Shown: piece after piece, positions 1-64,000 of the stretch
Layout of the letters: every line of letters starts with the position of its first letter
How positions within the stretch are numbered: the stretch's first letter is position 1
Source of the DNA: Alphaproteobacteria bacterium
GTDB taxonomy: Bacteria; Pseudomonadota; Alphaproteobacteria; UBA828
DNA: 64,000 nt
NCBI GenBank assembly: GCA_011523425.1
Contig: WTGU01000152.1
Coordinates: 1-64,000 of the forward strand
Direction of reading: 5' to 3'
Notes under the pieces: generated by a model
What the model was told of the DNA's origin: nothing
Database searches by the model: none
The model's input: the letters and a program-made list of their open reading frames with translations, nothing else
Position numbers and translations under genes: made by a program

Positions 1-536
1 CGGGGCTGCTCTACCGCGACAGCATCGAGATCAACGAGCAGCGCTTCCCCGTGCTCATCGACAAGATGCACGTGGTGACCGATTCCATGGGCCACGGGCG
101 CAGGCGGGGCGGGCCCGCGACCGAGGTCGTCATGGGGCCGCGCAACGACCCGATGCGCATCCTCCACGTCTGCAACGGGCTCGAGAGCGCGCCCAGGGGC
201 GTGCGCGGCGGCACCGGCTCCCGCCTCGGCGGCAACGCGAAGATCGACCGCGACGGCAGCGAGCACCCGTACCCGGCGGTGATGGTGTGCGATCTGGAGG
301 GCGGCGAGCGGCTGCGCGCGCTGGACCAGGGCGGGGGCGGCTACGGCAGCCCGGTCGAGCGCGAGACCCGGCGTGTGCTCAACGACGTGGCCGAGCGCTA
401 CATCACGCCGGAGACGGCGCGCGAGGTCTACGGCGTGGCGATCACCGGCGGCGTCGACGACGACAGCCTCGCGGTGGACGAGGCCGCCACCGCCCGGCTC
501 AGGGCCTCGATGAACGGCGGCGTCGCCCCGGCCTGA
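1..536 (+). CDS. Hydantoinase B/oxoprolinase family protein, C-terminal fragment (5' end outside window)
   Basis: The reading frame is open from base 3 and stops at 534-536, so only about the last 177 residues are present. The tail resembles the C-terminus of N-methylhydantoinase B / acetophenone carboxylase beta / 5-oxoprolinase-type subunits, with a Gly-rich GGGGYGSPVERE stretch followed by a VLNDVAERYITPETAREVYGV-like segment. These proteins form ATP-dependent amide- or carboxylase-type complexes with a HyuA partner, which would lie upstream of the window. The substrate cannot be told from this fragment. An SDR gene follows 40 bp downstream on the same strand. Confidence 0.8.
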   Translation, partial: GLLYRDSIEINEQRFPVLIDKMHVVTDSMGHGRRRGGPATEVVMGPRNDPMRILHVCNGLESAPRGVRGGTGSRLGGNAKIDRDGSEHPYPAVMVCDLEGGERLRALDQGGGGYGSPVERETRRVLNDVAERYITPETAREVYGVAITGGVDDDSLAVDEAATARLRASMNGGVAPA

Positions 537-576
537 AAGCGCCCGCGGCCCGCTCGGCCGCGCAGCCGAGACATTC

Positions 577-1350
577 GTGCCGATAACCCTCCCCGGCAAG
601 ACGGCCATCGTCACCGGGGCCGGCCGCGGCATCGGCAAGGCCGTGGCGCAGGTCTTCGCCCGCGAGGGCGCGCGCGTGCTGGTGGTGAACCGCAGCGCGC
701 AGGCGGGTCAGGAAACCACCGAGGCCATCGCGGCCGCCGGCTTCGACGCCACGTTCCTCCAGGCCGACGTGCGCAGCAAGGCGGACATGGAGGGCATGGC
801 CGCCACCTGCATCGAGCGCTACGGCCGCATCGACATCCTCTGCCTCAACGCCGGCATCTACCCCAACGCGCTGATCGCCGACATGACGGAGGCGATGTGG
901 GACGACGTGATGGACACCAACCTCAAGGGCGTGTTCTTCGCGGTCCAGGCGTGCCTGCCGCAGATGAAGAGCCAGCGGGCAGGGCGGCTCCTCGTCGTCT
1001 CGTCGATCACCGGTCCGCGCGTGGGGCTGCCCGACGTGAGCTGCTACATGGCGTCCAAGGGCGGCGTGAACGCCTTCGTCCGGGGCGCGGCGCTCGAGCT
1101 CGCGCCCTTCGGCATCACCGCCAACACGGTCTCCCCCGGCTCGATCCTGACCGAGGGCATCGCCCAGGCCCGCGGCGACGAGGCGGTGAAGGAATTCAGC
1201 AAGGTCATTCCCGCCGGCCATCTGGGCGACCCGGAGGACGTCGCCTACGCGCTGGTCTATCTCGCCTCGGACCAGGCGCGCTTCGTCACCGGCCACGACA
1301 TCGTGCTCGACGGCGGCCAGATCCTGCCGGAGAGGCCGCCGGGCATCTGA
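577..1350 (+). CDS. SDR-family NAD(P)-dependent oxidoreductase
   Basis: A 257-residue classical short-chain dehydrogenase. The cofactor-binding TGAGRGIG motif is at residues 13-20, an NAG motif near residue 90, and the Ser/Tyr-x3-Lys active site in SSITGP...CYMASKGG. The C-terminal GHDIVLDGG is typical of FabG-like members. The start is a GTG at 577 with little Shine-Dalgarno signal. It follows the hydantoinase-B gene by 40 bp and is probably co-transcribed with it. The substrate is unknown; it likely oxidises or reduces an alcohol/ketone in the same catabolic route. Confidence 0.85.
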   Translation: MPITLPGKTAIVTGAGRGIGKAVAQVFAREGARVLVVNRSAQAGQETTEAIAAAGFDATFLQADVRSKADMEGMAATCIERYGRIDILCLNAGIYPNALIADMTEAMWDDVMDTNLKGVFFAVQACLPQMKSQRAGRLLVVSSITGPRVGLPDVSCYMASKGGVNAFVRGAALELAPFGITANTVSPGSILTEGIAQARGDEAVKEFSKVIPAGHLGDPEDVAYALVYLASDQARFVTGHDIVLDGGQILPERPPGI

Positions 1351-1397
1351 GGGTGTCGGGCGCCGGACGCCGCGCGGACCACGCGGGGCGAGACGGA

Positions 1398-1736
1398 TCA
1401 GAGCGCTGCGAGGGCGTCGGCCCTGGAGCCGTAGACCGGGATCAGCTTTTCCATGCCGCTGAGCCGGATCACCTTGGCGATGGGAGGCGGCGGCGAGCAC
1501 ACCGCGAATCCCGCATCGCGCTTCTGCAGCTCGGACGCGGCAATGTAGACGACGCGGAGACCCGCGCTGCCGAGATACTCGAGCCCTTCCAGATCCATGA
1601 TCATGGCCCCGTCGCCGGCGTCGATCTCTGCCCTGACCGTCTCCAGGAATGCCGCGGCGTTGACGGCGTCCAGGCGCCCGCTCACGGACAGGACCACCAC
1701 GCCGTCGCGCCGATCGATCGTCACGTCCACGGTCAT
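1398..1736 (-). CDS. STAS-domain anti-sigma factor antagonist-like protein
   Basis: A single STAS domain of about 112 residues. It shows the N-terminal beta strand with VVVLSVSGRLDAVNAAAF and the conserved helix preceded by LEYLGSAGLR, in which Ser57 matches the phosphorylatable Ser of SpoIIAA/RsbV proteins. The ATG at 1736 is chosen because GGGGAG lies just upstream; the frame runs further upstream but that part looks non-coding. No anti-sigma kinase or phosphatase gene is adjacent, so the partner must be elsewhere. It converges on the SDR gene, ends 47 bp apart. Confidence 0.8.
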   Translation of the reverse strand: MTVDVTIDRRDGVVVLSVSGRLDAVNAAAFLETVRAEIDAGDGAMIMDLEGLEYLGSAGLRVVYIAASELQKRDAGFAVCSPPPPIAKVIRLSGMEKLIPVYGSRADALAAL

Positions 1737-1938
1737 TGCTCCCCGTCCCGCCACTGTAACGCTCGAACCGTCCTCATAGCGCGAGAGGCGGGGCACGTCC
1801 AATTGGCGCCCCGTCCCGGCCCGTCCGCGCGGCGCCTGCCGGCACGCGAGGGCCGAAGCGAGCCGGGCGGGAGCCATTGACAGGCGCGGGCGATCGCCCG
1901 ACTCTCCGACCGCTGGCGCGGAGCCGTGCGGGAGGATC

Positions 1939-3045
1939 ATGAGCAGGACTGGCGGGATCGACTTCGCCTTCGTCGCGGCACCGGTGGGCGAGGACGGGCT
2001 CTCGGACGCGGCGCTCTACAAGGAGATCCTGGCGGATTGCGAGTTCGCCCACCGGGCCGGCTATCGGGCGGCCTGGATGATCGAGCATCACTTCTCCGAC
2101 TACTTCCCGACGCCCAACCCGCTCGCCTTCCTCTCCCACATCGCCGCGCGCTTCCCGGACTTCGCGCTCGGCACCTGCGTTCTGGTGACGCCCTGGTACG
2201 AGCCGCTCAGGCTGGCGGAGGAGATCGCGCAGCTCAACCTGCTCACCGACCAGCCGCTGCATCTCGGTCTCGGCCGCGGCACGGCCAAGTACGAGTACGA
2301 CGCCTTCGGCGTGCCGATGGAGGAGAGCCGGCAGCGCTTCCGCGAGGCCTGGGAGATCGTGCGCACCGCGCTCGCCGGCGGGCGCTTCCGCTACGAGGGC
2401 GAGTATCTGACCGTCCCCACCCGGGTCGAGCTGCGCCCGCGGTCTGACACGAGCAAGATCAGCTTCTACGGCGCCGTCGGCGGCAGCCCGGATTCGGGCA
2501 CCGTGATGGCCTCGCTCGGACTGCCGCCGATCATGACCGCCTTCAGCAACCTGCCGCTGCAGCGGGACGCGCTCGCCGCCTGGAAGGAGGCCGCCCGGGC
2601 GCACGGCATGGACGTGGACGCCTGCCGCTACCCGATGATGGTCAACTGCATCGTCGCCGACACGGACGAGGAGGCCTACGCGCTCGCCAAGCGCTACATC
2701 CCGCGCTTCCAGCAGGCGCAGATCGATCATTACGAGGCCGACGACGGCCACTTCGAGACGCTCTCGACCTACACCGCCTGGGCCAGGATCTTCGCCAAGA
2801 TGAAGGAGCGCACCGACCCAGCCAACATCCCGCCCTGGGCCGACGGGCAGTTCGTCGGCTCGCCGGAGACCGTGCGCCGCCGCGTCGAGGCCTACGTGGA
2901 GGCGGGCTTCAACAGCTTCCTCATCCACACGGCGACGCCGGGCGTGCCGCGCCGCCACCGCCAGGCCTGGCTGGGCCGCTTCGCCGACGAGGTCGTGCCC
3001 TGCTTCACCGGCGGCGAGGCGCTGCGCGCCGTCGCCGGCGCCTGA
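1939..3045 (+). CDS. LLM-class flavin-dependent monooxygenase
   Basis: A 368-residue bacterial-luciferase-like TIM barrel. Family features are AAWMIEHHFSDY near residue 45, LGTCVLVTPWYEPLRLAEE near residue 80, and HLGLGRGTAKYEYDAFGV, which precedes the phosphate-binding region. Such enzymes use reduced FMN/FAD delivered by a separate reductase; a flavin reductase is encoded at 4930-5460. GGGAGG precedes the ATG at 1939. Members oxidise many substrates (alkanes, sulfonates, amines), so the substrate is open. The esterase and SDR that follow on the same strand may process its product. Confidence 0.85.
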   Translation: MSRTGGIDFAFVAAPVGEDGLSDAALYKEILADCEFAHRAGYRAAWMIEHHFSDYFPTPNPLAFLSHIAARFPDFALGTCVLVTPWYEPLRLAEEIAQLNLLTDQPLHLGLGRGTAKYEYDAFGVPMEESRQRFREAWEIVRTALAGGRFRYEGEYLTVPTRVELRPRSDTSKISFYGAVGGSPDSGTVMASLGLPPIMTAFSNLPLQRDALAAWKEAARAHGMDVDACRYPMMVNCIVADTDEEAYALAKRYIPRFQQAQIDHYEADDGHFETLSTYTAWARIFAKMKERTDPANIPPWADGQFVGSPETVRRRVEAYVEAGFNSFLIHTATPGVPRRHRQAWLGRFADEVVPCFTGGEALRAVAGA

Positions 3046-3079
3046 CGCGCGCCCGCCGGCAGAGCCGACGGCCCCCTCC

Positions 3080-4021
3080 ATGCAGCTCGACCCCGCTCTC
3101 GCGGAACTTCTCGCCTCGCTCGATCCGACCGCCGAGACCCCGGTGGAGGAGATGACGCCGGAGGATGCGCGTGCGGAGTGGAAGGTGGAGATGGCGGCCG
3201 TCGCCGGCCCGTCGCTGCCGGTGGGATCGGTCAGCGCACACACCGCCCCCGGGCCTGCCGGGCCGCTCGCGGTGCGCCTCTACGAGCCGGAAGCGGCCGG
3301 GGCGGGGCCGGGCCCGCTGCCGATCCTCGTCTACTATCACGGCGGCGGCTGGATCCGCGGCGATCTCGATACCCACGACGACGTCTGCCGCTATCTCTGC
3401 CACCACGCTGGATGCCTGGTCGCCTCGGTCGACTACCGGCTCGCGCCGGAGCACCGCTTCCCCGCCGCGCTCGAGGACTGCGATGCCGCGACCCGCTGGG
3501 TGGCGGCAAATGCCCGGAAACTCGGCGCCGACCCCGCGCGGCTCGCCATCGGCGGCGACAGCGCCGGCGGCAACATCGCCTGCGGGGTGACTCTCACGGC
3601 GCGCGAACGCGGCGGGCCCGCGATCTGCCTCCAGCTCCTGATCTACCCGGCCACCGACCTCGCCGGCGAGACCGAGTCCAAGCGGCTCTATTCCTCCGGC
3701 TACCTGCTCAACTCCATGCCCTTCTACGTCGCGAGCTATGTCGGGCCGGAGGGCGATGCGGCCGCGCCGCTCGCCTCGCCGCTGCGGGCGCCCGACCTCT
3801 CCGGCCTGCCGCCCGCCTTCGTGATGACCGCCGGCTTCGATCCGCTGCGCGACGAGGGCGAGGCCTATGCCAGGCGGCTGCAGGCTGCGGGCGTGGCAGT
3901 CGAGTACCGTTGCCACGAAGGCATGATCCACGGCTTCGTCTCGATCACCGGCCTGATCGCGAGCGCCGAGGCGGGCCTCGCCGACGCAGCGGCGGCGCTG
4001 CGTGCCGCCTTCGCCCGCTGA
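3080..4021 (+). CDS. Alpha/beta hydrolase, HSL-type esterase/lipase
   Basis: A 313-residue hormone-sensitive-lipase family esterase. The oxyanion-hole HGGGW motif is at residues 87-91 and the nucleophile elbow GDSAGG has Ser161. The acid is expected in the TAGFDPLRDEG segment and the catalytic His in MIHGF near the C-terminus, so the triad is complete. There is no signal peptide, which implies a cytoplasmic enzyme. It sits 34 bp after the LLM monooxygenase and 16 bp before an SDR, suggesting a three-gene catabolic operon. It probably hydrolyses a small ester. Confidence 0.85.
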   Translation: MQLDPALAELLASLDPTAETPVEEMTPEDARAEWKVEMAAVAGPSLPVGSVSAHTAPGPAGPLAVRLYEPEAAGAGPGPLPILVYYHGGGWIRGDLDTHDDVCRYLCHHAGCLVASVDYRLAPEHRFPAALEDCDAATRWVAANARKLGADPARLAIGGDSAGGNIACGVTLTARERGGPAICLQLLIYPATDLAGETESKRLYSSGYLLNSMPFYVASYVGPEGDAAAPLASPLRAPDLSGLPPAFVMTAGFDPLRDEGEAYARRLQAAGVAVEYRCHEGMIHGFVSITGLIASAEAGLADAAAALRAAFAR

Positions 4022-4037
4022 GAGAGGGAGCTCGGCC

Positions 4038-4817
4038 ATGAGCGGGGAGTTCGCCGACAAGGCGTGTGTGATGACCGGCGCAGGCGGGGGCATGGGTCTC
4101 GCCATCGCCCGCGCGCTCCGCGCCGAGGGCTGCGCCGTCACCGCCATCGACCCCAAGCCCGAGCCGCCGGAGTTCGCGGCCGGTGCCGGCGCCGCCGGGC
4201 GGTACGTCCGGGGCGATGCCAGCGACGAGGGGCTGGTCGAGGGCACCGTCTCGGAGGCCTTCCAGGCGGCCGGCCGGCTCGATTACCTGGTCAATGCCGC
4301 AGGCGTCGGCTGGTACGACCGGGACGGCCCGATCGCCGAGATCGAGATGGCGGTCTGGCACCGGGTGATGGAGATCAACCTCACCGCCGCAGCCCTCATG
4401 GCGCGCCACGCCGTGCCCTGCCTCAGGCGCACCGGCGCGGGCGGCGCGATGGTCCACATCGCGAGCGTGGTGGGTCTGCGCAACATGGAGAACATCCTGG
4501 TGGACGGGCCGATCGACGCCTACCAGGCGTCGAAGGCCGGGATGTCGGCGCTTTCGCGCTCGCTCGCCATGCAGCTCGCACCCGCCGGCATCCGCTCCAA
4601 CACCATCTGCCCCGGCGCGGTGCTGACGCCGATGACGGCGCCCGCCTACGAGGCCGATCCCAGCCGCGCCGACGCCATGATCGCGCGCACGCCCTTGGGC
4701 CGCCTCGGCCTGCCGGAGGACATCGCCGACGCCTGCCTCTTCCTGCTTTCGGACAAGGCGTCCTTCATCACCGGCATCGACCTTGTCGTCGACGGCGGGA
4801 TTATGGCGAAGCTCTAA
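4038..4817 (+). CDS. SDR-family NAD(P)-dependent oxidoreductase
   Basis: A 259-residue classical SDR with the TGAGGGMG nucleotide loop near the N-terminus, NAAG near residue 87, and the active-site Tyr-x3-Lys in YQASKAGMSAL. The ATG at 4038 is preceded by AGAGAGGGAG; the frame opens slightly earlier, but that would overlap the esterase. It is the last gene of the + strand run and converges on the flavin reductase, with a dispersed repeat filling the gap. Substrate unknown. Confidence 0.85.
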   Translation: MSGEFADKACVMTGAGGGMGLAIARALRAEGCAVTAIDPKPEPPEFAAGAGAAGRYVRGDASDEGLVEGTVSEAFQAAGRLDYLVNAAGVGWYDRDGPIAEIEMAVWHRVMEINLTAAALMARHAVPCLRRTGAGGAMVHIASVVGLRNMENILVDGPIDAYQASKAGMSALSRSLAMQLAPAGIRSNTICPGAVLTPMTAPAYEADPSRADAMIARTPLGRLGLPEDIADACLFLLSDKASFITGIDLVVDGGIMAKL

Positions 4818-4819
4818 CA

Positions 4820-4932
4820 ATTATTTCGCTCACGGCAGCCGGCCTCCGACCGGCGCCTCCGCGAGGGCGCCGCATAAGCGGCGAGCCGCAGTCGCGGCCT
4901 GTCGCGTATCCGTCAGAGACGAATACGCTCTA
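4820..4932 (-). repeat. Dispersed convergent-end repeat, copy 1
   Basis: About 113 bp sharing the core of the copies at 21.3, 25.6, 45.6 and 60.8 kb, read on the minus strand. It contains an end hairpin of GCGTAT-type arms, the GCGACAGGCCGCG block and a GCCGGC-rich palindrome ending near CGTGAGCGAAA. It fills the gap between the convergent SDR (+) and flavin reductase (-), and its CTA at 4930-4932 is the TAG stop of the reductase. Its position and palindromes suggest a bidirectional transcription end, which is an inference. Confidence 0.75.
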
Positions 4933-5460
4933 CGCGGCGAAGGTGCCGAAGGCGCCGCGGGAGTAGAGGAGCGGCTCCTGCGCCGGGTCGGTGCTCACCG
5001 CCTGCACGCGGCCGGTGAGCACCGTGTGGGTCTCGGCGCGGAGCGTCTGGCCGAGCAGGCAGTCGAAGCTCGCGAGCGCATCCATCAGCACCGGCGCTCC
5101 GGTAGCGAGCGTGCCCCAGTTGCCGGTGGTGAAGCGCTCCGGCACCCGCGACGACGACGAGAACTGCGCCGCCAGGTCCAGGTGCCGCGCGCCCAGCACG
5201 TTGACGCAGAAGACCCGGCTTTGCAGCGTTGGGTCGTGGGCGCCCGCCTCGCGGTTGACGCAGGCGAGCAGCATCGGCGGCTCCGCGCTCAGCGAGCAGA
5301 CGGCGGTGGCGGTCAGCCCGATGCGCCTCTCGCCGATCGACGTCGTCACGATGGTGACGCCGGCCGCGAGCTGGCGCATGCCTTCCTTGAAGTCCCCCGC
5401 GTCCACCGCGACGACCGGCGCGGACACGGAATCGAAATCGAAATCGTCGAGCAGCGACAT
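4930..5460 (-). CDS. Flavin reductase family protein (FMN-binding split barrel)
   Basis: A 176-residue protein of the flavin reductase / HpaC-like family: FKEGMRQLAAGVTIVTTS, GLTATAVCSLSAEPPMLLACVN and FCVNVLG are the family blocks. These enzymes reduce free FMN or FAD with NAD(P)H and feed two-component monooxygenases. The nearby LLM monooxygenase (1939-3045) is the obvious candidate partner, although it is on the other strand. The stop codon lies inside the repeat at 4820-4932. Confidence 0.85.
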   Translation of the reverse strand: MSLLDDFDFDSVSAPVVAVDAGDFKEGMRQLAAGVTIVTTSIGERRIGLTATAVCSLSAEPPMLLACVNREAGAHDPTLQSRVFCVNVLGARHLDLAAQFSSSSRVPERFTTGNWGTLATGAPVLMDALASFDCLLGQTLRAETHTVLTGRVQAVSTDPAQEPLLYSRGAFGTFAA

Positions 5461-5625
5461 GCGGTCCTCTCCGGGCGCGGCTCCGGCGGGCGCACCGGGC
5501 GCCGTGTGCGCGCCGCGGACGGTCCGTTCGCCGTTGCCGCATTATGAAGTCAGCCGCTCCCCCGGTCCACGGTGCGGACGGCGCCGGCAGGGCCATGGCG
5601 GTGCCCGCGGGAGCGCCTGCGGCCC

Positions 5626-6270
5626 TCAGTAGGCGACCGGGAGCGGGTCGAGGCTGCGCCACAGATGCCAGACCGCGACCGAGCGCCACGGCCGCCAGCG
5701 CTCGGCCCGGGCCTCGATCGCGTCCACGCTCATCTCGTTGCCGCCGCCGTAGTGACTGGTCATGGCGCGGCGCACGCCGATGTCGGCGAGCGGCAGCACG
5801 TCCGGCCGCTGCAAGTGGAAGATGAGCACCATCTCGGCGGTCCAGCGGCCGACGCCGCGCAGCGCCAGCAGGTCGGCGACGACCGCCTCGTCGTCCGCGT
5901 CCTGCCAGCGCGCAGGCGCGATCCGGCCCGCGACGAAGCCCTCGGCGATGTCGCGCAGGTAGCCCGCCTTCTGGCGGGTGAGTCCGGCGCCGCGCAGCGC
6001 CTCCTCCGTCCGCGCCGCGACCTCGGCCGGCGCGACGGTGCCGACGGCGGCCTCGAGCCGCGCCCAGATGCTGTCGGCCGCGCGCACGGAGATCTGCTGG
6101 GCCACGATGGCGCGGGCGATGGTGAGGAAGGCATCGCCCTGGCCCACCAGCCCCTCGCCCCGGTAACGCGCCACGAGCGCCGCCATCGCCGGGTCGGCGT
6201 CGGTAAGACCCGCGCACGCCTCCTGCCAGTAGGCCGGCTGCCCGACCGGCCCGCTCGCCCAGCGCGGCAT
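5626..6270 (-). CDS. alkA: DNA-3-methyladenine glycosylase II
   Basis: A 214-residue HhH-GPD base-excision glycosylase that removes alkylated bases from DNA. The helix-hairpin-helix LRGVGRWTAEM lies at 138-147, followed by the catalytic Asp163 in PLADIG; AIVAQQIS near residue 55 is the usual substrate-side helix. It lacks the N-terminal AraC/Ada-like half and the extra N-terminal domain of E. coli AlkA, as is common in alphaproteobacteria. fieF lies 30 bp upstream on the same strand, so the two may be co-transcribed. Confidence 0.88.
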   Translation of the reverse strand: MPRWASGPVGQPAYWQEACAGLTDADPAMAALVARYRGEGLVGQGDAFLTIARAIVAQQISVRAADSIWARLEAAVGTVAPAEVAARTEEALRGAGLTRQKAGYLRDIAEGFVAGRIAPARWQDADDEAVVADLLALRGVGRWTAEMVLIFHLQRPDVLPLADIGVRRAMTSHYGGGNEMSVDAIEARAERWRPWRSVAVWHLWRSLDPLPVAY

Positions 6271-6300
6271 GGCGGTGTCCCCTTTCCTCTCAGGCCCGCG

Positions 6301-7236
6301 TCAGCGCCGGGCGAAGCTCGGCATGGATTCCTCGATGCCTTCCGGGTCGGCGTGGATGAGGACCTCCGCATGGGGGAAGACCGCACGGATCCGTGCCTCC
6401 ACGTCGTCGGAGATCTCGTGCGCGCGCATCAGGGTGAGAGATCGGTCCATCTCGACATGGACCTGGATGAAGGAATCGATGCCCGAGCGCCGCGTCCTGA
6501 GATCGTGGCAGTCCAGCACGTCGGGATGCGCCAGCACGATCTGCCGGATGCGCTCGCGGTCCTCGTCCGGGAACTCGCGGTCCATGAGCTGCTCAATGGC
6601 GCCCTTCGCCACCCGAAACGCGGCATGGATGATGACGCCCGCGATCAGGATCGCGATGATCGGGTCGGCCAGGCCCCAGCCGAGCGTCATCGCCAGCACC
6701 AGCGCGACGATCACGCCGATGTCCACCAGGATGTCGGACGCATAGTGGAGCGAATCGGCCCTGATCGCCGTCGATCCCGTGAGCCGCACCACCCGGCGCT
6801 GATAGGTCACCAGCGCCGCGGTGACGAGGATGGCGAAGCCCATCACTCCGATCCCCACCGGCGCTTGCCGGATGGGCTCCGGCTCGACGATGCGGCCGGC
6901 CGCCTCGACGATGAGGAAGATCGCGGACGCCGTGATGAAGAGCGCTTGGCCGAGGCCCGCCAGCGGCTCCGCCTTGCCGTGGCCGAAGCGATGCTCCCGG
7001 TCCGGCGGCTGGAGCGCATGGCGGACGGCGAACAGGTTGATCAGCGAGGCGAGCACGTCCATCACCGAATCCGCCAATGCCGAGAGCAGGCTGACGGAAT
7101 CGGTCGCGAGCCAGGCGCCGAGCTTGCCGGCGATCATGAGCGCGGCGGCGGCGACCGCGAACGCGGTCGCGCGACGCATCATCCGGCGGGCGCGTTCCGG
7201 CTCGATTCGCGGTCCGCTCGCAGTATCGGGTTTCAC
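6301..7236 (-). CDS. fieF: Cation diffusion facilitator (FieF-like metal efflux)
   Basis: A CDF-family inner-membrane antiporter for Zn/Fe-type divalent cations. Several hydrophobic helices occupy the N-terminal 200 residues and a cytoplasmic metal-sensing domain follows. The TM2 metal site has the D-x3-D pattern (ALADSVMDV) and FGHGKAEPLAG is the hallmark loop. The frame runs far upstream into fabI, so I chose the GTG at 7236 (311 aa), which gives an N-terminus of normal length; the ATG at 7182 is an alternative. It is divergent from fabI. Confidence 0.82.
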   Translation of the reverse strand: MKPDTASGPRIEPERARRMMRRATAFAVAAAALMIAGKLGAWLATDSVSLLSALADSVMDVLASLINLFAVRHALQPPDREHRFGHGKAEPLAGLGQALFITASAIFLIVEAAGRIVEPEPIRQAPVGIGVMGFAILVTAALVTYQRRVVRLTGSTAIRADSLHYASDILVDIGVIVALVLAMTLGWGLADPIIAILIAGVIIHAAFRVAKGAIEQLMDREFPDEDRERIRQIVLAHPDVLDCHDLRTRRSGIDSFIQVHVEMDRSLTLMRAHEISDDVEARIRAVFPHAEVLIHADPEGIEESMPSFARR

Positions 7237-7423
7237 GCCAGGCGAATTCCGCGCATGAAGGCCATTGCTCGCACCGTGAGCGCGCGTGTTCCGCCGCCCT
7301 CCGGGTGGCAGGCGGTGTGCCCGCCGCTTATAGCACGGTCGCGGCCGGTATCCGCCCGGCGGCGGGGAGTGCTGCGACCCCTGAGCCGGGACATGAAAGA
7401 ACCGCGACAGGGCCGCTGCCCGC

Positions 7424-7451
7424 TTGCGGCCCCGCGGGTTTCGTGTAGGAT
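7424..7451 (+). promoter_or_regulatory. Candidate sigma-70 promoter for fabI
   Basis: TTGCGG (7424-7429), a 16-bp spacer and TAGGAT (7446-7451) precede the fabI ATG by 40 bp, giving a predicted short leader. The match to the consensus is partial (4 of 6 in each box) and found by eye. Confidence 0.35.
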
Positions 7452-7490
7452 GCGGCAACACGCGGGAAATCAAGGAAAAACGAGGCTTCG

Positions 7491-8306
7491 ATGGCGGATG
7501 CTTCGCCGCTGATGGCGGGCAAGCGGGGCATCGTGATGGGGGTTGCGAACGCACGCTCCCTCGCTTGGGGTGTGGCCCAGTCCCTCGCCGATCATGGCGC
7601 CGACCTGGCCTTCACCTATCAGGGCGACGCGATCGAGAAGCGGCTCCGGCCGCTTGCCGACTCGGTCGGCTCCGATTTCGTGGTTCCCTGCGACGTGACC
7701 GACGAGGCGAGCGTCGACGCCACCTTCGAGGCGGTCGCCGCACGCTGGGGCGGCCTCGACTTCCTCGTCCATGCGATCGCCTATTCCGACAAGGACGAGC
7801 TGAAGGGGCGCTATCTCGACACCACGCTCGAGAACTTCCAGACCACGCTTCAGGTCTCGTGCTACTCGTTCACGGCGCTCTGCCGGCGCGCGGTGGCGCT
7901 GATGAACGCGGACGGCGGCGGCCTGCTGACGCTCACCTACATGGGTGCCGAGCGCTGGGTGCCGCACTACAACGTGATGGGCGTCGCCAAGGCGGCGCTG
8001 GAGGCGAGCGTGCGCTATCTCGCCGCCGACCTGGGCGACCGGAACATCAGGGTCAACGCGATCTCTGCGGGCCCGGTCAAGACCCTGGCCGCGTCGGGGA
8101 TCGGCGACTTCCGCTACATCATGAAGTGGAACGAGTACAACGCCCCGCTCAAGCGCAACGTCACGATCGAGGAGGTCGGCGGCGCCGCGACCTACCTGCT
8201 GAGCGATCTCGGCCGCGGCGTCACCGGCGAGGTCCATCACGTCGACTGCGGCTATCACATCGTCGGCATGAAGCGACCGGACGCGCCCGACATCTCGGTG
8301 GTCTAA
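7491..8306 (+). CDS. fabI: Enoyl-[acyl-carrier-protein] reductase (NADH)
   Basis: A 271-residue FabI that performs the last reduction of each fatty-acid elongation cycle. It has the atypical SDR nucleotide loop [11 protein letters not shown] (residues 17-27) and the FabI active site Tyr150, Tyr160 and Lys167 ([19 protein letters not shown]), spaced as in E. coli FabI. The ATG has a purine-rich AAGGAAAAACGAGG leader. Chorismate synthase follows 14 bp after the stop, so the two are probably co-transcribed. Confidence 0.95.
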
Positions 8307-8320
8307 GGCCGCCCCCGGCC

Positions 8321-9391
8321 ATGGCCAGCAACAGCTTCGGCCTGCTCTTCCGGGTCACGACCTGGGGCGAGAGCCACGGGCCGGCGATCGGCTGCGTCGT
8401 CGACGGCGTGCCGCCGCGCATTCCCCTCGCCGAATCCGACATCCAGCCCGCGCTCGACCGCCGCCGGCCCGGCAGCTCCCGCTTCGTCACCCAGCGGCGC
8501 GAGTCCGACACCGTGCGCATCCTCTCCGGCGTCTTCGAGGGCCGGACGACCGGCTCGCCGATCGCGCTCTTGATCGAGAACGAGGACGCGCGCAGCCGCG
8601 ACTACGGCCCGCTGAAGGAGACCTATCGCCCCGGCCACGCCGATTTCACCTACGAGGCGAAGTACGGCATCCGCGATTATCGCGGCGGCGGCCGCGCCAG
8701 CGCGCGCGAGACGGCGATGCGGGTGGCCGCCGGCGCCATCGCGGGCAAGATCCTGGGCGACGGCGTGACGATCCGGGGCGCGGTGATCCGGATCGGCGGC
8801 CTGACGATCGACCGCGAGCGCTGGGACTGGGAGGAGTGCGCGCGCAACCCGTTCTTCTGCCCCGACGCGGCGAGCGTTCCGGCCTGGGAGGCGGCGCTCG
8901 ACGACGCGCGCAAGGCCGGCACCTCCCTCGGTGCCGTCATCGAGGTGGAGGCGACAGGCGTGCCGGCAGGCCTCGGCGCGCCGGTCTACGGCAAGCTCGA
9001 TGCCGACCTCGCCGCCGCCATGATGGGCATCAACGCGGTCAAGGGCGTCGAGATCGGCGCCGGATTCGCGGCCGCCGCCATGAGCGGCGACGTGAGCGGC
9101 GACGAGATCCGCATGTCCGACGACGGCCCGTACTTTCTCGGCAACAATGCCGGCGGCGTGCTCGGCGGCATCTCCACCGGCCAGCCGGTGGTGGCACGTT
9201 TCGCGGTCAAGCCGACGAGCTCGATCCGCACGCCCCGCCGCACCGTCACGGCCACGGGCGAAGAGACCGAGGTCTCCACCGGCGGCCGGCACGATCCCTG
9301 CGTCGGCATCCGCGCGGTGCCGGTGGGCGAGGCGATGATGGCGTGCGTGCTCGCCGACCACCTGCTGCGCCACCGCGCCCAGTGCGGTTGA
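8321..9391 (+). CDS. aroC: Chorismate synthase
   Basis: A 356-residue enzyme converting 5-enolpyruvylshikimate-3-phosphate to chorismate using reduced FMN, the last step of the shikimate pathway. The signature [14 protein letters not shown] lies at residues 16-29, [27 protein letters not shown] follows in the middle (shown here as the flavin/phosphate site), and RTVTATG closes the fold. The ATG at 8321 begins MASNSFG, the expected N-terminus. It follows fabI directly. Confidence 0.95.
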
Positions 9392-9445
9392 GGGGTCGCG
9401 CCCGCACGCCCCGCACCCGCCCGTCACCTCCAGGGAGAACGACCC

Positions 9446-10036
9446 ATGCCAGCCAAGCGAGCGGCCCGCAAGGCGGACCGCGTCCATGCGCTCCGCCTGC
9501 CCGATCAGCGCAGGAACCCGCCGGAGATCCGCGCCGTCTTCGCGCGCTGCCTGGAGAAGATCGGCTTCGTGCCGAACGTGCTCCGCTCCTACACGCTCCG
9601 GCCCCGCAAGTTCGAGCTCTTCCGCCGCTACAACAACGAGCTGATGCTGGGCGAGTCCGGCCTCAGCGCGCTGGAGCGGGAGATGATCGCCGTCGTCGTC
9701 TCCTGCGTGAACCACTGCCACTACTGCCTCGTGGCCCACGGCGCGCAGGTCCGCCTGCTTGCGGGCGATGCGGTTCTCGGCGACCAGCTCGTCGCCAACT
9801 ACCGCGCGGCGGCGCTCCCGGCGCGCCAGCGTGCGATGCTCGATTTCGTCTGGAAGCTCAGCGAGAGCCCCGATTCGGTGGGCAGGGCGGACCGCGCAGC
9901 GCTCAGGAAGGCGGGCTTCGGCGACGAGGACATCTTCGACATCGCCGAGGTCGCGGGCTTCTACAACATGACCAACAGGCTGGCGGCGGCCGTCGACATG
10001 CGCCCCAACCGCGAATACTACGCCATGGGGCGCTGA
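9446..10036 (+). CDS. AhpD-like peroxidase-related / carboxymuconolactone decarboxylase family protein
   Basis: A 196-residue alkylhydroperoxidase-D-like protein. Its redox motif is Cys91-His-Tyr-Cys94 with His98, within SCVNHCHYCLVAHGAQV, and a conserved Glu lies about 12 residues upstream (EREM). These proteins act as peroxidases or thiol-disulfide partners. AGGGAGA precedes the ATG. It is the last + strand gene before rpoH, which converges from the right 40 bp away. Confidence 0.85.
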   Translation: MPAKRAARKADRVHALRLPDQRRNPPEIRAVFARCLEKIGFVPNVLRSYTLRPRKFELFRRYNNELMLGESGLSALEREMIAVVVSCVNHCHYCLVAHGAQVRLLAGDAVLGDQLVANYRAAALPARQRAMLDFVWKLSESPDSVGRADRAALRKAGFGDEDIFDIAEVAGFYNMTNRLAAAVDMRPNREYYAMGR

Positions 10037-10076
10037 GACGCGCTACGCAGGCGGTGACAGTGGAGAAAAATCCGGC

Positions 10077-10988
10077 CTAGTGCAGCGCTGCCGCTGCTGA
10101 GGCGGCCTCCTCCCGCTGGCGGCGGTGGGCGGCGCGCATCGCCTTCTGCAGCTTCTTGAAAGCGCGCTCCTCGATCTGGCGGATGCGCTCGCGCGAGACC
10201 CCGTAATGCTGGCTGAGCTGCTCCAGCGTCGTGGGCTCTTCCTTCAGCCGCCGCTCGGCCAGGATGTGCTGCTCGCGATCGGTCAGCACCTCGAGGGAGT
10301 CGCTGAAGAGCTGCCGCCGGTGGTCCAGCTCGTTCGCCTCGAGGACGGTGCTCTCCTGGCTCTCGCCCGAGTCCTCCAGCCAGTCCTGCCACTCGCCGCC
10401 GCCTTCCTCGCGGACGGGCGCGTTGAGCGACTGGTCCGGCCCGCTCATCCGCCGGTTCATGGAGATCACGTCGTTGTGCGAGACGTTGAGCGCGGTGGCG
10501 ATGTGCTCCACCTGCTCCGGCGTCAGATCGCCGTCGTCGATCGCCTCGATCTCGCCCTTGAGTTTGCGCAGGTTGAAGAACAGCTTCTTCTGCGCGGCCG
10601 TGGTGCCCATCTTCACCAGCGACCAGGAATGCAGGATGTATTCCTGCATCGAGGCGCGGATCCACCACATGGCGTAGGTCGCGAGCCGGAAGCCGCGGTC
10701 CGGATCGAAGCGCTTGACCGCCTGCATGAGGCCGATATTGCCTTCGGAGATCAGCTCGCCCACGGGCAGCCCGTAGCCGCGGTAGCCCATCGCGATCTTG
10801 GCGACGAGGCGCAGGTGGCTGGTCACCAGCCGGTGCGCGGCCTCGGCATCGTCGTGCTCACGCCAGCGCTTGGCCAGCATGAACTCCTCCTCGGGCGTGA
10901 GGAGCGGGAATTGCCTGATCTCGCGGAGATAGCGGGAGACGCTGCTCCCCTCCACGGTTGCCGGTATGGGGACGGTGCGGGCTGTCAT
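10077..10988 (-). CDS. rpoH: RNA polymerase heat-shock sigma factor (sigma-32)
   Basis: A 303-residue group-3 sigma factor. Region 2 is GYRGYGLPVGELISEGNIGLMQAVKRFDP followed by ATYAMWWIRASMQEYI (shown in two parts). The RpoH box QKKLFFNLRKLK distinguishes it from RpoD, and region 4.2 is the helix-turn-helix YGVSRERIRQIEERAFKKL. It directs transcription of chaperone and protease genes on heat or misfolding stress. A sigma-32-like promoter lies upstream at 11065-11093, so it may control itself, as reported for alphaproteobacterial rpoH genes. Confidence 0.95.
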   Translation of the reverse strand: MTARTVPIPATVEGSSVSRYLREIRQFPLLTPEEEFMLAKRWREHDDAEAAHRLVTSHLRLVAKIAMGYRGYGLPVGELISEGNIGLMQAVKRFDPDRGFRLATYAMWWIRASMQEYILHSWSLVKMGTTAAQKKLFFNLRKLKGEIEAIDDGDLTPEQVEHIATALNVSHNDVISMNRRMSGPDQSLNAPVREEGGGEWQDWLEDSGESQESTVLEANELDHRRQLFSDSLEVLTDREQHILAERRLKEEPTTLEQLSQHYGVSRERIRQIEERAFKKLQKAMRAAHRRQREEAASAAAALH

Positions 10989-11064
10989 CGTTCCATCCCT
11001 CCTGCTCGCGAGACCCTCCGTGCCCCCGCAGGCGCCGGTTCCGGCTCTGCGGGTTCGCTCTTAG

Positions 11065-11093
11065 AATTGGCCCTCAAATGCGGCTCTTTCAAG
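11065..11093 (-). promoter_or_regulatory. Candidate sigma-32-type promoter for rpoH
   Basis: On the minus strand a perfect -35 CTTGAAA (11087-11093) is followed after 14 bp by GGCCAATT (11065-11072), which matches 5 of 8 positions of the CCCCATTT-like -10. It would give a leader of about 70 nt before the rpoH ATG. It was found by eye and the -10 is imperfect. Confidence 0.4.
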
Positions 11094-11108
11094 GCAATTC
11101 CTATTATG

Positions 11109-12098
11109 TCAAGTCTTTGTTACTCTTATGTCAACGGCTCGCAAGGCTTCGATCAGTTCGCGCATGTCCGCCGGCAGGGGGCTCTCGAAGCTGAGCGGCG
11201 CGCCGCTCACCGGGTGGACGAAGCCGAGCCCGGCGGCGTGCAGCGCCTGGCGCGGGCAGTGTGCGAGCGCGGCCCGCCCCTGCTCGCCCACGTGCCGCCG
11301 CCGGCTCCCGCCATAGAGCGCATCGCCCAGCAACGGATGCCCCGCGTGCGCCAGATGCACCCGAATCTGGTGGGTGCGTCCGGTCTCCAGCCGGCATTCG
11401 ACGACGCTCCAGAGCGCGCCCGGTGATTGTAGCACACGATAGTGCGTGAGCGCCGGCTTGCCGCCATGCGCGCGCACCGCCATCCGCTTGCGGTTGCGGG
11501 GATCGCGCCCGATGGCGCCCTCGATCCGGCCCTCGGCCGGCCGGGGCGTCCCCCAGACCACCGCCCGATAGGTCCGGCTCAGCCGCTTCGAGGCGAACTG
11601 CGCCGCGAGCCCCCGGTGCGCGGCATCGTTCTTGGCCGCGACCAGGAGGCCGCTCGTGTCCTTGTCGAGCCGATGGACGATGCCCGGCCGCCGCACCCCG
11701 CCGATGCCCGAGAGAGAAGCGCCGCAATGGGCGACCAGCGCGTTGACCAGCGTGCGGTCGGGGTTGCCCGGCGCGGGGTGGACCACCAGGCCGGCGGGCT
11801 TGTCGACCACGATCAGATGCTCGTCCTCATGGGCGATGCTGAGCGGAATCGCCTGGGCACGCGGCATCTCGTCGGCCGGTGGCGGGATCACGAGCGTCAC
11901 CTGCTGGCCCGGTTTGACCCTGTATCCCGGCTCCGTTATCGTCTCGCCGGCGATCGAGACCCGGCCGGTCTCGATCAGCGTCTTGAGCCGCGAGCGGGAA
12001 AGCGCCGGCACGAGGTCCGCCAGCAGCCGGTCGAGCCGCGCGCGCGAGTCCGCCCGGGCGACGGTGAAGCGGCGGCGCGTCTCAGTGGCGGTGCTCAT
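11109..12098 (-). CDS. rluD: RluD-family 23S rRNA pseudouridine synthase
   Basis: A 329-residue pseudouridine synthase. An N-terminal S4 RNA-binding domain (RLDRLLADLVPALSRSRLK) leads into the RsuA/RluA catalytic domain with HRLDKDTSGLLV, whose Asp is the nucleophile. ETGRTHQIRVHLAH is the second family motif. The probable targets are U1911/1915/1917 of helix 69. Its ATG is only 14 bp from the divergent ATG at 12113, leaving no room for conventional promoters between them. The 3' end is notably A+T-rich. Confidence 0.88.
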   Translation of the reverse strand: MSTATETRRRFTVARADSRARLDRLLADLVPALSRSRLKTLIETGRVSIAGETITEPGYRVKPGQQVTLVIPPPADEMPRAQAIPLSIAHEDEHLIVVDKPAGLVVHPAPGNPDRTLVNALVAHCGASLSGIGGVRRPGIVHRLDKDTSGLLVAAKNDAAHRGLAAQFASKRLSRTYRAVVWGTPRPAEGRIEGAIGRDPRNRKRMAVRAHGGKPALTHYRVLQSPGALWSVVECRLETGRTHQIRVHLAHAGHPLLGDALYGGSRRRHVGEQGRAALAHCPRQALHAAGLGFVHPVSGAPLSFESPLPADMRELIEALRAVDIRVTKT

Positions 12099-12112
12099 AT
12101 CCGGTACGGGCC

Positions 12113-12472
12113 ATGATCACCTATCTCAAGATCATCGTCATCGTTCTCGGGGTGATGATCGCGGCGGGTCTCGTCGTGATCGGCCTCAAGCTCGTCGAGA
12201 AGGGCGAGGAGCTGGCCGAGCTGAGCGGCGACGATGGCGAGGTGGTGGCGGACGATGCCGGCGCGGGGCTTGCGCCCGACGCCGCCCTGCTGCCGCCGCC
12301 TGCGCCGGGCGATCTGGGGCTGCCTGCGGGCTCGGAGGTGCGGCAGATGACCACGGCGGGCCACCGCCTCATCCTCGTGGTCGCCGTGCCCGAGGCCGGC
12401 GAGCGGATCGTCATCGTCGACCTGCGGAGCGGCGGCGTGGTCGCCGCCATCGGGCTCGAGGGCGGGCCGTGA
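12113..12472 (+). CDS. Small membrane-anchored protein, DUF6476-like
   Basis: 119 residues: an N-terminal membrane helix (YLKIIVIVLGVMIAAGLVVIG, residues 4-24), an acidic/proline-rich linker, and a short C-terminal domain (LPAGSEVRQM...GERIVIVDLRSGGVVAAI). The layout resembles the alphaproteobacterial DUF6476 family, which has no known function. It overlaps the downstream JAMM peptidase by 4 bp (GTGA), which suggests translational coupling. Identification is from memory of the family. Confidence 0.6.
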   Translation: MITYLKIIVIVLGVMIAAGLVVIGLKLVEKGEELAELSGDDGEVVADDAGAGLAPDAALLPPPAPGDLGLPAGSEVRQMTTAGHRLILVVAVPEAGERIVIVDLRSGGVVAAIGLEGGP

Positions 12473-12918
12473 GCGCCACGCAGGTCCGGCTCACCGCGGC
12501 GCAGCTCCGGGCCATCGAGGCCGCGGCCGAGGCGGCCTACCCGGAGGAGGCCTGCGGGCTGCTCGTCGGCCGTCAGGCGCCCGGCGGCGCGGTGCGGGTG
12601 AGCCGGGTCGAGGCGAGCGCCAACGTCGCCGAGCCGCCGCGCACGCGGCGCTTCGAGGTCGACCCCAGGCTCCGGCTCAGGCTGGAGCGGGACCTGCGCG
12701 ACGGCTCGGACTCGGTCGTCGGCCTCTATCACTCCCATCCCGACGGCAGCGCCGAGCCGTCGGAAACCGATCGCACCATGATCTTCGAGCCGGCGATGAT
12801 CTGGCTCATCACCGCCGTCGCCGGCGGCCACGCCGGCGCCACCACGGGATGGCGGCCGACGGCGGACGGCGCGGCCTTCCTTCCGCTCGGGCTCGAGCTC
12901 GGCGGCGGAAAGGCGTGA
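12469..12918 (+). CDS. JAMM/M67-family metallopeptidase
   Basis: A 149-residue stand-alone Mov34/MPN+ domain. The zinc motif is H-x-H-x10-D (HSHPDGSAEPSETD) with the catalytic Glu in PEEACGLLVG near the N-terminus. Bacterial stand-alone JAMM proteins cleave isopeptide-type or C-terminal bonds, for example on sulfur-carrier proteins, but no such partner is adjacent. The GTG start overlaps the preceding stop, so it is coupled to the DUF6476-like gene. Both lie upstream of a threonine-aldolase gene. Confidence 0.82.
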   Translation: MSATQVRLTAAQLRAIEAAAEAAYPEEACGLLVGRQAPGGAVRVSRVEASANVAEPPRTRRFEVDPRLRLRLERDLRDGSDSVVGLYHSHPDGSAEPSETDRTMIFEPAMIWLITAVAGGHAGATTGWRPTADGAAFLPLGLELGGGKA

Positions 12919-12940
12919 GCCCGGAGGAGACGGAGCCGAC

Positions 12941-13990
12941 ATGGACTTTCGCAGCGACAACGTGGCCTCGGCTGCGCCCGAGATCGTCGAGGCCGTGGCC
13001 GAGGCGGCGCGGGCGAGCGCCACGCCCTATGGCGGCGACCCCTGGACCGAGGGGCTGGAGCCGGCGTTCTCCGCCCTCTTCGAGACCGAGGTGAGCGTCT
13101 TCCCCGTGGTGACGGGGACCGCGGCGAACGCGCTCGCGGTGGCCGCCCTCACCCCACCCTGGGGCGTGATCTACGCAGCCCGCGACGCCCATGTCGAGAA
13201 CGACGAGTGCGGCGCGCCCGAGTTCATGACCGGCGGCGCCAAGGTCGCCGGCATCGAGGCGCCCTTCGGCAAGATCGTGCCGCAGGCCCTGGAGGCTGCG
13301 CTCGCCGCTGCCGGCGCGGGCGAGGTTCACTGGTCGCAGCCTGCCTGTCTCAGCCTCACCCAGCCGACCGAGATGGGTCAGGTCTACACGCCCGACGAGC
13401 TCCGGGCGCTGACCGGGATCGCGCGCCGCCACGGCCTCGCCGTCCACATGGACGGCGCCCGCTTCGGCAATGCGGTGGCGGCCGGCGGCGAGAGTCCGGC
13501 GGCGCTCACCTGGCAGGCCGGCGTGGATGCGCTTTCCTTCGGCGCCACCAAGAACGGCGCGCTCGCGGCCGAGGCCATCGTGCTCTTCGACCGCAGCCGC
13601 GCGGCCGATCTCGCCTTCCGTCACAAGCGCGCGGGCCAGCTCCTCTCCAAGATGCGCTTCGTCTCGGCCCAGCTCGCGGCCTACGTCCGGGGCGGCCTCT
13701 GGCTCGGGCTGGCGGAACGCGCCAACCGCCAGGCACGCCGGCTCGCCGCCGGCCTGGAGGCCGTGCCGGGGGCGTCGCTCGCGGCGCCGGCGGAGGCCAA
13801 CGAGATCTTCGTCACCCTGCCGGCGGCGGTGATCGACGGGCTGGCCGGGGCCGGCGTCCTCTTCTATCGCTGGCCCGAGACCGATCCTGGGGCGACCACG
13901 ATCCGCCTCGTCACCCGGCACGACACCGAGGAGGGCGAGGTGGATGCGCTGATCGAGACCGCGCGCCGGCTTGCCGCCGAGGCGGCGTAG
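12941..13990 (+). CDS. ltaE: Low-specificity L-threonine aldolase
   Basis: A 349-residue PLP fold-type I beta-eliminating lyase (Beta_elim_lyase family) that cleaves threonine/allo-threonine to glycine and acetaldehyde. The N-terminal FRSDNV is typical, HMDGARFGNA (Asp171) binds the PLP ring nitrogen, and Lys204 in SFGATKNGA is the Schiff-base lysine. GGAGGAGACGGAG precedes the ATG. A NAD-dependent threonine dehydrogenase-like gene occurs at 31859, so threonine may be split by two routes here. Confidence 0.88.
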   Translation: MDFRSDNVASAAPEIVEAVAEAARASATPYGGDPWTEGLEPAFSALFETEVSVFPVVTGTAANALAVAALTPPWGVIYAARDAHVENDECGAPEFMTGGAKVAGIEAPFGKIVPQALEAALAAAGAGEVHWSQPACLSLTQPTEMGQVYTPDELRALTGIARRHGLAVHMDGARFGNAVAAGGESPAALTWQAGVDALSFGATKNGALAAEAIVLFDRSRAADLAFRHKRAGQLLSKMRFVSAQLAAYVRGGLWLGLAERANRQARRLAAGLEAVPGASLAAPAEANEIFVTLPAAVIDGLAGAGVLFYRWPETDPGATTIRLVTRHDTEEGEVDALIETARRLAAEAA

Positions 13991-14055
13991 GCGGGAGCCT
14001 GCCGCGCGCGGGCTGTTGAGTTCGCGGCCTTTCTGGGGTATCTCCGGTGGGCCGC

Positions 14056-14131
14056 GTCCCCATCGTCTAGTGGCCTAGGACACCGGCCTCTCACGCCGGA
14101 AACGGGGGTTCGAGTCCCCCTGGGGACGCCA
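14056..14131 (+). tRNA. tRNA-Glu (anticodon CTC), CCA encoded
   Basis: The cloverleaf is complete. The acceptor stem pairs GTCCCCA with TGGGGAC, the anticodon stem is CCGGC/GCCGG with the loop CTCTCAC giving anticodon CTC, and the T arm is GGGGG TTCGAGT CCCCC. The 3' CCA is encoded at 14129-14131. It lies between ltaE and the convergent gltA. Confidence 0.95.
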
Positions 14132-14149
14132 TTCTTTACAGGCGGGCGT

Positions 14150-15484
<1,335 letters not shown>

Positions 15485-15598
15485 CCTGGCTCCCTCCCTG
15501 TTCGCTCCGCGCCGGCGCGCGGCAGCGGTCACGGATGATACGTCCGGGGCGCCGATTTATCAATTTGCGGCCGCCCGGCGGCGGCCCCGGATGCTGGC

Positions 15599-17749
15599 TC
15601 AGTGGCGCGTCCGCTCGCGCTCGACGCTGCTCACCGATGTCACCGCCCGCAAGGCTGCTACAATATTTCCGAGGTGACGAACGTCCTTGACCTCGACATC
15701 GACCAGCATCTCGAAAAAATCGAGAGACCGGTTGGTTATTTTCAGATTGCTTATGTTTCCATTGTTCTTGGCAATTGCTGTCGTTAGCTTACTCAAGCTG
15801 CCGGTCTCGTTGGCGACAACAAGGTTGAGACGGCCGACATGCACGCCCTTCTCTTCCGCGTCGGCCTCCCAGGCGAGATCGAGCCAGCGCTCGGGCGTGT
15901 CGCCGAAGCTCTCCAGCGTGTCGCAGTCGATGGTGTGGATCGTCGCCCCCTTGCCGGTGGTGACGATGCCGACGATCCGCTCGCCGGGCAGCGGGTTGCA
16001 GCACTCGGCGAGATGCACCGCCATGCCCGGGATCAGGCCGCGCACCGGAATGCCGCTGTCGCCCGCCTTGGCGCCGCGCCGGCCGCGCGCCACCGAGAGC
16101 GCGCGTCGCGCGATGCCCTGGAGCCTGCGGGCGGGAAAGAGAATATCGGCGACCTCGCCGCTGGTCAGGTCGCCGCGTCCGAGCGCGGCCAGCAGGTCGC
16201 CCGTGCTGCGCTGCTTGAGCGGCTTGAGCGCGCTCTCCAGCAGCGCCTCGGAATAGTCGGCGCCGGCCTCGCGAAAGAGCTTTTCCGCAACCGCCCGGCC
16301 GAGGGTCACGAACTGCTCGCGCTCCTTCAGCCGGGTGAAGCGGCGGATGCAGGCGCGCGCCTTGCCGGTCACGACGAAGCTCTCCCAGGCCGGTTGCGGC
16401 TGCGGCACGCTGGAGCGCAGGATCTCCACCTGATCGCCGTTCTCGAGCTGGGTCCAGAGCGGCACCAGGCGCCCATTGACCTTGGCGCCGACGGTGGTGT
16501 CGCCCACGTCGGTGTGCACCGCGTAGGCGAAATCGACCGGGGTGGCGCCGCGCGGCAGCGTGATCAGGGCGCCGCGCGGGGAAAAGCAGAACACCTCGTC
16601 CTGGAACATCTCCAGCTTGGTGTGCTCCAGCAGCTCCTCGGGCCCGGCGGCCTTGTCGAGGATCTCGAGCAGGGGGCGCAGCCAGCGCTGCTGGCGGTCG
16701 TCGCGCCCCTCGTCCGCCTGCTTGAACAGCCAGTGGGCGGCGACGCCGTACTCCGCCTCCTCGTGCATGTCCCGCGTGCGGATCTGGATCTCGATGCGCC
16801 GCTGCTCGGGCCCGATGACGGTGGTGTGGAGCGAGCGGTAGCCGTTGGGCTTGGGCGTCGAGATGTAGTCCTTGAAGCGCCCCGGTACCATCGGATAGGC
16901 GCGGTGGACGATACCGAGCGCCCGGTAGCAGTCCTCCTCGGCATCGGTGACGACGCGGAAGCCCACGATGTCGGTGAGCTGCTCGAAGGCGAGCTTCTTG
17001 CGCTGCATCTTCTGCCAGATCGAGTAGGGCCGCTTCTCGCGTCCGGAGACGGAGGCGCGGAGACGCTGGCTCCTGAGCGTCGCCGTGAGCGATTCGGTGA
17101 CCCTCTCCACCATGCCGCCGGCCTGGTCGCGCAGCGATTCCAGCCGCGCCTCCATCGAGCTGAAGCCGACCGGGTTGAGCTCCTTGAAGGCGAGGTCCTC
17201 CAGCTCCGCCTTGAAGGGCTGCAGGCCGATCCGCTCCGCCAGCGGCGCGTAGATCTCCATCGTCTCCATGGCGATGCGGCGGCGCTTGTCATCGTCGGGC
17301 ACGTGGTGGAGCGTGCGCATGTTGTGCAGCCGGTCGGCCAGCTTGACGAGGAGGACGCGGATATCCTCCGACATGGCGAGCAGGAACTTGCGCAGGTTCT
17401 CGGCCTGCCGCGCCTGGTCCGACTGCAGCTCCAGCTGGCCCAGCTTGGTCACGCCGTCGACGAGGCGCGCGGTCTCCTCGCCGAAGAGCTTGCTGATGTC
17501 GTCGATGGTAGCGCCGGTGTCCTCGACGGTGTCGTGGAGCAGCGCGGTGGCGATGGAGGTGCTGTCGAGCTTGAGCTCGGTCAGGATGCCGGCGACCTCG
17601 ATGGGATGGGCGAAGTAGGGGTCGCCGCTGGCGCGGGTCTGCTTGCCGTGCGCCTTTATGGAGAAGACGTAGGCGCGGTTGAGCAGAGCCTCGTCCGCCG
17701 TGGGCTCGTAGCTCTTGACGCGCTCGACGAGTTCGTATTGCCGGATCAC
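15599..17749 (-). CDS. spoT: Bifunctional (p)ppGpp synthetase/hydrolase (RSH)
   Basis: A 716-residue long RSH protein. The HD hydrolase domain is intact (His48; His72-Asp73 in LLHDTVEDT), and the synthetase domain follows with RFKDYISTPKPNGYRSLHTT and QIRTRDMHEEAEYGVAAHW. A TGS domain (near 390-450) and a C-terminal ACT domain (about 640-716) complete the usual order. It is the likely sole stringent-response enzyme. It lies downstream of rpoZ, the standard alphaproteobacterial order. The ACT-coding segment near 15650-15790 is unusually A+T-rich. Confidence 0.93.
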   Translation of the reverse strand: MIRQYELVERVKSYEPTADEALLNRAYVFSIKAHGKQTRASGDPYFAHPIEVAGILTELKLDSTSIATALLHDTVEDTGATIDDISKLFGEETARLVDGVTKLGQLELQSDQARQAENLRKFLLAMSEDIRVLLVKLADRLHNMRTLHHVPDDDKRRRIAMETMEIYAPLAERIGLQPFKAELEDLAFKELNPVGFSSMEARLESLRDQAGGMVERVTESLTATLRSQRLRASVSGREKRPYSIWQKMQRKKLAFEQLTDIVGFRVVTDAEEDCYRALGIVHRAYPMVPGRFKDYISTPKPNGYRSLHTTVIGPEQRRIEIQIRTRDMHEEAEYGVAAHWLFKQADEGRDDRQQRWLRPLLEILDKAAGPEELLEHTKLEMFQDEVFCFSPRGALITLPRGATPVDFAYAVHTDVGDTTVGAKVNGRLVPLWTQLENGDQVEILRSSVPQPQPAWESFVVTGKARACIRRFTRLKEREQFVTLGRAVAEKLFREAGADYSEALLESALKPLKQRSTGDLLAALGRGDLTSGEVADILFPARRLQGIARRALSVARGRRGAKAGDSGIPVRGLIPGMAVHLAECCNPLPGERIVGIVTTGKGATIHTIDCDTLESFGDTPERWLDLAWEADAEEKGVHVGRLNLVVANETGSLSKLTTAIAKNNGNISNLKITNRSLDFFEMLVDVEVKDVRHLGNIVAALRAVTSVSSVERERTRH

Positions 17750-17840
17750 GGCCGCTGAAGCGCTCGCCCGGCGCGGGCGAGGGCCGGCCGCACGCGGGCG
17801 GGCTGCGGCCCTGCGACCCCCGATGCGCCGCCGACCGGCG

Positions 17841-18227
17841 CTACTCCTCCGCTTCCGCCTCGGTCTCCGGCTCTTCGGATGGGACGTCCTCGCCGTCGTT
17901 CTCGTCGGCGTCGTCCGGGGCCGCCGACTGGCCGGTCACGCCGGCCCAGGCGGCCTCGGCCGCCAGCACCGCCATGGCATCCTCGTCCGGCTCGTCGATA
18001 TCGGCGTCGACTTCCCGTCCGTGCTCCAGCTCGTGGCGGAGCGTCTCGAGGTCGATCGCCTCCTCGGCGATCTCGCGGAGCGCGATGACGGCGTTCTTGT
18101 CGTTGTCCTTCTCGACCGCCAGTTCGGCGCCCGAACGGATGTCGCGGGCGCGCTGAGACGCGAGCAGCACGAGCTCGAACCGGTTGGGGACCATCCGGAC
18201 GCAATCCTCGACCGTCACGCGTGCCAT
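17841..18227 (-). CDS. rpoZ: RNA polymerase omega subunit
   Basis: A 128-residue omega subunit: [30 protein letters not shown] and [15 protein letters not shown] are its conserved blocks (cited in parts). Omega assists assembly of beta' and mediates ppGpp response in proteobacteria. The C-terminus is an acidic, low-complexity tail longer than in E. coli. The ATG at 18227 follows AGGAGTGAGGCGC, so the frame's upstream Met is not used. It precedes spoT by 91 bp, consistent with one operon. Confidence 0.92.
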
Positions 18228-18374
18228 GCGCCTCACTCCTCTCGTGAGCCGGCGGTTGCCCGCCCGCCGGCGCGCGCCACCCTATCCGCGGCCCCCGGCG
18301 GATGCAAGCGCCGCTGCCGCTCGCTGGGCGCCCTGCCTTGCGCCGGCGGCCCGTCACGATACCCTGCACGGCCC

Positions 18375-19097
18375 ATGAAGGACGCCGCTGTCACCGCCTT
18401 CTTCGAACGGCTCGCCGCGCGTATCGACGCGCCGACCACCGAGCTCGACTACCGCAACCCCTACACCCTGCTCGTCGCCGTGGTGCTGTCCGCCCAGGCG
18501 ACCGACAAGGGGGTGAACAAGGCGACCAGGGCGCTCTTCGCCGAGGTCGAGACGCCGGCCGCCATGCTCGCTCTCGGCGAGGAGCGGCTGAAGGAGCACA
18601 TCAAGACTATCGGCCTCTTCAATACCAAGGCGAAGAACGTAATCGCGCTCAGCCGGGCGCTGGTCGAGGAGCACGGCGGCCGCGTCCCCGCCGATCGCGC
18701 CGCGCTGGAGGCCTTGCCAGGGGTCGGCCGCAAGACCGCCAACGTGGTGCTCAACACGGTCTTCGGCGAGCCCACCATCGCGGTCGATACCCACATCTTC
18801 CGGCTCGCGAACCGGAGCGGGCTCGCGCCGGGAAAGACGCCGCGCGCGGTCGAGGACGGCCTCAACGCCGTCGTGCCCGAGCGCTTCAAGCAGCATGCGC
18901 ATCACTGGCTGATCCTGCACGGCCGCTATGTCTGCAAGGCGCGCACGCCGGATTGCGCGGCCTGCTGCGTGCACGATCTCTGCGGTTATCCGGCCAAGAC
19001 GACAGCGGACGGCACGCCGCCGGCGCAAGCGGACGACAAGCCGGTGCGGAAGGCGGGCGGGAAAGGCCGGGCCCGACCCGGCCGGCGCAAGCGCTGA
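18375..19097 (+). CDS. nth: Endonuclease III (DNA glycosylase/AP lyase)
   Basis: A 240-residue HhH base-excision enzyme for oxidised pyrimidines. The catalytic Lys120 lies in LPGVGRKTANVV and Asp138 in IAVDTHIFRLANR. The [4Fe-4S] cluster ligands Cys187, Cys194, Cys197 and Cys203 have the exact C-x6-C-x2-C-x5-C spacing. The numbering is the same as in the E. coli enzyme. A basic C-terminal tail of about 30 residues is extra. It converges on the bactofilin gene, 7 bp between stops. Confidence 0.93.
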   Translation: MKDAAVTAFFERLAARIDAPTTELDYRNPYTLLVAVVLSAQATDKGVNKATRALFAEVETPAAMLALGEERLKEHIKTIGLFNTKAKNVIALSRALVEEHGGRVPADRAALEALPGVGRKTANVVLNTVFGEPTIAVDTHIFRLANRSGLAPGKTPRAVEDGLNAVVPERFKQHAHHWLILHGRYVCKARTPDCAACCVHDLCGYPAKTTADGTPPAQADDKPVRKAGGKGRARPGRRKR

Positions 19098-19104
19098 GCC
19101 CGGC

Positions 19105-19698
19105 TCAGTCTCCCTGCGGTGCGGCGGTGCCGTCGGCTGCCTGCGGCAGGGCCACCGGCTGCAGGTCGGCCTCGCGGTCCGCCGGGTCGTACTCGATGCT
19201 GCCCTCGATGCGCCCGCCCCGCTCGACCTCGAACTGGCCGTAGCGGATGGTCCCCGAGACCCGGCCGGACGCCCGGATGAAGAGCCGCTTCTTGACCTTG
19301 AGCTCGCCCTCGAACGTGCCGGCGATGTCGGCGTTGTCGACCGTCGCGCTGCCCTTGAAGGAGCCGCCCTTCACGATCTCCAGCACCCGGCCCTCCGGCA
19401 CCGTGGCGTCGACGACGCCTTCCACCGTCAGGCGGTCGCAATCCACGATGGTACCGCCGGAGATGGTGGTTTCCCGGCCCACGGTCAGCCGCTTGGGGTC
19501 GCTCTCCACCCGCTTCGGCGGATCCGCCGGCACGATGTCGGGGACGCCTGCGCGCGGCACGTCCGGGTGAAACATGACGGTCTTGCTCGGCACCCCACGC
19601 TCCTGCGGGGCCTCGAACGCGCCGCCGGGCTCGCGGTTCTCGTCGGCTTCTTGGCCGCGGAGCTCCTCGTCCTGATCGCTGCCCTTGCGCCGGAACAT
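19105..19698 (-). CDS. Bactofilin (polymer-forming cytoskeletal protein)
   Basis: A 197-residue bactofilin with a disordered charged N-terminus followed by the right-handed beta-helix domain: RETTISGGTIVDCDRLTVEG, GGSFKGSATVDNADIAGTFEG, RLFIRASGRVSGTIRYGQFEVE and GGRIEGSI show the repeating hydrophobic pattern (quoted in short pieces). Bactofilins polymerise without nucleotides and organise stalk, cell-shape or peptidoglycan machinery. The ATG at 19698 follows GAGGGAGAG and is preferred over the upstream Met at 19800. Confidence 0.9.
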   Translation of the reverse strand: MFRRKGSDQDEELRGQEADENREPGGAFEAPQERGVPSKTVMFHPDVPRAGVPDIVPADPPKRVESDPKRLTVGRETTISGGTIVDCDRLTVEGVVDATVPEGRVLEIVKGGSFKGSATVDNADIAGTFEGELKVKKRLFIRASGRVSGTIRYGQFEVERGGRIEGSIEYDPADREADLQPVALPQAADGTAAPQGD

Positions 19699-19949
19699 CT
19701 CTCCCTCCGCGTCGTCAGCCCGGCCCCGGAGCCGGCACGTGCTTCGCCCAAGACGCACCGCGTCGACCGGCTGCCAGCGCCGCTCGGGCGACGATGCCAT
19801 CCGCTTCCGGGCCGGACGGAAACAGTAGAGCGAGACCCGGACCTGCGCAAACGTTTTGCGCCGCTCACGCCGGGCGCCGCCCGCTGGATCGCGTACGCGC
19901 CCCGTGCCACCATGCCCGGCCCGCCGGCGCTGTCCGGGAGCGGGAGAAC

Positions 19950-19995
19950 GCCCGCCTTCTCACGTCGGGGTCGGAGCATGGTGAGAAATGCGGGC
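19950..19995 (+). promoter_or_regulatory. Imperfect hairpin over the rluB translation start, related to the MITE-like repeat ends
   Basis: The 5' arm GCCCGCCTTCTCAC (19950-19963) pairs with the 3' arm GTGAGAAATGCGGGC (19981-19995). The rluB ATG (19988) lies inside the 3' arm. Both arms resemble the terminal repeat seen at 33478 and 33749. In mRNA this would occlude the start codon; a regulatory effect is inference. Confidence 0.5.
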
Positions 19996-20767
19996 TAAGC
20001 GTCCGCGATCCAGAGCGAGCCCCTCCGGCGAGCGCATCGCCAAGCGGATCGCCCGGGCCGGGCTCTGCTCGCGCCGCGACGCCGAGCGGCTGATCGCCGC
20101 AGGCCGCGTCGCGCTGGGCGGCACCGTGGTCTCCGATCCGGCCATCAACGTCGACGATGCGAGCCCGATCACCGTGGACGGCGCCCCGCTGCCCGCGCCT
20201 GCACCGGCCCGGCTCTGGCGCTACCACAAGCCGCCGGGCCTCATTACCAGCCACCGCGACCCGCAGGGCCGGCCGACCGTGTTCGAGAAGGTCGCGGATC
20301 GCCTCGGCCACGTCCTCTCGGTGGGGCGGCTCGATTTCAACTCCGAAGGGCTGCTGCTGCTCACCAACGACGGCGCGCTCGCGCGAACTCTCGAGCATCC
20401 CGCGAAGGGCTGGCGGCGGCGCTACCGGGTGCGCGTGCGGGGCGAGCCCGGGCAGGATGCGCTGGAGGCGCTCGCCAGGGGCATCACCGCAGGCGGCGTC
20501 CGCTATCGCCCCATCGAGGCGCAGCTCGACCGGCAGAACCGGCGCAACGCCTGGCTCACCCTCACGCTCACCGAGGGCCGCTACCGCGAGATCCGCACTG
20601 TGCTCGGTCATCTCGACCTGCCGGTGAGCCGCCTGATCCGCACGGCCTACGGGCCCTTCCAGCTCGGCGGCCTGCCGCGCGGCGAGATCGCCGAAATACC
20701 CGCGCGGGTGCTGCGCGACCAGCTCGGCGGCAAGAGGCGCGGGCCCGGTGCGGATCGTCGGCGGTAG
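19988..20767 (+). CDS. rluB: RluB-family 23S rRNA pseudouridine synthase
   Basis: A 259-residue RsuA-family synthase, likely forming pseudouridine 2605 of 23S rRNA. An S4 domain (ERIAKRIARAGLCSRRDAER, about 15-34) precedes the catalytic domain with GRLDFNSEGLLLLTNDG, whose Asp is the nucleophile. No other start codon exists: TGA lies just upstream in frame and no GTG/TTG follows before the S4 domain. The ATG is inside a repeat-derived hairpin (19950-19995). It overlaps rsmD by 20 bp. Confidence 0.92.
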   Translation: MRAKRPRSRASPSGERIAKRIARAGLCSRRDAERLIAAGRVALGGTVVSDPAINVDDASPITVDGAPLPAPAPARLWRYHKPPGLITSHRDPQGRPTVFEKVADRLGHVLSVGRLDFNSEGLLLLTNDGALARTLEHPAKGWRRRYRVRVRGEPGQDALEALARGITAGGVRYRPIEAQLDRQNRRNAWLTLTLTEGRYREIRTVLGHLDLPVSRLIRTAYGPFQLGGLPRGEIAEIPARVLRDQLGGKRRGPGADRRR

Positions 20768-21317
20768 CCTGCGCGGCCGCCGGCTGCGGGCGCCGGCCGG
20801 CGCGCGGGTGCGGCCCACGGCCGAGCGGGTGCGGGAGGCGCTCTTCGACATCCTCGTCCACGGCGGGATGGCGGGACCGCTGGAGGGCACGCGGGTGGTC
20901 GATCTCTTCGCGGGCACCGGCGCGCTGGGGCTGGAGGCTCTCTCGCGCGGCGCCGCGGCGCTCACCGCCGTCGAAGGCGAGGCGGACGTGCGCGGCGTGC
21001 TTCGCGCCAATATCGAGGCGCTGGGCTGCGGCGATCGCGCGTCCGTTCTCGCCTGTGATGCGACCCGCCTGCCGCCGGCCATGCAGGCGTGCGACCTGGC
21101 GCTGCTCGACCCGCCCTGGCGCAGCAACCTCGCGGTGCCCGCGCTGGCTGCCCTGGTGGGCGGCGGCTGGCTCGCTCGGGACGCCACGGTCGTCGTGGAG
21201 CACGGGGTGGACGACCCCTTCGAGCCGCCGGCAACGCTCGCCCCACACGACCACCGCCGCTACGGCAGGACCGCGCTCACCTTTCTTCGTCCCTCCGGCG
21301 AGCCCCGGCCAGGCTAG
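20748..21317 (+). CDS. rsmD: 16S rRNA (guanine966-N2)-methyltransferase
   Basis: A 189-residue class-I SAM methyltransferase. RIVGGSLRGRRLRAP at the N-terminus and RPTAERVREALFDIL are RsmD signatures, LFAGTGALGLEALSRGA is the SAM loop, and LLDPPW is the catalytic N4/N2 motif. The GTG start at 20748 overlaps the 3' end of rluB, and the two rRNA-modification genes form one unit. Its TAG stop (21315-21317) abuts or forms the first bases of the repeat copy. Confidence 0.92.
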   Translation: MRIVGGSLRGRRLRAPAGARVRPTAERVREALFDILVHGGMAGPLEGTRVVDLFAGTGALGLEALSRGAAALTAVEGEADVRGVLRANIEALGCGDRASVLACDATRLPPAMQACDLALLDPPWRSNLAVPALAALVGGGWLARDATVVVEHGVDDPFEPPATLAPHDHRRYGRTALTFLRPSGEPRPG

Positions 21318-21463
21318 AGCGTATCCGTCTTTGGCGGATACGCGACAGGCCGCGACTGCGGCCCGCCGCTTATGCGGCGCGCCCGCGCAGGCGCCGGCCG
21401 CACGCCGGCTGCCGTGAGCGATAAAGAGGCGGGAGCGTCTCCGTGCAAACCGGACACACTCTA
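21315..21463 (+). repeat. Dispersed convergent-end repeat, copy 2
   Basis: A full 149-bp copy. The left hairpin is GCGTATCCG (21319-21327), a 7-nt loop and CGGATACGC (21335-21343). The core starts GCGACAGGCCGCGACTGCGG and contains GC palindromes, and the right hairpin has imperfect AGCGTCTCCG/CGGACACACT arms. It occupies the whole gap between rsmD (+) and prpE (-) and includes the prpE stop (CTA, 21461-21463). Confidence 0.85.
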
Positions 21464-23374
21464 ATCTCCCGCCGGCGCGCCGTTGCCGTAGCCGAGCGGG
21501 CGGATGGCATCGGCGATCTCGCCCAGGATCGCCGGGTCGTCGATGGTAGCCGGGGTCTTGACCGTCTCGCCGTCGGCGATCTTCGCCATGGTGCTGCGCA
21601 GGATCTTGCCCGAGCGGGTCTTGGGCAGGCGGTCGACCACCGCCGCCTGCTTGAAGGCGGCGACCGGGCCGATGCTCTCGCGCACCATGCGCACGAGCTC
21701 GGCCACGATCTCGTCCGGCGGTCGGTTGACTCCGGCCTTCAGCACCACGAAGCCGAGCGGGAGCTGCCCCTTCAGCGCGTCGGCGACGCCGACGACGGCG
21801 CACTCGGCCACGTCCTGGTGCGCCGCCAGCACCTCCTCCATCGCGCCGGTAGACAGGCGATGGCCGGCGACGTTGATGATGTCGTCGGTGCGGCTCATGA
21901 TCCAGAGATAGCCGTCCTCGTCGAGGACGCCGGCATCGCCCGTCACGTAGTAGCCGGGGTAGCGGGTGAAGTAGACCTCCTCGAAGCGCGCATCGTTGTT
22001 CCAGAGCGTCGGCGTGAAGCCCGGCGGCAGCGGCTGCTTGACCACGATCGCGCCGATCTCGCCCCGCGGCACCTGCTCGCCCGCCTCGTCCACCACCTCG
22101 ATGCGATAGCCCGGCACCGGCTTGGTCGGCGAGCCGGGCTTGACCGGCAGCGCGCCGAGGCCGGCGCAGTTGGCGCCCATGGGCCAGCCGGATTCGGTCT
22201 GCCACCAGTGGTCGTAGACCGGGCGCTCCAGGTGCCGCTCGGCCCAGGCGAGGGTGTCGGGATCGGTGCGCTCGCCGGCGAGGAAGAGCGTGTCGAAGCA
22301 GGAGATGTCGTAGTCGGCGAGACGTGCCGCGTCGGGATCCTCGCGCTTGATCGCGCGGAACGCCGTCGGCGCTGTGAACATGGCGCTCACCCCGTGCTCC
22401 GCGATCAGCCGCCAGTAGGCGCCGGCGTCGGGCGTGCCCACGGGCTTGCCCTCGAAGAGGATCGAGGGGCAGCCATAGACCAGCGGCGCGTAGACGATAT
22501 AGGAGTGGCCGACCACCCAGCCGATGTCCGACGCCGCCCACCACACCTCGCCCGGCGTGCGGTTGTAGACGGCGTGCATGCTCCAGTTGAGGACCACCAG
22601 GTGCCCGCCATTGTCGCGCACGATGCCCTTGGGATCGCCGGTGGTGCCGGAGGTGTAGAGGATGTAGAGCGGGTCGGTGGCGGCGACGGGCACGCAGTCG
22701 ACCGCGTCCGCGCCGGCCATGACGTCGGCCCAGGTCTCGTCGCGGCCGGCGACGAGCGGCGCCTCCTGCTCCGGCCGCTGCACGACGATGCAGGCGTCCG
22801 GCTTGTGGCTCGCCCGCTCGATCGCCTCGTCCAGCAGCGGCTTGTAGGGGATGACGCGGTTCACCTCGATGCCGCAGGAGCCGCAGACGATGATCTTCGG
22901 CCTGGCGTCGTCGATCCGCGTCGCCAGCTCGTTGGCCGCGAAGCCGCCGAACACCACCGAATGCACGGCGCCGATGCGAGCGCAGGCCAGCATCGCGATG
23001 ACGGCTTCGGGGATCATCGGCATGTAGAGGACCACGCGATCGCCCGCACGTACGCCCCGGCTCCTGAGCGCGCCGGCGAAGCGGGCGGCGAGGTCCTGGA
23101 GCTCGGCGTAGCTGAAGCTCCGCACGGTGCCGGTGACCGGGCTGTCGTAGATCAGCGCCGTCTGCGCGCCGCGCCCGGCCGCCACGTGGCGGTCGAGCGC
23201 GTTGTGGCAGGTGTTGACACGGGCGCCCGGGAACCAGCGGTTGAACGGCTGGCGCGAGCCGTCGAAGACGCGATCCCACCGCTTCTCCCAGTCGATGGCC
23301 TCGGCCGCCTCGGCCCAAAACCCCTCCGGGTCCCTGAGCGAGCGGGCATAGGTCTCGTCGTAGCGGCTGGTCAT
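21461..23374 (-). CDS. prpE: Propionyl-CoA synthetase / acyl-CoA synthetase (AMP-forming)
   Basis: A 637-residue ANL-superfamily enzyme that activates propionate (or acetate) to the CoA ester through an acyl-AMP. GIEVNRVIPYKPLLDEAIE is characteristic of PrpE/ACSS3 rather than Acs. YTSGTTGDPKG is the ATP P-loop motif, and PKTRSGKILRSTM carries the C-terminal Lys that is usually acetylated for control. No methylcitrate genes are adjacent. The stop codon falls within the flanking repeat. Confidence 0.88.
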   Translation of the reverse strand: MTSRYDETYARSLRDPEGFWAEAAEAIDWEKRWDRVFDGSRQPFNRWFPGARVNTCHNALDRHVAAGRGAQTALIYDSPVTGTVRSFSYAELQDLAARFAGALRSRGVRAGDRVVLYMPMIPEAVIAMLACARIGAVHSVVFGGFAANELATRIDDARPKIIVCGSCGIEVNRVIPYKPLLDEAIERASHKPDACIVVQRPEQEAPLVAGRDETWADVMAGADAVDCVPVAATDPLYILYTSGTTGDPKGIVRDNGGHLVVLNWSMHAVYNRTPGEVWWAASDIGWVVGHSYIVYAPLVYGCPSILFEGKPVGTPDAGAYWRLIAEHGVSAMFTAPTAFRAIKREDPDAARLADYDISCFDTLFLAGERTDPDTLAWAERHLERPVYDHWWQTESGWPMGANCAGLGALPVKPGSPTKPVPGYRIEVVDEAGEQVPRGEIGAIVVKQPLPPGFTPTLWNNDARFEEVYFTRYPGYYVTGDAGVLDEDGYLWIMSRTDDIINVAGHRLSTGAMEEVLAAHQDVAECAVVGVADALKGQLPLGFVVLKAGVNRPPDEIVAELVRMVRESIGPVAAFKQAAVVDRLPKTRSGKILRSTMAKIADGETVKTPATIDDPAILGEIADAIRPLGYGNGAPAGD

Positions 23375-23489
23375 GGGGCGGATCCCGGTCGGTGTCGGTC
23401 GGGCCGATAGTGGCGCGCGCCTGCGGGCCGGGCAAGCGGCTGTGCCGGATGCCGGGCGTCCTTGCGTGCGGCGTGGTGACGGCCGCCGA

Positions 23490-23756
23490 TCACCGCGATC
23501 GCAGGCGGTAGGCGTCGCGGCGATGGGCGGCGCGCAGGACGAGAACGACCAGATCGCGCTCCCGCACTTCGTAGAGCACCCGGTAGCCGCCGACCCGGAT
23601 GCGCCGCAGACCCCGCAGCTCGCCCTTCAGCGCACTGCCCGCAAACGGGTTCTCGGCCAATCGGTCGATGGCCGCGACCAGGCGCTCGCGGTCGGGCCTC
23701 TCGATGCGCTGCAACTCCCGTGCCGCGCTCGCCTTAATCCGTATCGCGTAGCGCAT
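23490..23756 (-). CDS. RelE/ParE-family toxin
   Basis: An 88-residue RelE-fold protein: AIRIKASAARELQRIERPDRERLVAAID is the N-terminal helix pair, LKGELRGLRRIRVGGYRVLYEV the beta sheet core, and LVVLVLRAAHRRDAY the C-terminal strand (each quoted in part). It is a likely mRNA interferase of a type II toxin-antitoxin pair. Its ATG lies 23 bp inside the end of the antitoxin gene, the usual coupling. Confidence 0.88.
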   Translation of the reverse strand: MRYAIRIKASAARELQRIERPDRERLVAAIDRLAENPFAGSALKGELRGLRRIRVGGYRVLYEVRERDLVVLVLRAAHRRDAYRLRSR

Positions 23757-23955
23757 GCCGAACCCGATCCCAGTCCAGCACCCGATCGCTGGGATCGCGA
23801 AGGCGCTCGACGGCGACCGAGAGGTCGTCGAAGTCCTCGAGGTAGCGTTCGACCGCCTGACGGATGACCTCGGCCCGGCTGCGCCGCAGCTTGGCTGCCG
23901 CCTCGTCCAGCGCGGTGACGAGAGCGTCCGGCAGGCGCGCTGTGATCTGGCTCAT
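23734..23955 (-). CDS. Ribbon-helix-helix antitoxin
   Basis: A 73-residue RHH protein (SQITARLPDALVTALDEAA then LRRSRAEVIRQAVERYLED) followed by a toxin-wrapping tail. GGAGTGGAGC precedes the ATG at 23955. It is located in a frame that is open for much longer upstream, so a naive start would be wrong. The 40 bp upstream carry AATGTC direct repeats about 20 bp apart and a GTTAAC palindrome, a possible operator for autorepression. Confidence 0.85.
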   Translation of the reverse strand: MSQITARLPDALVTALDEAAAKLRRSRAEVIRQAVERYLEDFDDLSVAVERLRDPSDRVLDWDRVRHALRDTD

Positions 23956-24168
23956 GCTCCACTCCAATGTCGTTAACACCAAAGTAATGTCATACGAAGT
24001 CACCCGCAACGGCGTAGCGGCCGGCACAGGCGAGGGGTGGGGCATCAGGAGGGCCGAGCCGCAGGCCCGGCGCCCGAGGGGCATGATCGAGAGTCGGGCT
24101 GCTTGTCTTGGGCCGGCAATCCTGTACCGTGCGGCCGCCCTTCGCGACGACGCCGGAACAGAGCGGTC

Positions 24169-25632
24169 ATGGCCGACCCGTCCGCGCTTGCCAGCCATAT
24201 CGAGGCGCTCGGCATGAGCCGCGTCGCTTGCGTCGGCGACGTGATGCTGGACCGCTTCGTCTACGGGCGGGTCGAGCGCACCTCGCCCGAGGCGCCGGTG
24301 CCGATCCTGCGCACCGACCGCGACGTCTACATGCTGGGCGGCGCCGGCAACGTGGTGCGCAATCTCGTCTCCCTCGGCGCCCATGCGACGCTGCTCTCGG
24401 TGATCGGCGACGACGAGGTGGGGCGCCGGCTCACGGGCATGGTCGGGCGCGAGGAGAGGGTCGAGCCGCACCTGCTGGTGGAGCGCGGGCGCATCTCCAC
24501 CGAGAAGACCCGTTTCGTCGCGGGCTCCCAGCAGCTCCTGCGGGCCGATTCGGAGACCACCGAGGCGATCCGGCCGCGCTCGGCCGAGAGCCTGATCGGC
24601 CTTGCCGGCGACGCGTTCGCGGCCTGCGACGTGGTCGCGCTCTCCGATTATGCCAAGGGGGTGCTGACCGCCGACCTCGCGCAGCGCCTGATCGAGGCCG
24701 CGCACAGCGCCGGCAGGCCGGTGGTGGTCGATCCCAAGGGCCGCGACTACGCGCGCTACGCCGGTGCTGCCGTGCTCACGCCCAACCGCGCCGAGCTCGC
24801 CCAAGCGGCCGGCGAGAGCCTCGAGAGCGACGAGGCCATCGTTGCCGCCTGCACGCGCCTCATCGCCCGCCATCGCCTCGGCGCGATCCTGGTGACGCGC
24901 AGCCGCGACGGCATGACGCTGGTCTCCGCAGACGGCCCGGTCGCCCACCTCGCGGCCGAAGCGCGGGAGGTGTTCGACGTTTCCGGCGCGGGCGACACGG
25001 TGGTGGCGACGCTGGCCGCTGCGCTTGGCCAGGGCATCGAGCTCAGGGCATGCGCCGAGCTCGCGAACGCGGCCGCCGGCGTTGCGGTCGCCAAGGCGGG
25101 CACGGCGACGGTCGGTGCCGCCGACCTGCTGCACGCGGTGCGCGCCGGCGACCTCTCCGCCTCCGAGGCGAAGATCATGCCGCTCGCGGCCGCGCTCGAG
25201 ACCGTCGCCGGCTGGCGGGCCGACGGGCAGCGCGTCGGCTTCACCAACGGCTGCTTCGACCTGCTGCATCCGGGCCACATCTCGCTGCTGCGCCAGGCGC
25301 GGCAGGCGGCGGACCGCCTCGTCGTCGGCCTCAACAGCGACGCCTCGGTGCGCCGGCTGAAGGGCGAGGGCCGCCCGGTCCAGGGCGAGGCGGCGCGGGC
25401 GCAGGTGCTGGCCTCGCTGGAGACGGTCGATCTGGTCGTGATCTTCGCGGACGACACGCCGGTCCGCCTGATCGAGGCGCTGCGGCCGGACTGCCTGGTC
25501 AAGGGCTCCGACTACACGGTGGCGGAGGTGGTGGGCGCCGACATCGTGCAGGGCTACGGCGGCAGCGTGCTGATCGCCGAGAACGAGCCCGGCTACAGCA
25601 CCACCGGCACCATCGAGCGCCTGCGGGGCTGA
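24169..25632 (+). CDS. hldE: Bifunctional heptose 7-phosphate kinase / heptose 1-phosphate adenylyltransferase
   Basis: A 487-residue fusion for ADP-heptose of LPS inner core. The PfkB-type kinase domain (1 to about 320) shows GGAGNVVRNL and the GAGDT anion hole (VSGAGDTVVATLA). The nucleotidyltransferase domain (about 347-487) shows TNGCFDLLHPGHISLL. The ATG at 24169 begins MADPSALASHIEAL. It ends at a strong stem-loop with a T run. Its presence indicates heptose-containing LPS. Confidence 0.93.
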   Translation: MADPSALASHIEALGMSRVACVGDVMLDRFVYGRVERTSPEAPVPILRTDRDVYMLGGAGNVVRNLVSLGAHATLLSVIGDDEVGRRLTGMVGREERVEPHLLVERGRISTEKTRFVAGSQQLLRADSETTEAIRPRSAESLIGLAGDAFAACDVVALSDYAKGVLTADLAQRLIEAAHSAGRPVVVDPKGRDYARYAGAAVLTPNRAELAQAAGESLESDEAIVAACTRLIARHRLGAILVTRSRDGMTLVSADGPVAHLAAEAREVFDVSGAGDTVVATLAAALGQGIELRACAELANAAAGVAVAKAGTATVGAADLLHAVRAGDLSASEAKIMPLAAALETVAGWRADGQRVGFTNGCFDLLHPGHISLLRQARQAADRLVVGLNSDASVRRLKGEGRPVQGEAARAQVLASLETVDLVVIFADDTPVRLIEALRPDCLVKGSDYTVAEVVGADIVQGYGGSVLIAENEPGYSTTGTIERLRG

Positions 25633-25668
25633 GCATTTCCGTTTCACACGGAAATGCTCAGCACTTTT
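25629..25668 (+). terminator. Rho-independent-type terminator of hldE
   Basis: A perfect 13-bp stem CTGAGCATTTCCG / CGGAAATGCTCAG (25629-25641 with 25649-25661) with a 7-nt loop is followed by CACTTTTT. It begins within the hldE stop codon and is the outer part of repeat copy 3. Confidence 0.75.
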
Positions 25669-25775
25669 TCGCTCACGGCAGCCGGCCTGCGGCCGGCGCC
25701 TCCGCGAGGGCGCCGCAGGCGCGGCGGGCCGCGGTCGCGGCCTGTCGCGTGCCCGACAAATTCGGACACGCTCCA
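25629..25775 (-). repeat. Dispersed convergent-end repeat, copy 3
   Basis: On the minus strand it shares GCGACAGGCCGCG, the GGCCCGCCGC...GCGGCGC palindrome and GCCGGCTGCCGTGAGCGAAAAAG with copies 2 and 4. The outer arm is the perfect terminator hairpin at 25629-25661, and the inner end arm is degenerate (GAGCGTGTCCG...CGGGCACGC). It fills the gap between convergent hldE and uvrD, whose stops flank it. Confidence 0.8.
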
Positions 25776-25783
25776 AGCGGCGT

Positions 25784-28093
25784 TCACACGCTCTCGGCGG
25801 GCTGAACGAAGCGGTCGATGATCTTCTTGGTGCCGGCCTTCTCGAAGGCGATCTCGAGCTTGTCGCCCTCCACCGAGGTGATCCGCCCGTAGCCGAACTT
25901 CTGGTGGAAGATGCGCTCGCCGGCGGCAAAGCCGCCTGCGCCGCCCCCGTCGCCTGCCGGCACCGCCGTCGCCTCGATGGTGACGGGCTCTCCCCGCCCG
26001 CGATAGCCCGCATGCGGCGAGCGCAGCCGCCGCGCAGCGCCGCGTTCGCCATGACCGCCGCGGCCGAGATAGAGCCCGCCCGGCGCCGGCGGACGCATTC
26101 CGGTTTCGTCCGCGAGCGTCACGCTCTCCGGCGCGAGCTCGTCCACGAAGCGCGAGGGGATGGCGCTCACCCACTGGTTGTGGCGGAAGCGGTTGGCGGC
26201 GAAGAGCACGTGCGCGCGATACCTGGCGCGCGTCAGGCCGACATAGGCGAGGCGGCGCTCCTCCTCCAGCCCGGCGTGGCCGGCCTCGTCCAGCGCGAGC
26301 TGGTGGGGGAAGAGCCCTTCCTCCCACCCCGGCAGGAACACGGTGTCGAACTCCAGCCCCTTGGCGCCGTGCAGCGTCATGATGTTGACCATTTCCTCGG
26401 TGCCGTCGCCCTCGCGGTCCATGACCAGGCTCACATGGTCGAGGAAGGACGGCAGATCCTCGAACTCGGCGAGCGCGCCCACCAGCTCCCGCAGGTTCTC
26501 GAGCCGGCCCGGCGCCTGTGGCGAGCGGTCCTTCTGCCACATGTCGGTGTAGCCGCATTCGTCCAGCATCGTCGCCACCACCTCGGGGTGCGGCGTCTGG
26601 TTCAGCGCGGCGCGCCAGGCGCGGAGCCGCTCGATCAGCCGGCCGAGCGCGGTGCGGGCGCTGGGCCTGAGCTCGTCGGTCTCGATCAGCCGCTCCGCCG
26701 CCCGGTAGAGCGAGAGCCCGCCGCTCCGCGCGAGCTCGTGGATGGGGCGGAGCGAGACCTCGCCCAGGCCCCGCTTCGGCAGGTTCACGATCCGCTCGAA
26801 GGCGAGATCGTCGTCGGGGCGGACGACGATGCGGATGTAGGCGACGGCGTCCCGGATCTCCAGGCGCTCGTAGAAGCGCTGCCCGCCGATCACGCGATAG
26901 GGCAGGGCGATGGTGAGGAAGCGCTCCTCGAAGGCGCGGGTCTGGAAGCCGGCGCGGACGAGGATGGCGATCTCGTCGAGCCCGTCGCCTGCGCGCTGCA
27001 GCGCCTCGATCGCCTCGCCGACGGCGCGTGCTTCCTCCTCGCCGTCCCAGCACTCGGTGAGGCGGACCTTCTCGCCCGAGTCCCCCTCGGTCCAGAGCGT
27101 CTTGCCGAGCCGTCCTTCGTTGCGGGCGATGAGGCCGGAGGCGGCGGCGAGGATATGCCCGGTGGAGCGGTAGTTGCGCTCCAGCCGCACCACCCGGGCG
27201 CCGGGAAAGTCCTGCTCGAAGCGGAGGATGTTGCCGACCTCGGCGCCGCGCCAGCCGTAGATCGACTGGTCGTCGTCGCCGACGCAGCAGATGCCGTGAT
27301 GGGCCTGGGCCAACAGCCTGAGCCAGAGATACTGCGCGACGTTGGTATCCTGATACTCGTCCACCAGCAGGTAGCGGAAGCGCCCCTGGTAGTCGGCCAG
27401 CACGTCCTGATGGCGGGTGAAGAGGGTCAGGTTGTGCAGCAGCAGGTCGCCGAAGTCGACGGCGTTCACGGCGCCGAGCCGCGCCTGATAGGCCGCGTAG
27501 AGGGCCGGCGCGCGGCCGTTCGCAAAGTCCGCGCCGTCGGCGCCCGTCACCTTGTCGACCGTGAGTCCTCGGTCCTTCCAGCGCTGGATGATGATGGAGA
27601 GCGTGCGCGCCGGCCAGCGCTTCTCGTCGATGTCGGCCGCCCGCACGAGCTGCTTCAGCAGGCGCACCTGGTCGTCGGTATCGAGGATGGTGAAGTCCGG
27701 CTTGAGGCCCACGAGCTCGGCATGGCGGCGCAGGATGCGGGCGGCGACGGCGTGGAAGGTGCCGAGCCAGAGGCCGGCGGCGGAGCGCCCGATCAGCCGC
27801 TCCACCCGCCCGATCATCTCGCGCGCCGCCTTGTTGGTGAAGGTCACCGCCAGCACCTGCCCCGGCCGCGCGCGGCCGGTGGCGAGGATGTGGGCGAGGC
27901 GCGTGGTGAGCACGCGGGTCTTGCCGGTGCCGGCGCCGGCGAGCACCAGCAGCGGCCCGTCGAGGGCCTCGACCGCCTGGCGTTGCTCCGGGTTCAGGCC
28001 GTCGAGATAGGCGTGCGCCGCAGCCGGCGGCGCCGGCGGCGTCGGGTCGGGCTCGGCAAACGGGCTGAGCGGGGGATCGACGGAATCGTTCAT
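25784..28093 (-). CDS. uvrD: UvrD/PcrA-type superfamily 1 DNA helicase
   Basis: A 769-residue SF1A 3'-5' helicase for nucleotide-excision and mismatch repair. LNPEQRQAVEAL is the Q motif, AGAGTGKTRVL the Walker A near residue 52, DEYQDTN the Walker B near residue 250, and later motifs include LERNYRS, TLHGAKGLEFD and YVGLTRA. The C-terminal Tudor-like tail (FHQKFGYGRITSVEGDKLEI) that contacts RNA polymerase is present. A Gly/Arg-rich linker precedes this tail. Confidence 0.93.
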   Translation of the reverse strand: MNDSVDPPLSPFAEPDPTPPAPPAAAHAYLDGLNPEQRQAVEALDGPLLVLAGAGTGKTRVLTTRLAHILATGRARPGQVLAVTFTNKAAREMIGRVERLIGRSAAGLWLGTFHAVAARILRRHAELVGLKPDFTILDTDDQVRLLKQLVRAADIDEKRWPARTLSIIIQRWKDRGLTVDKVTGADGADFANGRAPALYAAYQARLGAVNAVDFGDLLLHNLTLFTRHQDVLADYQGRFRYLLVDEYQDTNVAQYLWLRLLAQAHHGICCVGDDDQSIYGWRGAEVGNILRFEQDFPGARVVRLERNYRSTGHILAAASGLIARNEGRLGKTLWTEGDSGEKVRLTECWDGEEEARAVGEAIEALQRAGDGLDEIAILVRAGFQTRAFEERFLTIALPYRVIGGQRFYERLEIRDAVAYIRIVVRPDDDLAFERIVNLPKRGLGEVSLRPIHELARSGGLSLYRAAERLIETDELRPSARTALGRLIERLRAWRAALNQTPHPEVVATMLDECGYTDMWQKDRSPQAPGRLENLRELVGALAEFEDLPSFLDHVSLVMDREGDGTEEMVNIMTLHGAKGLEFDTVFLPGWEEGLFPHQLALDEAGHAGLEEERRLAYVGLTRARYRAHVLFAANRFRHNQWVSAIPSRFVDELAPESVTLADETGMRPPAPGGLYLGRGGHGERGAARRLRSPHAGYRGRGEPVTIEATAVPAGDGGGAGGFAAGERIFHQKFGYGRITSVEGDKLEIAFEKAGTKKIIDRFVQPAESV

Positions 28094-28231
28094 GGACCGG
28101 GGCGCCGGACGAGTCGCTCATTGTAGCACGGAGACCCGGCTCGAACTCCCGGCCGAGATCGCTTATATGCCCTGTGGCAACGCGCGTCCCCGCGCCGCAG
28201 ACGGCGCGCCGGCAGGCATGGCTGGAGACCG

Positions 28232-28870
28232 ATGACCGATTTCCCCGTCTCGCTCCTCGACGGCTACCGCTCGTTCAGGGACGGCCGCTACGCTCGCGAG
28301 CGCGAGCGCTACCGCGCACTCGCAGAGCGCGGGCAGAGGCCTCGGGTCATGGTCATCGGCTGCAGCGATTCCCGCGTGGCGCCGGAGACCATCTTCAGCG
28401 CCCCACCGGGGGAGCTCTTCGTGGTCCGCAACGTCGCCAACCTGGTGCCGCCCTACCGGCCGGAGGGATGTTTTCACGGCACCTGGGCCGCGCTCGAGTT
28501 CGCCGTGCAAGGTCTCGGGGTCGAGCACATCGTGGTGCTCGGCCACGGCCGCTGCGGCGGCATCCGGGTGGCTCTGGAGCCGCCGGCGGCGCCGCTCTCG
28601 CCCGACGATTTCGTCGGCAAGTGGATGACGCTGCTCGGGCCCGCCATCGACGAGGTCGAACAGGCCGGCGGCTCTCCCGGCGGCGACCGGCAGACCGCGC
28701 TCGAACGCGCGTCGGTCCGCCACTCGGTCGCGAACCTGCGGACCTTCCCGTACGTCTCGACCCTGGTGGAGAGCGGCCAACTCTTCCTGCACGGCGCCTG
28801 GTTCGACATCGCGGATGGCGTGCTCTGGACCATGGACCCGGCTACCGGGGACTTTTTCCCGGCGGGGTGA
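28232..28870 (+). CDS. Beta-class carbonic anhydrase
   Basis: A 212-residue enzyme hydrating CO2 to bicarbonate. The zinc ligands and gate residues are Cys44-Ser-Asp46-Ser-Arg48 (GCSDSRVAPE), His105 and Cys108 (GHGRCGG), a complete set. It is cytosolic with no signal peptide. GGAGACC precedes the ATG. The next gene on the strand is a hydrolase 68 bp downstream. Confidence 0.9.
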   Translation: MTDFPVSLLDGYRSFRDGRYARERERYRALAERGQRPRVMVIGCSDSRVAPETIFSAPPGELFVVRNVANLVPPYRPEGCFHGTWAALEFAVQGLGVEHIVVLGHGRCGGIRVALEPPAAPLSPDDFVGKWMTLLGPAIDEVEQAGGSPGGDRQTALERASVRHSVANLRTFPYVSTLVESGQLFLHGAWFDIADGVLWTMDPATGDFFPAG

Positions 28871-28938
28871 GGGATATGACGCTGTACTCACAGGTTTTCG
28901 TGGACAACCGCGCGGCGCCGTGAGATCAGGCGGACGCG

Positions 28939-29835
28939 ATGCAGTGCGAGAGCGTGAGCTTCTACAGCGAGGGCACCCGCCTCGCGGGCGACCTCTACCG
29001 GCCCGACGATGCGGGCGCGGGCGAGGCGCGGGCCGGCATCCTGCTCTGCCACGGCTATACCGGGGTGAAGAGCCTCTATCTGCCGGACAACGCTCGGGTG
29101 CTGACCGACGCCGGCTACGTGGTGCTCGCCTTCGACTACAAGGGCTGGGGGCAGAGCGAGGGCCCCCCGGCGCGCCTCGCGCCCTTCGGCCGTGTCGCCG
29201 ATACGCTCGCGGCGCTCACCTTCCTCGAGACCCGGCCGGGGGTCGATCGCGCCCGCCTCGGCCTCTACGGCACGAGCTACGGCGGGGCGACGGCGATCTG
29301 GGCGGCGGCGCTCGATACGAGGGTGCGCTGCGTGGTCAGCGTCGTGGGCGTCGGCGACGGGCGGCGCTGGATGCGGAGCGTGCGCCGGCCGGACGAATGG
29401 CACGACCTGCTGGAGCGCGCCCGCGAGGATCGGGAGCAGGCGGTGGTAGGCGGCGAGTCCGCGCTCGCCGAGCGCGACGAGATCCTGCTGCAGGACCGGG
29501 CCTCGGCGGCGCTCTCGGCGGCGGCGCGGGCCGCGAACCCCGACGCGATCTCGACGGTGCCGCTCTCCTTCATCGACGAGACCCTCTCCTTCCACGCCGA
29601 CTGGGTGGTGGGCAGGATCGCCCCGCGTCCCCTGCTCCTCGTCACCACCGAGGACGACCGCCTGGTGCCGCCGGAGGAATCGCGGTCTCTCTACGCCCAT
29701 GCCGGCGAGCCGAAGAAGCTCGTCGTGCTCGAGGGCTACGGCCATTACGACGTCTATGCCGAGCCTGCCTTCGGCGAGGTCATGGCGGCGACGCTGGACT
29801 GGTACCGGGCGCACCTGCCGGCGCGGACGCCGTAG
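28939..29835 (+). CDS. Alpha/beta hydrolase (X-Pro/acetyl-xylan-esterase-like)
   Basis: A 298-residue serine hydrolase. The oxyanion region is LLCHGYTGVKS, the nucleophile elbow is GTSYGG, the acid is likely in TTEDDRLVPPEES, and the catalytic His is in EGYGHYDVY near the C-terminus. A helical lid lies around residues 140-200. No signal peptide. It is 4 bp from a ferredoxin-reductase fusion gene, so the two are coupled. Substrate unknown. Confidence 0.8.
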   Translation: MQCESVSFYSEGTRLAGDLYRPDDAGAGEARAGILLCHGYTGVKSLYLPDNARVLTDAGYVVLAFDYKGWGQSEGPPARLAPFGRVADTLAALTFLETRPGVDRARLGLYGTSYGGATAIWAAALDTRVRCVVSVVGVGDGRRWMRSVRRPDEWHDLLERAREDREQAVVGGESALAERDEILLQDRASAALSAAARAANPDAISTVPLSFIDETLSFHADWVVGRIAPRPLLLVTTEDDRLVPPEESRSLYAHAGEPKKLVVLEGYGHYDVYAEPAFGEVMAATLDWYRAHLPARTP

Positions 29836-29839
29836 CGCC

Positions 29840-30838
29840 GTGACCGGGCCCGCCACCATCACGATCCAGCCGTCGGGCGAGAGCTTCGCCTGCGGCCCCG
29901 GCGAGACCATCCTGCGCGCAGGGCTGGCCGCCGGCATGGCCATGCCCTACGAGTGCGCGAGCGGGAGCTGCAGCTCGTGCAAGGGCACGCTCCTGGACGG
30001 CGCGGTGGACCCGCTCTGGCCCGAGGCGACGGGGCTCAACGAGCGAGACCGGCGCAAGGGCGACCGCATCCTCTGCTGTCAGGCGCGGCCGGTGGGCGAC
30101 TGCACGGTGCAGGTGCGCCCGGCTCACGTGGAAGGGGGGCGCGACGAGCCCGTGCCCGCTCCCTTCGCCGCCGGCGTCGAGGCGCTGGAGCGGCTGGTGC
30201 CGGGCGTTATCTTCATCCGCTGCCGGCCCGAGCGGCCGGTGCCCTTCCTGCCCGGCCAGTTCGTGCTGCTGCAGGTGCCGGGCGGTCAGCGGCGTGCGTA
30301 TTCGATGGCGAACACGGACGCCGAGACGCTCGACTTCATCGTCAAGGAGAAGCCGGGCGGCCACGCCTCGCGCTACCTGTTCGACGCGCTCTCGCCTGGC
30401 GACGGGCTGAGCCTGGAGGGGCCCTATGGCCGGGCCTATCTGCGCACGCCGCCCGAGCGCGAGATGGTCTGCCTCGCCGGCGGCTCCGGGCTCGCGCCCA
30501 TCCTCTCGGTCGTGCGAGGGGCGCTGGCCCGGCCCGACGCGCCGGCCATCCGGCTCTTCTTCGGCGTGAACAGCGCCGACGAGCTCTTCATGGCGGACGA
30601 GATGGGGGCGCTCGCCGCCGAGCACGACGCGCTCACGCTCACGCTCGTGGTGCGCGACGGCGCGCCCGGCGCCGTGACCGGGCTGGTCGGCGACGTCGCG
30701 CTCGCGGCGCTGGAGGAGGTCGCCGAGTGCGATTTCTACATGGCCGGGCCGCCGGGGCTGATCGACGCCGTGCTCAGGCCCGTCATGCGGAGCGGCAAGG
30801 TCGCCCCCGGCCGCATCTTCTTCGACCGCTTCTACTGA
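29840..30838 (+). CDS. [2Fe-2S] ferredoxin-FAD/NAD(P)H oxidoreductase fusion
   Basis: A 332-residue electron-transfer protein. The N-terminal plant-type ferredoxin has the C-x4-C-x2-C motif (ECASGSCSSCKG) with the fourth Cys in ILCCQ. A ferredoxin-reductase module follows: RAYSMAN binds FAD, and GGSGLAPILSVVRGAL binds NAD(P)H. The order is as in reductase components of oxygenases (phenol hydroxylase P5, CDP-hexose dehydrase reductase). The GTG at 29840 follows the hydrolase stop by 4 bp. No oxygenase subunit is adjacent, but PhyH and LLM enzymes occur elsewhere in the window. Confidence 0.85.
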   Translation: MTGPATITIQPSGESFACGPGETILRAGLAAGMAMPYECASGSCSSCKGTLLDGAVDPLWPEATGLNERDRRKGDRILCCQARPVGDCTVQVRPAHVEGGRDEPVPAPFAAGVEALERLVPGVIFIRCRPERPVPFLPGQFVLLQVPGGQRRAYSMANTDAETLDFIVKEKPGGHASRYLFDALSPGDGLSLEGPYGRAYLRTPPEREMVCLAGGSGLAPILSVVRGALARPDAPAIRLFFGVNSADELFMADEMGALAAEHDALTLTLVVRDGAPGAVTGLVGDVALAALEEVAECDFYMAGPPGLIDAVLRPVMRSGKVAPGRIFFDRFY

Positions 30839-30941
30839 TCCGCGTAACCTCCCGCGAATCTCTTGCACCGCATCGAGGGATGGGGTCGGATCCTAGCGCT
30901 CAATAGATGCCGATCGTGCAGAGGAGATCAGGACAAACGCG

Positions 30942-31841
30942 ATGGCAGAGAGACGGTTCAAGATCGACGCGGAAAGCCTGCCGGACTTGCCGGGGATGAT
31001 GCTGGTTACGGTAGAGGCACTTAAGGCTTTGGGCGGATCGGCCACTATTCACGAACTCGACGAAAAAGTGATCGAGATCGAAGGAGTGACCGAAGCGGAA
31101 CAGGCCCTGGAAATGCCACAGGGCCAAAACCGGTCTCGGGTGAGTTACTATCTTGCCTGGGCGCGCACCTACTTGAAGCGCGGCAATGCACTGGTGAACT
31201 CTTCGCGCGGGGTCTGGGCGCTGACCGAGAGCGGTGCGGCAATCATAGGGCTCGAGCAAACCCGTGCGATCCACGAGCAGGTTACGCTGGAAGAGCGTGA
31301 GCGGGCAAAGGCCAAGAGACAAGCTGCCAAGGCGACGGCAACGGATATCGTTGAGCCTGCGGACGATGGCCCAGAGGAAAGCGAAGACTGGAAATCGTCT
31401 CTCTTGGCCGTGTTGGGCGCGATGTCGCCGGGTGCGTTTGAGCGACTGTCACAGCGCCTCTTGCGCGAAGCTGGGTTCACCAAAGTCGAAGTGCGTGGAA
31501 AATCCGGTGACGGTGGAATCGATGGCGTGGGCGTGCTGCGCGTGAACCTCGTATCGTTTCAAATCTACTTCCAGTGCAAGCGTTGGAAGGGCAGCGTGGG
31601 GTCCAAAGAAATCCGAGACTTTCGTGGGGCTTTGCAGGGCCGTGCAGACAAAGGCCTGTTCATCACTACGGGCCATTTCACCAGTCAGGCGTCGGACGAG
31701 GCCACCCGTGACGGTGCGATCGCGATTGACCTGATTGACGGGGATCGCCTCTGCGAGCTGCTTAAGGAGAATCGCCTTGGCGTAGCGACTGAAATGATCG
31801 AAAGGGTGCAGGTCCAGTCGGATTGGTTCGAGGGAATGTAG
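30942..31841 (+). CDS. Mrr-type restriction endonuclease (type IV-like)
   Basis: A 299-residue Mrr-family protein with an N-terminal winged-helix Mrr_N region (VTVEALKALGGSATIHEL to about residue 105), a basic/acidic linker and a C-terminal PD-(D/E)xK nuclease. Active-site residues are Asp194 in DGGIDG, Gln211 and Lys213 in FQCKRW, followed by a typical RGALQGRADKGLFITTGHF. It would cut modified DNA. Base use is unlike its neighbours: the line at 31021 has 30 G+C of 60, against clearly higher in the flanks, indicating transfer. No methylase is adjacent. Confidence 0.88.
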   Translation: MAERRFKIDAESLPDLPGMMLVTVEALKALGGSATIHELDEKVIEIEGVTEAEQALEMPQGQNRSRVSYYLAWARTYLKRGNALVNSSRGVWALTESGAAIIGLEQTRAIHEQVTLEERERAKAKRQAAKATATDIVEPADDGPEESEDWKSSLLAVLGAMSPGAFERLSQRLLREAGFTKVEVRGKSGDGGIDGVGVLRVNLVSFQIYFQCKRWKGSVGSKEIRDFRGALQGRADKGLFITTGHFTSQASDEATRDGAIAIDLIDGDRLCELLKENRLGVATEMIERVQVQSDWFEGM

Positions 31842-31858
31842 GCTGGGCATTGCGGGCC

Positions 31859-32815
31859 ATGGGCAAGATCCTCGTCACCGGCGCGCTCGGCCAGATCGGC
31901 GTCGAGCTGGTGCCGGCGCTGCGCGAGCGCCACGGCGCCGACAACGTCATCGCCTCCGGCTGGCGGCGGCGGAACGTGCCGGCGGTCATGGACGGCGGAC
32001 CCTTCGAGATCGTCGACTGCACCAGGGAAGGCGATATCGAGGTGGTCGTCGCCAAGTACGGGATCGGCACCATCTACCACATGCCGGCGTTTCTCTCGGT
32101 GCTCGGCGAGGAGAAGCCGGAGGCCGCCTGGGCGCTCAATCTCGGCGGCTACGCCAACGCGCTGGAGGTGGCGCGGCGCCACGGCTGCGCGGTGTTCTTC
32201 CCCAGCTCCATCGGCGCCTTCGGGCCGGGCACGCCGCTCCAGCACACGCCGCAGGACACGATCCAGCGGCCGAACACCATCTACGGCGTCTCCAAGGTCG
32301 CGGGCGAACTGCTCGGCGACTACTACCACGCGCGCTTCGGGCTCGACACGCGAGGGCTCAGGCTGCCGGGCCTGATCTCGCACGTGGCGCTGCCCGGCGG
32401 CGGCACCACCGACTACGCGGTCCACATCTTCTACGAGGCGCTGAACAAGGGGCGCTTCACCTGCTTCCTGCGCCCGGATTCGCGGCTCGACATGATGTAC
32501 ATGCCGGATGCCGTCGCCGCGATCCTCGACCTGATGGCGGCCGATCCGGCGCGGCTCCGCCACCGCAACGCCTTCAACGTGACGGCCATGAGCTTCACGC
32601 CGGACGAGCTTGCCGCCGAGATTCGCCGCCACGTGCCCGGCTTCGAGATCGACTACGAGGTCGACCCGCTGCGCCAGGCGATCGCGGACTCGTGGCCGGA
32701 TTCGATGGACGACAGCGCCGCCCGCGAAGAGTGGGGCTGGCAGCCGCGCTACGACCTAGCCGCCATGACGGCGGAGATGATCGGGACGCTCCGGCGGAAG
32801 CAGCACCTCACCTGA
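31859..32815 (+). CDS. L-threonine 3-dehydrogenase, NAD-dependent epimerase-type
   Basis: A 318-residue extended SDR. GALGQIGVELVPAL is the NAD loop, GTIYHMPAFLSVLGEEKPEAAW is a close match to the SDR-type threonine dehydrogenase (quoted as family pattern), and the active site is Tyr-x3-Lys in NTIYGVSKVAGELL. This TDH type oxidises threonine to 2-amino-3-ketobutyrate. No kbl gene is adjacent, so another UDP-sugar epimerase-like role cannot be excluded. Its last 60 bp overlap the convergent DUF882 gene. Confidence 0.75.
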   Translation: MGKILVTGALGQIGVELVPALRERHGADNVIASGWRRRNVPAVMDGGPFEIVDCTREGDIEVVVAKYGIGTIYHMPAFLSVLGEEKPEAAWALNLGGYANALEVARRHGCAVFFPSSIGAFGPGTPLQHTPQDTIQRPNTIYGVSKVAGELLGDYYHARFGLDTRGLRLPGLISHVALPGGGTTDYAVHIFYEALNKGRFTCFLRPDSRLDMMYMPDAVAAILDLMAADPARLRHRNAFNVTAMSFTPDELAAEIRRHVPGFEIDYEVDPLRQAIADSWPDSMDDSAAREEWGWQPRYDLAAMTAEMIGTLRRKQHLT

Positions 32816-33469
32816 GGCCGCCGCGCCGGGCCGATCGGGCCGTCGGGGCGGCAGCGCCACGTCGCCCGAGGCCTGCGGGCGGGGCGGGGCCCGCTCGCCG
32901 AAGACCCAGCTCCGCACCGGTCCCACGTCGAGGTGGACGAAGTCGGAGCTGCGATAGAGGCCGGCGCCGCCCATTCTCAGCGCGACCGCACGGCGCCAGA
33001 CGGCCTCCGACGCGATGCCGGGCACCCTGATGTCCGCCGCCATGCCGATGGTGTGCAGCGAGTTGCGCGCGACGCCTTCCGTGGTGGCGCGGAGGTAGGC
33101 GTTGGTGCGGCTCGAGCGGTAGCCGGAGACGAGGTCGATGCGGCCGGGCCGCTCCAGCGCCTTCCAGAGGAAGAAGAGCTGGTCGAGCAGGCCGTAGAAG
33201 ACCGGCGCGACCTCGCCGTTCCGCCGATCGCGCAGCAGGTAGCTGTAGGCCTCGAGCGCGTGCCGGTCGTAGTCGCCGTCGCGCCAGTAGACCAGGTCGC
33301 GGCTCTCGCCCGACCACAGGTCGCGGATCGGCACGCGCCGGCTCTTGTCCTCCCGATAGGTTGCGGCCGCGGCTGGGCCTGCGGCGAGGCCGAGAAGCGC
33401 CGCCGCGCCGGCCGCACAGAAGGCCCGGCGGTCCGGGCACCCGCACCGCGCCGCTCCTCGTTCGTCCAT
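32756..33469 (-). CDS. DUF882/MepK-like exported peptidoglycan metallopeptidase
   Basis: 237 residues from ATG 33469. A Tat-like signal (DRRAFCAAGAAALLGLAAG) is followed by a peptidase M15-like domain: VSGYRSSRTNAYLR, zinc motif SLHTIGMAADIRV and FVHLDVG. This matches YcbK/MepK, an endopeptidase that opens crosslinks in peptidoglycan. The C-terminus is a Pro/Arg-rich tail, and 60 bp of it overlap the tdh-like gene on the other strand. The MITE-like element ends 8 bp upstream of the ATG, so its promoter must lie in or beyond the element. Confidence 0.82.
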   Translation of the reverse strand: MDERGAARCGCPDRRAFCAAGAAALLGLAAGPAAAATYREDKSRRVPIRDLWSGESRDLVYWRDGDYDRHALEAYSYLLRDRRNGEVAPVFYGLLDQLFFLWKALERPGRIDLVSGYRSSRTNAYLRATTEGVARNSLHTIGMAADIRVPGIASEAVWRRAVALRMGGAGLYRSSDFVHLDVGPVRSWVFGERAPPRPQASGDVALPPRRPDRPGAAASGEVLLPPERPDHLRRHGG

Positions 33470-33477
33470 GCCGCACC

Positions 33478-33749
33478 TTAGCCCGCATTTCTCACCATGG
33501 TCACGGCCTGCGTCGCGCACCAGGCGTTCGATCCGCCAGGAGCGGGCCGAAAAGCGTATCGGGGAATACGGTTGAGGCCCGCGACGCCGCGGGCGGGCGC
33601 CTGGGCGCGACCCGAAGGGCGACGCCGTCCGGCCTACAGAGTGCGTCAAGCCCCTCGCCCGATGCCCCACATCGCGCTTCGCGGCTTTCCTGCTCTGTAG
33701 GCCGGACAGCGTCGCGCAGACTATGACCCTGGTGAGAAATGCGGGCTAG
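33478..33749. mobile_element. MITE-like element of 272 bp with long terminal inverted repeats
   Basis: The left end TTAGCCCGCATTTCTCACCA (33478 onward) and the right end, read in reverse as CTAGCCCGCATTTCTCACCA (to 33749), match for 19 bp exactly and then continue for about 20 bp with mismatches. Each end is flanked by TA. An internal inverted repeat pairs 33619-33641 with 33693-33715 (22 of 23). No transposase is encoded; the short ORF inside is not a credible gene. The TA flank suggests a TA-targeting family such as IS630, which is a guess. Confidence 0.7.
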
Positions 33750-33920
33750 CCCGGAACGCGTGCCGGGGTCACGGCGGCGGCCGGTGGCGGGCTCCCGGCG
33801 GGGCGCGCCTTGCCGGCCCGGCGCCCCATCGGCGATACTGGCCCGCGCCGGCAGGCGAGCCCGCCTGGCGCGCGCCGCACGCATATCCGCGCACATCCGC
33901 ACACGATGGGAGACCGCACC
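33750..33920. other. Intergenic space, no clear feature
   Basis: Together with the MITE-like element this is the only gap above 300 bp. In 33750-33920 I see GC-rich sequence with no recognisable ORF or promoter; a short GGGAGACC before the ATG at 33921 is the ribosome site of the next gene. Confidence 0.6.
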
Positions 33921-35411
33921 ATGTCCACCGCTGCTGCCGAGATCGTGAAGGGCGTCTTCCTCCAGGATTCGTCGCTGTTCCGCCAGCAATGCTATGTCGA
34001 CGGCCGCTGGCTCGACGCGAAGTCGGGCCGCACCACGGACGTGGTCAACCCGGCGGACGGCCAGGTGATCGGCACGGTGCCGGCGCTGTCTGCCGCCGAG
34101 ACCCGCGCCGCGATCGAGGCGGCGAACCGGGCCTTCCCCGCCTGGCGCGCGAAGACCGCCAAGGAGCGCGCGGCCATCCTGCGCAAGTGGTACGACCTGA
34201 TGATGGCGAACCAGGAGGACCTCGCCATCATCATGACCGCCGAGCAGGGCAAGCCGATGGCGGAATCGCGGGGCGAGATCGGCTATGGCGGCTCCTTCAT
34301 CGAGTGGTTCGCCGAGGAAGGCAAGCGCGCCTACGGCGACGTGATCCCGCAGCACCTGAGCGACCGCCGCATCGTGGTGACGAAGGAGCCGGTGGGCGTC
34401 GTCGGCATGATCACACCCTGGAACTTTCCCAACGCCATGATCACGCGCAAGGCGGGTCCGGCGCTCGCCGCCGGCTGCACGGTGATCGCGCGGCCGGCGA
34501 CGGCGACGCCCTTCTCCGCGCTCGCGCTCTGCGAGCTGGGCGAGCGGGCGGGCATCCCGGCCGGCGTCTTCAACGTGATCACGGGGCCCTCCGGCGACGT
34601 CGGCGGCGAGATGACCGCCAACCCCATCGTGCGCAAGCTCTCCTTCACCGGCTCGACCGAGGTCGGCAAGGTGCTGCTCGAGCAGTGCGCGCACACGGTC
34701 AAGAAGGTCTCGATGGAGCTCGGCGGCAACGCGCCCTTCATCGTCTTCGACGACGCCGACATGGACTCCGCCATCAGCGGCGCGATCCAGTCGAAGTACC
34801 GCAACACCGGCCAGACCTGCGTCTGCGCCAACCGCTTCCTGGTGCAGGGCGGCGTCTACGACACCTTCGCCGAGAGGCTGGCCGAGGCCTCGTCGAAGCT
34901 GGTCGTCGGCCCCGGCCTGGAGGGCGAGACCCAGCAGGGGCCGCTGATCGACGCGGACGCCGTCGCCAAGGTCGAGGAGCATATCCAGGACGCCGTCGAC
35001 AAGGGCGCCGAGGTGATCCAGGGGGGCAAGCGCCACCCTCTCGGCGGCAACTTCTTCGAGCCCACCGTGATCGCCAACGTGAACACCCAGATGAAGGTCG
35101 CCCGCGAGGAGACCTTCGGCCCGCTCGCGCCGATCTTCCGCTTCGAGACCGACGAGGAGGCGGTGCAGCTCGCCAACGACACCGAGTTCGGCCTCGCGGC
35201 CTACTTCTACAGCCGCGACATCGGGCGCATCTGGCGGGTGGCGGAGCAGCTCGAATACGGCATCGTCGGCATCAACACCGGGATCATCTCCACCGAGGTG
35301 GCGCCCTTCGGCGGCATGAAGGAATCCGGCATCGGCCGCGAGGGCTCGCACTACGGCCTCGAGGAGTTCCTTGAGGTCAAGTACATGTGCATGGGCGACA
35401 TCGACAAGTAG
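33921..35411 (+). CDS. NAD(P)-dependent aldehyde dehydrogenase, succinate-semialdehyde dehydrogenase type
   Basis: A 496-residue ALDH. The catalytic Glu266 (MELGGNAPF) and Cys300 (GQTCVCANR) are present with normal spacing, and TPWNFP carries the catalytic Asn. The GabD-like segments suggest succinate-semialdehyde as substrate, but a small aldehyde such as formaldehyde from amine dealkylation is possible. Residue 191 is Arg in IARPATATP where most ALDHs have Lys (KPxxxTP), an odd change next to the cofactor ribose. The ATG at 33921 follows GGGAGACC. It heads the + strand island. Confidence 0.85.
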   Translation: MSTAAAEIVKGVFLQDSSLFRQQCYVDGRWLDAKSGRTTDVVNPADGQVIGTVPALSAAETRAAIEAANRAFPAWRAKTAKERAAILRKWYDLMMANQEDLAIIMTAEQGKPMAESRGEIGYGGSFIEWFAEEGKRAYGDVIPQHLSDRRIVVTKEPVGVVGMITPWNFPNAMITRKAGPALAAGCTVIARPATATPFSALALCELGERAGIPAGVFNVITGPSGDVGGEMTANPIVRKLSFTGSTEVGKVLLEQCAHTVKKVSMELGGNAPFIVFDDADMDSAISGAIQSKYRNTGQTCVCANRFLVQGGVYDTFAERLAEASSKLVVGPGLEGETQQGPLIDADAVAKVEEHIQDAVDKGAEVIQGGKRHPLGGNFFEPTVIANVNTQMKVAREETFGPLAPIFRFETDEEAVQLANDTEFGLAAYFYSRDIGRIWRVAEQLEYGIVGINTGIISTEVAPFGGMKESGIGREGSHYGLEEFLEVKYMCMGDIDK

Positions 35412-35533
35412 CCGAGTCCTGCGTATCCCTCAGGCGCCGGGCGCTCGCATCGCGCGCTCGCGAGTATCCGCGCGCGCTCGAACTGCGACTTCCGAAATGG
35501 CCTTGCCGTCGGCGCTCAACTAACATTCGCAGA

Positions 35534-35555
35534 GGCCGGCCCCGCAAGGGCCGGT
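35534..35555 (+). terminator. GC hairpin downstream of the aldehyde dehydrogenase
   Basis: CCGGCCC (35536-35542) and GGGCCGG (35548-35554) form a 7-bp stem with loop CGCAA, extended by a G-T pair. There is no T run, so it could be a terminator, a processing barrier or incidental. It splits the 245-bp gap between the ALDH and the GS-like operon. Confidence 0.4.
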
Positions 35556-35656
35556 CGGACTCGATATCGTCCGTGCCCTGCAGCCTGAGAACGCAAGCAA
35601 CGCGCGATAAGAGCATGTGTGACCCGATTAGCGACCGGTAGGAGGAGAAAACGACC

Positions 35657-37018
35657 ATGGCGCGTGAGGCTGCCGGCCTCGAAGCTCAAGACCTGACCGC
35701 TCTGGTAAGGAAGTTGGGGGACGACTCCTGCAACGTCGCCCACGTCGGCATATTCGACTTGAATGCCACCTTCCGCGAGCGCCGCGTCGGGGTCGCCGAC
35801 CTCGCGGAGCTGTTCGGACCGGGCGGAACATTCGTCAATGTCGTGTACGAATGGGACACCGGGGAGCGGGTCTTCGGTGCCGGTCCGTTCGTCGGCGAGC
35901 CGATCGCGATCGATCCTGCGTCGCTCCGCCCGTATCCCTTCGAGCCCAACGCCTGCGCCCTCGTCGCCGACTACATCGGCCCCTCCGCCGAAATCTCGCC
36001 GAGGCGGCTGTTACAGCGATTGGTAGCGAAGGCCCGCGACCGGGGTCTGGGCGTGCGGGCCGCATTCGAGTTCGAGTTCCTGGTGCTCGACGACGATGCC
36101 GACACCCTGAGAGACTCGGGATTTCAGGCCCTCGACATGTTCGCCAAGGACAACCGCTGCTGGGCCGGGGAAAGTGCTGCGACCTACGCGGATTTCGTGG
36201 CGAGCCTGGAGCGGGTTCTCGTCGAGGGCGACATCGACGTGCTGGCGCTCGGCCTCGAGCTCGGGCCGGGATGCTTCGAGGCCACTCTCGGTCACGGCGA
36301 CCCGCTGCGCGCCGCCGACAACGCAGCGTTCTTCAAGCTCCTGACGAAGGCGTATTGCCGGCGGCAGGGCAAGACGGCGTCGTTCATGGCGCAGCTCGGC
36401 GGCGAGTCTCCGGGCTTGTCGGGCCACATCCACCTGTCGCTGACCGACCGTGAAACGGGCGAAGACCTGTTCCCCGATCCGGCCGACGAGAAAGGCATGA
36501 GCCGCACCTTCCGGTCTTTCGTGGCGGGGCTGGTCGCGCTCGCGCCCGAAGCGATGCCGCTGACCCACCACACCGCCAACGCCTACCGCCGTCACGCACC
36601 GCAGAACTGGGCGCCGAAGACGGCGTCCTGGGCCGTGCAGAACTATGCCGCCGCGGTCCGCGTGGTGCCCGAGCCGGCGGAGCGATGCCGGCTCGAGTAC
36701 CGGTTGCCCGGCTCCGACATCAATCCCTTCATGGCCCTTGCGTTCGTGCTGGGCGCGGGGCTTTGGGGCCTCGAGTCCGACGCCGAGCTCCCACCCGAAT
36801 TGACCGGCGGGGGGCCGGGTCTTACGGTCGCCGGGGGCGCTGCGCTGCCCCACGACCTCTTCGAAGCCACGGACCGACTCGCCCGCTCCGAACGCGCGGG
36901 CGCAATCTGGGGGGAGACGTTCGTGCAGCATCTCGTCGAAGCGTGCCGCCAGGAGGAGGCCGCGCTGCGCCGTGAGACCAGCGCCGCCGAGCGCGCCAGA
37001 TACCTCGAAGTCGTCTAG
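35657..37018 (+). CDS. Glutamine synthetase family protein (candidate gamma-glutamyl-amine ligase), paralogue 1
   Basis: A 453-residue GS fold. Metal and substrate residues are seen in AAFEFEFLV (two Glu), LGLELGPGCFEATLGHGDPLRAADN (two Glu), SGHIHLSL (His equivalent to H269), NAYRRHAP and CRLEYRLPG (Arg, Glu and Arg of the ATP/glutamate site). It is shorter than GlnA and resembles ligases that join glutamate to amines (GMAS, PuuA). A strong GGAGGAG SD precedes the ATG. It sits directly before a second GS-type gene, which supports an amine-handling role. Confidence 0.8.
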   Translation: MAREAAGLEAQDLTALVRKLGDDSCNVAHVGIFDLNATFRERRVGVADLAELFGPGGTFVNVVYEWDTGERVFGAGPFVGEPIAIDPASLRPYPFEPNACALVADYIGPSAEISPRRLLQRLVAKARDRGLGVRAAFEFEFLVLDDDADTLRDSGFQALDMFAKDNRCWAGESAATYADFVASLERVLVEGDIDVLALGLELGPGCFEATLGHGDPLRAADNAAFFKLLTKAYCRRQGKTASFMAQLGGESPGLSGHIHLSLTDRETGEDLFPDPADEKGMSRTFRSFVAGLVALAPEAMPLTHHTANAYRRHAPQNWAPKTASWAVQNYAAAVRVVPEPAERCRLEYRLPGSDINPFMALAFVLGAGLWGLESDAELPPELTGGGPGLTVAGGAALPHDLFEATDRLARSERAGAIWGETFVQHLVEACRQEEAALRRETSAAERARYLEVV

Positions 37019-37032
37019 GGCTCGCAACGACG

Positions 37033-38499
37033 ATGAGCGACCTGCAGGACTACTTGAACGATCCGGCCCGCGCCGTGCTGGTTGCGGAGGTTCGCAAGAA
37101 GATCGACGCGCTCGGGATCGACGCCATCTACTACCAGTATATTTCGATTACCGGCCGCATCATGGGCAAGATGATCCCGGCCAAGCACTGGGAGCGTGCG
37201 GCCCGGGAGGGGATGCAGACCTGGATCGGCGGCATCACCAACGTCGTCGCCGACAGGGACGGCGAGCTGATCGGGTTTCCCGCCAACGCGTCCGAGCTTC
37301 TCGCCCTCCCGGACCCCGAGACCTTCTGCCAGCTTCCCTGGAACAAGCGCGTCGCCAGGGTCTTCTGCACGGTGTTTTTCAGCCGGGAGGATCCGGAGCG
37401 TCCCGAGGAGTATCTCGACTCGGATTCACGGGGAAACCTGCGGCGCGTCCACGACGCGTTCCGGCAGGATCATGACGGCCTGCACATGCGTGTCGGCTGC
37501 GAGCCCGAGATGCTGTGGCTGAAGCCGGGCGACGGCGAGAAGCCCTATCTCGAGACGACCAAGCCCTACGCCTACCACATCGATCAGTTCGAGCAGCTCC
37601 AGGAGGTCTGGCTGAAGCTCTACGAGTACGGGACGGCGATGGGCCTCGACATGATCCAGGCGGATCACGAGGACGCCCCCGGCATGGTCGAGATGAATTT
37701 TCAGTACGACGACGCGTTGCGCACCAGCGACCGCCTGACCAGCTACCGCCAGCTCTGCGCGCAGGTGGCGCGCGAGTGCGGGCTCATCGCGGTGTTCATG
37801 TCCAAGCCCTACATGAGCCTGTCGGGCAACGGTTGCCACCACAACCTCTCGCTCTGGCGGGGCGGCGAGGACACGGTGGAGGCGATCGGCCGCCACGGCC
37901 AGCCGGCGATGGACGGCGTCTTCACCTACCGCAGAGGCGGCACCAACGAGATCGAGAACCCGGACCATGCCTGGATGCCGTCGGAGCTCGGGCGTCACGC
38001 GCTGGGCGGCATGCTCGCGCACCTCGACGCGCTGGTGGCCATCGGCTCGTCCACGGTGAACTCCTATCGGCGTCTGAACGACACCGGCCTGTGGGCGCCG
38101 GTCGGCGCAGGCTGGGGCCTGCAGAACAGGTCCTGCGCCATTCGCGTCTCGAGCCCGGACCGGCTGGAGTTCCGCTGCGTGGACAGCATGGTCAATCCCT
38201 ACCTGATGCAGGCGGCGCTGCTGAAGGCCATCGACGACGGCATCAGGAACCGGATCGATCCGGGGGAGCCCGAGGACCGCAACTTCGTCGACCTGCTCAA
38301 CGCAGGCGAAGCCATCGAGCGGATTCCCACCACCCTGCGCGACGCGCTCGACGCGCTGGCCGACGACGCGGTGATCAGGTCCGCCCTCCCCGGCGACCTC
38401 TACCGGGTCTACGACGTCTACAAGCGCGACGAGTGGAACAAGTTCATCTGGCAAGTCTCCGACTGGGATGTGAACATGTATCTGGACTGCCTGCCCTGA
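37033..38499 (+). CDS. Glutamine synthetase family protein, paralogue 2
   Basis: A 488-residue GS-type ligase with Glu pairs in VGCEPEMLWL and DHEDAPGMVEMNF, the His in GNGCHHNLSLW, NSYRRLND for the glutamate site and RLEFRCVDSMVNPYL near the C-terminus. It is not a close copy of its neighbour (14 bp upstream), so the pair probably have different substrates or form a heteromer. No adenylylation Tyr loop was recognised. The next gene, a PhyH dioxygenase, starts 21 bp later. Confidence 0.82.
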   Translation: MSDLQDYLNDPARAVLVAEVRKKIDALGIDAIYYQYISITGRIMGKMIPAKHWERAAREGMQTWIGGITNVVADRDGELIGFPANASELLALPDPETFCQLPWNKRVARVFCTVFFSREDPERPEEYLDSDSRGNLRRVHDAFRQDHDGLHMRVGCEPEMLWLKPGDGEKPYLETTKPYAYHIDQFEQLQEVWLKLYEYGTAMGLDMIQADHEDAPGMVEMNFQYDDALRTSDRLTSYRQLCAQVARECGLIAVFMSKPYMSLSGNGCHHNLSLWRGGEDTVEAIGRHGQPAMDGVFTYRRGGTNEIENPDHAWMPSELGRHALGGMLAHLDALVAIGSSTVNSYRRLNDTGLWAPVGAGWGLQNRSCAIRVSSPDRLEFRCVDSMVNPYLMQAALLKAIDDGIRNRIDPGEPEDRNFVDLLNAGEAIERIPTTLRDALDALADDAVIRSALPGDLYRVYDVYKRDEWNKFIWQVSDWDVNMYLDCLP

Positions 38500-38520
38500 C
38501 GGGGCGCAGGAGGCGCGCAG

Positions 38521-39390
38521 ATGGCATTCGAGCTCACGCCCGCACAGATCGACCGGTTCAACGAAGACGGCTTTCTGGTCGTCGACAGGTTGATCGACGA
38601 CGAGACGGTCGAGGCGGTGAGCGCGCGCTACGAGAGGCTCTTTCGCGGCGAATTCGAAACCGGAGTCCTGCCGGACGAGGTCAACTGGCAGGAAGGCGAG
38701 AGCGATCCATCGCTCACCCGGCAGATCTGCAACGCATGGAAGGCCGATCGGACGATCGCGTCGGTGGTCATGCGAGCCGACCTGGGCAGGGCGATCGCCA
38801 CGCTCGGCGGCTGGCCGGGCGCGCGACTGATGGTGGACAACGTGCTGTGGAAGCCGCCCGGCACACGGCCGCTCGCACTCCACCAGGACAACGCCTACCT
38901 GCACTGGTTCCAGCCGACCGAGCTGCTGAGCTGCTGGATGGCGCTCGACGACACCAGGGCCGATGCAGGCACGCTCGAATTCGTGCGCGGCTCGCACCGC
39001 TGGCGCCACTCGCTCCCCGAAGGCGAGTTCCACGGCCCCAAGGACTACCGCAAGTACATGGAGCTGGCCGCGGCCAGGGAGGGGGTCGAGCCGGAAATCG
39101 TCCACGTGGAGGTTCCCAGGGGCGGGGGCTCCTTCCACCACGGATGGACCTGGCACGGCTCGGGCGACAACACCGCGGCGGTCCCCCGTCGCTCTCTCGT
39201 GCTGCACGCCATGCGAAGCGACACGCGCTACGTTCCCGACCGCCTGGGTCAGGGTGTCGGCTCGATCTACAGCCGCTACAAGCGCCTCGGCGACAACACC
39301 ATCGACGAGAACTACTTTCCAGTGCTGTGGACCCGCGACGGCTATCGCACCCCCGATATCGACACGTTCCTGAATGGCGCGCACGCCTGA
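38521..39390 (+). CDS. Phytanoyl-CoA dioxygenase (PhyH) family Fe(II)/2OG oxygenase
   Basis: A 289-residue cupin-fold dioxygenase. The iron triad is H-x-D in LHQDNAYLHW with a distal His in WTWHGSGDN, and an Arg follows in PRRS. PhyH proteins hydroxylate or demethylate many small molecules, including N-methyl and betaine-type compounds. AGGAGGCGC precedes the ATG. It lies in the same operon as the two GS-type genes and ahead of an amine-dehydrogenase-like gene. Confidence 0.83.
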   Translation: MAFELTPAQIDRFNEDGFLVVDRLIDDETVEAVSARYERLFRGEFETGVLPDEVNWQEGESDPSLTRQICNAWKADRTIASVVMRADLGRAIATLGGWPGARLMVDNVLWKPPGTRPLALHQDNAYLHWFQPTELLSCWMALDDTRADAGTLEFVRGSHRWRHSLPEGEFHGPKDYRKYMELAAAREGVEPEIVHVEVPRGGGSFHHGWTWHGSGDNTAAVPRRSLVLHAMRSDTRYVPDRLGQGVGSIYSRYKRLGDNTIDENYFPVLWTRDGYRTPDIDTFLNGAHA

Positions 39391-39508
39391 ACGACGATTT
39401 GCGGCCGGGAACCCGGAGAGGCCGCGCTTGTGCGGCAACGGCCGTTGCGCGACAACAGAAGGGACCGGTTATCTCGCATGACCACAACACGTGCTGGAGA
39501 AGAGTGAC

Positions 39509-39814
39509 ATGTCGGCAGCGGACAAGTTGGGTGGATATGCCGGCGGCTTCAGTGGCCTGGACGCTGCAGAAATCGCCGCAAACGTGACTGACGACTACAG
39601 GCTTCTGGACAAGGACGGCGCCGTCTACGGAAAGAACGACCTGCCGGGCTATATCGCCGAGTTGAGAAAGATCGGCGACAGGATGGACATCACCGATGTG
39701 GTGGTCGAGGGCGGCACCGCATGGTGCAAGTGGCAGGTCGGAGACGTCGTCGGCGCCGGCTTGATCAGTTTCGGGGAAGAGGGCGTCACGCAGGAGCAGC
39801 TTTTCTACTTCTGA
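39509..39814 (+). CDS. Small NTF2/SnoaL-like protein
   Basis: 101 residues with a predicted alpha+beta cone fold: MSAADKLGGYAGGFSGLDAAEIAANVTDDYRLLDKDG (cited as family-like start), then ITDVVVEGGTAWCKWQVGD, as in SnoaL/NTF2 polyketide cyclase-like proteins. No catalytic residues can be assigned. GGAGAAGAG precedes the ATG at 39509; an in-frame GTG at 39491 is an alternative. It is between a PhyH dioxygenase and a TMADH-like gene and might be a helper of either. Confidence 0.6.
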   Translation: MSAADKLGGYAGGFSGLDAAEIAANVTDDYRLLDKDGAVYGKNDLPGYIAELRKIGDRMDITDVVVEGGTAWCKWQVGDVVGAGLISFGEEGVTQEQLFYF

Positions 39815-39979
39815 CGGACGGCGGCCCCTGCGCCGCGTGCGGCGGCGGAGCGCGAACGGGCCGTCGCATCGCGTGGCGCCGCGTTGGCCCATGCTTGCCT
39901 GCCGATTCGAAGCCACCTAAGCTGCTGAGTTGCCGAGCAGGACGCATGCCTTGGTCCGGTTAGTGTAGGGAGTGCACGC

Positions 39980-42154
39980 ATGGCGCGAGACCCCAAGTAC
40001 GACATCCTCTTCGAGCCCATCCGGTTCGGCCCGAAGACCATGAAGAACCGCTTCTACCAGGTGCCGCACTGCAACGGCGCGGGTTCGGAGCGGCCGGGTA
40101 CGCAAGCCGCGTTTCGGGGCATGAAGGCCGAGGGCGGCTGGGGCGGCGTCTGCACGGAGGCGTGCTCGATCGACCATGAGGCCGACACCTCGCCGGGCGT
40201 GCTGGCCTGTCTCTGGGACGACGGCGACATCATCAATCTGCGGCACATGTGCGACAGCCTGCACAAGTGGGATGCGCTCGCCGGCGTCGAGCTCTGGCAC
40301 ATGGGGTCCGCGTCGGCGAACCTGGAGACGCGGGCCGCGCCGTCGTCGCCCACGCAATCGACCTCGGACTGGTCGATCGGCACCTACTCGCACGAGCCCG
40401 ACGAGGACGAGATCGTCGAGCTTCAGGACATGTACGTCGAATCCGCGAAGCGGGCCGTGCAGGCCGGCTTCGACATCGTGTACGTCTACGGCTCGCACGG
40501 CGTCCTGCCGGTGCAGTTCCTCTCGCGCTTCTACAACAAGCGGACCGACAAGTACGGCGGGTCCTTCGAGAACCGCGCGCGCTTCTGGCTGGAGACCATC
40601 GAGAAGGTGAAGGGAGCTGTCGGCCACGAATGCGCGATCGCCGTGCGCATCTCGATCGACCAGATCATGGGGCCGGACGGCGTGCAGGCGGAAGACGACG
40701 GCATCGGCTTCATCGAGCTCGCCACCCGGCGCGGCCTGGTAGATCTCTGGGACGTGAACGTCTCGACGTTCAGCGAATGGGGCGAGGACGCCGGCCCGTC
40801 GCGCTTCTACAAGGTAAACCACCAGGCGCCGTTCACCAGGCACGTGAAGAGCGTCGCCAAGGTGCCGGTGATCAACGTCGGGCGCTTCACCAGCCCGGAC
40901 GACATGGTGCAGGTGATCAGCTCCGGTCAGGCGGACATCATCGGCGGCGCCCGCCCCTCGATTGCGGATCCCTTCCTGCCCCAGAAGATCGAGGAAGGAC
41001 GGCTCGAGGACATCCGCGAGTGCATCGGCTGCAACATCTGCATCTCGCGATGGGAGCGGGGCACGGCGCTGGTCTGCACGCAGAACCCGGTGGCCAACGA
41101 GGAGTATCGCCGCGGCTGGCACCCGGAGAAGTTCGATCACGTCGAGGACGCGGGATCGGTCCTCGTCGTCGGCGCGGGCCCTGCCGGGACCGAGTGCGCC
41201 CGTGTCCTGGGAGGCCGGGGCTACGACGTGCATGTCTGCGAGGCGGACTCCGAGATCGGCGGGCACGTCCGCGACGTCATGCGCTATCCCGGCATGGCGG
41301 AATGGGGCCGCATCACCAGCTACCGGCAGGCGCAGCTCGACAAGCTCAGGAACGTCGAGGTGCACACGAACGCCCGCCTCGGATCGGACGACGTGCTGAC
41401 CTACGGTGCCGACAAGGTGGTGCTCTGCACGGGCTCCCGCTGGGCGGCGGACGGCTTCAGCCACATCACGATGGCGCCGGTTCCGGGGATCGATGCGACC
41501 GCACCCCACTTCGCGACGCCCGAACAGGTCATGGCGGGCAAGGACGTCGGCGAGCGCGTCGTCATCCTCGATGCCGACGGCTACTTCACCGGCGTCAGCA
41601 TGGCGGAGATGCTGGCCGACCGGGGCAAGCAGGTGTCGATCGTCACCCAGTTCTCCGAAGCCGCGCCGCTGATGGAGTACACCCTGGAGGCGCCCAACCT
41701 GCATCGCATGCTGCACGAGAAGGGCATCGCCCAGTACGGCGGCACGTGGGTGGAGGAGTGCGATCCGGGCAACGTGGTGAAGGTGAAGCTCTTCAGCCTC
41801 TCACGCGACGGCTACAGGCGCACCGTCGAGCCCCGGCCCGGCGAGCACGTGCGCAAGATGGGCGAGGAGACCCAGACCATCGACGCCGACACCGTGATCC
41901 TGGTCACGGCGCGGCTCGCGAACAGCGAGCTCTACAAGTCGCTCTGGGAGCGTCGCGACAGGTGGGAGGACGAAGGGATCGCGGGCATCTACCAGGCCGG
42001 CGACTGCTACGCGCCGCGGCTGACCGGCGACGCCATCTTCGACGCGCACCGCCTCGCCCGGGAGTTCGAATCGGAGAATCCGCGGCGGCCGCAGCCCTTC
42101 CTCCGCGAGCGCATGATCTGGGGACGGGAGAACGCGTCCATGACCGCGAACTAG
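39980..42154 (+). CDS. Trimethylamine-dehydrogenase-like flavin/4Fe-4S amine dehydrogenase, paralogue P1
   Basis: A 724-residue TMADH-family enzyme: an old-yellow-enzyme barrel (about 1-390), a 4Fe-4S site (CIGCNIC then Cys in LVCTQN) and an ADP/NAD-type domain ([16 protein letters not shown]). Cys31 in YQVPHC matches the TMADH cysteine that holds FMN. The Tyr169-His172 pair (YGSH), Trp264/Asp267 (EWGED) and Trp355 (SRW) are conserved, but the Tyr60 position is Ala (CTEACSI). So it is a functional-looking dehydrogenase with a wider pocket than TMADH. AGGGAG precedes the ATG. Confidence 0.88.
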   Translation: MARDPKYDILFEPIRFGPKTMKNRFYQVPHCNGAGSERPGTQAAFRGMKAEGGWGGVCTEACSIDHEADTSPGVLACLWDDGDIINLRHMCDSLHKWDALAGVELWHMGSASANLETRAAPSSPTQSTSDWSIGTYSHEPDEDEIVELQDMYVESAKRAVQAGFDIVYVYGSHGVLPVQFLSRFYNKRTDKYGGSFENRARFWLETIEKVKGAVGHECAIAVRISIDQIMGPDGVQAEDDGIGFIELATRRGLVDLWDVNVSTFSEWGEDAGPSRFYKVNHQAPFTRHVKSVAKVPVINVGRFTSPDDMVQVISSGQADIIGGARPSIADPFLPQKIEEGRLEDIRECIGCNICISRWERGTALVCTQNPVANEEYRRGWHPEKFDHVEDAGSVLVVGAGPAGTECARVLGGRGYDVHVCEADSEIGGHVRDVMRYPGMAEWGRITSYRQAQLDKLRNVEVHTNARLGSDDVLTYGADKVVLCTGSRWAADGFSHITMAPVPGIDATAPHFATPEQVMAGKDVGERVVILDADGYFTGVSMAEMLADRGKQVSIVTQFSEAAPLMEYTLEAPNLHRMLHEKGIAQYGGTWVEECDPGNVVKVKLFSLSRDGYRRTVEPRPGEHVRKMGEETQTIDADTVILVTARLANSELYKSLWERRDRWEDEGIAGIYQAGDCYAPRLTGDAIFDAHRLAREFESENPRRPQPFLRERMIWGRENASMTAN

Positions 42155-42235
42155 CCGGGGTCGGTGTTTCGAGACAGGGTCGATCCGCGCACATGCCCTC
42201 GAACGCCACGCACCTCGGCGGCCATGAAGGTCAGG

Positions 42236-42254
42236 GGCCGGGCGCCGCCCGGCC
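42236..42254 (+). terminator. GC hairpin after paralogue P1
   Basis: GGCCGGGC (42236-42243), loop GCC, GCCCGGCC (42247-42254): an 8-bp perfect stem in the 205-bp gap before the ABC binding-protein gene. No T run. It could be a terminator or simply high GC content. Confidence 0.35.
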
Positions 42255-42359
42255 GGCTACGACCCCGAGCGCGACGTGCGGGGTATTCTGCGGCCGCGCG
42301 AGCGGCCCGCATCGCTGTGCACCGTGGCAAACACCAGCAATCACAGGAGGCCTAGCTCC

Positions 42360-43640
42360 ATGAAAGCGAACATCACACGGCGTAAGTTTATGGCGGCAAC
42401 GGGGGGCGTTGCCGCAGGGCTGACCGCCTTCGGCGCGACGCCGTCCAGGGTCTTCGCCGGAGAGAAGACCGTCAAGATCGGCTTCCTTGCGGCGCTCACC
42501 GGCGATGCCGCGGGCTGGGGTCTTCCCGGACTCTACGGGGTCGAGATTTGGGCGGAGCAGATCAACGCCGCCGGCGGCCTCGACATGGGCGGCGAGAAGT
42601 ACATGGTCGAGATCATCTCCTATGACGACGAGTTCGACGCCGTCAAGGCGACGGTCGGCGCCAAGAAGCTGCTCTTCGAGGACGAGGTCTCGATCGTGCT
42701 GATGCTCGGCATCACGCCGGTGCAGGCGGTGAAGGACTTCATGACCCGCAACAAGATGCTGACCACGACGCTGGTGCCGACCGACATCAGCGAGGACGCG
42801 CCCTATCTCTTCGCGCCCGTCGAGGTCCATCCCTTCTACAACGTGACCGCCGTGGACTACATCGCGCGCAACATGCCGCACATCAAGACCGCGGCCATCG
42901 CGACGCAGAACGACGAGCTGGGCCTGAGCTCGCTCGCGACCTACCGGGCCGCGTTCGAGGTCGCCGGCATCGAGATCGTCGAAGAGAACCTGTTCGGCTT
43001 CGAGGTGACGGACTTCGCGCCGGTGGTGTCGAAACTGATCGCCGCCAATCCCGACGTGATCACCTGGGACACGGCCTATCCCGATTACGTCAACCTCCTG
43101 ACCGAGCAGGCCTACCTGCAGGGCTACAAGGGTCAGTTCGTGAACTGCACGCTCGACCAGTACGAGCACATCCTGAGCAAGACCAGCAAGGAGTTCCTGG
43201 AGGGATTCCTCTGGCAGTTCCCGGATCTCGACGACCCGATCATGCAGGGCGGCGGCACCCACTTCGACAACGCGGCCGCGTTCTACAAGACCTACGCCGA
43301 GCGCTATCCCGGCGCCTGGACGGCGGTCTCGTGGGAATATGCCGCAGCGCTCGAGATGTGGCGCGCAGCCGCGGCCAATGCCGGCACCTTCGATCCACCG
43401 GCGGTAGCTGACGCGCTCCGCGCGCTGAGCCCGGTGCCGCACGCGTTCGGCGACGCCGAATGGTGGGGCGAGGACTTTTTCGGCGTGAACAGCGCGGCGC
43501 TCGGCAAGTGGCCCGTCGTGCAGATGCAGAACGGCAAGGCCGTCATCGTCGAGATGGGCGATGTCAGGGCCTGGTGCGACCAGCATCTGGACGTTCTGAA
43601 GAAGCACTTCATCGAGCTCGGCGTTCCGCTCGCCGGCTAG
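42360..43640 (+). CDS. ABC transporter substrate-binding protein, branched-chain amino acid (LivK/Peripla_BP_6) type
   Basis: A 426-residue periplasmic receptor. A Tat signal (NITRRKFMAATGG) leads to VKIGFLAALTGDAAGWGLPGLYGVE-type N-terminal lobe (cited in part). Tat export suggests folding in the cytosol before secretion. CAGGAGGCCTAGCTCC precedes the ATG. These receptors also bind amides, betaine-like and aromatic compounds, so the ligand may be a substrate of the neighbouring amine enzymes. livH follows after an intercistronic hairpin. Confidence 0.88.
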   Translation: MKANITRRKFMAATGGVAAGLTAFGATPSRVFAGEKTVKIGFLAALTGDAAGWGLPGLYGVEIWAEQINAAGGLDMGGEKYMVEIISYDDEFDAVKATVGAKKLLFEDEVSIVLMLGITPVQAVKDFMTRNKMLTTTLVPTDISEDAPYLFAPVEVHPFYNVTAVDYIARNMPHIKTAAIATQNDELGLSSLATYRAAFEVAGIEIVEENLFGFEVTDFAPVVSKLIAANPDVITWDTAYPDYVNLLTEQAYLQGYKGQFVNCTLDQYEHILSKTSKEFLEGFLWQFPDLDDPIMQGGGTHFDNAAAFYKTYAERYPGAWTAVSWEYAAALEMWRAAAANAGTFDPPAVADALRALSPVPHAFGDAEWWGEDFFGVNSAALGKWPVVQMQNGKAVIVEMGDVRAWCDQHLDVLKKHFIELGVPLAG

Positions 43641-43655
43641 GCGAACCTCAGGCGG

Positions 43656-43679
43656 TGTGCCCCGCTCCGGCGGGGCACA
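43656..43679 (+). terminator. Perfect intercistronic hairpin between binding protein and permease
   Basis: TGTGCCCCGC (43656-43665), loop TCCG, GCGGGGCACA (43670-43679): a 10-bp perfect stem. It is located as in other transporter operons, where it stabilises or partly terminates the message so that the binding protein is made in excess. No T run. Confidence 0.65.
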
Positions 43680-43731
43680 TCCCTTCCTCTCACTTGCACT
43701 GACGATCGGCCGGAACGGGCCCTAGCGAGCC

Positions 43732-44616
43732 ATGACGGATCTGGAACTCATTCTTCAGACCATCATGAACTCGCTGATCGCCAGCAGCTTCACCGCGATC
43801 TTCGCGGTCGGCCTGGTGCTGATCTTCGGCATCATGCAGATCGTCAACTTCGCCCACGGCGCCCTCTACATGGTGGGCGCCTACGCGACCTGGTACCTCT
43901 ACGCCGAGCTCGGCATCCCCTTCTTCGCCTCGATCGTGATCGCGACGCTCCTGACGGTGGCGATCGGCCTCCTGATGGAACGCGCGCTGTTTCGCCCGAT
44001 GCGCGGCAACCTGTTCGGCGGCCTCATCGTCTCCGTCGGCATGATGTTCGTCCTCGAGGTTCTCGTCGTCTATCTGTTCGGCCAGGGGCTCATGAAGAAC
44101 ATGACGCCCTATTTCAGGGAATCGTGGCACGCCTTCGGGATCGAGAGCGTCACGATCTCCCACTCGCGGCTGTTCGTCTTCGCGATCGCGGCATTCATGC
44201 TGGTTGCCTTCTGGCTCTTCATGAGCCGCACCAGGATCGGCTGGGCCATGCGCGCCTGCGCCCAGAATCCGGAAGCGGCGGCGCTGCAGGGCATCGGCAT
44301 CGGCAAGATTTCCATGCTGGCGATGGTGATCAGCGCCGCGATGGCCGGCATGGGCGGCGCGGTCATGTCGCCGCTCGTGCGCATCACGCCGCAGATGGGC
44401 CATCCGGTGCTCGTCACCGCCTTCATCGTCATGATCGTCGGCGGCATGGGCAGCATCGAAGGCGCCCTGATCGCCGCCGTCGTCTACAGCTTCTTCCACA
44501 CCTTCGTCACCACCTACATCGGCGGCGAGATCGCGACCATCCTGGGTCTGGCGTTGATGCTGCTGGTGCTGATCGTCAAGCCGACCGGGATCATGGGAGC
44601 GCGCGAGAGTGTTTAG
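43732..44616 (+). CDS. livH: Branched-chain amino acid ABC transporter permease LivH type
   Basis: A 294-residue membrane permease of the BPD_transp_2 family with about eight hydrophobic segments and the motif MQIVNFAHGALYMVGAYATW, in which the NFAHG motif is typical. ACAQNPEAAALQGIGIGKI marks the cytoplasmic loop for the ATPases. It overlaps livM by 8 bp. The ATPases are not in this operon but at 46518-47988 on the other strand. Confidence 0.9.
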   Translation: MTDLELILQTIMNSLIASSFTAIFAVGLVLIFGIMQIVNFAHGALYMVGAYATWYLYAELGIPFFASIVIATLLTVAIGLLMERALFRPMRGNLFGGLIVSVGMMFVLEVLVVYLFGQGLMKNMTPYFRESWHAFGIESVTISHSRLFVFAIAAFMLVAFWLFMSRTRIGWAMRACAQNPEAAALQGIGIGKISMLAMVISAAMAGMGGAVMSPLVRITPQMGHPVLVTAFIVMIVGGMGSIEGALIAAVVYSFFHTFVTTYIGGEIATILGLALMLLVLIVKPTGIMGARESV

Positions 44617-45601
44617 CCGGACGCACCGCAATATCGCGGGGATCGCCGTCGTCCTGGCGGTCGTCTGCGTCCTGCCGCTCGTCCTGCGGCCCTATCAGCT
44701 CGATTTCCTCATATTCATGTTCATCAACATCATCCTGGTGGTGAGCTATCGATTCATCGCCATCACCGGCGAGTTCTCGCTGGCTCATGCCGTGATCATG
44801 GGCGTGGGCGCCTATGCGAGCGCGCTGCTCGCGGCGCTTCCCATCTCGCCGTGGATATCCATGCCGCTCGGCGGCCTGGCGGCGGCCGCCATCGCCTACA
44901 TTCTGAGCTTCCCGCTGTTCCGCATGAAGGGGTTCTACTTCCTCATCGGCTCCTTCGCCGCCGCCGAGGCGATCCGGCTCTGCTGGGTTCAGTTCATCGA
45001 TCCGTTCGGCGGGTTTCGCGGCCTGCGGCGCATCCCGGTGCTGGAAATCGATCTGGGGGAGTTCCTCTACATCGATCTCGGTGCTCCGGTGCCCTACTAC
45101 TTCTTCGCGATGATCGTGGGGCTGATCTGCCTCTTCGTCATGTACCGGATCGAGCATTCCCGCTACGGCTTCGTCTTCCACGCGGTGCACCACAAGGACA
45201 CGCTGGCGCAATCGGTGGGCGTCGACGTGCGCCGCTTCCGCACCGTCGCCTTCGTCACGGGCGGGTTCTTCGCGGGCATCGCGGGCGCCATGATCGCGCA
45301 CTACGTCACCGCGATTAATCCGGGCCTGTTCGGCCTGAAGCAGATGCTCTTCGTCCTGGTCTGGGTGCTGGTGGGCGGCATGGGCCACTTCGCGGGGCCG
45401 ATCATCGGCGTCGCAGTGCTGTCGATCATCGACGAATCCCTGCGCGGCCTGGACGAGCTGCGGCCCGGCTTCTACGGCCTGGTGCTGATCGCGACCGTGC
45501 TGTTCCTGCCCGACGGCCTGGTCAGCCTCCCCAGGAAAGTCGTGCAGTGGGCAACCTGGCTGTGGAACCGCGGAGGCGGCGGTCTCGTCAAGCGGGAGTA
45601 G
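44609..45601 (+). CDS. livM: Branched-chain amino acid ABC transporter permease LivM type
   Basis: A 330-residue permease with about nine hydrophobic segments. GEFSLAHAVIMGVGAYASA is the LivM counterpart of the LivH motif, and AVHHKDTLAQSVGVDVRR is the EAA-like cytoplasmic loop. The start GTG at 44609 overlaps livH. It converges on the TPR gene; a repeat copy lies between. Confidence 0.9.
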   Translation: MFSRTHRNIAGIAVVLAVVCVLPLVLRPYQLDFLIFMFINIILVVSYRFIAITGEFSLAHAVIMGVGAYASALLAALPISPWISMPLGGLAAAAIAYILSFPLFRMKGFYFLIGSFAAAEAIRLCWVQFIDPFGGFRGLRRIPVLEIDLGEFLYIDLGAPVPYYFFAMIVGLICLFVMYRIEHSRYGFVFHAVHHKDTLAQSVGVDVRRFRTVAFVTGGFFAGIAGAMIAHYVTAINPGLFGLKQMLFVLVWVLVGGMGHFAGPIIGVAVLSIIDESLRGLDELRPGFYGLVLIATVLFLPDGLVSLPRKVVQWATWLWNRGGGGLVKRE

Positions 45602-45608
45602 GGGCCTC

Positions 45609-45757
45609 TAGAGCGTATCCGTCTTTGACGGATACGCGACAGGCCGCGACTGCGGCCCGCCGCTCATGCGGCGCGCCCGCGCAGGCGCCGGCTGCAGGCC
45701 GGCTGCCGTGAGCGATAAAGAGTCTGGAGCGTTTCCGTGTAAAGCGGACACGCTCTA
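45609..45757 (+). repeat. Dispersed convergent-end repeat, copy 4
   Basis: A full 149-bp copy very close to copy 2 (21315-21463). The left hairpin is GCGTATCCG (45613-45621) with CGGATACGC (45629-45637), the core GCGACAGGCCGCGACTGCGG follows, and the right hairpin is AGCGTTTCCG...CGGACACGCT. It lies between convergent livM and the TPR gene; CTA at 45755-45757 is the TAG stop of the latter. Confidence 0.87.
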
Positions 45758-46483
45758 AGTTGCGACCCGGCGGCAGGGCGGCGCGAGGTAGACCGCCGCC
45801 GTCAGCTTTCGGGTATCGGTCATTTTCTTCCAGGGCTGCTTGCGGAAGTAGTCGATTCCGGCGTGGAACGGCTCGGCGTCGATCTCGCGTGCCCGGGCCC
45901 GCGGCTCCTTCGCCTCGCCCTGCCGCCCGGCGTCTTCCAGAAGGTCCGCCAGATTGTCGCAAATGATCGCCACCCCGGCCTCACGGTGGCTGAGGGACTT
46001 CTCCCGCATTTCGCGCGCACGGCGGTAAAGCGGCTCCGCTTCGTCGCCTCGTTCCGTCGTGTGCAGCAGCTCGGCGAGGTCGTTCAGAGCCGCGGCGAGG
46101 CCGCCCCTGGCAAGGGCGGCATTGATGCTGCGCTTGAGGGCGCGCAGTTCCTCCGTCCGCTTCATCTCGAGGCGGATGTGCATCGAGGCGCTGCGGGCGG
46201 TGAACTCGACGGCCATCAGCGCGACCCATTCGGGCACCCGCTCCCAGGCGGCGATGGCGTCGCGATAGCGCGCCTCGGCGTCCGTCATGTCGCCGGCCTC
46301 TCGGGCGATCGCGGCCAGGCAATGAAGGCTCGCCGCGCGGCGGGGGTCCGGCTCGTCGAATGCCTGGGTGAGCGTGGCGCCGGTTCGCCACAGTGCCGCG
46401 ACCTCGCCGCCGGTCCCCGAGCCATCGGCAGCCGCCTCGGCGAACTGCTCCCACAGGAAATCGACGAGCAAACAGGGCCGCAT
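45755..46483 (-). CDS. Tetratricopeptide-repeat-like protein of unknown function
   Basis: 242 residues, mostly helical with TPR-like repeats: GDMTDAEARYRDAIAAWERV, ARGGLAAALNDLAELLHTTERGDEAEPLYRRAREM (quoted in part) and AGVAIICDNLADLLEDAGRQGEA. No signal peptide or catalytic motif. It is 34 bp downstream of livF on the same strand and is probably in the ATPase operon; a link to transport is unproven. The stop codon is formed by the flanking repeat. The start is weakly supported. Confidence 0.65.
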   Translation of the reverse strand: MRPCLLVDFLWEQFAEAAADGSGTGGEVAALWRTGATLTQAFDEPDPRRAASLHCLAAIAREAGDMTDAEARYRDAIAAWERVPEWVALMAVEFTARSASMHIRLEMKRTEELRALKRSINAALARGGLAAALNDLAELLHTTERGDEAEPLYRRAREMREKSLSHREAGVAIICDNLADLLEDAGRQGEAKEPRARAREIDAEPFHAGIDYFRKQPWKKMTDTRKLTAAVYLAPPCRRVAT

Positions 46484-46517
46484 GGCGTCGAGGTCTGTCT
46501 AAGGTCGGCGCGGACGC

Positions 46518-47225
46518 TCAGGCCCCGAGATAGGCATGGCGAACGTGATCGTTCTCGTGCAGATCGTTCGCTTCGCCTTCGAGCGCGATGCGGCCGGTTT
46601 CCAGCACGTAGCCGTAGCTCGCGAGAGTGAGCGCCAGCTCGGCATTCTGCTCGACCAGGATCACCGGAACGCCCCGCGCGTTGATGTCGCGGATGATTCG
46701 CGCGACCTCCTGCACCATCACCGGCGAGAGCCCGAGCGACGGCTCGTCCATCAGGATCAGACGCGGGCCGGACATGAGCGCGCGGCCGATCGCGACCATC
46801 TGCTGCTCGCCGCCGCTGAGCGTCTTGGCTCGCTGATTGCGCCGCTCCTTGAGCACCGGAAAACGCTCGTGAACGTCTTCGAGGTCGCGCGCAATGCCCT
46901 GTCTGTCCTTGCGCAAATAGGCGCCGGTGTGAAGGTTCTGATTGACGCTCAGGTCGGGGAATACCTGCCGCCCCTCCGGCACGTGGGCGATGCCCATGCG
47001 GACGATCTTCTCCGGCGCCAGGCGGTCGATGCGCTGGCCGTCGAACCAGACGCTGCCCGTCGTCGCGCGCTTCAGCCCGGATATCGTGCGGAGGGTGGTG
47101 CTCTTGCCGGCGCCATTGGCGCCGATCAGGGTGATGATCTGGCCTTCGTCGATCGCGATCGAGATGTCCGAGACCGCCTGGACACTCCCGTAGTGGACGG
47201 TGACGTCCTTCACCTCAAGCAGCAT
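46518..47225 (-). CDS. livF: Branched-chain amino acid ABC transporter ATPase LivF type
   Basis: A 235-residue ABC ATPase: Walker A GANGAGKST, signature LSGGEQQMVAIGRAL, Walker B LILMDEPSLGLSP and switch His region VILVEQNAELAL. The EQNA motif after Walker B is LivF-like. It overlaps livG by 11 bp. It must pair with LivH/LivM encoded on the other strand at 43732-45601, or with a distant transporter. Confidence 0.9.
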   Translation of the reverse strand: MLLEVKDVTVHYGSVQAVSDISIAIDEGQIITLIGANGAGKSTTLRTISGLKRATTGSVWFDGQRIDRLAPEKIVRMGIAHVPEGRQVFPDLSVNQNLHTGAYLRKDRQGIARDLEDVHERFPVLKERRNQRAKTLSGGEQQMVAIGRALMSGPRLILMDEPSLGLSPVMVQEVARIIRDINARGVPVILVEQNAELALTLASYGYVLETGRIALEGEANDLHENDHVRHAYLGA

Positions 47226-47988
47226 TGAGGCCGGTTCCCAGATAGGCTTCGATGACGTCCTTGTTGTCCTTGATCTCGTCCGGCGCGCCTTCCATCAGCA
47301 GCTGACCGAAGTTGACCACAGTAATTCGCTCGCAGAGGCCCATCACCGCCTGCATGTCGTGCTCGACCAGCAAGATGGTGATGCCGCTCTCGCGCACCTT
47401 CTGGATCAACGCCATCATGTTGCGTGTCTCTTCCGGGTTCATTCCGGCGAAGGGCTCGTCCAGCAGCAGCAGCTTGGGCTCCGTCGTCAGAGCCACCGCG
47501 ATGCCGAGCGCACGCTGCAGGCCATGCGGCAGGTTGGAGGCGAGCTCGTCCCTGCGATCGGCCAGGCCAAGAAATTCCAGCACCTCGAGGGTCTTCGCAT
47601 CGCTGGCCCGCTCGCTCGCGCGCTGGGTGCCGAACAGCGCCGAGACCATGTTGCTCCGGGTGTGGAGATAGCACCCCATCAGGGCGTTCTCGAAGGTGGT
47701 GAACTCCCGGAAGAGCGTCGTCTCCTGGAAGGTGCGGACCAGTCCCTTGGCGGCCACCTGATGCGGCTGCAGGCCGCCGATGGATTCGCCCTGATAGAAG
47801 ACCTTCCCCGCGGTCGGCTTGTAGAAGCCGGTGATCACGTTGAAGACGGTGGTCTTTCCCGCCCCGTTCGGGCCGATGAGGCCGTGGATGGCTCCTTCCT
47901 TCAGCTCGAAGCTGAGCCCGTCGATGGCGGCCAGGCCACCGAACCTCTTTTGCAGGTTCTCGACCCTGAAAAACGCCTGATCGCTCAT
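47215..47988 (-). CDS. livG: Branched-chain amino acid ABC transporter ATPase LivG type
   Basis: A 257-residue ABC ATPase. Walker A is GPNGAGKTT, the signature is the LivG-like LPHGLQRALGIAVALTTEPK, Walker B is LLLLDEPFAGMNPEET, and ILLVEHDMQAVM follows. The ATG at 47988 starts MSDQAFFRVENLQ; the frame continues upstream into the divergent region and is not used. It precedes livF, with which it overlaps. Confidence 0.9.
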   Translation of the reverse strand: MSDQAFFRVENLQKRFGGLAAIDGLSFELKEGAIHGLIGPNGAGKTTVFNVITGFYKPTAGKVFYQGESIGGLQPHQVAAKGLVRTFQETTLFREFTTFENALMGCYLHTRSNMVSALFGTQRASERASDAKTLEVLEFLGLADRRDELASNLPHGLQRALGIAVALTTEPKLLLLDEPFAGMNPEETRNMMALIQKVRESGITILLVEHDMQAVMGLCERITVVNFGQLLMEGAPDEIKDNKDVIEAYLGTGLNAA

Positions 47989-48251
47989 CGGAATTGGCCT
48001 GGCGTGGAGCGCGTGTCGTGCACCGAGGAGCCTCGCTGGATCTTGATGTCGGGTGGTCTCTACGCCGGTCAGCCACGTGTTCGTCAACGCTCACCCTGTA
48101 TAGTAACGTGCGGTCTCGAACACAATCATCCGACCGCCGGTCTCGTCGTCGGCCACACGCAGATGAGGATCGTAACCGCGTCCGCACGGCCGGCGCGCGC
48201 GCACCATGTCGAGGGGCTCGACGCGGCCACCGGCAACAGAGAGACGACAAG

Positions 48252-49541
48252 ATGGGAAAGAAGATCGCGGTGTTCCCCGAGCCCGGCGCGATCGGCCCGG
48301 TGATGAATCTGGTCGGCATCTGCCAGGGCCTGCGCGACATGGGTCACGAGCCCGTCTTCGTGCTCGAGCCCGGCCTCAAGGGCAGCGTCGAGAGCTATGG
48401 CTTCGAGGAGCGCTACGTGTCCTGCATGGAGCCGATGAGTCCCGAGGAGCAGGCGACCTACTGGGACGACTTCATGATCCGCTACATGCCGACCTTCAGG
48501 ACCTCGGCCTACGACCAGATCGCCACCTACGTGAAGGGCTGCTGGGAGGCGATCATCTACACCTCCGAATGGTCGGTGAAGAACGGGCTCGACAGGGTCT
48601 TCGCCGAGATCGAACCCGACCTGATCGTCAACGACAACGTCGCGCTCTACCCCGCCACGCAGCAGGCGGGCTGCCCGTGGGCACGCATGATTTCGTGCTC
48701 CGAGAACGAGATCATCGATCCCGACATCCCGCCCCATCTATCGGGTTGCGGCGAGAACGACACGGCGTGTTTCGCGGCCTACCGGGCGGAGTTCGAGAAG
48801 GAGCTGAAGCCTGTCCATGACGGGTTCAACGACTTTCTCGAAGCCCAGGGATGCGACCGTCTGCCCTTCCCGGAGTTCGTGCTGCCCTCGCCCTATCTCA
48901 ACCTGCTGCTCTATCCCGAGCCGCTGCGCTTCAAGCGGCGGAACCCTCTCGATCCCCATAAGTTCGTCTATCTCGACGGCTGCGTGCGCGAGGAGAGCGA
49001 GGCGTACGAGGTGCCGACCTTCAAGGCGAACGACGACAAGCCCCTGATCTATTTCAGCTACGGCAGCCTCGGCGTCGCCGACGTCGATCTCATCAAGCGC
49101 ATCGTCGGCGTGCTCGCCGACGCGCCCTATCGGGTGCTGGTCAATGTCGGGGACTATCTGGCGCAGTACGAGACGCCGCCGGACAATGTGCAGATCGCGT
49201 CCTGGTACCGGCAGACCGCGGTGCTGCCCCATGTCGACGTCTTCATCCAGCATGGCGGCAACAACAGCTTCAACGAGAGCCTCTATTTCGGCATTCCGCC
49301 CATCGTGATGCCCTTCGTCTGGGACGGTCACGACAATGCCCGGCGGGTCAACGACACCAGGCACGGCATCGGGATGCACCGCTACGACTGGACCGACGCG
49401 GAGCTTCTGACGAACATCGAGAGGACGCTGACCGACCGGGAGATGCGCGCCAACGTCGCGGCGACGAGCAAGCACATGCAGGCGCAAAACGGCCGCATGC
49501 GCGCCGCCAACGCCATCAACGAACTGCTGGAGCGCCTCTAG
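48252..49541 (+). CDS. UGT-like GT1-family glycosyltransferase, paralogue A
   Basis: A 429-residue GT-B glycosyltransferase resembling MurG/UGT-type enzymes. The donor-site block is QHGGNNSFNESLYFGIPPIV then PFVWDGHDNARRV near residue 335, and the N-terminal acceptor lobe begins KKIAVFPEPGAIGPVMNLVG. It shares the segment SCSENEIIDPDIPPHLSGCGEND with paralogue B. The acceptor is unknown. The divergent region 47989-48251 holds only a weak -10-like TATAGT (48099-48104). A cupin gene follows by 2 bp. Confidence 0.82.
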   Translation: MGKKIAVFPEPGAIGPVMNLVGICQGLRDMGHEPVFVLEPGLKGSVESYGFEERYVSCMEPMSPEEQATYWDDFMIRYMPTFRTSAYDQIATYVKGCWEAIIYTSEWSVKNGLDRVFAEIEPDLIVNDNVALYPATQQAGCPWARMISCSENEIIDPDIPPHLSGCGENDTACFAAYRAEFEKELKPVHDGFNDFLEAQGCDRLPFPEFVLPSPYLNLLLYPEPLRFKRRNPLDPHKFVYLDGCVREESEAYEVPTFKANDDKPLIYFSYGSLGVADVDLIKRIVGVLADAPYRVLVNVGDYLAQYETPPDNVQIASWYRQTAVLPHVDVFIQHGGNNSFNESLYFGIPPIVMPFVWDGHDNARRVNDTRHGIGMHRYDWTDAELLTNIERTLTDREMRANVAATSKHMQAQNGRMRAANAINELLERL

Positions 49542-49543
49542 CG

Positions 49544-49897
49544 ATGCCCGCACTTGTTCTGGAAAACGCCGCGGCGCTCGATCCCGCGACCTTCACCGAC
49601 TGGGGAGAGGTCGCCGCGCCGATCGGCGAGCCGGTCTCCCGAACGAGCGGCCTGCTCCTGTTCCGGAACGAGGACCGGTCGTCGGAGATGGGGCTCTGGC
49701 AATGCACGCCCGGGCGGTGGCGCTGCGAGGTCGAGAGCGACGAGTTCTTCCACGTGCTCGCCGGGCGCGCGGTCTACACGGAAGACGACGGCACGGTGAT
49801 CGACATTGCCGCCGGCATGACCTGCGCCTTCCCCGCCGGCTGGAAGGGCGCGTGCGAGGTCGTCGAGACCGTGCGCAAGGTCTACATGGTGCGCTAG
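49544..49897 (+). CDS. Cupin_3 (DUF861) domain protein
   Basis: A 117-residue single-domain cupin of the Cupin_3 type (FRNEDRSSEMGLWQCTPGRW, DEFFHVLAGRAVYTEDDG, GWKGACEVVETVRKVYMV). It lacks the H-x-H metal motif of classic cupins. Relatives bind small molecules or act in ureidoglycine-type chemistry. It begins 2 bp after the glycosyltransferase stop, so the two are coupled. It resembles the cupin at 57752-58132, notably in WQCTPG and the C-terminal ETVRKV. Confidence 0.8.
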   Translation: MPALVLENAAALDPATFTDWGEVAAPIGEPVSRTSGLLLFRNEDRSSEMGLWQCTPGRWRCEVESDEFFHVLAGRAVYTEDDGTVIDIAAGMTCAFPAGWKGACEVVETVRKVYMVR

Positions 49898-49921
49898 CGC
49901 CCGGTCCACGCTGGCGGAAGA

Positions 49922-51205
49922 CTACGCGCGAGTCGCGAGGTCGATCAGGATGTCGGCCGCCTTCGCGCGGCCATCCTGCTGTTGCATATGGGCGCTGAGC
50001 GTCGCGAGGCGCCGCTGCATGGCCTCGTCGCTCAACAGCCGCGCGACGGTGCCGGCGAACGCCTCGTCGGTCCAGTCGTAGCGATGCAGTTGCGCTCCGT
50101 AGCCGGTGTCCTCGATCCGCTGGGCGTTGTCATGGCCGTCCCAGACGAACGGCATGATGATCGCGGGTTTGCCGAAATAGAGGCCTTCGTTGAAGGAGTT
50201 GTTGCCGCCGTGGTGAATGACGAGGTCGACCTGCGGAATCACCGACGGCTGCGGGAACCAGGGCGCGACCTGCACGTTGCCCGGCAGATCCGGGTACGCG
50301 GCCACTCGCTCGCCGACGCTGAGGAGCGCCCGATAGGGCAGTGTGCCGATCACCTCGATCAGGCGCTTGTTCAGCGCGACATCGGCCTCGTTCAAGCTGC
50401 CGGAGCCGATGTAGATGAGCGGCTTGTCGGCGTTCTTCGAGAACGTGGGCAGCGTGAAGGGCTCGTCCTCGCGCACGCAGCCCTCGAGATACTGAAACCG
50501 GGCGGGATCGAGGGGAGTGCGGCGCTTGAACTGAAGCTGCCTGGGGTACAGCAGGAAGTTCATGGTCGGCGAGGTCTCGAGAAACTGGCCGAGCGGGTAG
50601 GGCGCCTCGCCACACGATTCGAGGAAGGCGTTGAAGCGGTCGTGCACCGGCTTGATGACCTCCGAGAACCGCGTCCGGAACGCCTCGAAGCACGCCTTGT
50701 CGTTCTCGCCGCAGCCTGACAGATGGGGCGGAATGTCCGGATCGACAATCTCGTTCTCGGAGCAGGAGACGATGCGAACCCACGGGCAGCCCGCCCGCTT
50801 GATCGCGGGAAAGAGGATCACGTTGTCGAGGCAGACGAGGTCGGGCTCGATCTCGCCCAGCGCGAGCGCCAGTTCGTCCTCCACGTAGACCGCCGTGTCG
50901 ACGATGGCGCTCCAGCATTCGAGGACGTAGTTGGGAATCTGCTCGATCGGCGACAGCCGGAAGTTGGGCAGGTGGGACGCGATGAAGTCGAGCCAGTACT
51001 GGCTGGCGGCGGCCTCGTCCATCGGCTCCGACATGGCGACCAGGCGCTCGGGAAATCCGAAGCGATCGAAGACGCCCTTGAACGAGCTGTCCACGACGAA
51101 GACCGCATTGTGGCCGCGTTCGCGCAGCCGCTGAGCGATGCCAACGCAATTCATGGAGGGCCCGAAGGCCGCCTCCGGAAAGAACACTATGGTCTTCGCG
51201 TCCAT
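49922..51205 (-). CDS. UGT-like GT1-family glycosyltransferase, paralogue B
   Basis: A 427-residue paralogue of the enzyme at 48252, on the opposite strand and facing it. Same donor block: HHGGNNSFNEGLYFGKPAII, PFVWDGHDNAQRI, and the same middle segment SCSENEIVDPDIPPHLSGCGEND. The start ATG at 51205 follows GAGGGGCGCGGCG. The shared conserved segments between A and B show a duplication with inversion. Upstream at 51245-51305 is a repeat end with nested hairpins. Confidence 0.82.
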   Translation of the reverse strand: MDAKTIVFFPEAAFGPSMNCVGIAQRLRERGHNAVFVVDSSFKGVFDRFGFPERLVAMSEPMDEAAASQYWLDFIASHLPNFRLSPIEQIPNYVLECWSAIVDTAVYVEDELALALGEIEPDLVCLDNVILFPAIKRAGCPWVRIVSCSENEIVDPDIPPHLSGCGENDKACFEAFRTRFSEVIKPVHDRFNAFLESCGEAPYPLGQFLETSPTMNFLLYPRQLQFKRRTPLDPARFQYLEGCVREDEPFTLPTFSKNADKPLIYIGSGSLNEADVALNKRLIEVIGTLPYRALLSVGERVAAYPDLPGNVQVAPWFPQPSVIPQVDLVIHHGGNNSFNEGLYFGKPAIIMPFVWDGHDNAQRIEDTGYGAQLHRYDWTDEAFAGTVARLLSDEAMQRRLATLSAHMQQQDGRAKAADILIDLATRA

Positions 51206-51244
51206 CGCCGCGCCCCTCTGTCGTCGCAGGAACCGCCGGCGATC

Positions 51245-51305
51245 TTAGCCCGCATTTCTCACCATGGTCATGGTCTGCGCGTCGCCGCAGACCGTGCGGC
51301 GACGC
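51245..51305. repeat. Solitary MITE-type repeat end with overlapping hairpins
   Basis: The end TTAGCCCGCATTTCTCACCA starts at 51245 and matches the 33478 element; no mate end is seen nearby. Within it GGTCTGCG (51272-51279) pairs with CGCAGACC (51286-51293), and GCGTCGCCGCA (51279-51289) pairs with TGCGGCGACGC (51295-51305). The two stems share bases and exclude each other. It lies 40-100 bp upstream of glycosyltransferase B and after the M41 gene, on whose strand it would be read. Confidence 0.6.
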
Positions 51306-51324
51306 GGATCGGCGTTCGCTTTCT

Positions 51325-52065
51325 TCAGCCAGCGGTGAACGGGGCGGGGCGCTCTCTCGACTCCCGGCTCGGCGTGCCGCCCTCGAGGATGCGGGCGATG
51401 TCGACCGCCTCCAGCGTGCCGTGTGCCAGAAGAGCGGCGGCGAGGCGGTGAAGCTGGCCCTCGCGGCTCTCGAGAATGGCGCGGGCGCGGCGTTTCGCCT
51501 CGTCCATCGAACGGCGCACGCCGGCGTCGGCTTCCGCGACCGTGAGGCCGGCGGCGGGGCCGCCCAGCAGCTCGAATGCGATCCTCTCCGCCGCCTTGAT
51601 GTCGGACGTCATCGCATCCGTCATCTCTCCGTCGCCGCGGGCGATCGCCTCGGCGATCAGGCCGCCCAGCGCGATGACGAGTTCCGCTTCCTTGCGCGCG
51701 CGCAACGCATCGTCGCCCATGTCGCCGTCCGCCGCAGCGCGGGTCATGCTGCCGAGCACGCCCCAGCGGGAGACGATAGTCACGTTCAGGATGTCCCCGC
51801 CGGCCGGGAGGTGGGCGGCGAGCAGGGCATGACCGGCCTCGTGATAGGCGGTGATCCGCCGGTCTTCGTCGGTAATCTCCGGAACGCGGTTCTCGGAGGG
51901 CGGGTCGAGGGTGGCGGCGGCAACCAGCCCGGCCAGCAGCGTCAGCACCGCGACGCCGCTGATGTTGAGCTGGGCAATGTCGAACCGGCGCGGCACTCTC
52001 GTCTCCGGCTTGGCTCGACCGGCGCAGGCAACGCCTCGCGTCGGCGTCGATCCGCAGCACAGCAT
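51325..52065 (-). CDS. Stand-alone membrane FtsH-type (M41) metallopeptidase, no AAA domain
   Basis: A 246-residue protein with one membrane helix (about 34-52) and an FtsH-like M41 peptidase domain. Zinc motif His75-Glu-Ala-Gly-His79 (AYHEAGHALLAA), LGGLIAEAIARGDGE, and Asp155 in TSDIKAAERIA matching the third ligand of FtsH. There is no room for the AAA+ ATPase module, so it cannot unfold substrates by ATP. The ATG at 52065 follows AAGGTGGT. The function is unknown; it is divergent from the acyl-CoA-dehydrogenase-like gene. Confidence 0.82.
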   Translation of the reverse strand: MLCCGSTPTRGVACAGRAKPETRVPRRFDIAQLNISGVAVLTLLAGLVAAATLDPPSENRVPEITDEDRRITAYHEAGHALLAAHLPAGGDILNVTIVSRWGVLGSMTRAAADGDMGDDALRARKEAELVIALGGLIAEAIARGDGEMTDAMTSDIKAAERIAFELLGGPAAGLTVAEADAGVRRSMDEAKRRARAILESREGQLHRLAAALLAHGTLEAVDIARILEGGTPSRESRERPAPFTAG

Positions 52066-52179
52066 ACCACCTTCATCCGAGCCAGAGCATCGGCACGTGC
52101 CTGATCGCGCCGGCGGGAACTTCCGCTAGAATGCTGCGCTGTTGTCGCATCGCGCCTTACCACGAACAGGGGGTCCACC

Positions 52180-53583
52180 GTGACGAAGATGTGGGGCGGC
52201 GAGCCCTATTTCGGCCTGTCCTATGAGTTCGATCCGCAATGGTATCTGACCGACGAGCAACGGGAGATACAGGCCCGCCTGATCGAGCTCTGCCACTCGA
52301 CGATCGCGCCGCACGCCATCGAGTGCGACCGCGACAGCATCTTTCCGCGCAAGAGCATGGAGGCGCTCGCCTCCCAGGATCTGCTTGCCCTTCACGTGCC
52401 GAAGAAATACGGCGGCATGGGGCAGAACCACGTCTGCGTGACCATGGTGCTGGAGACCATCGCCCGCTACGGCTGCGCCAGCACCGCGCTGGTCTACACC
52501 ATGCACCTGCTCGCGGTCAGCGCTCTCCTGCTCCGCGCGGGCGGCAATCCCGAGATCCAGAAGACCCTGCGGCGCCTGAACCGCGACGTCTTCGTCGGCA
52601 CCGCGTCCTACTCGGACCCCGAGACCGGCTCGCACTTCTGGTATCCGATGGCGTCGAAGGCCGAGAGGGTCGACGGCGGCTGGCGGGTCAACAAGAAGTC
52701 CTCGTGGACCACGTCGGGCGGGTTCGCGGACTTCTACGTGGCGCAGACCACCAGCCCGGACTTCGACGGTGATTTCTCCGACCTCTCCGTGTTCCTGATC
52801 TACGCGGACGAGATCGTCGCGCACCCGGCGAGCTGGGACGCGATGGGCATGCGCGGTAATCAGTCCGGGCCGATCGAGATCACGGACGTGGTGGTGCCGA
52901 CCGATCGCATGGTGGGCCCGCCCGGCGACGGCGCCCGCTCCAACGACGAGGGGCTGGACCCCATCGGCCTCCTGATGCTCGCCGCGTCGTACAACGGCCT
53001 CGGCATGGCCGCGATCGACCTCGCCAAGCGGCAGGCGACACGCAAGACCCATGCGGACGTCGGCATGCGCGTCTGCGACTATCCGAGCATTCAGGACTAT
53101 TTCGGCGATGCCATCATGGATACCCAGGCGTCGCGCGTCTACGCTTTCGCCGTCGCCCAGCAGATGGACGCGGTCACCAACAACTGCGACTGGACGATCC
53201 ACGAGGACGATCTCGACCTGCTGCCCCGCTCGGAGTTCCTGACCTGGAGCTGGAAGGCCAAGTACATCGCGAGCAAGTGCGTTTACACGGTCGCCGATCG
53301 CATGCTGAACGCGTGCGGCGGCACCGGCTACAAGAAGAGCCTCGTCATCGAGCGCGTGGTCCGGGACGCCAAGGCCGGCTGGATCATGGGGCCGACCAAC
53401 GAGGTGCTGCGCCAGTTCGTCGGCAAGTGGGCGCTGCTCGGCTTCGAGGCGCTGGACTACTGGAACCAGTCGGTCAACGAGCGCGCCATGAACAACGAGC
53501 TGAAGAAGCTCGACGACGACGCCAAGCGCGCCCTGATCGAGAGGCTCAGCGCCGAACTTGCCGAGGCGGACGCAGCCGAATAG
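52180..53583 (+). CDS. Acyl-CoA dehydrogenase family flavoprotein, catalytic Glu absent
   Basis: A 467-residue ACAD-fold protein (N-terminal helical, central beta, C-terminal helical domains), longer than the usual 380-400. FAD-site features include WTTSGGFADFYV and the C-terminal ACGGTGYKKSLVIERVVRDAKAGWIMGPTNEVLRQ (quoted in part). The catalytic Glu position of the normal YEGTSE is Met/Gly (WIMGPTNE), and the alternative IVD-type Glu position (LDLER) is Ile (LDPIG). It may be a flavin monooxygenase or other oxidase. The GTG start follows AGGGGG; a TAGAAT lies at 52127-52132. Confidence 0.78.
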   Translation: MTKMWGGEPYFGLSYEFDPQWYLTDEQREIQARLIELCHSTIAPHAIECDRDSIFPRKSMEALASQDLLALHVPKKYGGMGQNHVCVTMVLETIARYGCASTALVYTMHLLAVSALLLRAGGNPEIQKTLRRLNRDVFVGTASYSDPETGSHFWYPMASKAERVDGGWRVNKKSSWTTSGGFADFYVAQTTSPDFDGDFSDLSVFLIYADEIVAHPASWDAMGMRGNQSGPIEITDVVVPTDRMVGPPGDGARSNDEGLDPIGLLMLAASYNGLGMAAIDLAKRQATRKTHADVGMRVCDYPSIQDYFGDAIMDTQASRVYAFAVAQQMDAVTNNCDWTIHEDDLDLLPRSEFLTWSWKAKYIASKCVYTVADRMLNACGGTGYKKSLVIERVVRDAKAGWIMGPTNEVLRQFVGKWALLGFEALDYWNQSVNERAMNNELKKLDDDAKRALIERLSAELAEADAAE

Positions 53584-53607
53584 CGGGGTGGGACGCCCCG
53601 AGGGCTG

Positions 53608-54036
53608 TTAGCGGTGAACGTCCTCGCTCTCGCCGAGCGCGCGAAAGCCGCCGCGGATGAACACCAGGAGCGTGGCACCGTCTTCCGAGACGGAGACGTG
53701 CTTCGAGCCGGGCTTCAGCGAGACGAAGTCGTCGCGCCGGTAGACCGTGCCGTCGCAATCGGTCAGCGACCCGTGGAGCACCAGGAACTCCTCGTGGCCG
53801 ATATGCTCGTGGGGCGTCGAGCCGGCCCCGGGCGCAAAGCGGACCAGGTAGCAGCCTTCGCCCGCGTCCGCGTCGTAGCTGATGTTGCAGTAGGTGGCGG
53901 TAGGGCAGACTGGCTGCTCCGCGTCCGCCGCGCGTTTCATGCGATGGGGCGGCTCGGCCCCGAAGGCCGCGGTCTCGACGTTCACGATCGTGCGATAGGA
54001 CGCGAGCGACGCGTCCCTCCGGGCCGTCTCCTGCAC
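53608..54036 (-). CDS. Cupin-domain protein (H-x-H type), operon end
   Basis: A 142-residue cupin_2-type protein. The metal motif is TPHEHIGHEEFLVLHGSL with downstream Gly and His in DDFVSLKPGSKHVSV. It is a close paralogue of the next gene, 9 bp away, and both share GSKH and VFIRGGF. Such small cupins often bind metals or act as dioxygenase-like or epimerase enzymes. It is the last gene in the six-gene minus-strand unit. Confidence 0.85.
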   Translation of the reverse strand: MQETARRDASLASYRTIVNVETAAFGAEPPHRMKRAADAEQPVCPTATYCNISYDADAGEGCYLVRFAPGAGSTPHEHIGHEEFLVLHGSLTDCDGTVYRRDDFVSLKPGSKHVSVSEDGATLLVFIRGGFRALGESEDVHR

Positions 54037-54045
54037 GGCTAACGC

Positions 54046-54429
54046 TCAGCCATCGACCGGCTCGTCCTGTTCCAGCGTGCGGAAGCCGCCGCGGATGAAG
54101 ACCGCGACCGTGCAGCCGGTGTGCGAGACCGAGAAGTGCTTGGAGCCGGGCTTGAGGGACACGAGGTCGTTCTTCCTGTAAATCGCGCCGTCGCAGTCCT
54201 CGATCTCGCCGTCGAGAACCAGGAACTCCTCGTAGCCGACATGCTCGTGAGGGATCGAGGTTCCGCCGGGCTTGAAGCGAATCAGGAAGCAGCCGCCGCC
54301 CTCCGCCTCGTCGTAGCTGACATTGCACCAGGTCAGGTCGGACTGCTCCGAGCCTTGCAACCCGTACGGAACGAACTCCGCCGTGTCGAGGTTGACCATG
54401 CGCCGTTGTGATTCGAGCGTTGTCGACAT
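54046..54429 (-). CDS. Cupin-domain protein (H-x-H type), paralogue
   Basis: A 127-residue cupin from ATG 54429 (AAGGCGAGACA upstream). Metal motif IPHEHVGYEEFLVLDGEIE and NDLVSLKPGSKHFSV. It resembles the 53608 gene throughout and arose by tandem duplication. The two start 390 bp apart with minimal spacing and are probably translated together. Its role in amine metabolism is unproven. Confidence 0.85.
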   Translation of the reverse strand: MSTTLESQRRMVNLDTAEFVPYGLQGSEQSDLTWCNVSYDEAEGGGCFLIRFKPGGTSIPHEHVGYEEFLVLDGEIEDCDGAIYRKNDLVSLKPGSKHFSVSHTGCTVAVFIRGGFRTLEQDEPVDG

Positions 54430-54559
54430 TGTCTCGCCTTCCCGTAATCGGCCCACGCACGGAAGCAGGGCGCGCCGTCACTCGCCGCGATCAGCTTACG
54501 CCGGCGCCGGACTCAGCGGCAAGACTCCGCCGTCCCTTGCGCCCGGATGCACGCTTGCG

Positions 54560-55462
54560 TCAGTGCTTGCTCGGCTCGCCGAGCGTCGCCGTCTTGAAGA
54601 CGTAGGTATCGTCGACATACTCGCCGCCTTCGGACGCAGCCGGCATGACGTCGCTGTAGCGATCCTCCAGCACGACATGAGGGCTGTGCCCCTCGACCCA
54701 TCCCAGGAAGAAGTCGTGCAGGTGATAGCCGATCAAGTGCTGCACGTCCTCGCGCAGGGTCTTCGCGACGGCCGGCGGGACCGCCAGATACTGGTTCTCC
54801 TCCTGGCGCAGCCATCCCAGGCTGTAGCCGGTGATCGCGCCGGTGCGCCACTCGTCCTCGGTATTGTTCCGGCCCCCGCCGTGATAGACCGAGCCCAGGT
54901 AGATCAGGCACGAGCCGCGCGGCATGACGGCGTAGGCCCGAGGCGTATCGTCGTCGGGGTAGGTGTCGTCGTCCCAGACGTGGCTGCCGAGAACCACGTT
55001 GGTGGCGCCGTTCTCGTAGGTGAAGTCGGTGAGCGCCCACATCGTGTTGCAGAGGCACTGCGGCCCGGGGTGGCGGAAGGGCATCAGGGCGTCGTCCCGG
55101 TGGATGATCTGCAGTCCCTGGCCGGGGGCGATCCGCACCGCCTGGGTGACGTGAAGGTGATAGCGCTCGCAGCGCGGCAGCAGCAGGCGATCCATCACGC
55201 CGAGGATCTGCGGGCACGCGGCGAGCTCCTCGCCGTAGGTCCTCGACTTCGCGACCAGGGAACTGACCCGCTTCGTCTTGTCGCCCCAGAACTCCCCCTC
55301 GCCGAAGTAGGCGCGCGACATGAAGGGCTCGAGCTCCGCGTTGACCCGGTCGACCACCTCGTCGTCGACGACCTGGCGGTAGATGACGGCACCGTCCTCC
55401 TCGAGGATCGCCATCGCTTCGTCGACCGACGCATGACGGTCGATTGAACGCACCGTGTCCAT
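54560..55462 (-). CDS. Phytanoyl-CoA dioxygenase (PhyH) family Fe(II)/2OG oxygenase, paralogue
   Basis: A 300-residue PhyH protein. The iron triad is H-x-D in IIHRDDALMPF and the distal His in SVYHGGGRNNT, with the Arg in DEWRTGA. It differs clearly from the PhyH at 38521, though both lie in amine-enzyme operons. GGAGGAGCAC precedes the ATG. It follows the TMADH-like gene by 66 bp, in which a degenerate repeat end lies. Confidence 0.83.
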   Translation of the reverse strand: MDTVRSIDRHASVDEAMAILEEDGAVIYRQVVDDEVVDRVNAELEPFMSRAYFGEGEFWGDKTKRVSSLVAKSRTYGEELAACPQILGVMDRLLLPRCERYHLHVTQAVRIAPGQGLQIIHRDDALMPFRHPGPQCLCNTMWALTDFTYENGATNVVLGSHVWDDDTYPDDDTPRAYAVMPRGSCLIYLGSVYHGGGRNNTEDEWRTGAITGYSLGWLRQEENQYLAVPPAVAKTLREDVQHLIGYHLHDFFLGWVEGHSPHVVLEDRYSDVMPAASEGGEYVDDTYVFKTATLGEPSKH

Positions 55463-55492
55463 GTGCTCCTCCCGCTCTCCGGACGCGCGACC

Positions 55493-55528
55493 TTACCCCG
55501 GATGCTTCGCCGCGGTCACGGCCGGCGA
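55493..55528. repeat. Degenerate MITE-type repeat end
   Basis: TTACCCCGGATGCTTCGCC followed by GCGGTCACGGCCGGCG resembles the 33478 end (TTAGCCCGCATTTCTCACC, ATGGTCACGGCCTGCG), with GGTCACGGCC identical. It is decayed and sits between the PhyH gene and paralogue P2. Confidence 0.35.
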
Positions 55529-57607
55529 TCAGGCGATGGCGCGCTCCAGTTGCACGTACTCCACCTTGTAGGGCACGTCGGCGACGGCGCCCGCGTCGAG
55601 CTCGCGGGCGAAGCGATGGCCCTCGTAGACCGCATGCTGGATCGTGCCGGCGGCGACGCAGTCGCCGATGCGCGCGAGCGTCGCGATGCCGGCCTGCTCC
55701 AGCTTCTCCGGCTCCGCCGCAAGCTCCCGGTAGAGCGCGTCGTTCGGCAGGCGCGAGGTGGCGAGCACGAGCGACTGATAGCCGAGATGCCGCCGCTTCT
55801 CCTCGTGATAGACGTTGTAGACCTCGATGCTGTTGTCGCCGATGTGGGCGATGTTGTGGTCGGTAATCAGCTCGATCCCCATGGAGAGGACCCGGCTCAT
55901 GATCTTCTCCATCTCGAGGGTATATTCCGACCAGCGCGAGAGCTCCATCAGCGGCGTGACGATGGTCACCTCGTGACCCGCGGCCCGGAGCTTCTCGGCG
56001 ATGACGCCGCCCATGTAGTAGTGATCGTCGTCGAACACCACGACCGGGCCTTCGAGCGCCTTCCCGTCCATCACGTCGTCCGGGGTGAAGACCTTCGTGC
56101 CGTCGCTCCCGGGGATGGCGTGGGCGTTGGTGTAGGCGACGCCGTCGCCGCGCCAGTGCGAGCCCGTCGCGATCACCACGGTCTCGGCGCCGTAGTCGAG
56201 CACGTCCTGCGCCGAGAGGCGCGCGCCCGTGTGCATCTCGCCGTTCTTCATCTTGGCAAGCTGGCCGACGCGGTAATCGCGCACGCGCCCCCACGCGGCG
56301 AGGCCCGGCAGCGCGCTCTCGCGTGACACGCGGCCGCCGACGTCCGCCTCCGCCTCGACGAGGTGAACCGTGTAGCCCCGCTGCCCGAGCGCCCGCGCGC
56401 ACTCCAGACCCGCCGGGCCGGCGCCGACGACGAGCACGCCGCTCTCCGATCCCTTCGCCTCGATCGTCTCCGGGTGCCAGCCGCGCCGCCACTCCTCGCC
56501 CGCGGTCGGGTTCTGCGTGCAGCGGAACAGGCTCACCGTGTTCTCCGAGGCCACGCACATGTTGCAGCCGATGCATTCGCGGATGTCGTCGTTCCGTCCC
56601 TCTTCGATCTTCCTGGGCAGGAAGGGATCGGCGATCGAGGGCCGCGCCGCGCCGATGAAGTCGGTGATGCCGCGATCGATCTGGGAGATCATCGTGTCCG
56701 GCGAGGTGTAGCGCCCCACCGTCACGACCGGCCTGTCGGTCTTCTGCTTGACGAAGGCGACGTAGGGCTCCTGGAAGGCCTCGTCGGTGAATCGCGACGT
56801 GGCGGAATCGTAGGCCCAGTCGCTGATGTTCACGTCCCAGAGGTCGGGCAGGTCGGAGAACATCTCGACCACCGCCTGGCCTTCCTCCTGCCAGGTGATG
56901 CCGTGCTCGCCCCGGTTCTCGTCGACCGCGAGCCTGAGCGCCACCGCAGCCCGGTCGCCGACCGCCTCCTTGGTGTCCTCCAGGAGCTCGCCGATCAGGC
57001 GGGCGCGGTTCTCGACGCTGCCGCCATACTCGTCGGTGCGGTGATTGGTGTGGGGGGAGAGGAAGTGCTGCGGCAGGGCGATGTCGTGTGCGGCATAGAC
57101 GTAGACGATGTCGTAGCCCACGTTGACAGCGCGCTTCGCCGCCTCGACCTGCCAGCGCCGGAACTCGCGGATGTCGGCCTTGTCCATCTCGCGGCCCATG
57201 ATCGGGTCCCAGTTGTAGTGCACCATGTTGGGCGAAGGCCCGAGCGGAAACTCCTTCGTCTTGCGGTTGGAGAAACCGAGCCCGTTGTGCACCAGCTCGA
57301 CGGCCGCAAGGGCACCGTATTCGTGCATGGTGTCCACCCAGCCGCGTAGCTGCTCCGCGTACTCGTCGTTCCACAGCCGGCGCTCGCCGTAGGGCGCGGC
57401 GCAGGAGCTCGGGTGGATGCTGCATTGCTCGGTGCAGATGACGGCCCAGCCGCCTTCGGCCTTCATGCGCCGATGCGCGACGTCGCCGTGGTGCTCGCCG
57501 TAGCCCATCGCGTTGCAGTGGGGCACCTGATAGAAGCGATTCTTGGCGATCTTCGGGCCGATCTTGATCGGCGTGAACAGGGTATCGTAACGGGGATCGC
57601 GGGCCAT
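55529..57607 (-). CDS. Trimethylamine/dimethylamine-dehydrogenase-like flavin/4Fe-4S amine dehydrogenase, paralogue P2
   Basis: A 692-residue family member. Cys31 (YQVPHC) is the FMN-linked Cys, YAAH holds the Tyr/His pair, and the cluster motif CIGCNMC...FRCTQN is intact. The Tyr60 position is Gln (CTEQCSI), the change I recall for dimethylamine dehydrogenase. The Trp264 loop is shortened by three residues (SDWAYD keeps Trp and Asp), and Trp355 is Glu (CVASEN). So its pocket differs from both TMADH and P1. AGGGAGGCAACG precedes the ATG. Confidence 0.87.
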   Translation of the reverse strand: MARDPRYDTLFTPIKIGPKIAKNRFYQVPHCNAMGYGEHHGDVAHRRMKAEGGWAVICTEQCSIHPSSCAAPYGERRLWNDEYAEQLRGWVDTMHEYGALAAVELVHNGLGFSNRKTKEFPLGPSPNMVHYNWDPIMGREMDKADIREFRRWQVEAAKRAVNVGYDIVYVYAAHDIALPQHFLSPHTNHRTDEYGGSVENRARLIGELLEDTKEAVGDRAAVALRLAVDENRGEHGITWQEEGQAVVEMFSDLPDLWDVNISDWAYDSATSRFTDEAFQEPYVAFVKQKTDRPVVTVGRYTSPDTMISQIDRGITDFIGAARPSIADPFLPRKIEEGRNDDIRECIGCNMCVASENTVSLFRCTQNPTAGEEWRRGWHPETIEAKGSESGVLVVGAGPAGLECARALGQRGYTVHLVEAEADVGGRVSRESALPGLAAWGRVRDYRVGQLAKMKNGEMHTGARLSAQDVLDYGAETVVIATGSHWRGDGVAYTNAHAIPGSDGTKVFTPDDVMDGKALEGPVVVFDDDHYYMGGVIAEKLRAAGHEVTIVTPLMELSRWSEYTLEMEKIMSRVLSMGIELITDHNIAHIGDNSIEVYNVYHEEKRRHLGYQSLVLATSRLPNDALYRELAAEPEKLEQAGIATLARIGDCVAAGTIQHAVYEGHRFARELDAGAVADVPYKVEYVQLERAIA

Positions 57608-57751
57608 CGTTGCCTCCCTGCACCTAATGACCTAATGCGGGCAGCGCCGCGGAGGCGCGCCCCGTTGCATCCACCGAATGACCGTGCGTCGGCAGGCGCG
57701 CCATGCGCGTGAACGCGTGGCGCGGCGCCACATGGGTTTGGAGGCCCCCGC

Positions 57752-58132
57752 CTAGGCGGCGAGCTGCTCGGCGTCGGGATCGTGAATGAAGAACACCTTG
57801 CGGACGGTCTCCTCGATCACCCAGGTCACCGTCTCGCCCTTGTTCGTGTAGAAGATGTCGCCGGCGGTGTAGGTGTGGGTGGTGCCGTCCTGCTCGGTCA
57901 CGTGGATCCTGCCCTGAAGCAGGGTGCAGATCTCGTCACCCGGATAGGTGTACTCGAACTTGCCCGGCGTGCACTGCCACACGCCTGCCATCGTGCGCAT
58001 GCCGAAGCCGCCGAGATCGAAACGCCCCTCGTGCACCGGGTTGCCGTCGAGCACGTTCACGAACGGCAGCTCCTCCAGCGGCGGCCACGGCTCCAGGCCG
58101 CCCTCGTCCTTCAACGTCACATAATCGAGCAT
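57752..58132 (-). CDS. Cupin_3-type protein
   Basis: A 126-residue single cupin similar to the one at 49544: GVWQCTPGKFEYTYPGDEIC, LLQGRIHVTEQDGTTHTY and IEETVRKVFFIHD. No H-x-H metal pair, so a ligand-binding or regulatory cupin. GGAGAGAGAGC precedes the ATG. It is sandwiched between the two TMADH-like genes, gaps 144 and 93 bp, in the same transcription direction. Its conservation with a glycosyltransferase-linked cupin suggests shared ligand chemistry. Confidence 0.82.
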   Translation of the reverse strand: MLDYVTLKDEGGLEPWPPLEELPFVNVLDGNPVHEGRFDLGGFGMRTMAGVWQCTPGKFEYTYPGDEICTLLQGRIHVTEQDGTTHTYTAGDIFYTNKGETVTWVIEETVRKVFFIHDPDAEQLAA

Positions 58133-58225
58133 GCTCTCTCTCCTCTCCTTCGTCGGCTCGTAAGCCGAGCCATCGTCGGCATCGCGGAAGACGCGTCTGC
58201 GCGATACTAGGACATTCCCGGGCGC

Positions 58226-60403
58226 TCAGGCGACCCGCTTGGGAAACGTCTCGTGTCCCCAGACCTGGCGCTCGCGGATCCACGGCAGCGGCTGCTGCGG
58301 GTCCGCCGATTCGAACTCGCGCGCGAGCCGGTGGCCGTCGAAGATGGCGTTGGCGACGATGCGCGGGGCGTGGCAGTCGCCGACCCGGTAGACTGCCTGG
58401 ATGCCCTGCCCGGCCCATTCTGCGCTGCGCGCCTTGACCTCGCGGAACACCCCGTCGTTGCTGAGCCGTGCCGTGCACAGGACGACACTGTCGCACTCGA
58501 GCTCGGTTACCTCGGTGCCGGCCCGGCGCGAATACTCGCCCTTCATCGGCGTCAACGTACGAACGTAGCCGTCCCGATAAAGGTAGAAGATCGTAAGCTT
58601 AACTGCATTGCCGATCTCAAGTTTGTCCGCCCAGTGCAGCGTATGTTGCTTGATGTTCTTCTCGTGCAACATGCGGCGAATATCGTGAATCTCCTCGGTA
58701 TAGATGCAGTGTGACGCGACATTGTCGAAGCTGGTCACGATGGTGACGTCCTTGCCTTGATCGGCGAGCAGCTCCGCCATGCTCACCCCGGTGTAATAGC
58801 CCTCGTAGTCGAGCACGACGACCCGCTCGCCGGTCTCCTTGCCGGCCATGATCTGCTCAGGCGTGCTGATCTCCGGCAGCGCCGCGTCGGCACCGTCGAG
58901 CGGGGCCATGGTCACGCCGCCGAGGCCGTTCGTCGACCACCGTGCACCGGTGGCGAAGACCACCTTGTCGGCGCCGTACTCCAGAACGCTGGCGGCGCTC
59001 ATCTCGCCGACGCCCGTGTGCACCTCGACGTTCTTGAGCTTGTCCAGCTGGCCCTGCCTGTAGCTGATGACGCGGCCCCATTCGGCCAGATGGGGGTAGC
59101 GCATGATGTCGCGCATGCAGCCGCCGATCTCGTCCGTCGCCTCGCGCAGATGGACGTCGTAGCCCCGCTCCCCCAGCACGCGCGCGCACTCCATGCCGGC
59201 AGGCCCGGCGCCGACCACGAGGACCGAGCAGGGATCCTCCGCCGGCTCGAACTTCTCCGGGTGCCAGCCGCGCCGGTACTCCTCCATCGACGTGGCGTTC
59301 TGCGTGCAGATGAGGGGCGTCGTCTGCCACCACTTGGAGAGGCAGATGTTGCAGCCGATGCACTCGCGGATGTCGTCGGTCCGCCCCTCGTCGATCTTGT
59401 TGGGCAGGAAGGGGTCGGCGATGGAGGGCCGCGCCGCGCCGATGAGGTCGGCCTGCCCGGACTTGACGATCTGCACCATCTCGTCGGGGCTGGTGACGCG
59501 GCCGGCGCTGACCACGGGCACGCTGCATGCCTTCTTGGCTTCCCTGATCCACGGCGCCATGTAGTTGGAGGCCGTGGAGCGCGATGCCGCGATTTCCAGC
59601 GCGAGCTCCGAGTAGCGGCCGACCTTCATGTCCCAGACGTCGCACAGGCCCTCCCTCTCGTGCAGCTCGATGAAGCCGATGCCGTCTTCCCAGACCTCGA
59701 GGCCGTCCGCCCCGTCCATGGTGTCGACCGAGTAGCGATAGCCCACCGCGCAGTCGTCGCCGACGGCCTTCTTGGTCGCTTCCGCGATTTCCAGTGCAAA
59801 ACGCGCGCGGTTTTCGAGCGAGCCGCCGTACTTGTCCGTCCTCTTGTTGTAGTAGGGCTGGAGGAACTGATTCACGATCATCGAATCCGAAACCAGGTTC
59901 TCGATGATGTCGAAGCCCGCATCGCGTGCCCTGATCGCGGCGTCGACGTGCATCCGGATGACGGTCCGGATGTCGTCCTCGTCCATCTCGCTGGTGCTCG
60001 CCAGGGGAATCGCCTCCGACGGCATCTGGCTCGGTGCGCGGCTGATCGCGCGGGACTCGCCGCTCTGAGAGTGCAGGCCGGCGTAATAGAGCTCGACGCC
60101 GGCGAGCGCGCCGTGCGCGTGGATGCTGTCGGTGAAGTGCCGCAGGCTGATGACGTCGCCCTCGTCCCAGAGACGCGCGGACCAGTGCGGTGAATCGTCC
60201 GATTCCGGGTGGATCGCGGTGTACTCGATGAAGACGGTGCCCCAGCCGCCTTCGGCCTTCATGCCGCGAAAGGCGGCCTGGGTGCCGGGACGGTCCGAGC
60301 CTGCGCTGTTGCAATGGGGCGTCTGCCAGAACCGGTTCTTCGTTGTCTTTGGGCCGACCTTGACCGACTCAAACAGAATGTCGTGTTCCGGGTTTCGCGC
60401 CAT
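58226..60403 (-). CDS. TMADH-like flavin/4Fe-4S enzyme with altered active site, paralogue P3
   Basis: A 725-residue family member with FMN-linking Cys31 (RFWQTPHC), the cluster motif ([13 protein letters not shown]) and the Rossmann domain ([16 protein letters not shown]). The Tyr60 position is Tyr (FIEYTAI) and Trp355 is kept (SKWW), but the Tyr169-His172 pair reads Leu and Asp (DIIENLVSD), and Trp264/Asp267 read Leu and Glu (SELALE). So it is not a canonical TMADH. AGGGGGA precedes the ATG. It is the first gene of the minus-strand unit. Confidence 0.87.
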
Positions 60404-60466
60404 TGTTTAGTTCCCCCTGTCTGCACAAACGCACCCAAAGTACGACGTCCCAATGTCCCATATTTG

Positions 60467-60494
60467 AGTATAGACCACAGAGGCTTCAGTGCAA
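60467..60494 (-). promoter_or_regulatory. Candidate promoter of the minus-strand amine unit
   Basis: On the minus strand TTGCAC (60489-60494), a 16-bp spacer and TATACT (60467-60472) precede the P3 ATG with a leader of about 57 nt. The -10 fits 5 of 6, the -35 only 3 of 6. This gap (60404-60646) is noticeably A+T-richer than its surroundings. Confidence 0.35.
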
Positions 60495-60646
60495 GATTCG
60501 TCTCCGGCAGGGCAACTGTCGACCGCTCATTTCGACACCGTCGTGCGGTCCACTTTGTCAGACGCGGCCGGAGGTGGAGCACGTGCCCCGGCGCATCTGC
60601 CGGTTGCAAGCTGAGCACGCGACACCGGTGGAAGGAAGGACAGGCG

Positions 60647-60781
60647 ATGGCGAACGCAGCATACGACGCGGTCATCGTCGGCGCGGGCCACAACGGGCTC
60701 GTCGCCGCCTTCTATCTCGCGCGTGCCGGGCGCTGGGTGCTGCTTTGCGAGCGCCGGCCCTGCGTCGGCGGCGCCGCATGA
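60647..60781 (+). pseudogene. Truncated FAD-dependent oxidoreductase (N-terminal 44 residues)
   Basis: The N-terminus of a phytoene-dehydrogenase-like or related flavoprotein: [20 protein letters not shown] (FAD loop), then [15 protein letters not shown] normal protein continues for about 450-500 residues, but a TGA follows within the dispersed repeat at once. A good SD (GGAAGGA) suggests it once was expressed. The rest of the gene is absent; the next ORF is the DMGDH-like gene. Confidence 0.75.
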
Positions 60782-60835
60782 GCGGCGGGCCGCGGTCGCG
60801 GCCTGTCGCGCATCCGTCGATACGAACGCGCTCGA
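60771..60835 (-). repeat. Dispersed convergent-end repeat, copy 5 (partial)
   Basis: On the minus strand it reads GAGCGCGTTCG...GCGACAGGCCGCGACCGCGGCCCGCCGCTCATGCGGCGCC (quoted in parts), then runs into the oxidoreductase codons. It lacks the GCCGGC part and the far hairpin. It ends the truncated gene at 60779-60781. Unlike the other four it does not lie between convergent genes. Confidence 0.7.
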
Positions 60836-60917
60836 AACCCCCGCCCCGCTTCGTGATCCAGGCGCGTCGCTGGTACACTCGCGCCCGCCAGGCGCAGAGG
60901 CGGAGGTCCGGCAGCCG

Positions 60918-63365
60918 ATGACCCAGGGGTTTCCCGACCAGGCGCGCGTCGTGATCATCGGCGGCGGGGCGATCGGCTGTGCCACCGCGTACCATCTGGC
61001 CAAGCACGGCCGCGAGGATGTCGTCCTGGTGGAAAAGGCCAAGCTCACGTCGGGCTCGACCTGGCACGCCGCCGGCGCCTTCGCGCAGTTCCGCACCGAC
61101 CCCAACGCAGGCCGGCTCATGGCCTACGGCGCGGACCTCTACGCCTCGCTGGAGGAGGAGACCGGCCAGGCCACCGGCTGGCACCGGACGGGCGGCATGC
61201 GGGTCGCCTCCAATCCCGACCGCCGGCGCGAGTACGAGCGGGCGATCACGACGGCGCGCTCCTTCGGCGTCGAGATGGAGCTGATATCGGCGAAGGAAGC
61301 GCAGGCGCTCTTCCCCTTCATGACCATCGATCACGTGGATTGCGCGCTCTACATCCCCACCGACGGCGCCTTGAGCCCGTCGGACACGTGCATGGCCTTG
61401 GCCAAGGGGGCGCGCCAGTACGGCGCCCGGCTCTTCGAGGACACGGTGGTCACCGGCTTCGAGATCAAGAGGGGCCGTATTGCCGCCGTCGAGACGGAGC
61501 GGGGCACGATCCGCTGCGAGATCGCGGTGATCTGCTGCGGCATCTGGTCGCGCGAGATCGGGCGGCTCGCGGGCGTGAACGTCCCGATCCAGCCCTCGCA
61601 TCACTGCTACTTCATCACCGAGCCGATCGAGGGCGTGACCCGCGATCTGCCGACGACGCGGGACCCGGACCTCTGGCACTACATCCGCGAGGAGGTGGGC
61701 GGGCTTCTCGTCGGCCAGTACGACCCCGATCCGATCCCGTTCACCGAGCCGATCCCCAAGGATCACGAATTCAAGCTCATGCCCGAGAACCTCGACCACT
61801 TCATGCCGCGGCTCGAGGGATTGCTCGACTGGATTCCCGTGCTCAAGACCGCTGGCATCAAGAGCTGGTTCAACGGCCTGGAATCCTTCACCGAGGATCA
61901 GAACCCGGTGATGGGCGAGGCGCCGGAGGTACGGGGCATCTTCGTGAGCGCGGGCTTCAATGCCTACGGGCTCACGGGCTGCGGCGGCGCCGGCATGGCG
62001 CTCGGCGAGTGGATTCTGAACGGCGAGCCGCCCTACGACATCTGGAGCTTCGATATCCGCCGCTTCGGCGGCTACCACCGCGCCGACAGCCAGGTCCTGG
62101 CTCGCTCGCTGGAGGGGCAGGGCCACCACTACACCATCGTCTGGCCCCGCGAGGAGATGACGGCGGGCCGGCCGCTCCGGCGCAGCGCGATCTACGACCG
62201 CCTCAGGGACAATCGCGCCTGCTTCGGCGCCAAGTTCGGCTGGGAGCGCCCCAACTGGTTCGCGCCGGACGGCGTCGAGCCGGTGGAGATCGAGAGCTTC
62301 ACGCGCCCCAACTGGCACGCGCACGTCGCCGTCGAGCACGCGGCCTGCCGTGACGCGGCCGCGCTCTTCGACCAGTCCTCCTTCGCCAAGTTCGCGCTGG
62401 TCGGGCGCGATGCGGAGGCCTGCCTGCAGCGCATCTGTGCCGCCGACGTGGGCAGGCCGCCGGGGCGGGTCACCTACACCCAGATGCTCAACCGCCACGG
62501 CGGGATCGAATGCGACCTGACCGTCGCGCGGATCGCCGAGGACTCCTTCTACATCGTCACCGGCACGGGCTTCGCGACCCACGACTTCGACCATATCGGC
62601 CGAAACATCGACGCGGACGCCCACGCCGCGCTGATCGACGTCACCTCGGCCTACGGCGTGCTCGCGCTGATGGGACCGCGCGCCCGGGAGATCCTCGCGT
62701 CCGTGACGGAAGGCGAGCTGGGCGCGGAGGCCTTCCCCTTCGGCGCGGTGCGGGAAATCCATGTGGCGGGCGCGCCGGCGCGCGCCATGCGCATCACCTT
62801 CGTGGGCGAGCTCGGCTGGGAGCTCCACGTCGCCACCGAGTACATGCTCACGGTCTACGACGCGCTGAAGGCGGCGGGCGCCGCCTGCGGCCTGCGCGAC
62901 GCGGGCTACCGGGCGATCGACAGCCTGCGGCTGGAGAAGGGCTATCGCGTCTGGGCGGCGGATATCGGCCCCGACTTCAATCCCCTGGAGGCGGGCCTCG
63001 GCTTCGCGGTCGCGTTCGACAAGCCCACCCCCTTCATCGGCCAGGACGCCGTGCGAAAGCAGCGGGAGCAGCCGCTGACCCGCCGCCTGGCGACGTTCAC
63101 CATCGCGGACGACCCGGCGGTGCAGCTCTGGGGCCGCGAGACGATCTTGCGCAACGGCGAGCGCGTCGGCTGGCTCGCCTCCGGCGGCTTCGGCCACACC
63201 GTCGGCCGGAGCATCGGCATGGGTTACGTGCGGAACCCGGCGGGCGTCGGCGACGACTACCTCGACTCCGGCACTTACTCGCTGGAAGTCGCGACACGGG
63301 AGGTGCCGGCCGAGCTTCACCTGCGGCCGCTCTACGACCCCGGCAACGACCGGGTCAGGGCATGA
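60918..63365 (+). CDS. Dimethylglycine/sarcosine dehydrogenase-like flavoprotein (DAO + GcvT domains)
   Basis: An 815-residue protein: an N-terminal FAD-linked oxidase domain (VVIIGGGAIGCATAYHLA, residues 11-28; covalent-FAD His50 in GSTWHAAG), then a GcvT-like folate-binding domain and a C-terminal GCV_T_C domain (about 430-815). Family members demethylate dimethylglycine or sarcosine, passing the methyl to tetrahydrofolate. GGAGG precedes the ATG at 60918. It overlaps the kinase-like gene by 4 bp. It fits with the amine island. Confidence 0.87.
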   Translation: MTQGFPDQARVVIIGGGAIGCATAYHLAKHGREDVVLVEKAKLTSGSTWHAAGAFAQFRTDPNAGRLMAYGADLYASLEEETGQATGWHRTGGMRVASNPDRRREYERAITTARSFGVEMELISAKEAQALFPFMTIDHVDCALYIPTDGALSPSDTCMALAKGARQYGARLFEDTVVTGFEIKRGRIAAVETERGTIRCEIAVICCGIWSREIGRLAGVNVPIQPSHHCYFITEPIEGVTRDLPTTRDPDLWHYIREEVGGLLVGQYDPDPIPFTEPIPKDHEFKLMPENLDHFMPRLEGLLDWIPVLKTAGIKSWFNGLESFTEDQNPVMGEAPEVRGIFVSAGFNAYGLTGCGGAGMALGEWILNGEPPYDIWSFDIRRFGGYHRADSQVLARSLEGQGHHYTIVWPREEMTAGRPLRRSAIYDRLRDNRACFGAKFGWERPNWFAPDGVEPVEIESFTRPNWHAHVAVEHAACRDAAALFDQSSFAKFALVGRDAEACLQRICAADVGRPPGRVTYTQMLNRHGGIECDLTVARIAEDSFYIVTGTGFATHDFDHIGRNIDADAHAALIDVTSAYGVLALMGPRAREILASVTEGELGAEAFPFGAVREIHVAGAPARAMRITFVGELGWELHVATEYMLTVYDALKAAGAACGLRDAGYRAIDSLRLEKGYRVWAADIGPDFNPLEAGLGFAVAFDKPTPFIGQDAVRKQREQPLTRRLATFTIADDPAVQLWGRETILRNGERVGWLASGGFGHTVGRSIGMGYVRNPAGVGDDYLDSGTYSLEVATREVPAELHLRPLYDPGNDRVRA

Positions 63366-64000
63366 CGAAGACTCCCACCTCGGACGACGAGGTCTACGAT
63401 CTGATCGGCGGCGCCCGCGGCATGGAGGCCCGCAGCGGAGCGGCGATCGAGCGCGCCCGCGCGCTGCCGATCTGGAGCGGCGCGGTCGAGCCCGCCCTGC
63501 TGAGCGGGGGCCTGAGCAACATCAACCTCACCGCCGACGACGCCGGCCAGCGCTACGTGATCCGCGTCGGCGAGGACGAGCCCTTCTTCGGCGTCTCCCG
63601 CGAGCACGAGCTCCAGGCCTTTCGCGCGGCCCACGCGGCGGGCGTCTCGCCGGAGGTGGTCTACGCCGAGCCCGGCCTGATGGTGATCCGCTTCATCGAA
63701 GGCCGCTCGCTGCTGCCGGCCGACGTGCACGAGCCCGAGCGGCTTGCCAAGGTTGCCCGCCTCTTCCGCCGGCTGCATCGCGAGGCCCACAAGCACCTGG
63801 ACTCGACGGGCTTCATGTTCTGGCCGTTCCAACATCACCGCTCGTACATCCGGCTGCTGCAGGAGCGCTCGGACCGACTCTACGAGCGCTGGCGTGCGAT
63901 GCTGCCGGGGCTCGCCGCCGCGAACGAGGCGCTGGAGCGCGCGATGGGGCCGGCGACCATCGTCTTCGGTCACAACGACCTCAACCCGCAGAACATCATG
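63362..64000 (+). CDS. Choline/ethanolamine kinase-like phosphotransferase, 3' end beyond window
   Basis: Partial: the frame is open to the end (213 residues visible). SGGLSNINLT is the nucleotide loop of LicA/choline kinase-like proteins, YVIRVGED carries the ATP Lys/Arg region, and GHNDLNPQNIM is the Brenner motif with catalytic Asp. It starts with ATG overlapping the DMGDH-like stop (ATGA). A function in choline or aminoalcohol phosphorylation is probable. Confidence 0.75.
   Translation, partial: MTKTPTSDDEVYDLIGGARGMEARSGAAIERARALPIWSGAVEPALLSGGLSNINLTADDAGQRYVIRVGEDEPFFGVSREHELQAFRAAHAAGVSPEVVYAEPGLMVIRFIEGRSLLPADVHEPERLAKVARLFRRLHREAHKHLDSTGFMFWPFQHHRSYIRLLQERSDRLYERWRAMLPGLAAANEALERAMGPATIVFGHNDLNPQNIM

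Follow-up and report, generated by a model that had tools for sequence, protein, structure and literature searches.

A two-module putative amine-catabolism island combining TMADH-family enzymes of altered active site with GS-type ligases and Fe(II)/2OG oxygenases in an alphaproteobacterium

Described systems close to the locus reported here include the gamma-glutamylation pathways of Puu and related operons and the route from TMA through DMA and methylamine to gamma-glutamylmethylamide, which uses TMADH/DMADH and a GS-type ligase. TMADH clusters of Paracoccus aminovorans (L115) and Azoarcus KH32C (L114) contain a TMADH-like gene with an aminomethyltransferase, an Fe-S protein and ETF, and homologs of the substrate-binding protein and the TPR protein described below are present in the former. 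The structures of Methylophilus TMADH (PDB 1djn/2tmd) and histamine dehydrogenase (PDB 3k30, 6de6) and the catalytic and amine-site residues of RhGmaS (PMC7948447) allow the active sites of related enzymes to be compared. In this study, we analyzed a 64,000-nucleotide stretch of contig WTGU01000152.1 (the window), in which an earlier note had recognized three TMADH-like genes with unusual partners. The parts of this locus are already known, while their combination appears to be new.

Gene content and borders of the island

Gene classes were checked by Pfam/NCBIfam scans and codon-usage gene calls, and some gene boundaries rest on a home-made codon-usage caller. All the classes listed in the earlier note were recovered (three TMADH-like, two GS-type, two PhyH and four cupin genes, an ALDH, a Liv-type ABC importer, a DMGDH-like enzyme and a kinase), but the span it gave, 39980-60403, was too narrow, as the listed set extends beyond both sides. 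The island also encodes a SnoaL-like protein, a TPR protein, an acyl-CoA dehydrogenase and an M41-peptidase-like protein. Its GC content is 66%, against about 71% for the contig, and its host is probably a marine alphaproteobacterium, likely sponge-associated.

The island consists of two separable, neighbouring modules. In module A (35.66-54.46 kb), the triplet GSa-GSb-PhyH1 is linked with a cassette of TMADH type (TMD1, Liv importer and TPR protein); module B, which starts at 54.56 kb and runs out of the window, has the arrangement PhyH2-TMD2-cupin-TMD3-DMGDH-kinase. At the left island edge, outside the pathway, lies a MITE-like element with 34-nt inverted ends (33477..33750, no strand assigned), which belongs to a repeat family with two more 273-nt copies of >91% identity. 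The adjoining ALDH is of the succinate-semialdehyde-dehydrogenase type (33906..35411, +; NF008415, 831.6 bits with a cutoff of 828); it is missing from the position before GSa in G016, G017 and L023, and is a flank that lacks conservation with module A. An Rfam search gave a tRNA as its sole match, and an ORF at 63332-63973 (-) was rejected as a shadow of the kinase gene.

Active sites of the TMADH-family enzymes

TMD1 (39980..42154, +), TMD2 (55529..57607, -) and TMD3 (58226..60403, -) are full-length homologs of Methylophilus TMADH, to which they are 52, 44 and 50% identical, respectively, and all possess Cys30 and the 4Fe-4S residues Cys345/348/351/364. In their active-site residues, all three depart from canonical TMADH: the aromatic bowl Tyr60/Trp264/Trp355, intact in a copy on contig C65 of the same genome, is broken by A60 in TMD1, by Q60/E355 in TMD2 (which also has E74) and by L264 in TMD3. 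The residue table gives three pocket changes for TMD1 (Tyr60 to Ala, Ser74 to Leu and Tyr174 to Val), by which its pocket is opened; its catalytic triad and 4Fe-4S site are intact. The triad Tyr169/His172/Asp267 is kept in TMD1 and TMD2 and replaced by L169/D172/E267 in TMD3. In the tree, the clade with A60, supported at 0.997, clusters with the canonical TMADH clade of its own family, in which the residue set YSWYHYWDW is invariant, residue 60 being missing from one partial sequence.

Although its triad is lost, TMD3 evolves under strong purifying selection (dN/dS 0.06-0.11). Its AlphaFold model was of low confidence (pLDDT 53), and no conclusion was drawn from it. A phylum search with TMD3 returned same-class genomes only among the matches listed, and the strict threshold yielded no further genome. 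Within one bacterial order, strong TMADH-family matches number up to 10 per genome; six close TMADH-like genes are present in the genome studied here. A TMD1-like gene lies near a homolog of formaldehyde-activating GFA in L066. Our literature search on TMADH pocket variants, on dgcA with TMADH and on TMADH in sponge symbionts found nothing direct.

Ligases, oxygenases and associated genes

Module A begins with GSa (35657..37018, +), a glutamine-synthetase-fold ligase, followed by its partner GSb (37033..38499, +), a GmaS-type amine-glutamate ligase. Alignment to 7cql indicated that GSb retains Tyr147, Gln175, Asp177, Glu179, Glu186, Asn188, Trp300 and Arg312 of RhGmaS, among them Asp177, Glu186 and Arg312, by which GmaS is recognized. 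The third gene of the triplet encodes PhyH1 (38521..39390, +; HQD / WHGSGDN / R motif). Like PhyH2 of module B (54560..55462, -; HRD / YHGGGRNN / R), it is an Fe(II)/2OG oxygenase of PF05721; the HxD...H facial triad and the 2OG Arg can be read in both.

A small SnoaL-like protein (39491..39814, +; 26.5 bits, just below the 27-bit cutoff), whose translation may actually begin at an internal ATG and whose gene is missing from G016, precedes TMD1. Downstream of TMD1 is a complete Liv/HAAT ABC importer of five subunits (42360-47988): the substrate-binding protein (42360..43640, +), the LivH-type (43732..44616, +) and LivM-type (44609..45601, +) permeases, and the LivF-type (46518..47225, -) and LivG-type (47215..47988, -) ATPases. 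The scores of the subunits are below every substrate-specific equivalog cutoff. The TPR protein (45755..46483, -) recurs beside TMADH/Liv cassettes, with 33-37% homologs in L074, L083 and L115, and module A has the Liv-TPR cassette in common with the canonical TMADH clusters L083 and L074. The MGT/UGT-type glycosyltransferase GT1 (48252..49541, +), the EutQ-like cupin cup1 (49544..49897, +) and the MGT-type glycosyltransferase GT2 (49922..51205, -) have 84, 77 and 78% counterparts in L097, GT1 there with a TMD1-like gene; both glycosyltransferases are accessory. An M41-peptidase-like protein (51325..51996, -), an acyl-CoA-dehydrogenase-like flavoprotein (52180..53583, +) and the ChrR-like cupins cup2 (53608..54036, -) and cup3 (54046..54456, -), the latter a duplicate with 74% DNA identity, complete module A at its right end.

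In module B, the EutQ-like cupin cup4 (57752..58132, -) lies between TMD2 and TMD3, an order retained in G008:C208 (L093). Beyond TMD3 are a remnant of an FAD amine-oxidase gene (60647..60766, +; the first 40 residues, 82.5% identical), which is intact in G015, G016 and G019, a DMGDH-like FAD/GcvT enzyme (60918..63365, +) and a choline-kinase/APH-like kinase (63362..64000, +; c16 family in L059) that extends beyond the window end.

The earlier note had set the PhyH, cupin and glycosyltransferase parts outside the known route and proposed that an undescribed substituted amine may be degraded; we concur that plain conversion of TMA to DMA to MMA is probably not its function, because the canonical TMADH (C65) and a GmaS/N-methylglutamate-synthase-like cluster (C47) are encoded elsewhere in the genome and the pockets of the window copies are changed. 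Module A could still cover the DMA-to-MMA step in the ordinary breakdown of methylamines, with TMD1 as the dimethylamine dehydrogenase acting after the C65 TMADH and GSb as a second GmaS, as the nesting of TMD1 with the TMADH of its family, the GmaS residues of GSb and the paralogy of the transporter and TPR protein to those of the TMADH cluster would suggest. We regard this as unlikely, since a GmaS-like ligase already accompanies NMG-synthase-like genes at C47, the A60/L74 pattern of TMD1 differs from Gln60/Thr74, which we take to be that of Hyphomicrobium DMADH, and PhyH1 and GSa would be left unexplained.

The distribution of the triplet bears on another reading. The GSa-GSb order is kept in L163-L167, L169 and L170, and the partner of the pair can be PhyH1, a P450 with ferredoxin (Ruegeria, L170) or an ALDH with a gamma-glutamyl hydrolase (Paracoccus, L169). 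PhyH1 homologs adjoin GSb homologs in L163, L165-L167 and L202, sit within GmaS/NMG-synthase-like clusters in L200 and L203, and occur without nearby GS ligases in L194-L199 and L201; none was found on plasmids. GSa-GSb loci usually also carry a Pot/YdcS-type ABC transporter, which follows homologs of the triplet or pair, as gamma-glutamyl hydrolases do on plasmids; the triplet may thus degrade a polyamine-like amine by gamma-glutamylation, with TMD1 merely placed alongside. This is decidedly unlikely, given that a Pot-type ABC transporter is absent from module A and that, in its own genus, TMD1 and the Liv importer come after the triplet in every instance of sufficient length. The join of GSa-GSb to TMD1 was seen in one genus only; P1 homologs (93-96%) from MAGs assigned to Bryobacterales and Deltaproteobacteria probably reflect mis-binning and not cross-phylum transfer, as G017:C22 ends in PhyH1 and L021 starts in SnoaL in the same sample series. 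Neither a glutamyl hydrolase nor an NMG synthase gene is present inside module A; C26-type glutamyl hydrolase candidates are encoded elsewhere in the genome.

Conservation, proposed pathway and relation to known systems

The earlier note had treated the genes as a single set. This view was not borne out: the modules are found on different contigs in both G015 and G016, the triplet occurs without TMADH in other alphaproteobacterial families, the ALDH is a flank, and GT1 is a partial remnant in G015 and missing from G016. The scattering in relatives that it named as a counter-indication is seen between the modules and not within them, where gene order is conserved at 80-100% identity, with SnoaL, the glycosyltransferases and PhyH2 varying.

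The grouping is not due to chance, because three TMADH-like genes within 20 kb have a p of about 0.0015 under random placement, gene order is kept in relatives, and dN/dS is 0.01-0.32 across all island genes having orthologs. That unrelated genes merely came together in an island undergoing rearrangement is very improbable: the separable modules, the nearby repeat elements and the lower GC content would fit it, but order is kept within the modules and a second genus has the TMD3-cup4-TMD2 and GT1-cup1-GT2 sets. Modification of a secondary metabolite by a natural-product tailoring cluster of MGT-type glycosyltransferases, SnoaL, PhyH and cupins is the least probable reading considered: NCBIfam MGT matches and the presence of SnoK and MysH, both tailoring oxygenases, among the nearest solved structures to PhyH1 fit it, but the genes annotated in the island include no scaffold enzyme such as a PKS or an NRPS, an importer is present, and G015 and G016 lost GT1 yet kept the rest.

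Amine catabolism, as the earlier note proposed, is supported, and we consider it about as likely as not that this is a composite island of two modules that acts by uptake, demethylation, glutamylation and oxidation. The scheme builds on gene content, synteny, residues, phylogeny and selection, from which we infer the substrate, the step order and the roles of the cupins, TPR protein, GSa and glycosyltransferases. The Liv-type transporter of module A would import a methylated amine of a larger kind, which TMD1 would oxidatively N-demethylate, with formaldehyde as a product and ETF as the electron acceptor. GSb, possibly with GSa, would then link glutamate to the amine nitrogen, PhyH1 would oxidize the glutamylated amine, and a glutamyl hydrolase encoded elsewhere in the genome would carry out the final step. 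Module B may be a further set, directed at an amine or alkylammonium compound of a related kind, with the histamine-dehydrogenase-like TMD2, the triad-less TMD3, PhyH2 and the DMGDH-like enzyme as its tools, the last placing the C1 unit on folate. More tentatively, module A may represent an undescribed pathway in which a bulky N-methylated amine undergoes TMADH-type N-demethylation, gamma-glutamylation by two ligases and Fe/2OG oxidation, and TMD3 may represent a TMADH-derived clade whose catalytic chemistry has changed, with the triad lost and His172 replaced by Asp.

TMADH has diversified into several pocket types inside one bacterial order, and the conserved GSa-GSb-PhyH unit, of which we found no earlier description, has been joined to TMADH variants. 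If confirmed, the scheme would contribute new methylated-amine substrates and a triad-less flavoenzyme open to testing, and would warn against taking genes of this kind for TMADH or gmaS markers when marine metagenomes are annotated.

TMD1-3 share the fold, the flavin link and the cluster-binding cysteines of Methylophilus TMADH, whereas Tyr60 is lost in TMD1, Gln60/Glu355 occur in TMD2, and both the triad and Trp264 are gone in TMD3. Histamine dehydrogenase is the best solved match of TMD2, with Gln60, Glu74, Tyr169 and His172 in common, but at TMADH position 355 TMD2 carries Glu where histamine dehydrogenase has Asp. GSb agrees with GmaS (PMC7948447) in the catalytic and amine-site residues examined; it is paired with a second ligase and PhyH1 and, unlike its C47 paralog, has no adjoining NMG synthase genes. 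The Paracoccus aminovorans and Azoarcus clusters share a TMADH-like gene with the island, but have a canonical active site, no GSa-GSb and no PhyH. With Puu-type gamma-glutamylation the island has in common a GS-type ligase, an oxidase or oxygenase, a cupin and an ABC importer, from which it differs in its TMADH-type dehydrogenase, its Liv rather than Pot importer and a module devoid of the hydrolase.

Genome setting, a repeat element and a probably foreign gene

The source genome is a 3.62-Mb draft in which the window corresponds to positions 1–64000 of contig C56, and the names of the isolates suggest that the organism may be associated with sponges. Some gene boundaries were defined with a home-made gene caller, and relatives, which include three genomes of the same genus (G015, G017 and G020), were compared by tblastn and gene maps; the genomes are drafts, and contig ends adjoin the modules described below. 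The gene classes that an earlier note had named from the sequence alone were all borne out by profile scans and gene calls. Six close TMADH-family genes are present in the genome, and three of these lie within one 20-kb span of the window (p of about 0.0015 under random placement), namely TMD1 (39980–42154, plus strand), TMD2 (55529–57607, minus strand) and TMD3 (58226–60403, minus strand). The GC content is 66.4% at 35.6–60.4 kb versus 71.0% at 1–33.8 kb.

The window also contains a MITE-like repeat (33477–33750 and 51244–51290) with the ends TAGCCCGCATTTCTCACC. These ends gave 34 matches in the genome with at most one mismatch, compared with none for the reversed control. Several of the matches are arranged as inverted pairs with a spacing of about 250 bp, and the genome has two further copies of the element, each 273 nt long, at over 91% identity. 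A gene for an Mrr-type restriction endonuclease (30942–31841) has an unusually low third-position GC of 0.68 and is likely to be foreign.

Organization and conservation of module A

Module A (35.66–54.46 kb) has the order GSa-GSb-PhyH1-SnoaL-TMD1-SBP-LivH-LivM, TPR-LivF-LivG and GT1-cup1-GT2-M41-ACAD-cup2-cup3, where GSa and GSb are GS-type ligases, PhyH1 is an Fe(II)/2OG oxygenase, SBP and Liv denote an ABC importer, GT1 and GT2 are MGT-type glycosyltransferases, and cup1–cup3 are cupins. This module is kept in G015, where other genes come after cup3, and in locus L021 (with G017:C22), and is partly kept in L023 and G016. In G016, the stretch from GSa to cup1 is present without SnoaL and the glycosyltransferases and is followed by a thyX-like gene. 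We regard the ALDH gene at 33.9 kb as flanking sequence because it does not adjoin GSa in G016, G017 or L023. The near-identical module A contigs of L021 and L023 come from MAGs labelled Bryobacterales and Deltaproteobacteria, and are probably mis-binned.

Parts of module A recur in other settings. The GSa-GSb-PhyH1 triplet is found in L167 and, with a homolog of the second Fe(II)/2OG oxygenase (PhyH2) and distant OYE-type flavoenzymes, in L165; GSa-GSb and PhyH1 accompany a Pot/YdcS-type ABC transporter in L163 and L166, which have no close TMADH. L202 has GSb-PhyH1-ABC, and L164 has GSa-GSb with ABC genes and no PhyH1 nearby. The ligase pair also occurs on a Ruegeria plasmid together with genes for a P450, a ferredoxin, an ABC transporter and a glutamine amidotransferase, and on a plasmid of Paracoccus sp. 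TOH with ALDH and a PuuD-like hydrolase. PhyH1 homologs lie inside a GmaS/NMG-synthase-like cluster in L200 and L203; others (46–47%) occur with no GS ligases nearby in AT-rich genomes of about 1.4 Mb (L194 and L195). Likewise, G008:C282 (L097) carries GT1, cup1 and GT2 homologs (77–84%) alongside a homolog of TMD1 (65%) and genes for an ALDH, a GcvT-like protein and an Fe-S/ETF fusion. The importer genes lie beside canonical TMADH as SBP-Liv-TPR in L074 and L083 and as SBP-Liv on a short contig of the source genome (C65), and SBP and TPR homologs are upstream of TMADH in Paracoccus aminovorans (L115). The TPR protein (45755–46483 in the window; 8254–8943 in L115) is found repeatedly beside TMADH/Liv cassettes, as far as P. 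aminovorans.

Organization and conservation of module B

Module B extends from 54.56 kb to past the window end. In both G015 and G019, its genes are arranged as PhyH2-TMD2-cup4-TMD3-(FAD amine oxidase)-DMGDH-choline-kinase-like-hydrolase. PhyH2-TMD2-cup4-TMD3 is present in G017, PhyH2 is apart from TMD2 in G016, and TMD3-cup4-TMD2 is seen again on G008:C208 (L093; 81, 71 and 86%, respectively). The FAD amine oxidase gene is intact in three relatives; in the window it is a remnant of the first 40 residues (60647–60766), cut off beside a dispersed repeat that also occurs at 45627–45692. Modules A and B are on separate contigs in G015 and G016. A third TMADH-type cluster (L064 and L078), composed of a TMD2-like gene, Rieske oxygenase alpha/beta and Pot-type ABC genes, adjoins module A in G015 and PhyH2 in G016.

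Active sites and a putative route

The TMADH gene on C65 has the full canonical set of Y60, S74, W105, Y169, H172, Y174, W264, D267 and W355 (TMADH numbering), which does not vary within its clade; the roles assigned to these positions are those generally ascribed to them in TMADH. The corresponding residues are A, L, W, Y, H, V, W, D and W in TMD1; Q, E, V, Y, H, I, W, D and E in TMD2; and Y, S, Y, L, D, M, L, E and W in TMD3. Cys30 and the four Fe-S cysteines are kept in all three. In the tree, TMD1 belongs to a clade marked by A60 (0.997) and TMD3 to one marked by D172 (0.911), and the two clades group with the family's TMADH (0.979). TMD2 lies within a histamine-dehydrogenase-like clade, and its HADH-like pocket suggests that it may act on a different amine. 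TMD3 is not decaying because it has no frameshift or stop and its dN/dS is 0.06–0.11. The HxD...H...R motifs are intact in PhyH1 and PhyH2.

Gene content, gene order, residues and selection were observed; the following route is proposed from them. The Liv importer would take up the substrate, and TMD1 would catalyze N-demethylation; in L066, a gene resembling TMD1 is close to a homolog of the formaldehyde-activating GFA. GSb may then perform gamma-glutamylation and PhyH1 oxidation, with hydrolysis possibly occurring in trans by candidate C26-family enzymes encoded on C92 and C123. In the alignment, GSb retains Tyr147, Gln175, Asp177, Glu179, Glu186, Asn188, Arg312 and Trp300 of the reference GmaS, RhGmaS (PMC7948447).

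The genome also encodes the ordinary methylamine route, with canonical TMADH, Liv genes and a GcvT-like protein on C65 and a GmaS-like ligase (57% to GSb) adjoining NMG-synthase-like genes on C47, the latter pairing being shared by most relatives. Given these genes elsewhere, the copies in the window are extra, specialised paralogs.

Follow-up and report, generated by a model that had tools for sequence, protein, structure and literature searches.

The gene named here P3 lies in a 64,000-nucleotide stretch of an alphaproteobacterial contig (the window, that is, the whole stretch of DNA that was analysed) and encodes an iron-sulphur flavoprotein of the trimethylamine dehydrogenase (TMADH) family in which pocket residues linked to amine oxidation are replaced. 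This raises the question of what such an enzyme does. An earlier interpretation, made from the letters of the DNA and referred to below as the sequence-only reading, had noted the replacements and proposed a changed chemistry on an intact set of cofactors. What Tyr169, His172 and Asp267 do in flavin amine oxidation has been learnt mainly from mutants of one enzyme, and a natural, selected lineage devoid of the Tyr and the His makes the need for this triad in the TMADH family directly testable.

P3 is a full-length TMADH-family protein

58226..60403, minus strand: P3, TMADH-family iron-sulphur flavoprotein of 725 amino acids; open reading frame with an ATG start and no internal stop

P3 comprises an Oxidored_FMN domain (PF00724), an OYE-like second alpha/beta domain (PF22620) and a Pyr_redox_2 domain (PF07992). 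Its best match in the PDB is TMADH (1djn, E value of 5e-224 over residues 2-721, phmmer), to which it aligns end to end with about 50% identity, and its AlphaFold2 model (mean pLDDT value of 88) gives a TM score of 0.95 to TMADH 2tmd. The architecture typical of the family, an Oxidored_FMN barrel with a 4Fe-4S cluster and ADP/NAD-like C-terminal domains over about 720 residues, is found in P3, as are Cys30 and the CxxCxxC...C motif of the cluster. P3 lacks the features of a histamine dehydrogenase (closest relationship to 3k30/6de6 and an acidic residue in the Trp355 column): it groups with TMADH and retains Trp355. The bilirubin reductase, BaiCD and mycofactocin OYE families were rejected, with scores far under their curated cut-offs. 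The genome to which P3 belongs (3.6 Mb) encodes at least six TMADH/histamine-dehydrogenase-type paralogues (L001-L006) with several different pocket types, and its paralogues L007, L008 and L011 display His/His at positions 169/172.

The substrate pocket is remodelled while cofactor sites are kept

In TMADH, Tyr60, Trp264 and Trp355 make up a cation-binding bowl, and Tyr169, His172 and Asp267 tune protonation and binding. TMADH mutants that lack the Tyr or the His still turn over slowly. At TMADH positions 30, 60, 105, 169, 172, 264, 267 and 355, P3 displays C, Y, Y, L, D, L, E and W, which correspond to C31, Y61, Y106, L170, D173, L267, E270 and W358 in its own numbering, with cluster cysteines at 348, 351, 354 and 366. 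The positions in the window are as follows.

60311..60313, minus strand: Cys31 codon (TMADH Cys30, the 6-S-cysteinyl FMN site), kept
60221..60223, minus strand: Tyr61 codon (TMADH Tyr60), kept
60086..60088, minus strand: Tyr106 codon (TMADH Trp105 to Tyr)
59894..59896, minus strand: Leu170 codon (TMADH Tyr169 to Leu)
59885..59887, minus strand: Asp173 codon (TMADH His172 to Asp), common to the entire 23-row clade described below
59603..59605, minus strand: Leu267 codon (TMADH Trp264 to Leu), P3 subclade only
59594..59596, minus strand: Glu270 codon (TMADH Asp267 to Glu), P3 subclade only
59306..59362, minus strand: 4Fe-4S cysteines C348, C351, C354 and C366, and W358 (TMADH Trp355), kept

All three triad positions are therefore occupied by other residues (Leu, Asp and Glu), the aromatic bowl is incomplete, with Leu in place of Trp264 and the other two residues kept, and both arginines checked (Arg222 and Arg322, TMADH numbering) are retained. 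The sequence-only reading had named Leu/Asp for Tyr169/His172 and Leu/Glu for Trp264/Asp267 correctly, and the alignment bears out the retention of Cys31, Tyr60 and the 4Fe-4S motif, hence of the cofactor set. Its list mixed two numbering schemes, Cys31 being that of P3 and the rest those of TMADH, and overlooked both Trp105Tyr and the retained Trp355. Mis-alignment as the source of the Tyr/His loss was rejected: the 169/172 region (TMADH FDIVYVYGAHSYLPLQFL against an 18-residue stretch of P3) and the 264/267 region are both gap-free, so that re-alignment cannot restore these residues. On the path from TMADH to its electron-transferring partner ETF, Val344 and Tyr442 are Glu and Arg in P3 and in close paralogues, even the canonical L002, which suggests a different ETF docking in the P3/L002 lineage.

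P3 belongs to a clade with Asp at position 172

Six full-length P3 orthologues from other genomes, 73-95% identical, all display the L(or I)/D/L/E set, so the P3 pattern is neither a sequencing error nor chance, and P3 as an oddity of one genome was rejected. In a wider group, Tyr169 is lost and Asp172 present with Trp264/Asp267 kept; its members include L003 of the same genome, several marine MAGs, Castellaniella defragrans, an Alcaligenaceae strain, Glaciimonas, Shinella PSBB067 and Mycolicibacterium sediminis. In a maximum-likelihood tree built with the seven pocket columns removed, all 23 rows with a hydrophobic residue or Ser at 169 and Asp at 172, P3 and its orthologues included, group together (bootstrap 100, SH-aLRT 98) in a single clade that is nested within the canonical enzymes and encompasses Alphaproteobacteria, Burkholderiales and a Mycolicibacterium. 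P3 is assigned to this x169/Asp172 clade by its Asp172, its non-Tyr residue at 169 and its monophyly with the other members when those columns are left out. Within it, P3 and the six orthologues (seven rows) form a 100/100 subclade in which Trp264 is also lost and Asp267 is replaced by Glu, thereby answering the question, raised by the sequence-only reading, of whether P3 stands in a clade of its own.

The tree shows descent from canonical Tyr-His-Asp enzymes to a well-supported clade in which Tyr169 became Leu, Ile, Val or Ser and His172 became Asp; within the order of P3, Trp264 was subsequently lost and Asp267 became Glu. Sister groups show each of these steps: canonical, x-Asp with Trp264/Asp267, and Leu-Asp-Leu-Glu. 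Gain of Asp172 and loss of Tyr169 each require two changes on the tree, and a Ferrovum protein (L074) reached Asp172 separately with Tyr169 kept. Other variants at 169/172/264/267 are Met/Ala/Trp/His (L060:4111-6357), His/Ala/Trp/Asp in Bosea (L067:7731-10187) and Tyr/Asp/Trp/Asn in the Ferrovum MAG (L074:10215-12434), the last beside a canonical copy.

The 22 genomes available for the order encode seven full-length P3-type proteins and one fragment, and 385 class-level genomes searched with the same threshold yielded none beyond the order; in the genomes searched, the subclade was thus seen only in its own order. An Asp172-type query against a phylum-wide sample of 399 genomes (E value of 1e-255) returned no new member outside the genome of P3. 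The literature searched yielded no paper on Asp172-type TMADH relatives, nor biochemical data for any Asp172 member.

P3 is under purifying selection and its changes cluster in the substrate half

Mean pairwise dN/dS values calculated over five genus-level orthologues are 0.079 for P3, 0.081 for its neighbour P2 (see below) and 0.075 for a canonical paralogue of the same genus. A pseudogene or relaxed selection was rejected, since the value for P3 is that of intact paralogues and its orthologues are open. The sequence-only reading, which held a pseudogene to be unlikely, had itself named a corrected alignment with Tyr/His and relaxed selection as grounds for doubt; both were looked for and neither was found. 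The fold, the covalent-FMN cysteine, the flavin-contact arginines, the 4Fe-4S ligands and the C-terminal domains are retained, and selection on P3 is purifying.

Positions were counted at which P3 has a fixed residue other than the one that at least 85% of canonical members share: 23 fall in residues 1-364 and 3 in residues 365-719 (Fisher p value of 0.0003), whereas the same test on a canonical control, the L002 group, gives 2 and 14. Change in P3 is concentrated in the substrate domain.

Gene neighbourhood of P3

60723-63365, divergent from P3: DAO-GCV_T (THF-type) demethylating flavoenzyme
57752..58132, minus strand: cupin A, Cupin_3, EutQ-like, 126 amino acids (PF05899, E value of 3e-22)
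55529..57607, minus strand: P2, second family member, histamine-dehydrogenase type (3k30, E value of 2e-217)
54560..55462, minus strand: PhyH-type Fe(II)/2-oxoglutarate dioxygenase (PF05721)
53608..54456, minus strand: two ChrR-type cupins (PF12973), end of the same-strand run

P3 heads its gene group, as had been supposed, being the first gene of a P3-cupin-P2 order conserved in G000, G001, G002, G005, G006 and G012; G018 displays the same group with a P3 fragment. Wherever the P3-P2 interval is assembled, it contains cupin A. P2 shares about 42% identity with P3 and has an intact Tyr169/His172/Trp264/Asp267 set with Glu in the Trp355 column. In four of the five genus genomes the next gene after P2 is that of the PhyH protein, and the stretches examined in relatives showed no ChrR-type cupins next to P3. 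The divergent DAO-GCV_T gene is likewise present in four of five (G000, G001, G005 and G006) and missing in G002. No ETF, aminotransferase or aldehyde dehydrogenase gene adjoins P3. A promoter and terminator scan gave zero promoter matches and terminator-like sites no commoner than chance.

A link of cupin A with P3 alone was considered and rejected, since dimethylamine-dehydrogenase-type genes of methylotrophs (L078, L079, L080, L083-L085, L116 and L119) also have a distant cupin, 29-34% identical to cupin A, beside them; a cupin may thus be a general accessory of the enzyme family.

The region around P3 is rich in amine and betaine-type genes. A third TMADH-type protein, P1 (39980-42154, plus strand), has an intact triad with Ala at position 60; a PhyH gene and two glutamine-synthetase-like genes precede it and Liv-type transporter genes follow. 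Two related macrolide-type (EryCIII/UGT-like) glycosyltransferase genes (47994-49541, plus strand; 49922-51205, minus strand) lie amid this amine-catabolism region together with a Cupin_3 gene. Between P3 and the DAO-GCV_T gene is the remnant of a PF01593 amine-oxidase-like gene (60647-60781, plus strand), which consists of the first 40-45 codons and then a TGA. The gene is intact beside P3 in three relatives (L044, L045 and L046) and, in the same genome, at C23, where it adjoins the Asp172 paralogue L003 (88% identical). A dispersed repeat of about 33 bp occurs at 60777-60809 and also at 4873, 21342, 25716 and 45636 of the window, and the genome has at least 59 near-copies of it, against none for a reversed control pattern. 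One exact copy begins at the truncation point of the amine-oxidase-like gene, which suggests a repeat-linked deletion.

Loci of the wider Asp172 clade

Neighbourhoods were counted for 11 non-P3 Asp172 loci and 47 canonical loci. The Asp172 loci being few, related and phylogenetically non-independent (L054 and L154 are the same record), the resulting pattern is a lead: DgcB-EtfB genes occur at 6/11 against 28/47, EtfA at 6/11 against 19/47, class III aminotransferases at 5/11 against 1/47, aldehyde dehydrogenases at 4/11 against 1/47 and GcvT at 0/11 against 19/47. We assign the name DgcB to the fused iron-sulphur protein on the basis of its domains and of the dimethylglycine (dgcAB) operon. 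Two of the aminotransferases score above the NCBIfam GABA-transaminase cut-off, the neighbours of L003 include a class III aminotransferase as well as ABC-transporter genes, and a transporter set assigned by eye as spermidine/putrescine-like is found at L055. A betaine epimerase role was considered for an enolase-superfamily neighbour of L101, but the PDB entries that match it best are of the Bll6730 type, so there is no proline-betaine link.

ETF is the electron acceptor of TMADH (PMC8097209), and Pno, a family relative with another amine substrate, passes electrons to EtfAB (PMC7688666). At C110, the genome of P3 has a gene for a DgcB-EtfB fusion (58% identical). The neighbours of the wider clade suggest an ETF-linked amine oxidation whose products would be aldehydes or amino acids and not C1 units, and suggest a bulkier or dicationic amine as a candidate substrate class.

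Function of P3

The proposal that P3 has changed or lost its amine chemistry goes too far. Tyr60, Trp355, Cys30, Arg222, Arg322 and the cluster are kept, Glu at 267 is still an acid, and Trp264 is a binding-bowl residue. The slow turnover of TMADH mutants means that loss of the Tyr or the His does not equal loss of amine oxidation, and wider-clade members with the same Tyr169/His172 loss are often found beside DgcB-EtfB/EtfA genes. With intact amine-dehydrogenase parts and a remodelled pocket, we favour, at a probability of about 60%, the view that P3 is a working TMADH-family member with a changed substrate, its pocket rebuilt on an intact amine-dehydrogenase chassis; it probably oxidises an amine other than the usual one.

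P3 might instead be an N-demethylase of a methylated amino acid or betaine-derived tertiary amine, of the dimethylglycine or N-methylproline type, acting with the neighbouring THF-dependent enzyme. The divergent DAO-GCV_T gene, also found in G001, G005 and G006, fits an N-methyl substrate equally well, and amine and betaine-type genes abound in the wider region. However, that linkage is missing in G002, GcvT is found in none of the 11 neighbourhoods of other Asp172 enzymes, and a carboxylate at 172 beside that at 267 would be a poor match for a substrate carboxylate, so that we consider this role unlikely. A different chemistry altogether, either reduction of an activated C=C bond as in enoate reductases or oxidation of a non-amine C-H or C-O bond, draws on the altered amine residues and on a fold superfamily that includes enoate and dienoyl-CoA reductases (PDB matches 1ps9 and 6qkg). 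Yet the carbonyl-polarising His/His, His/Asn or Tyr/His pair of these reductases is missing too (Leu/Asp in P3), and without the His-His/His-Asn pair at 169/172 the enoate activity that the sequence-only reading listed for testing is disfavoured. P3 moreover lies deep within the TMADH branch, far from the reductases, it keeps Cys30, Tyr60 and Trp355, and related Asp172 genes travel with ETF, all of which make a change of chemistry improbable.

A catalytically dead P3 assisting P2, for instance as heterodimer subunit or electron relay, would account for three non-conservative changes of canonical pocket residues and for the conserved order with an intact P2 downstream on the same strand. It is hard to reconcile with the retention of every cofactor ligand, with fixed changes that are specific and cluster in the substrate domain instead of being scattered, with the low identity of P3 to P2 and with a P2 and cupin pair found without an adjoining P3 (L030); we regard it as very improbable.

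If P3 is an amine dehydrogenase with a changed substrate, the Tyr-His-Asp triad would be replaced by a pair of carboxylates, at 172 and at 267, that faces a less aromatic pocket, widened by Trp264Leu, and that could share a proton or bind a second positive group. The substrate would then not be trimethylamine, and would probably be larger or carry a second positive group; candidates are a diamine, a polyamine, or a guanidino- or N-alkyl-diamine. FMN would oxidise the C-N bond of the amine, with electrons passing via the cluster to ETF and to a DgcB-type membrane module whose genes lie elsewhere in the genome, and P2 might oxidise a related primary amine or the product. A broader proposal, which we advance tentatively and with more doubt than confidence, is that the whole x169/Asp172 clade may be an amine dehydrogenase lineage in which the carboxylate pair replaces the triad for dicationic amines (polyamines and N-alkyl or guanidino relatives) and demethylation does not occur, P3 with Glu267 and Leu264 being its most remodelled, order-specific form. 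These proteins point to a candidate function in the catabolism of amines, both in Alphaproteobacteria that are uncultured and in Castellaniella and Mycolicibacterium, which are cultured.

Comparison with known systems

P3 shares with TMADH of Methylophilus W3A1 (1djn/2tmd) its full-length architecture and fold (TM score as above), Cys30, the 4Fe-4S cysteines, Tyr60 and Trp355, and differs from it by Tyr169Leu, His172Asp, Trp264Leu, Asp267Glu and Trp105Tyr and by Glu/Arg for Val344/Tyr442. Enzymes of the dimethylamine dehydrogenase type (Hyphomicrobium and Methylotenera members) resemble P3 in architecture, in the adjacent cupin gene and in their Tyr169/His172/Asp267 ancestors; unlike P3, they have Gln rather than Tyr at position 60 and an intact triad. 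Histamine dehydrogenase (3k30, 6de6) and 6-hydroxypseudooxynicotine dehydrogenase (6l6j) share the fold and family and provide a precedent for substrate change, EtfAB accepting electrons from Pno (PMC7688666). They are about 37-39% identical to P3 and keep Tyr169/His172/Asp267, and it is P2, not P3, that is of this type. The nearest relatives of P3 are the members of the x169/Asp172 clade, such as those of Castellaniella defragrans (L059), Alcaligenaceae CAII-56 (L104), Shinella PSBB067 (L147), Mycolicibacterium sediminis (L064) and the own-genome L003, which likewise have lost Tyr169 and replaced His172 by Asp. In contrast to P3, these relatives keep Trp264 and Asp267 and display Phe or Met at 355, and the Castellaniella, Alcaligenaceae and Shinella loci have DgcB-EtfB-EtfA genes next door.
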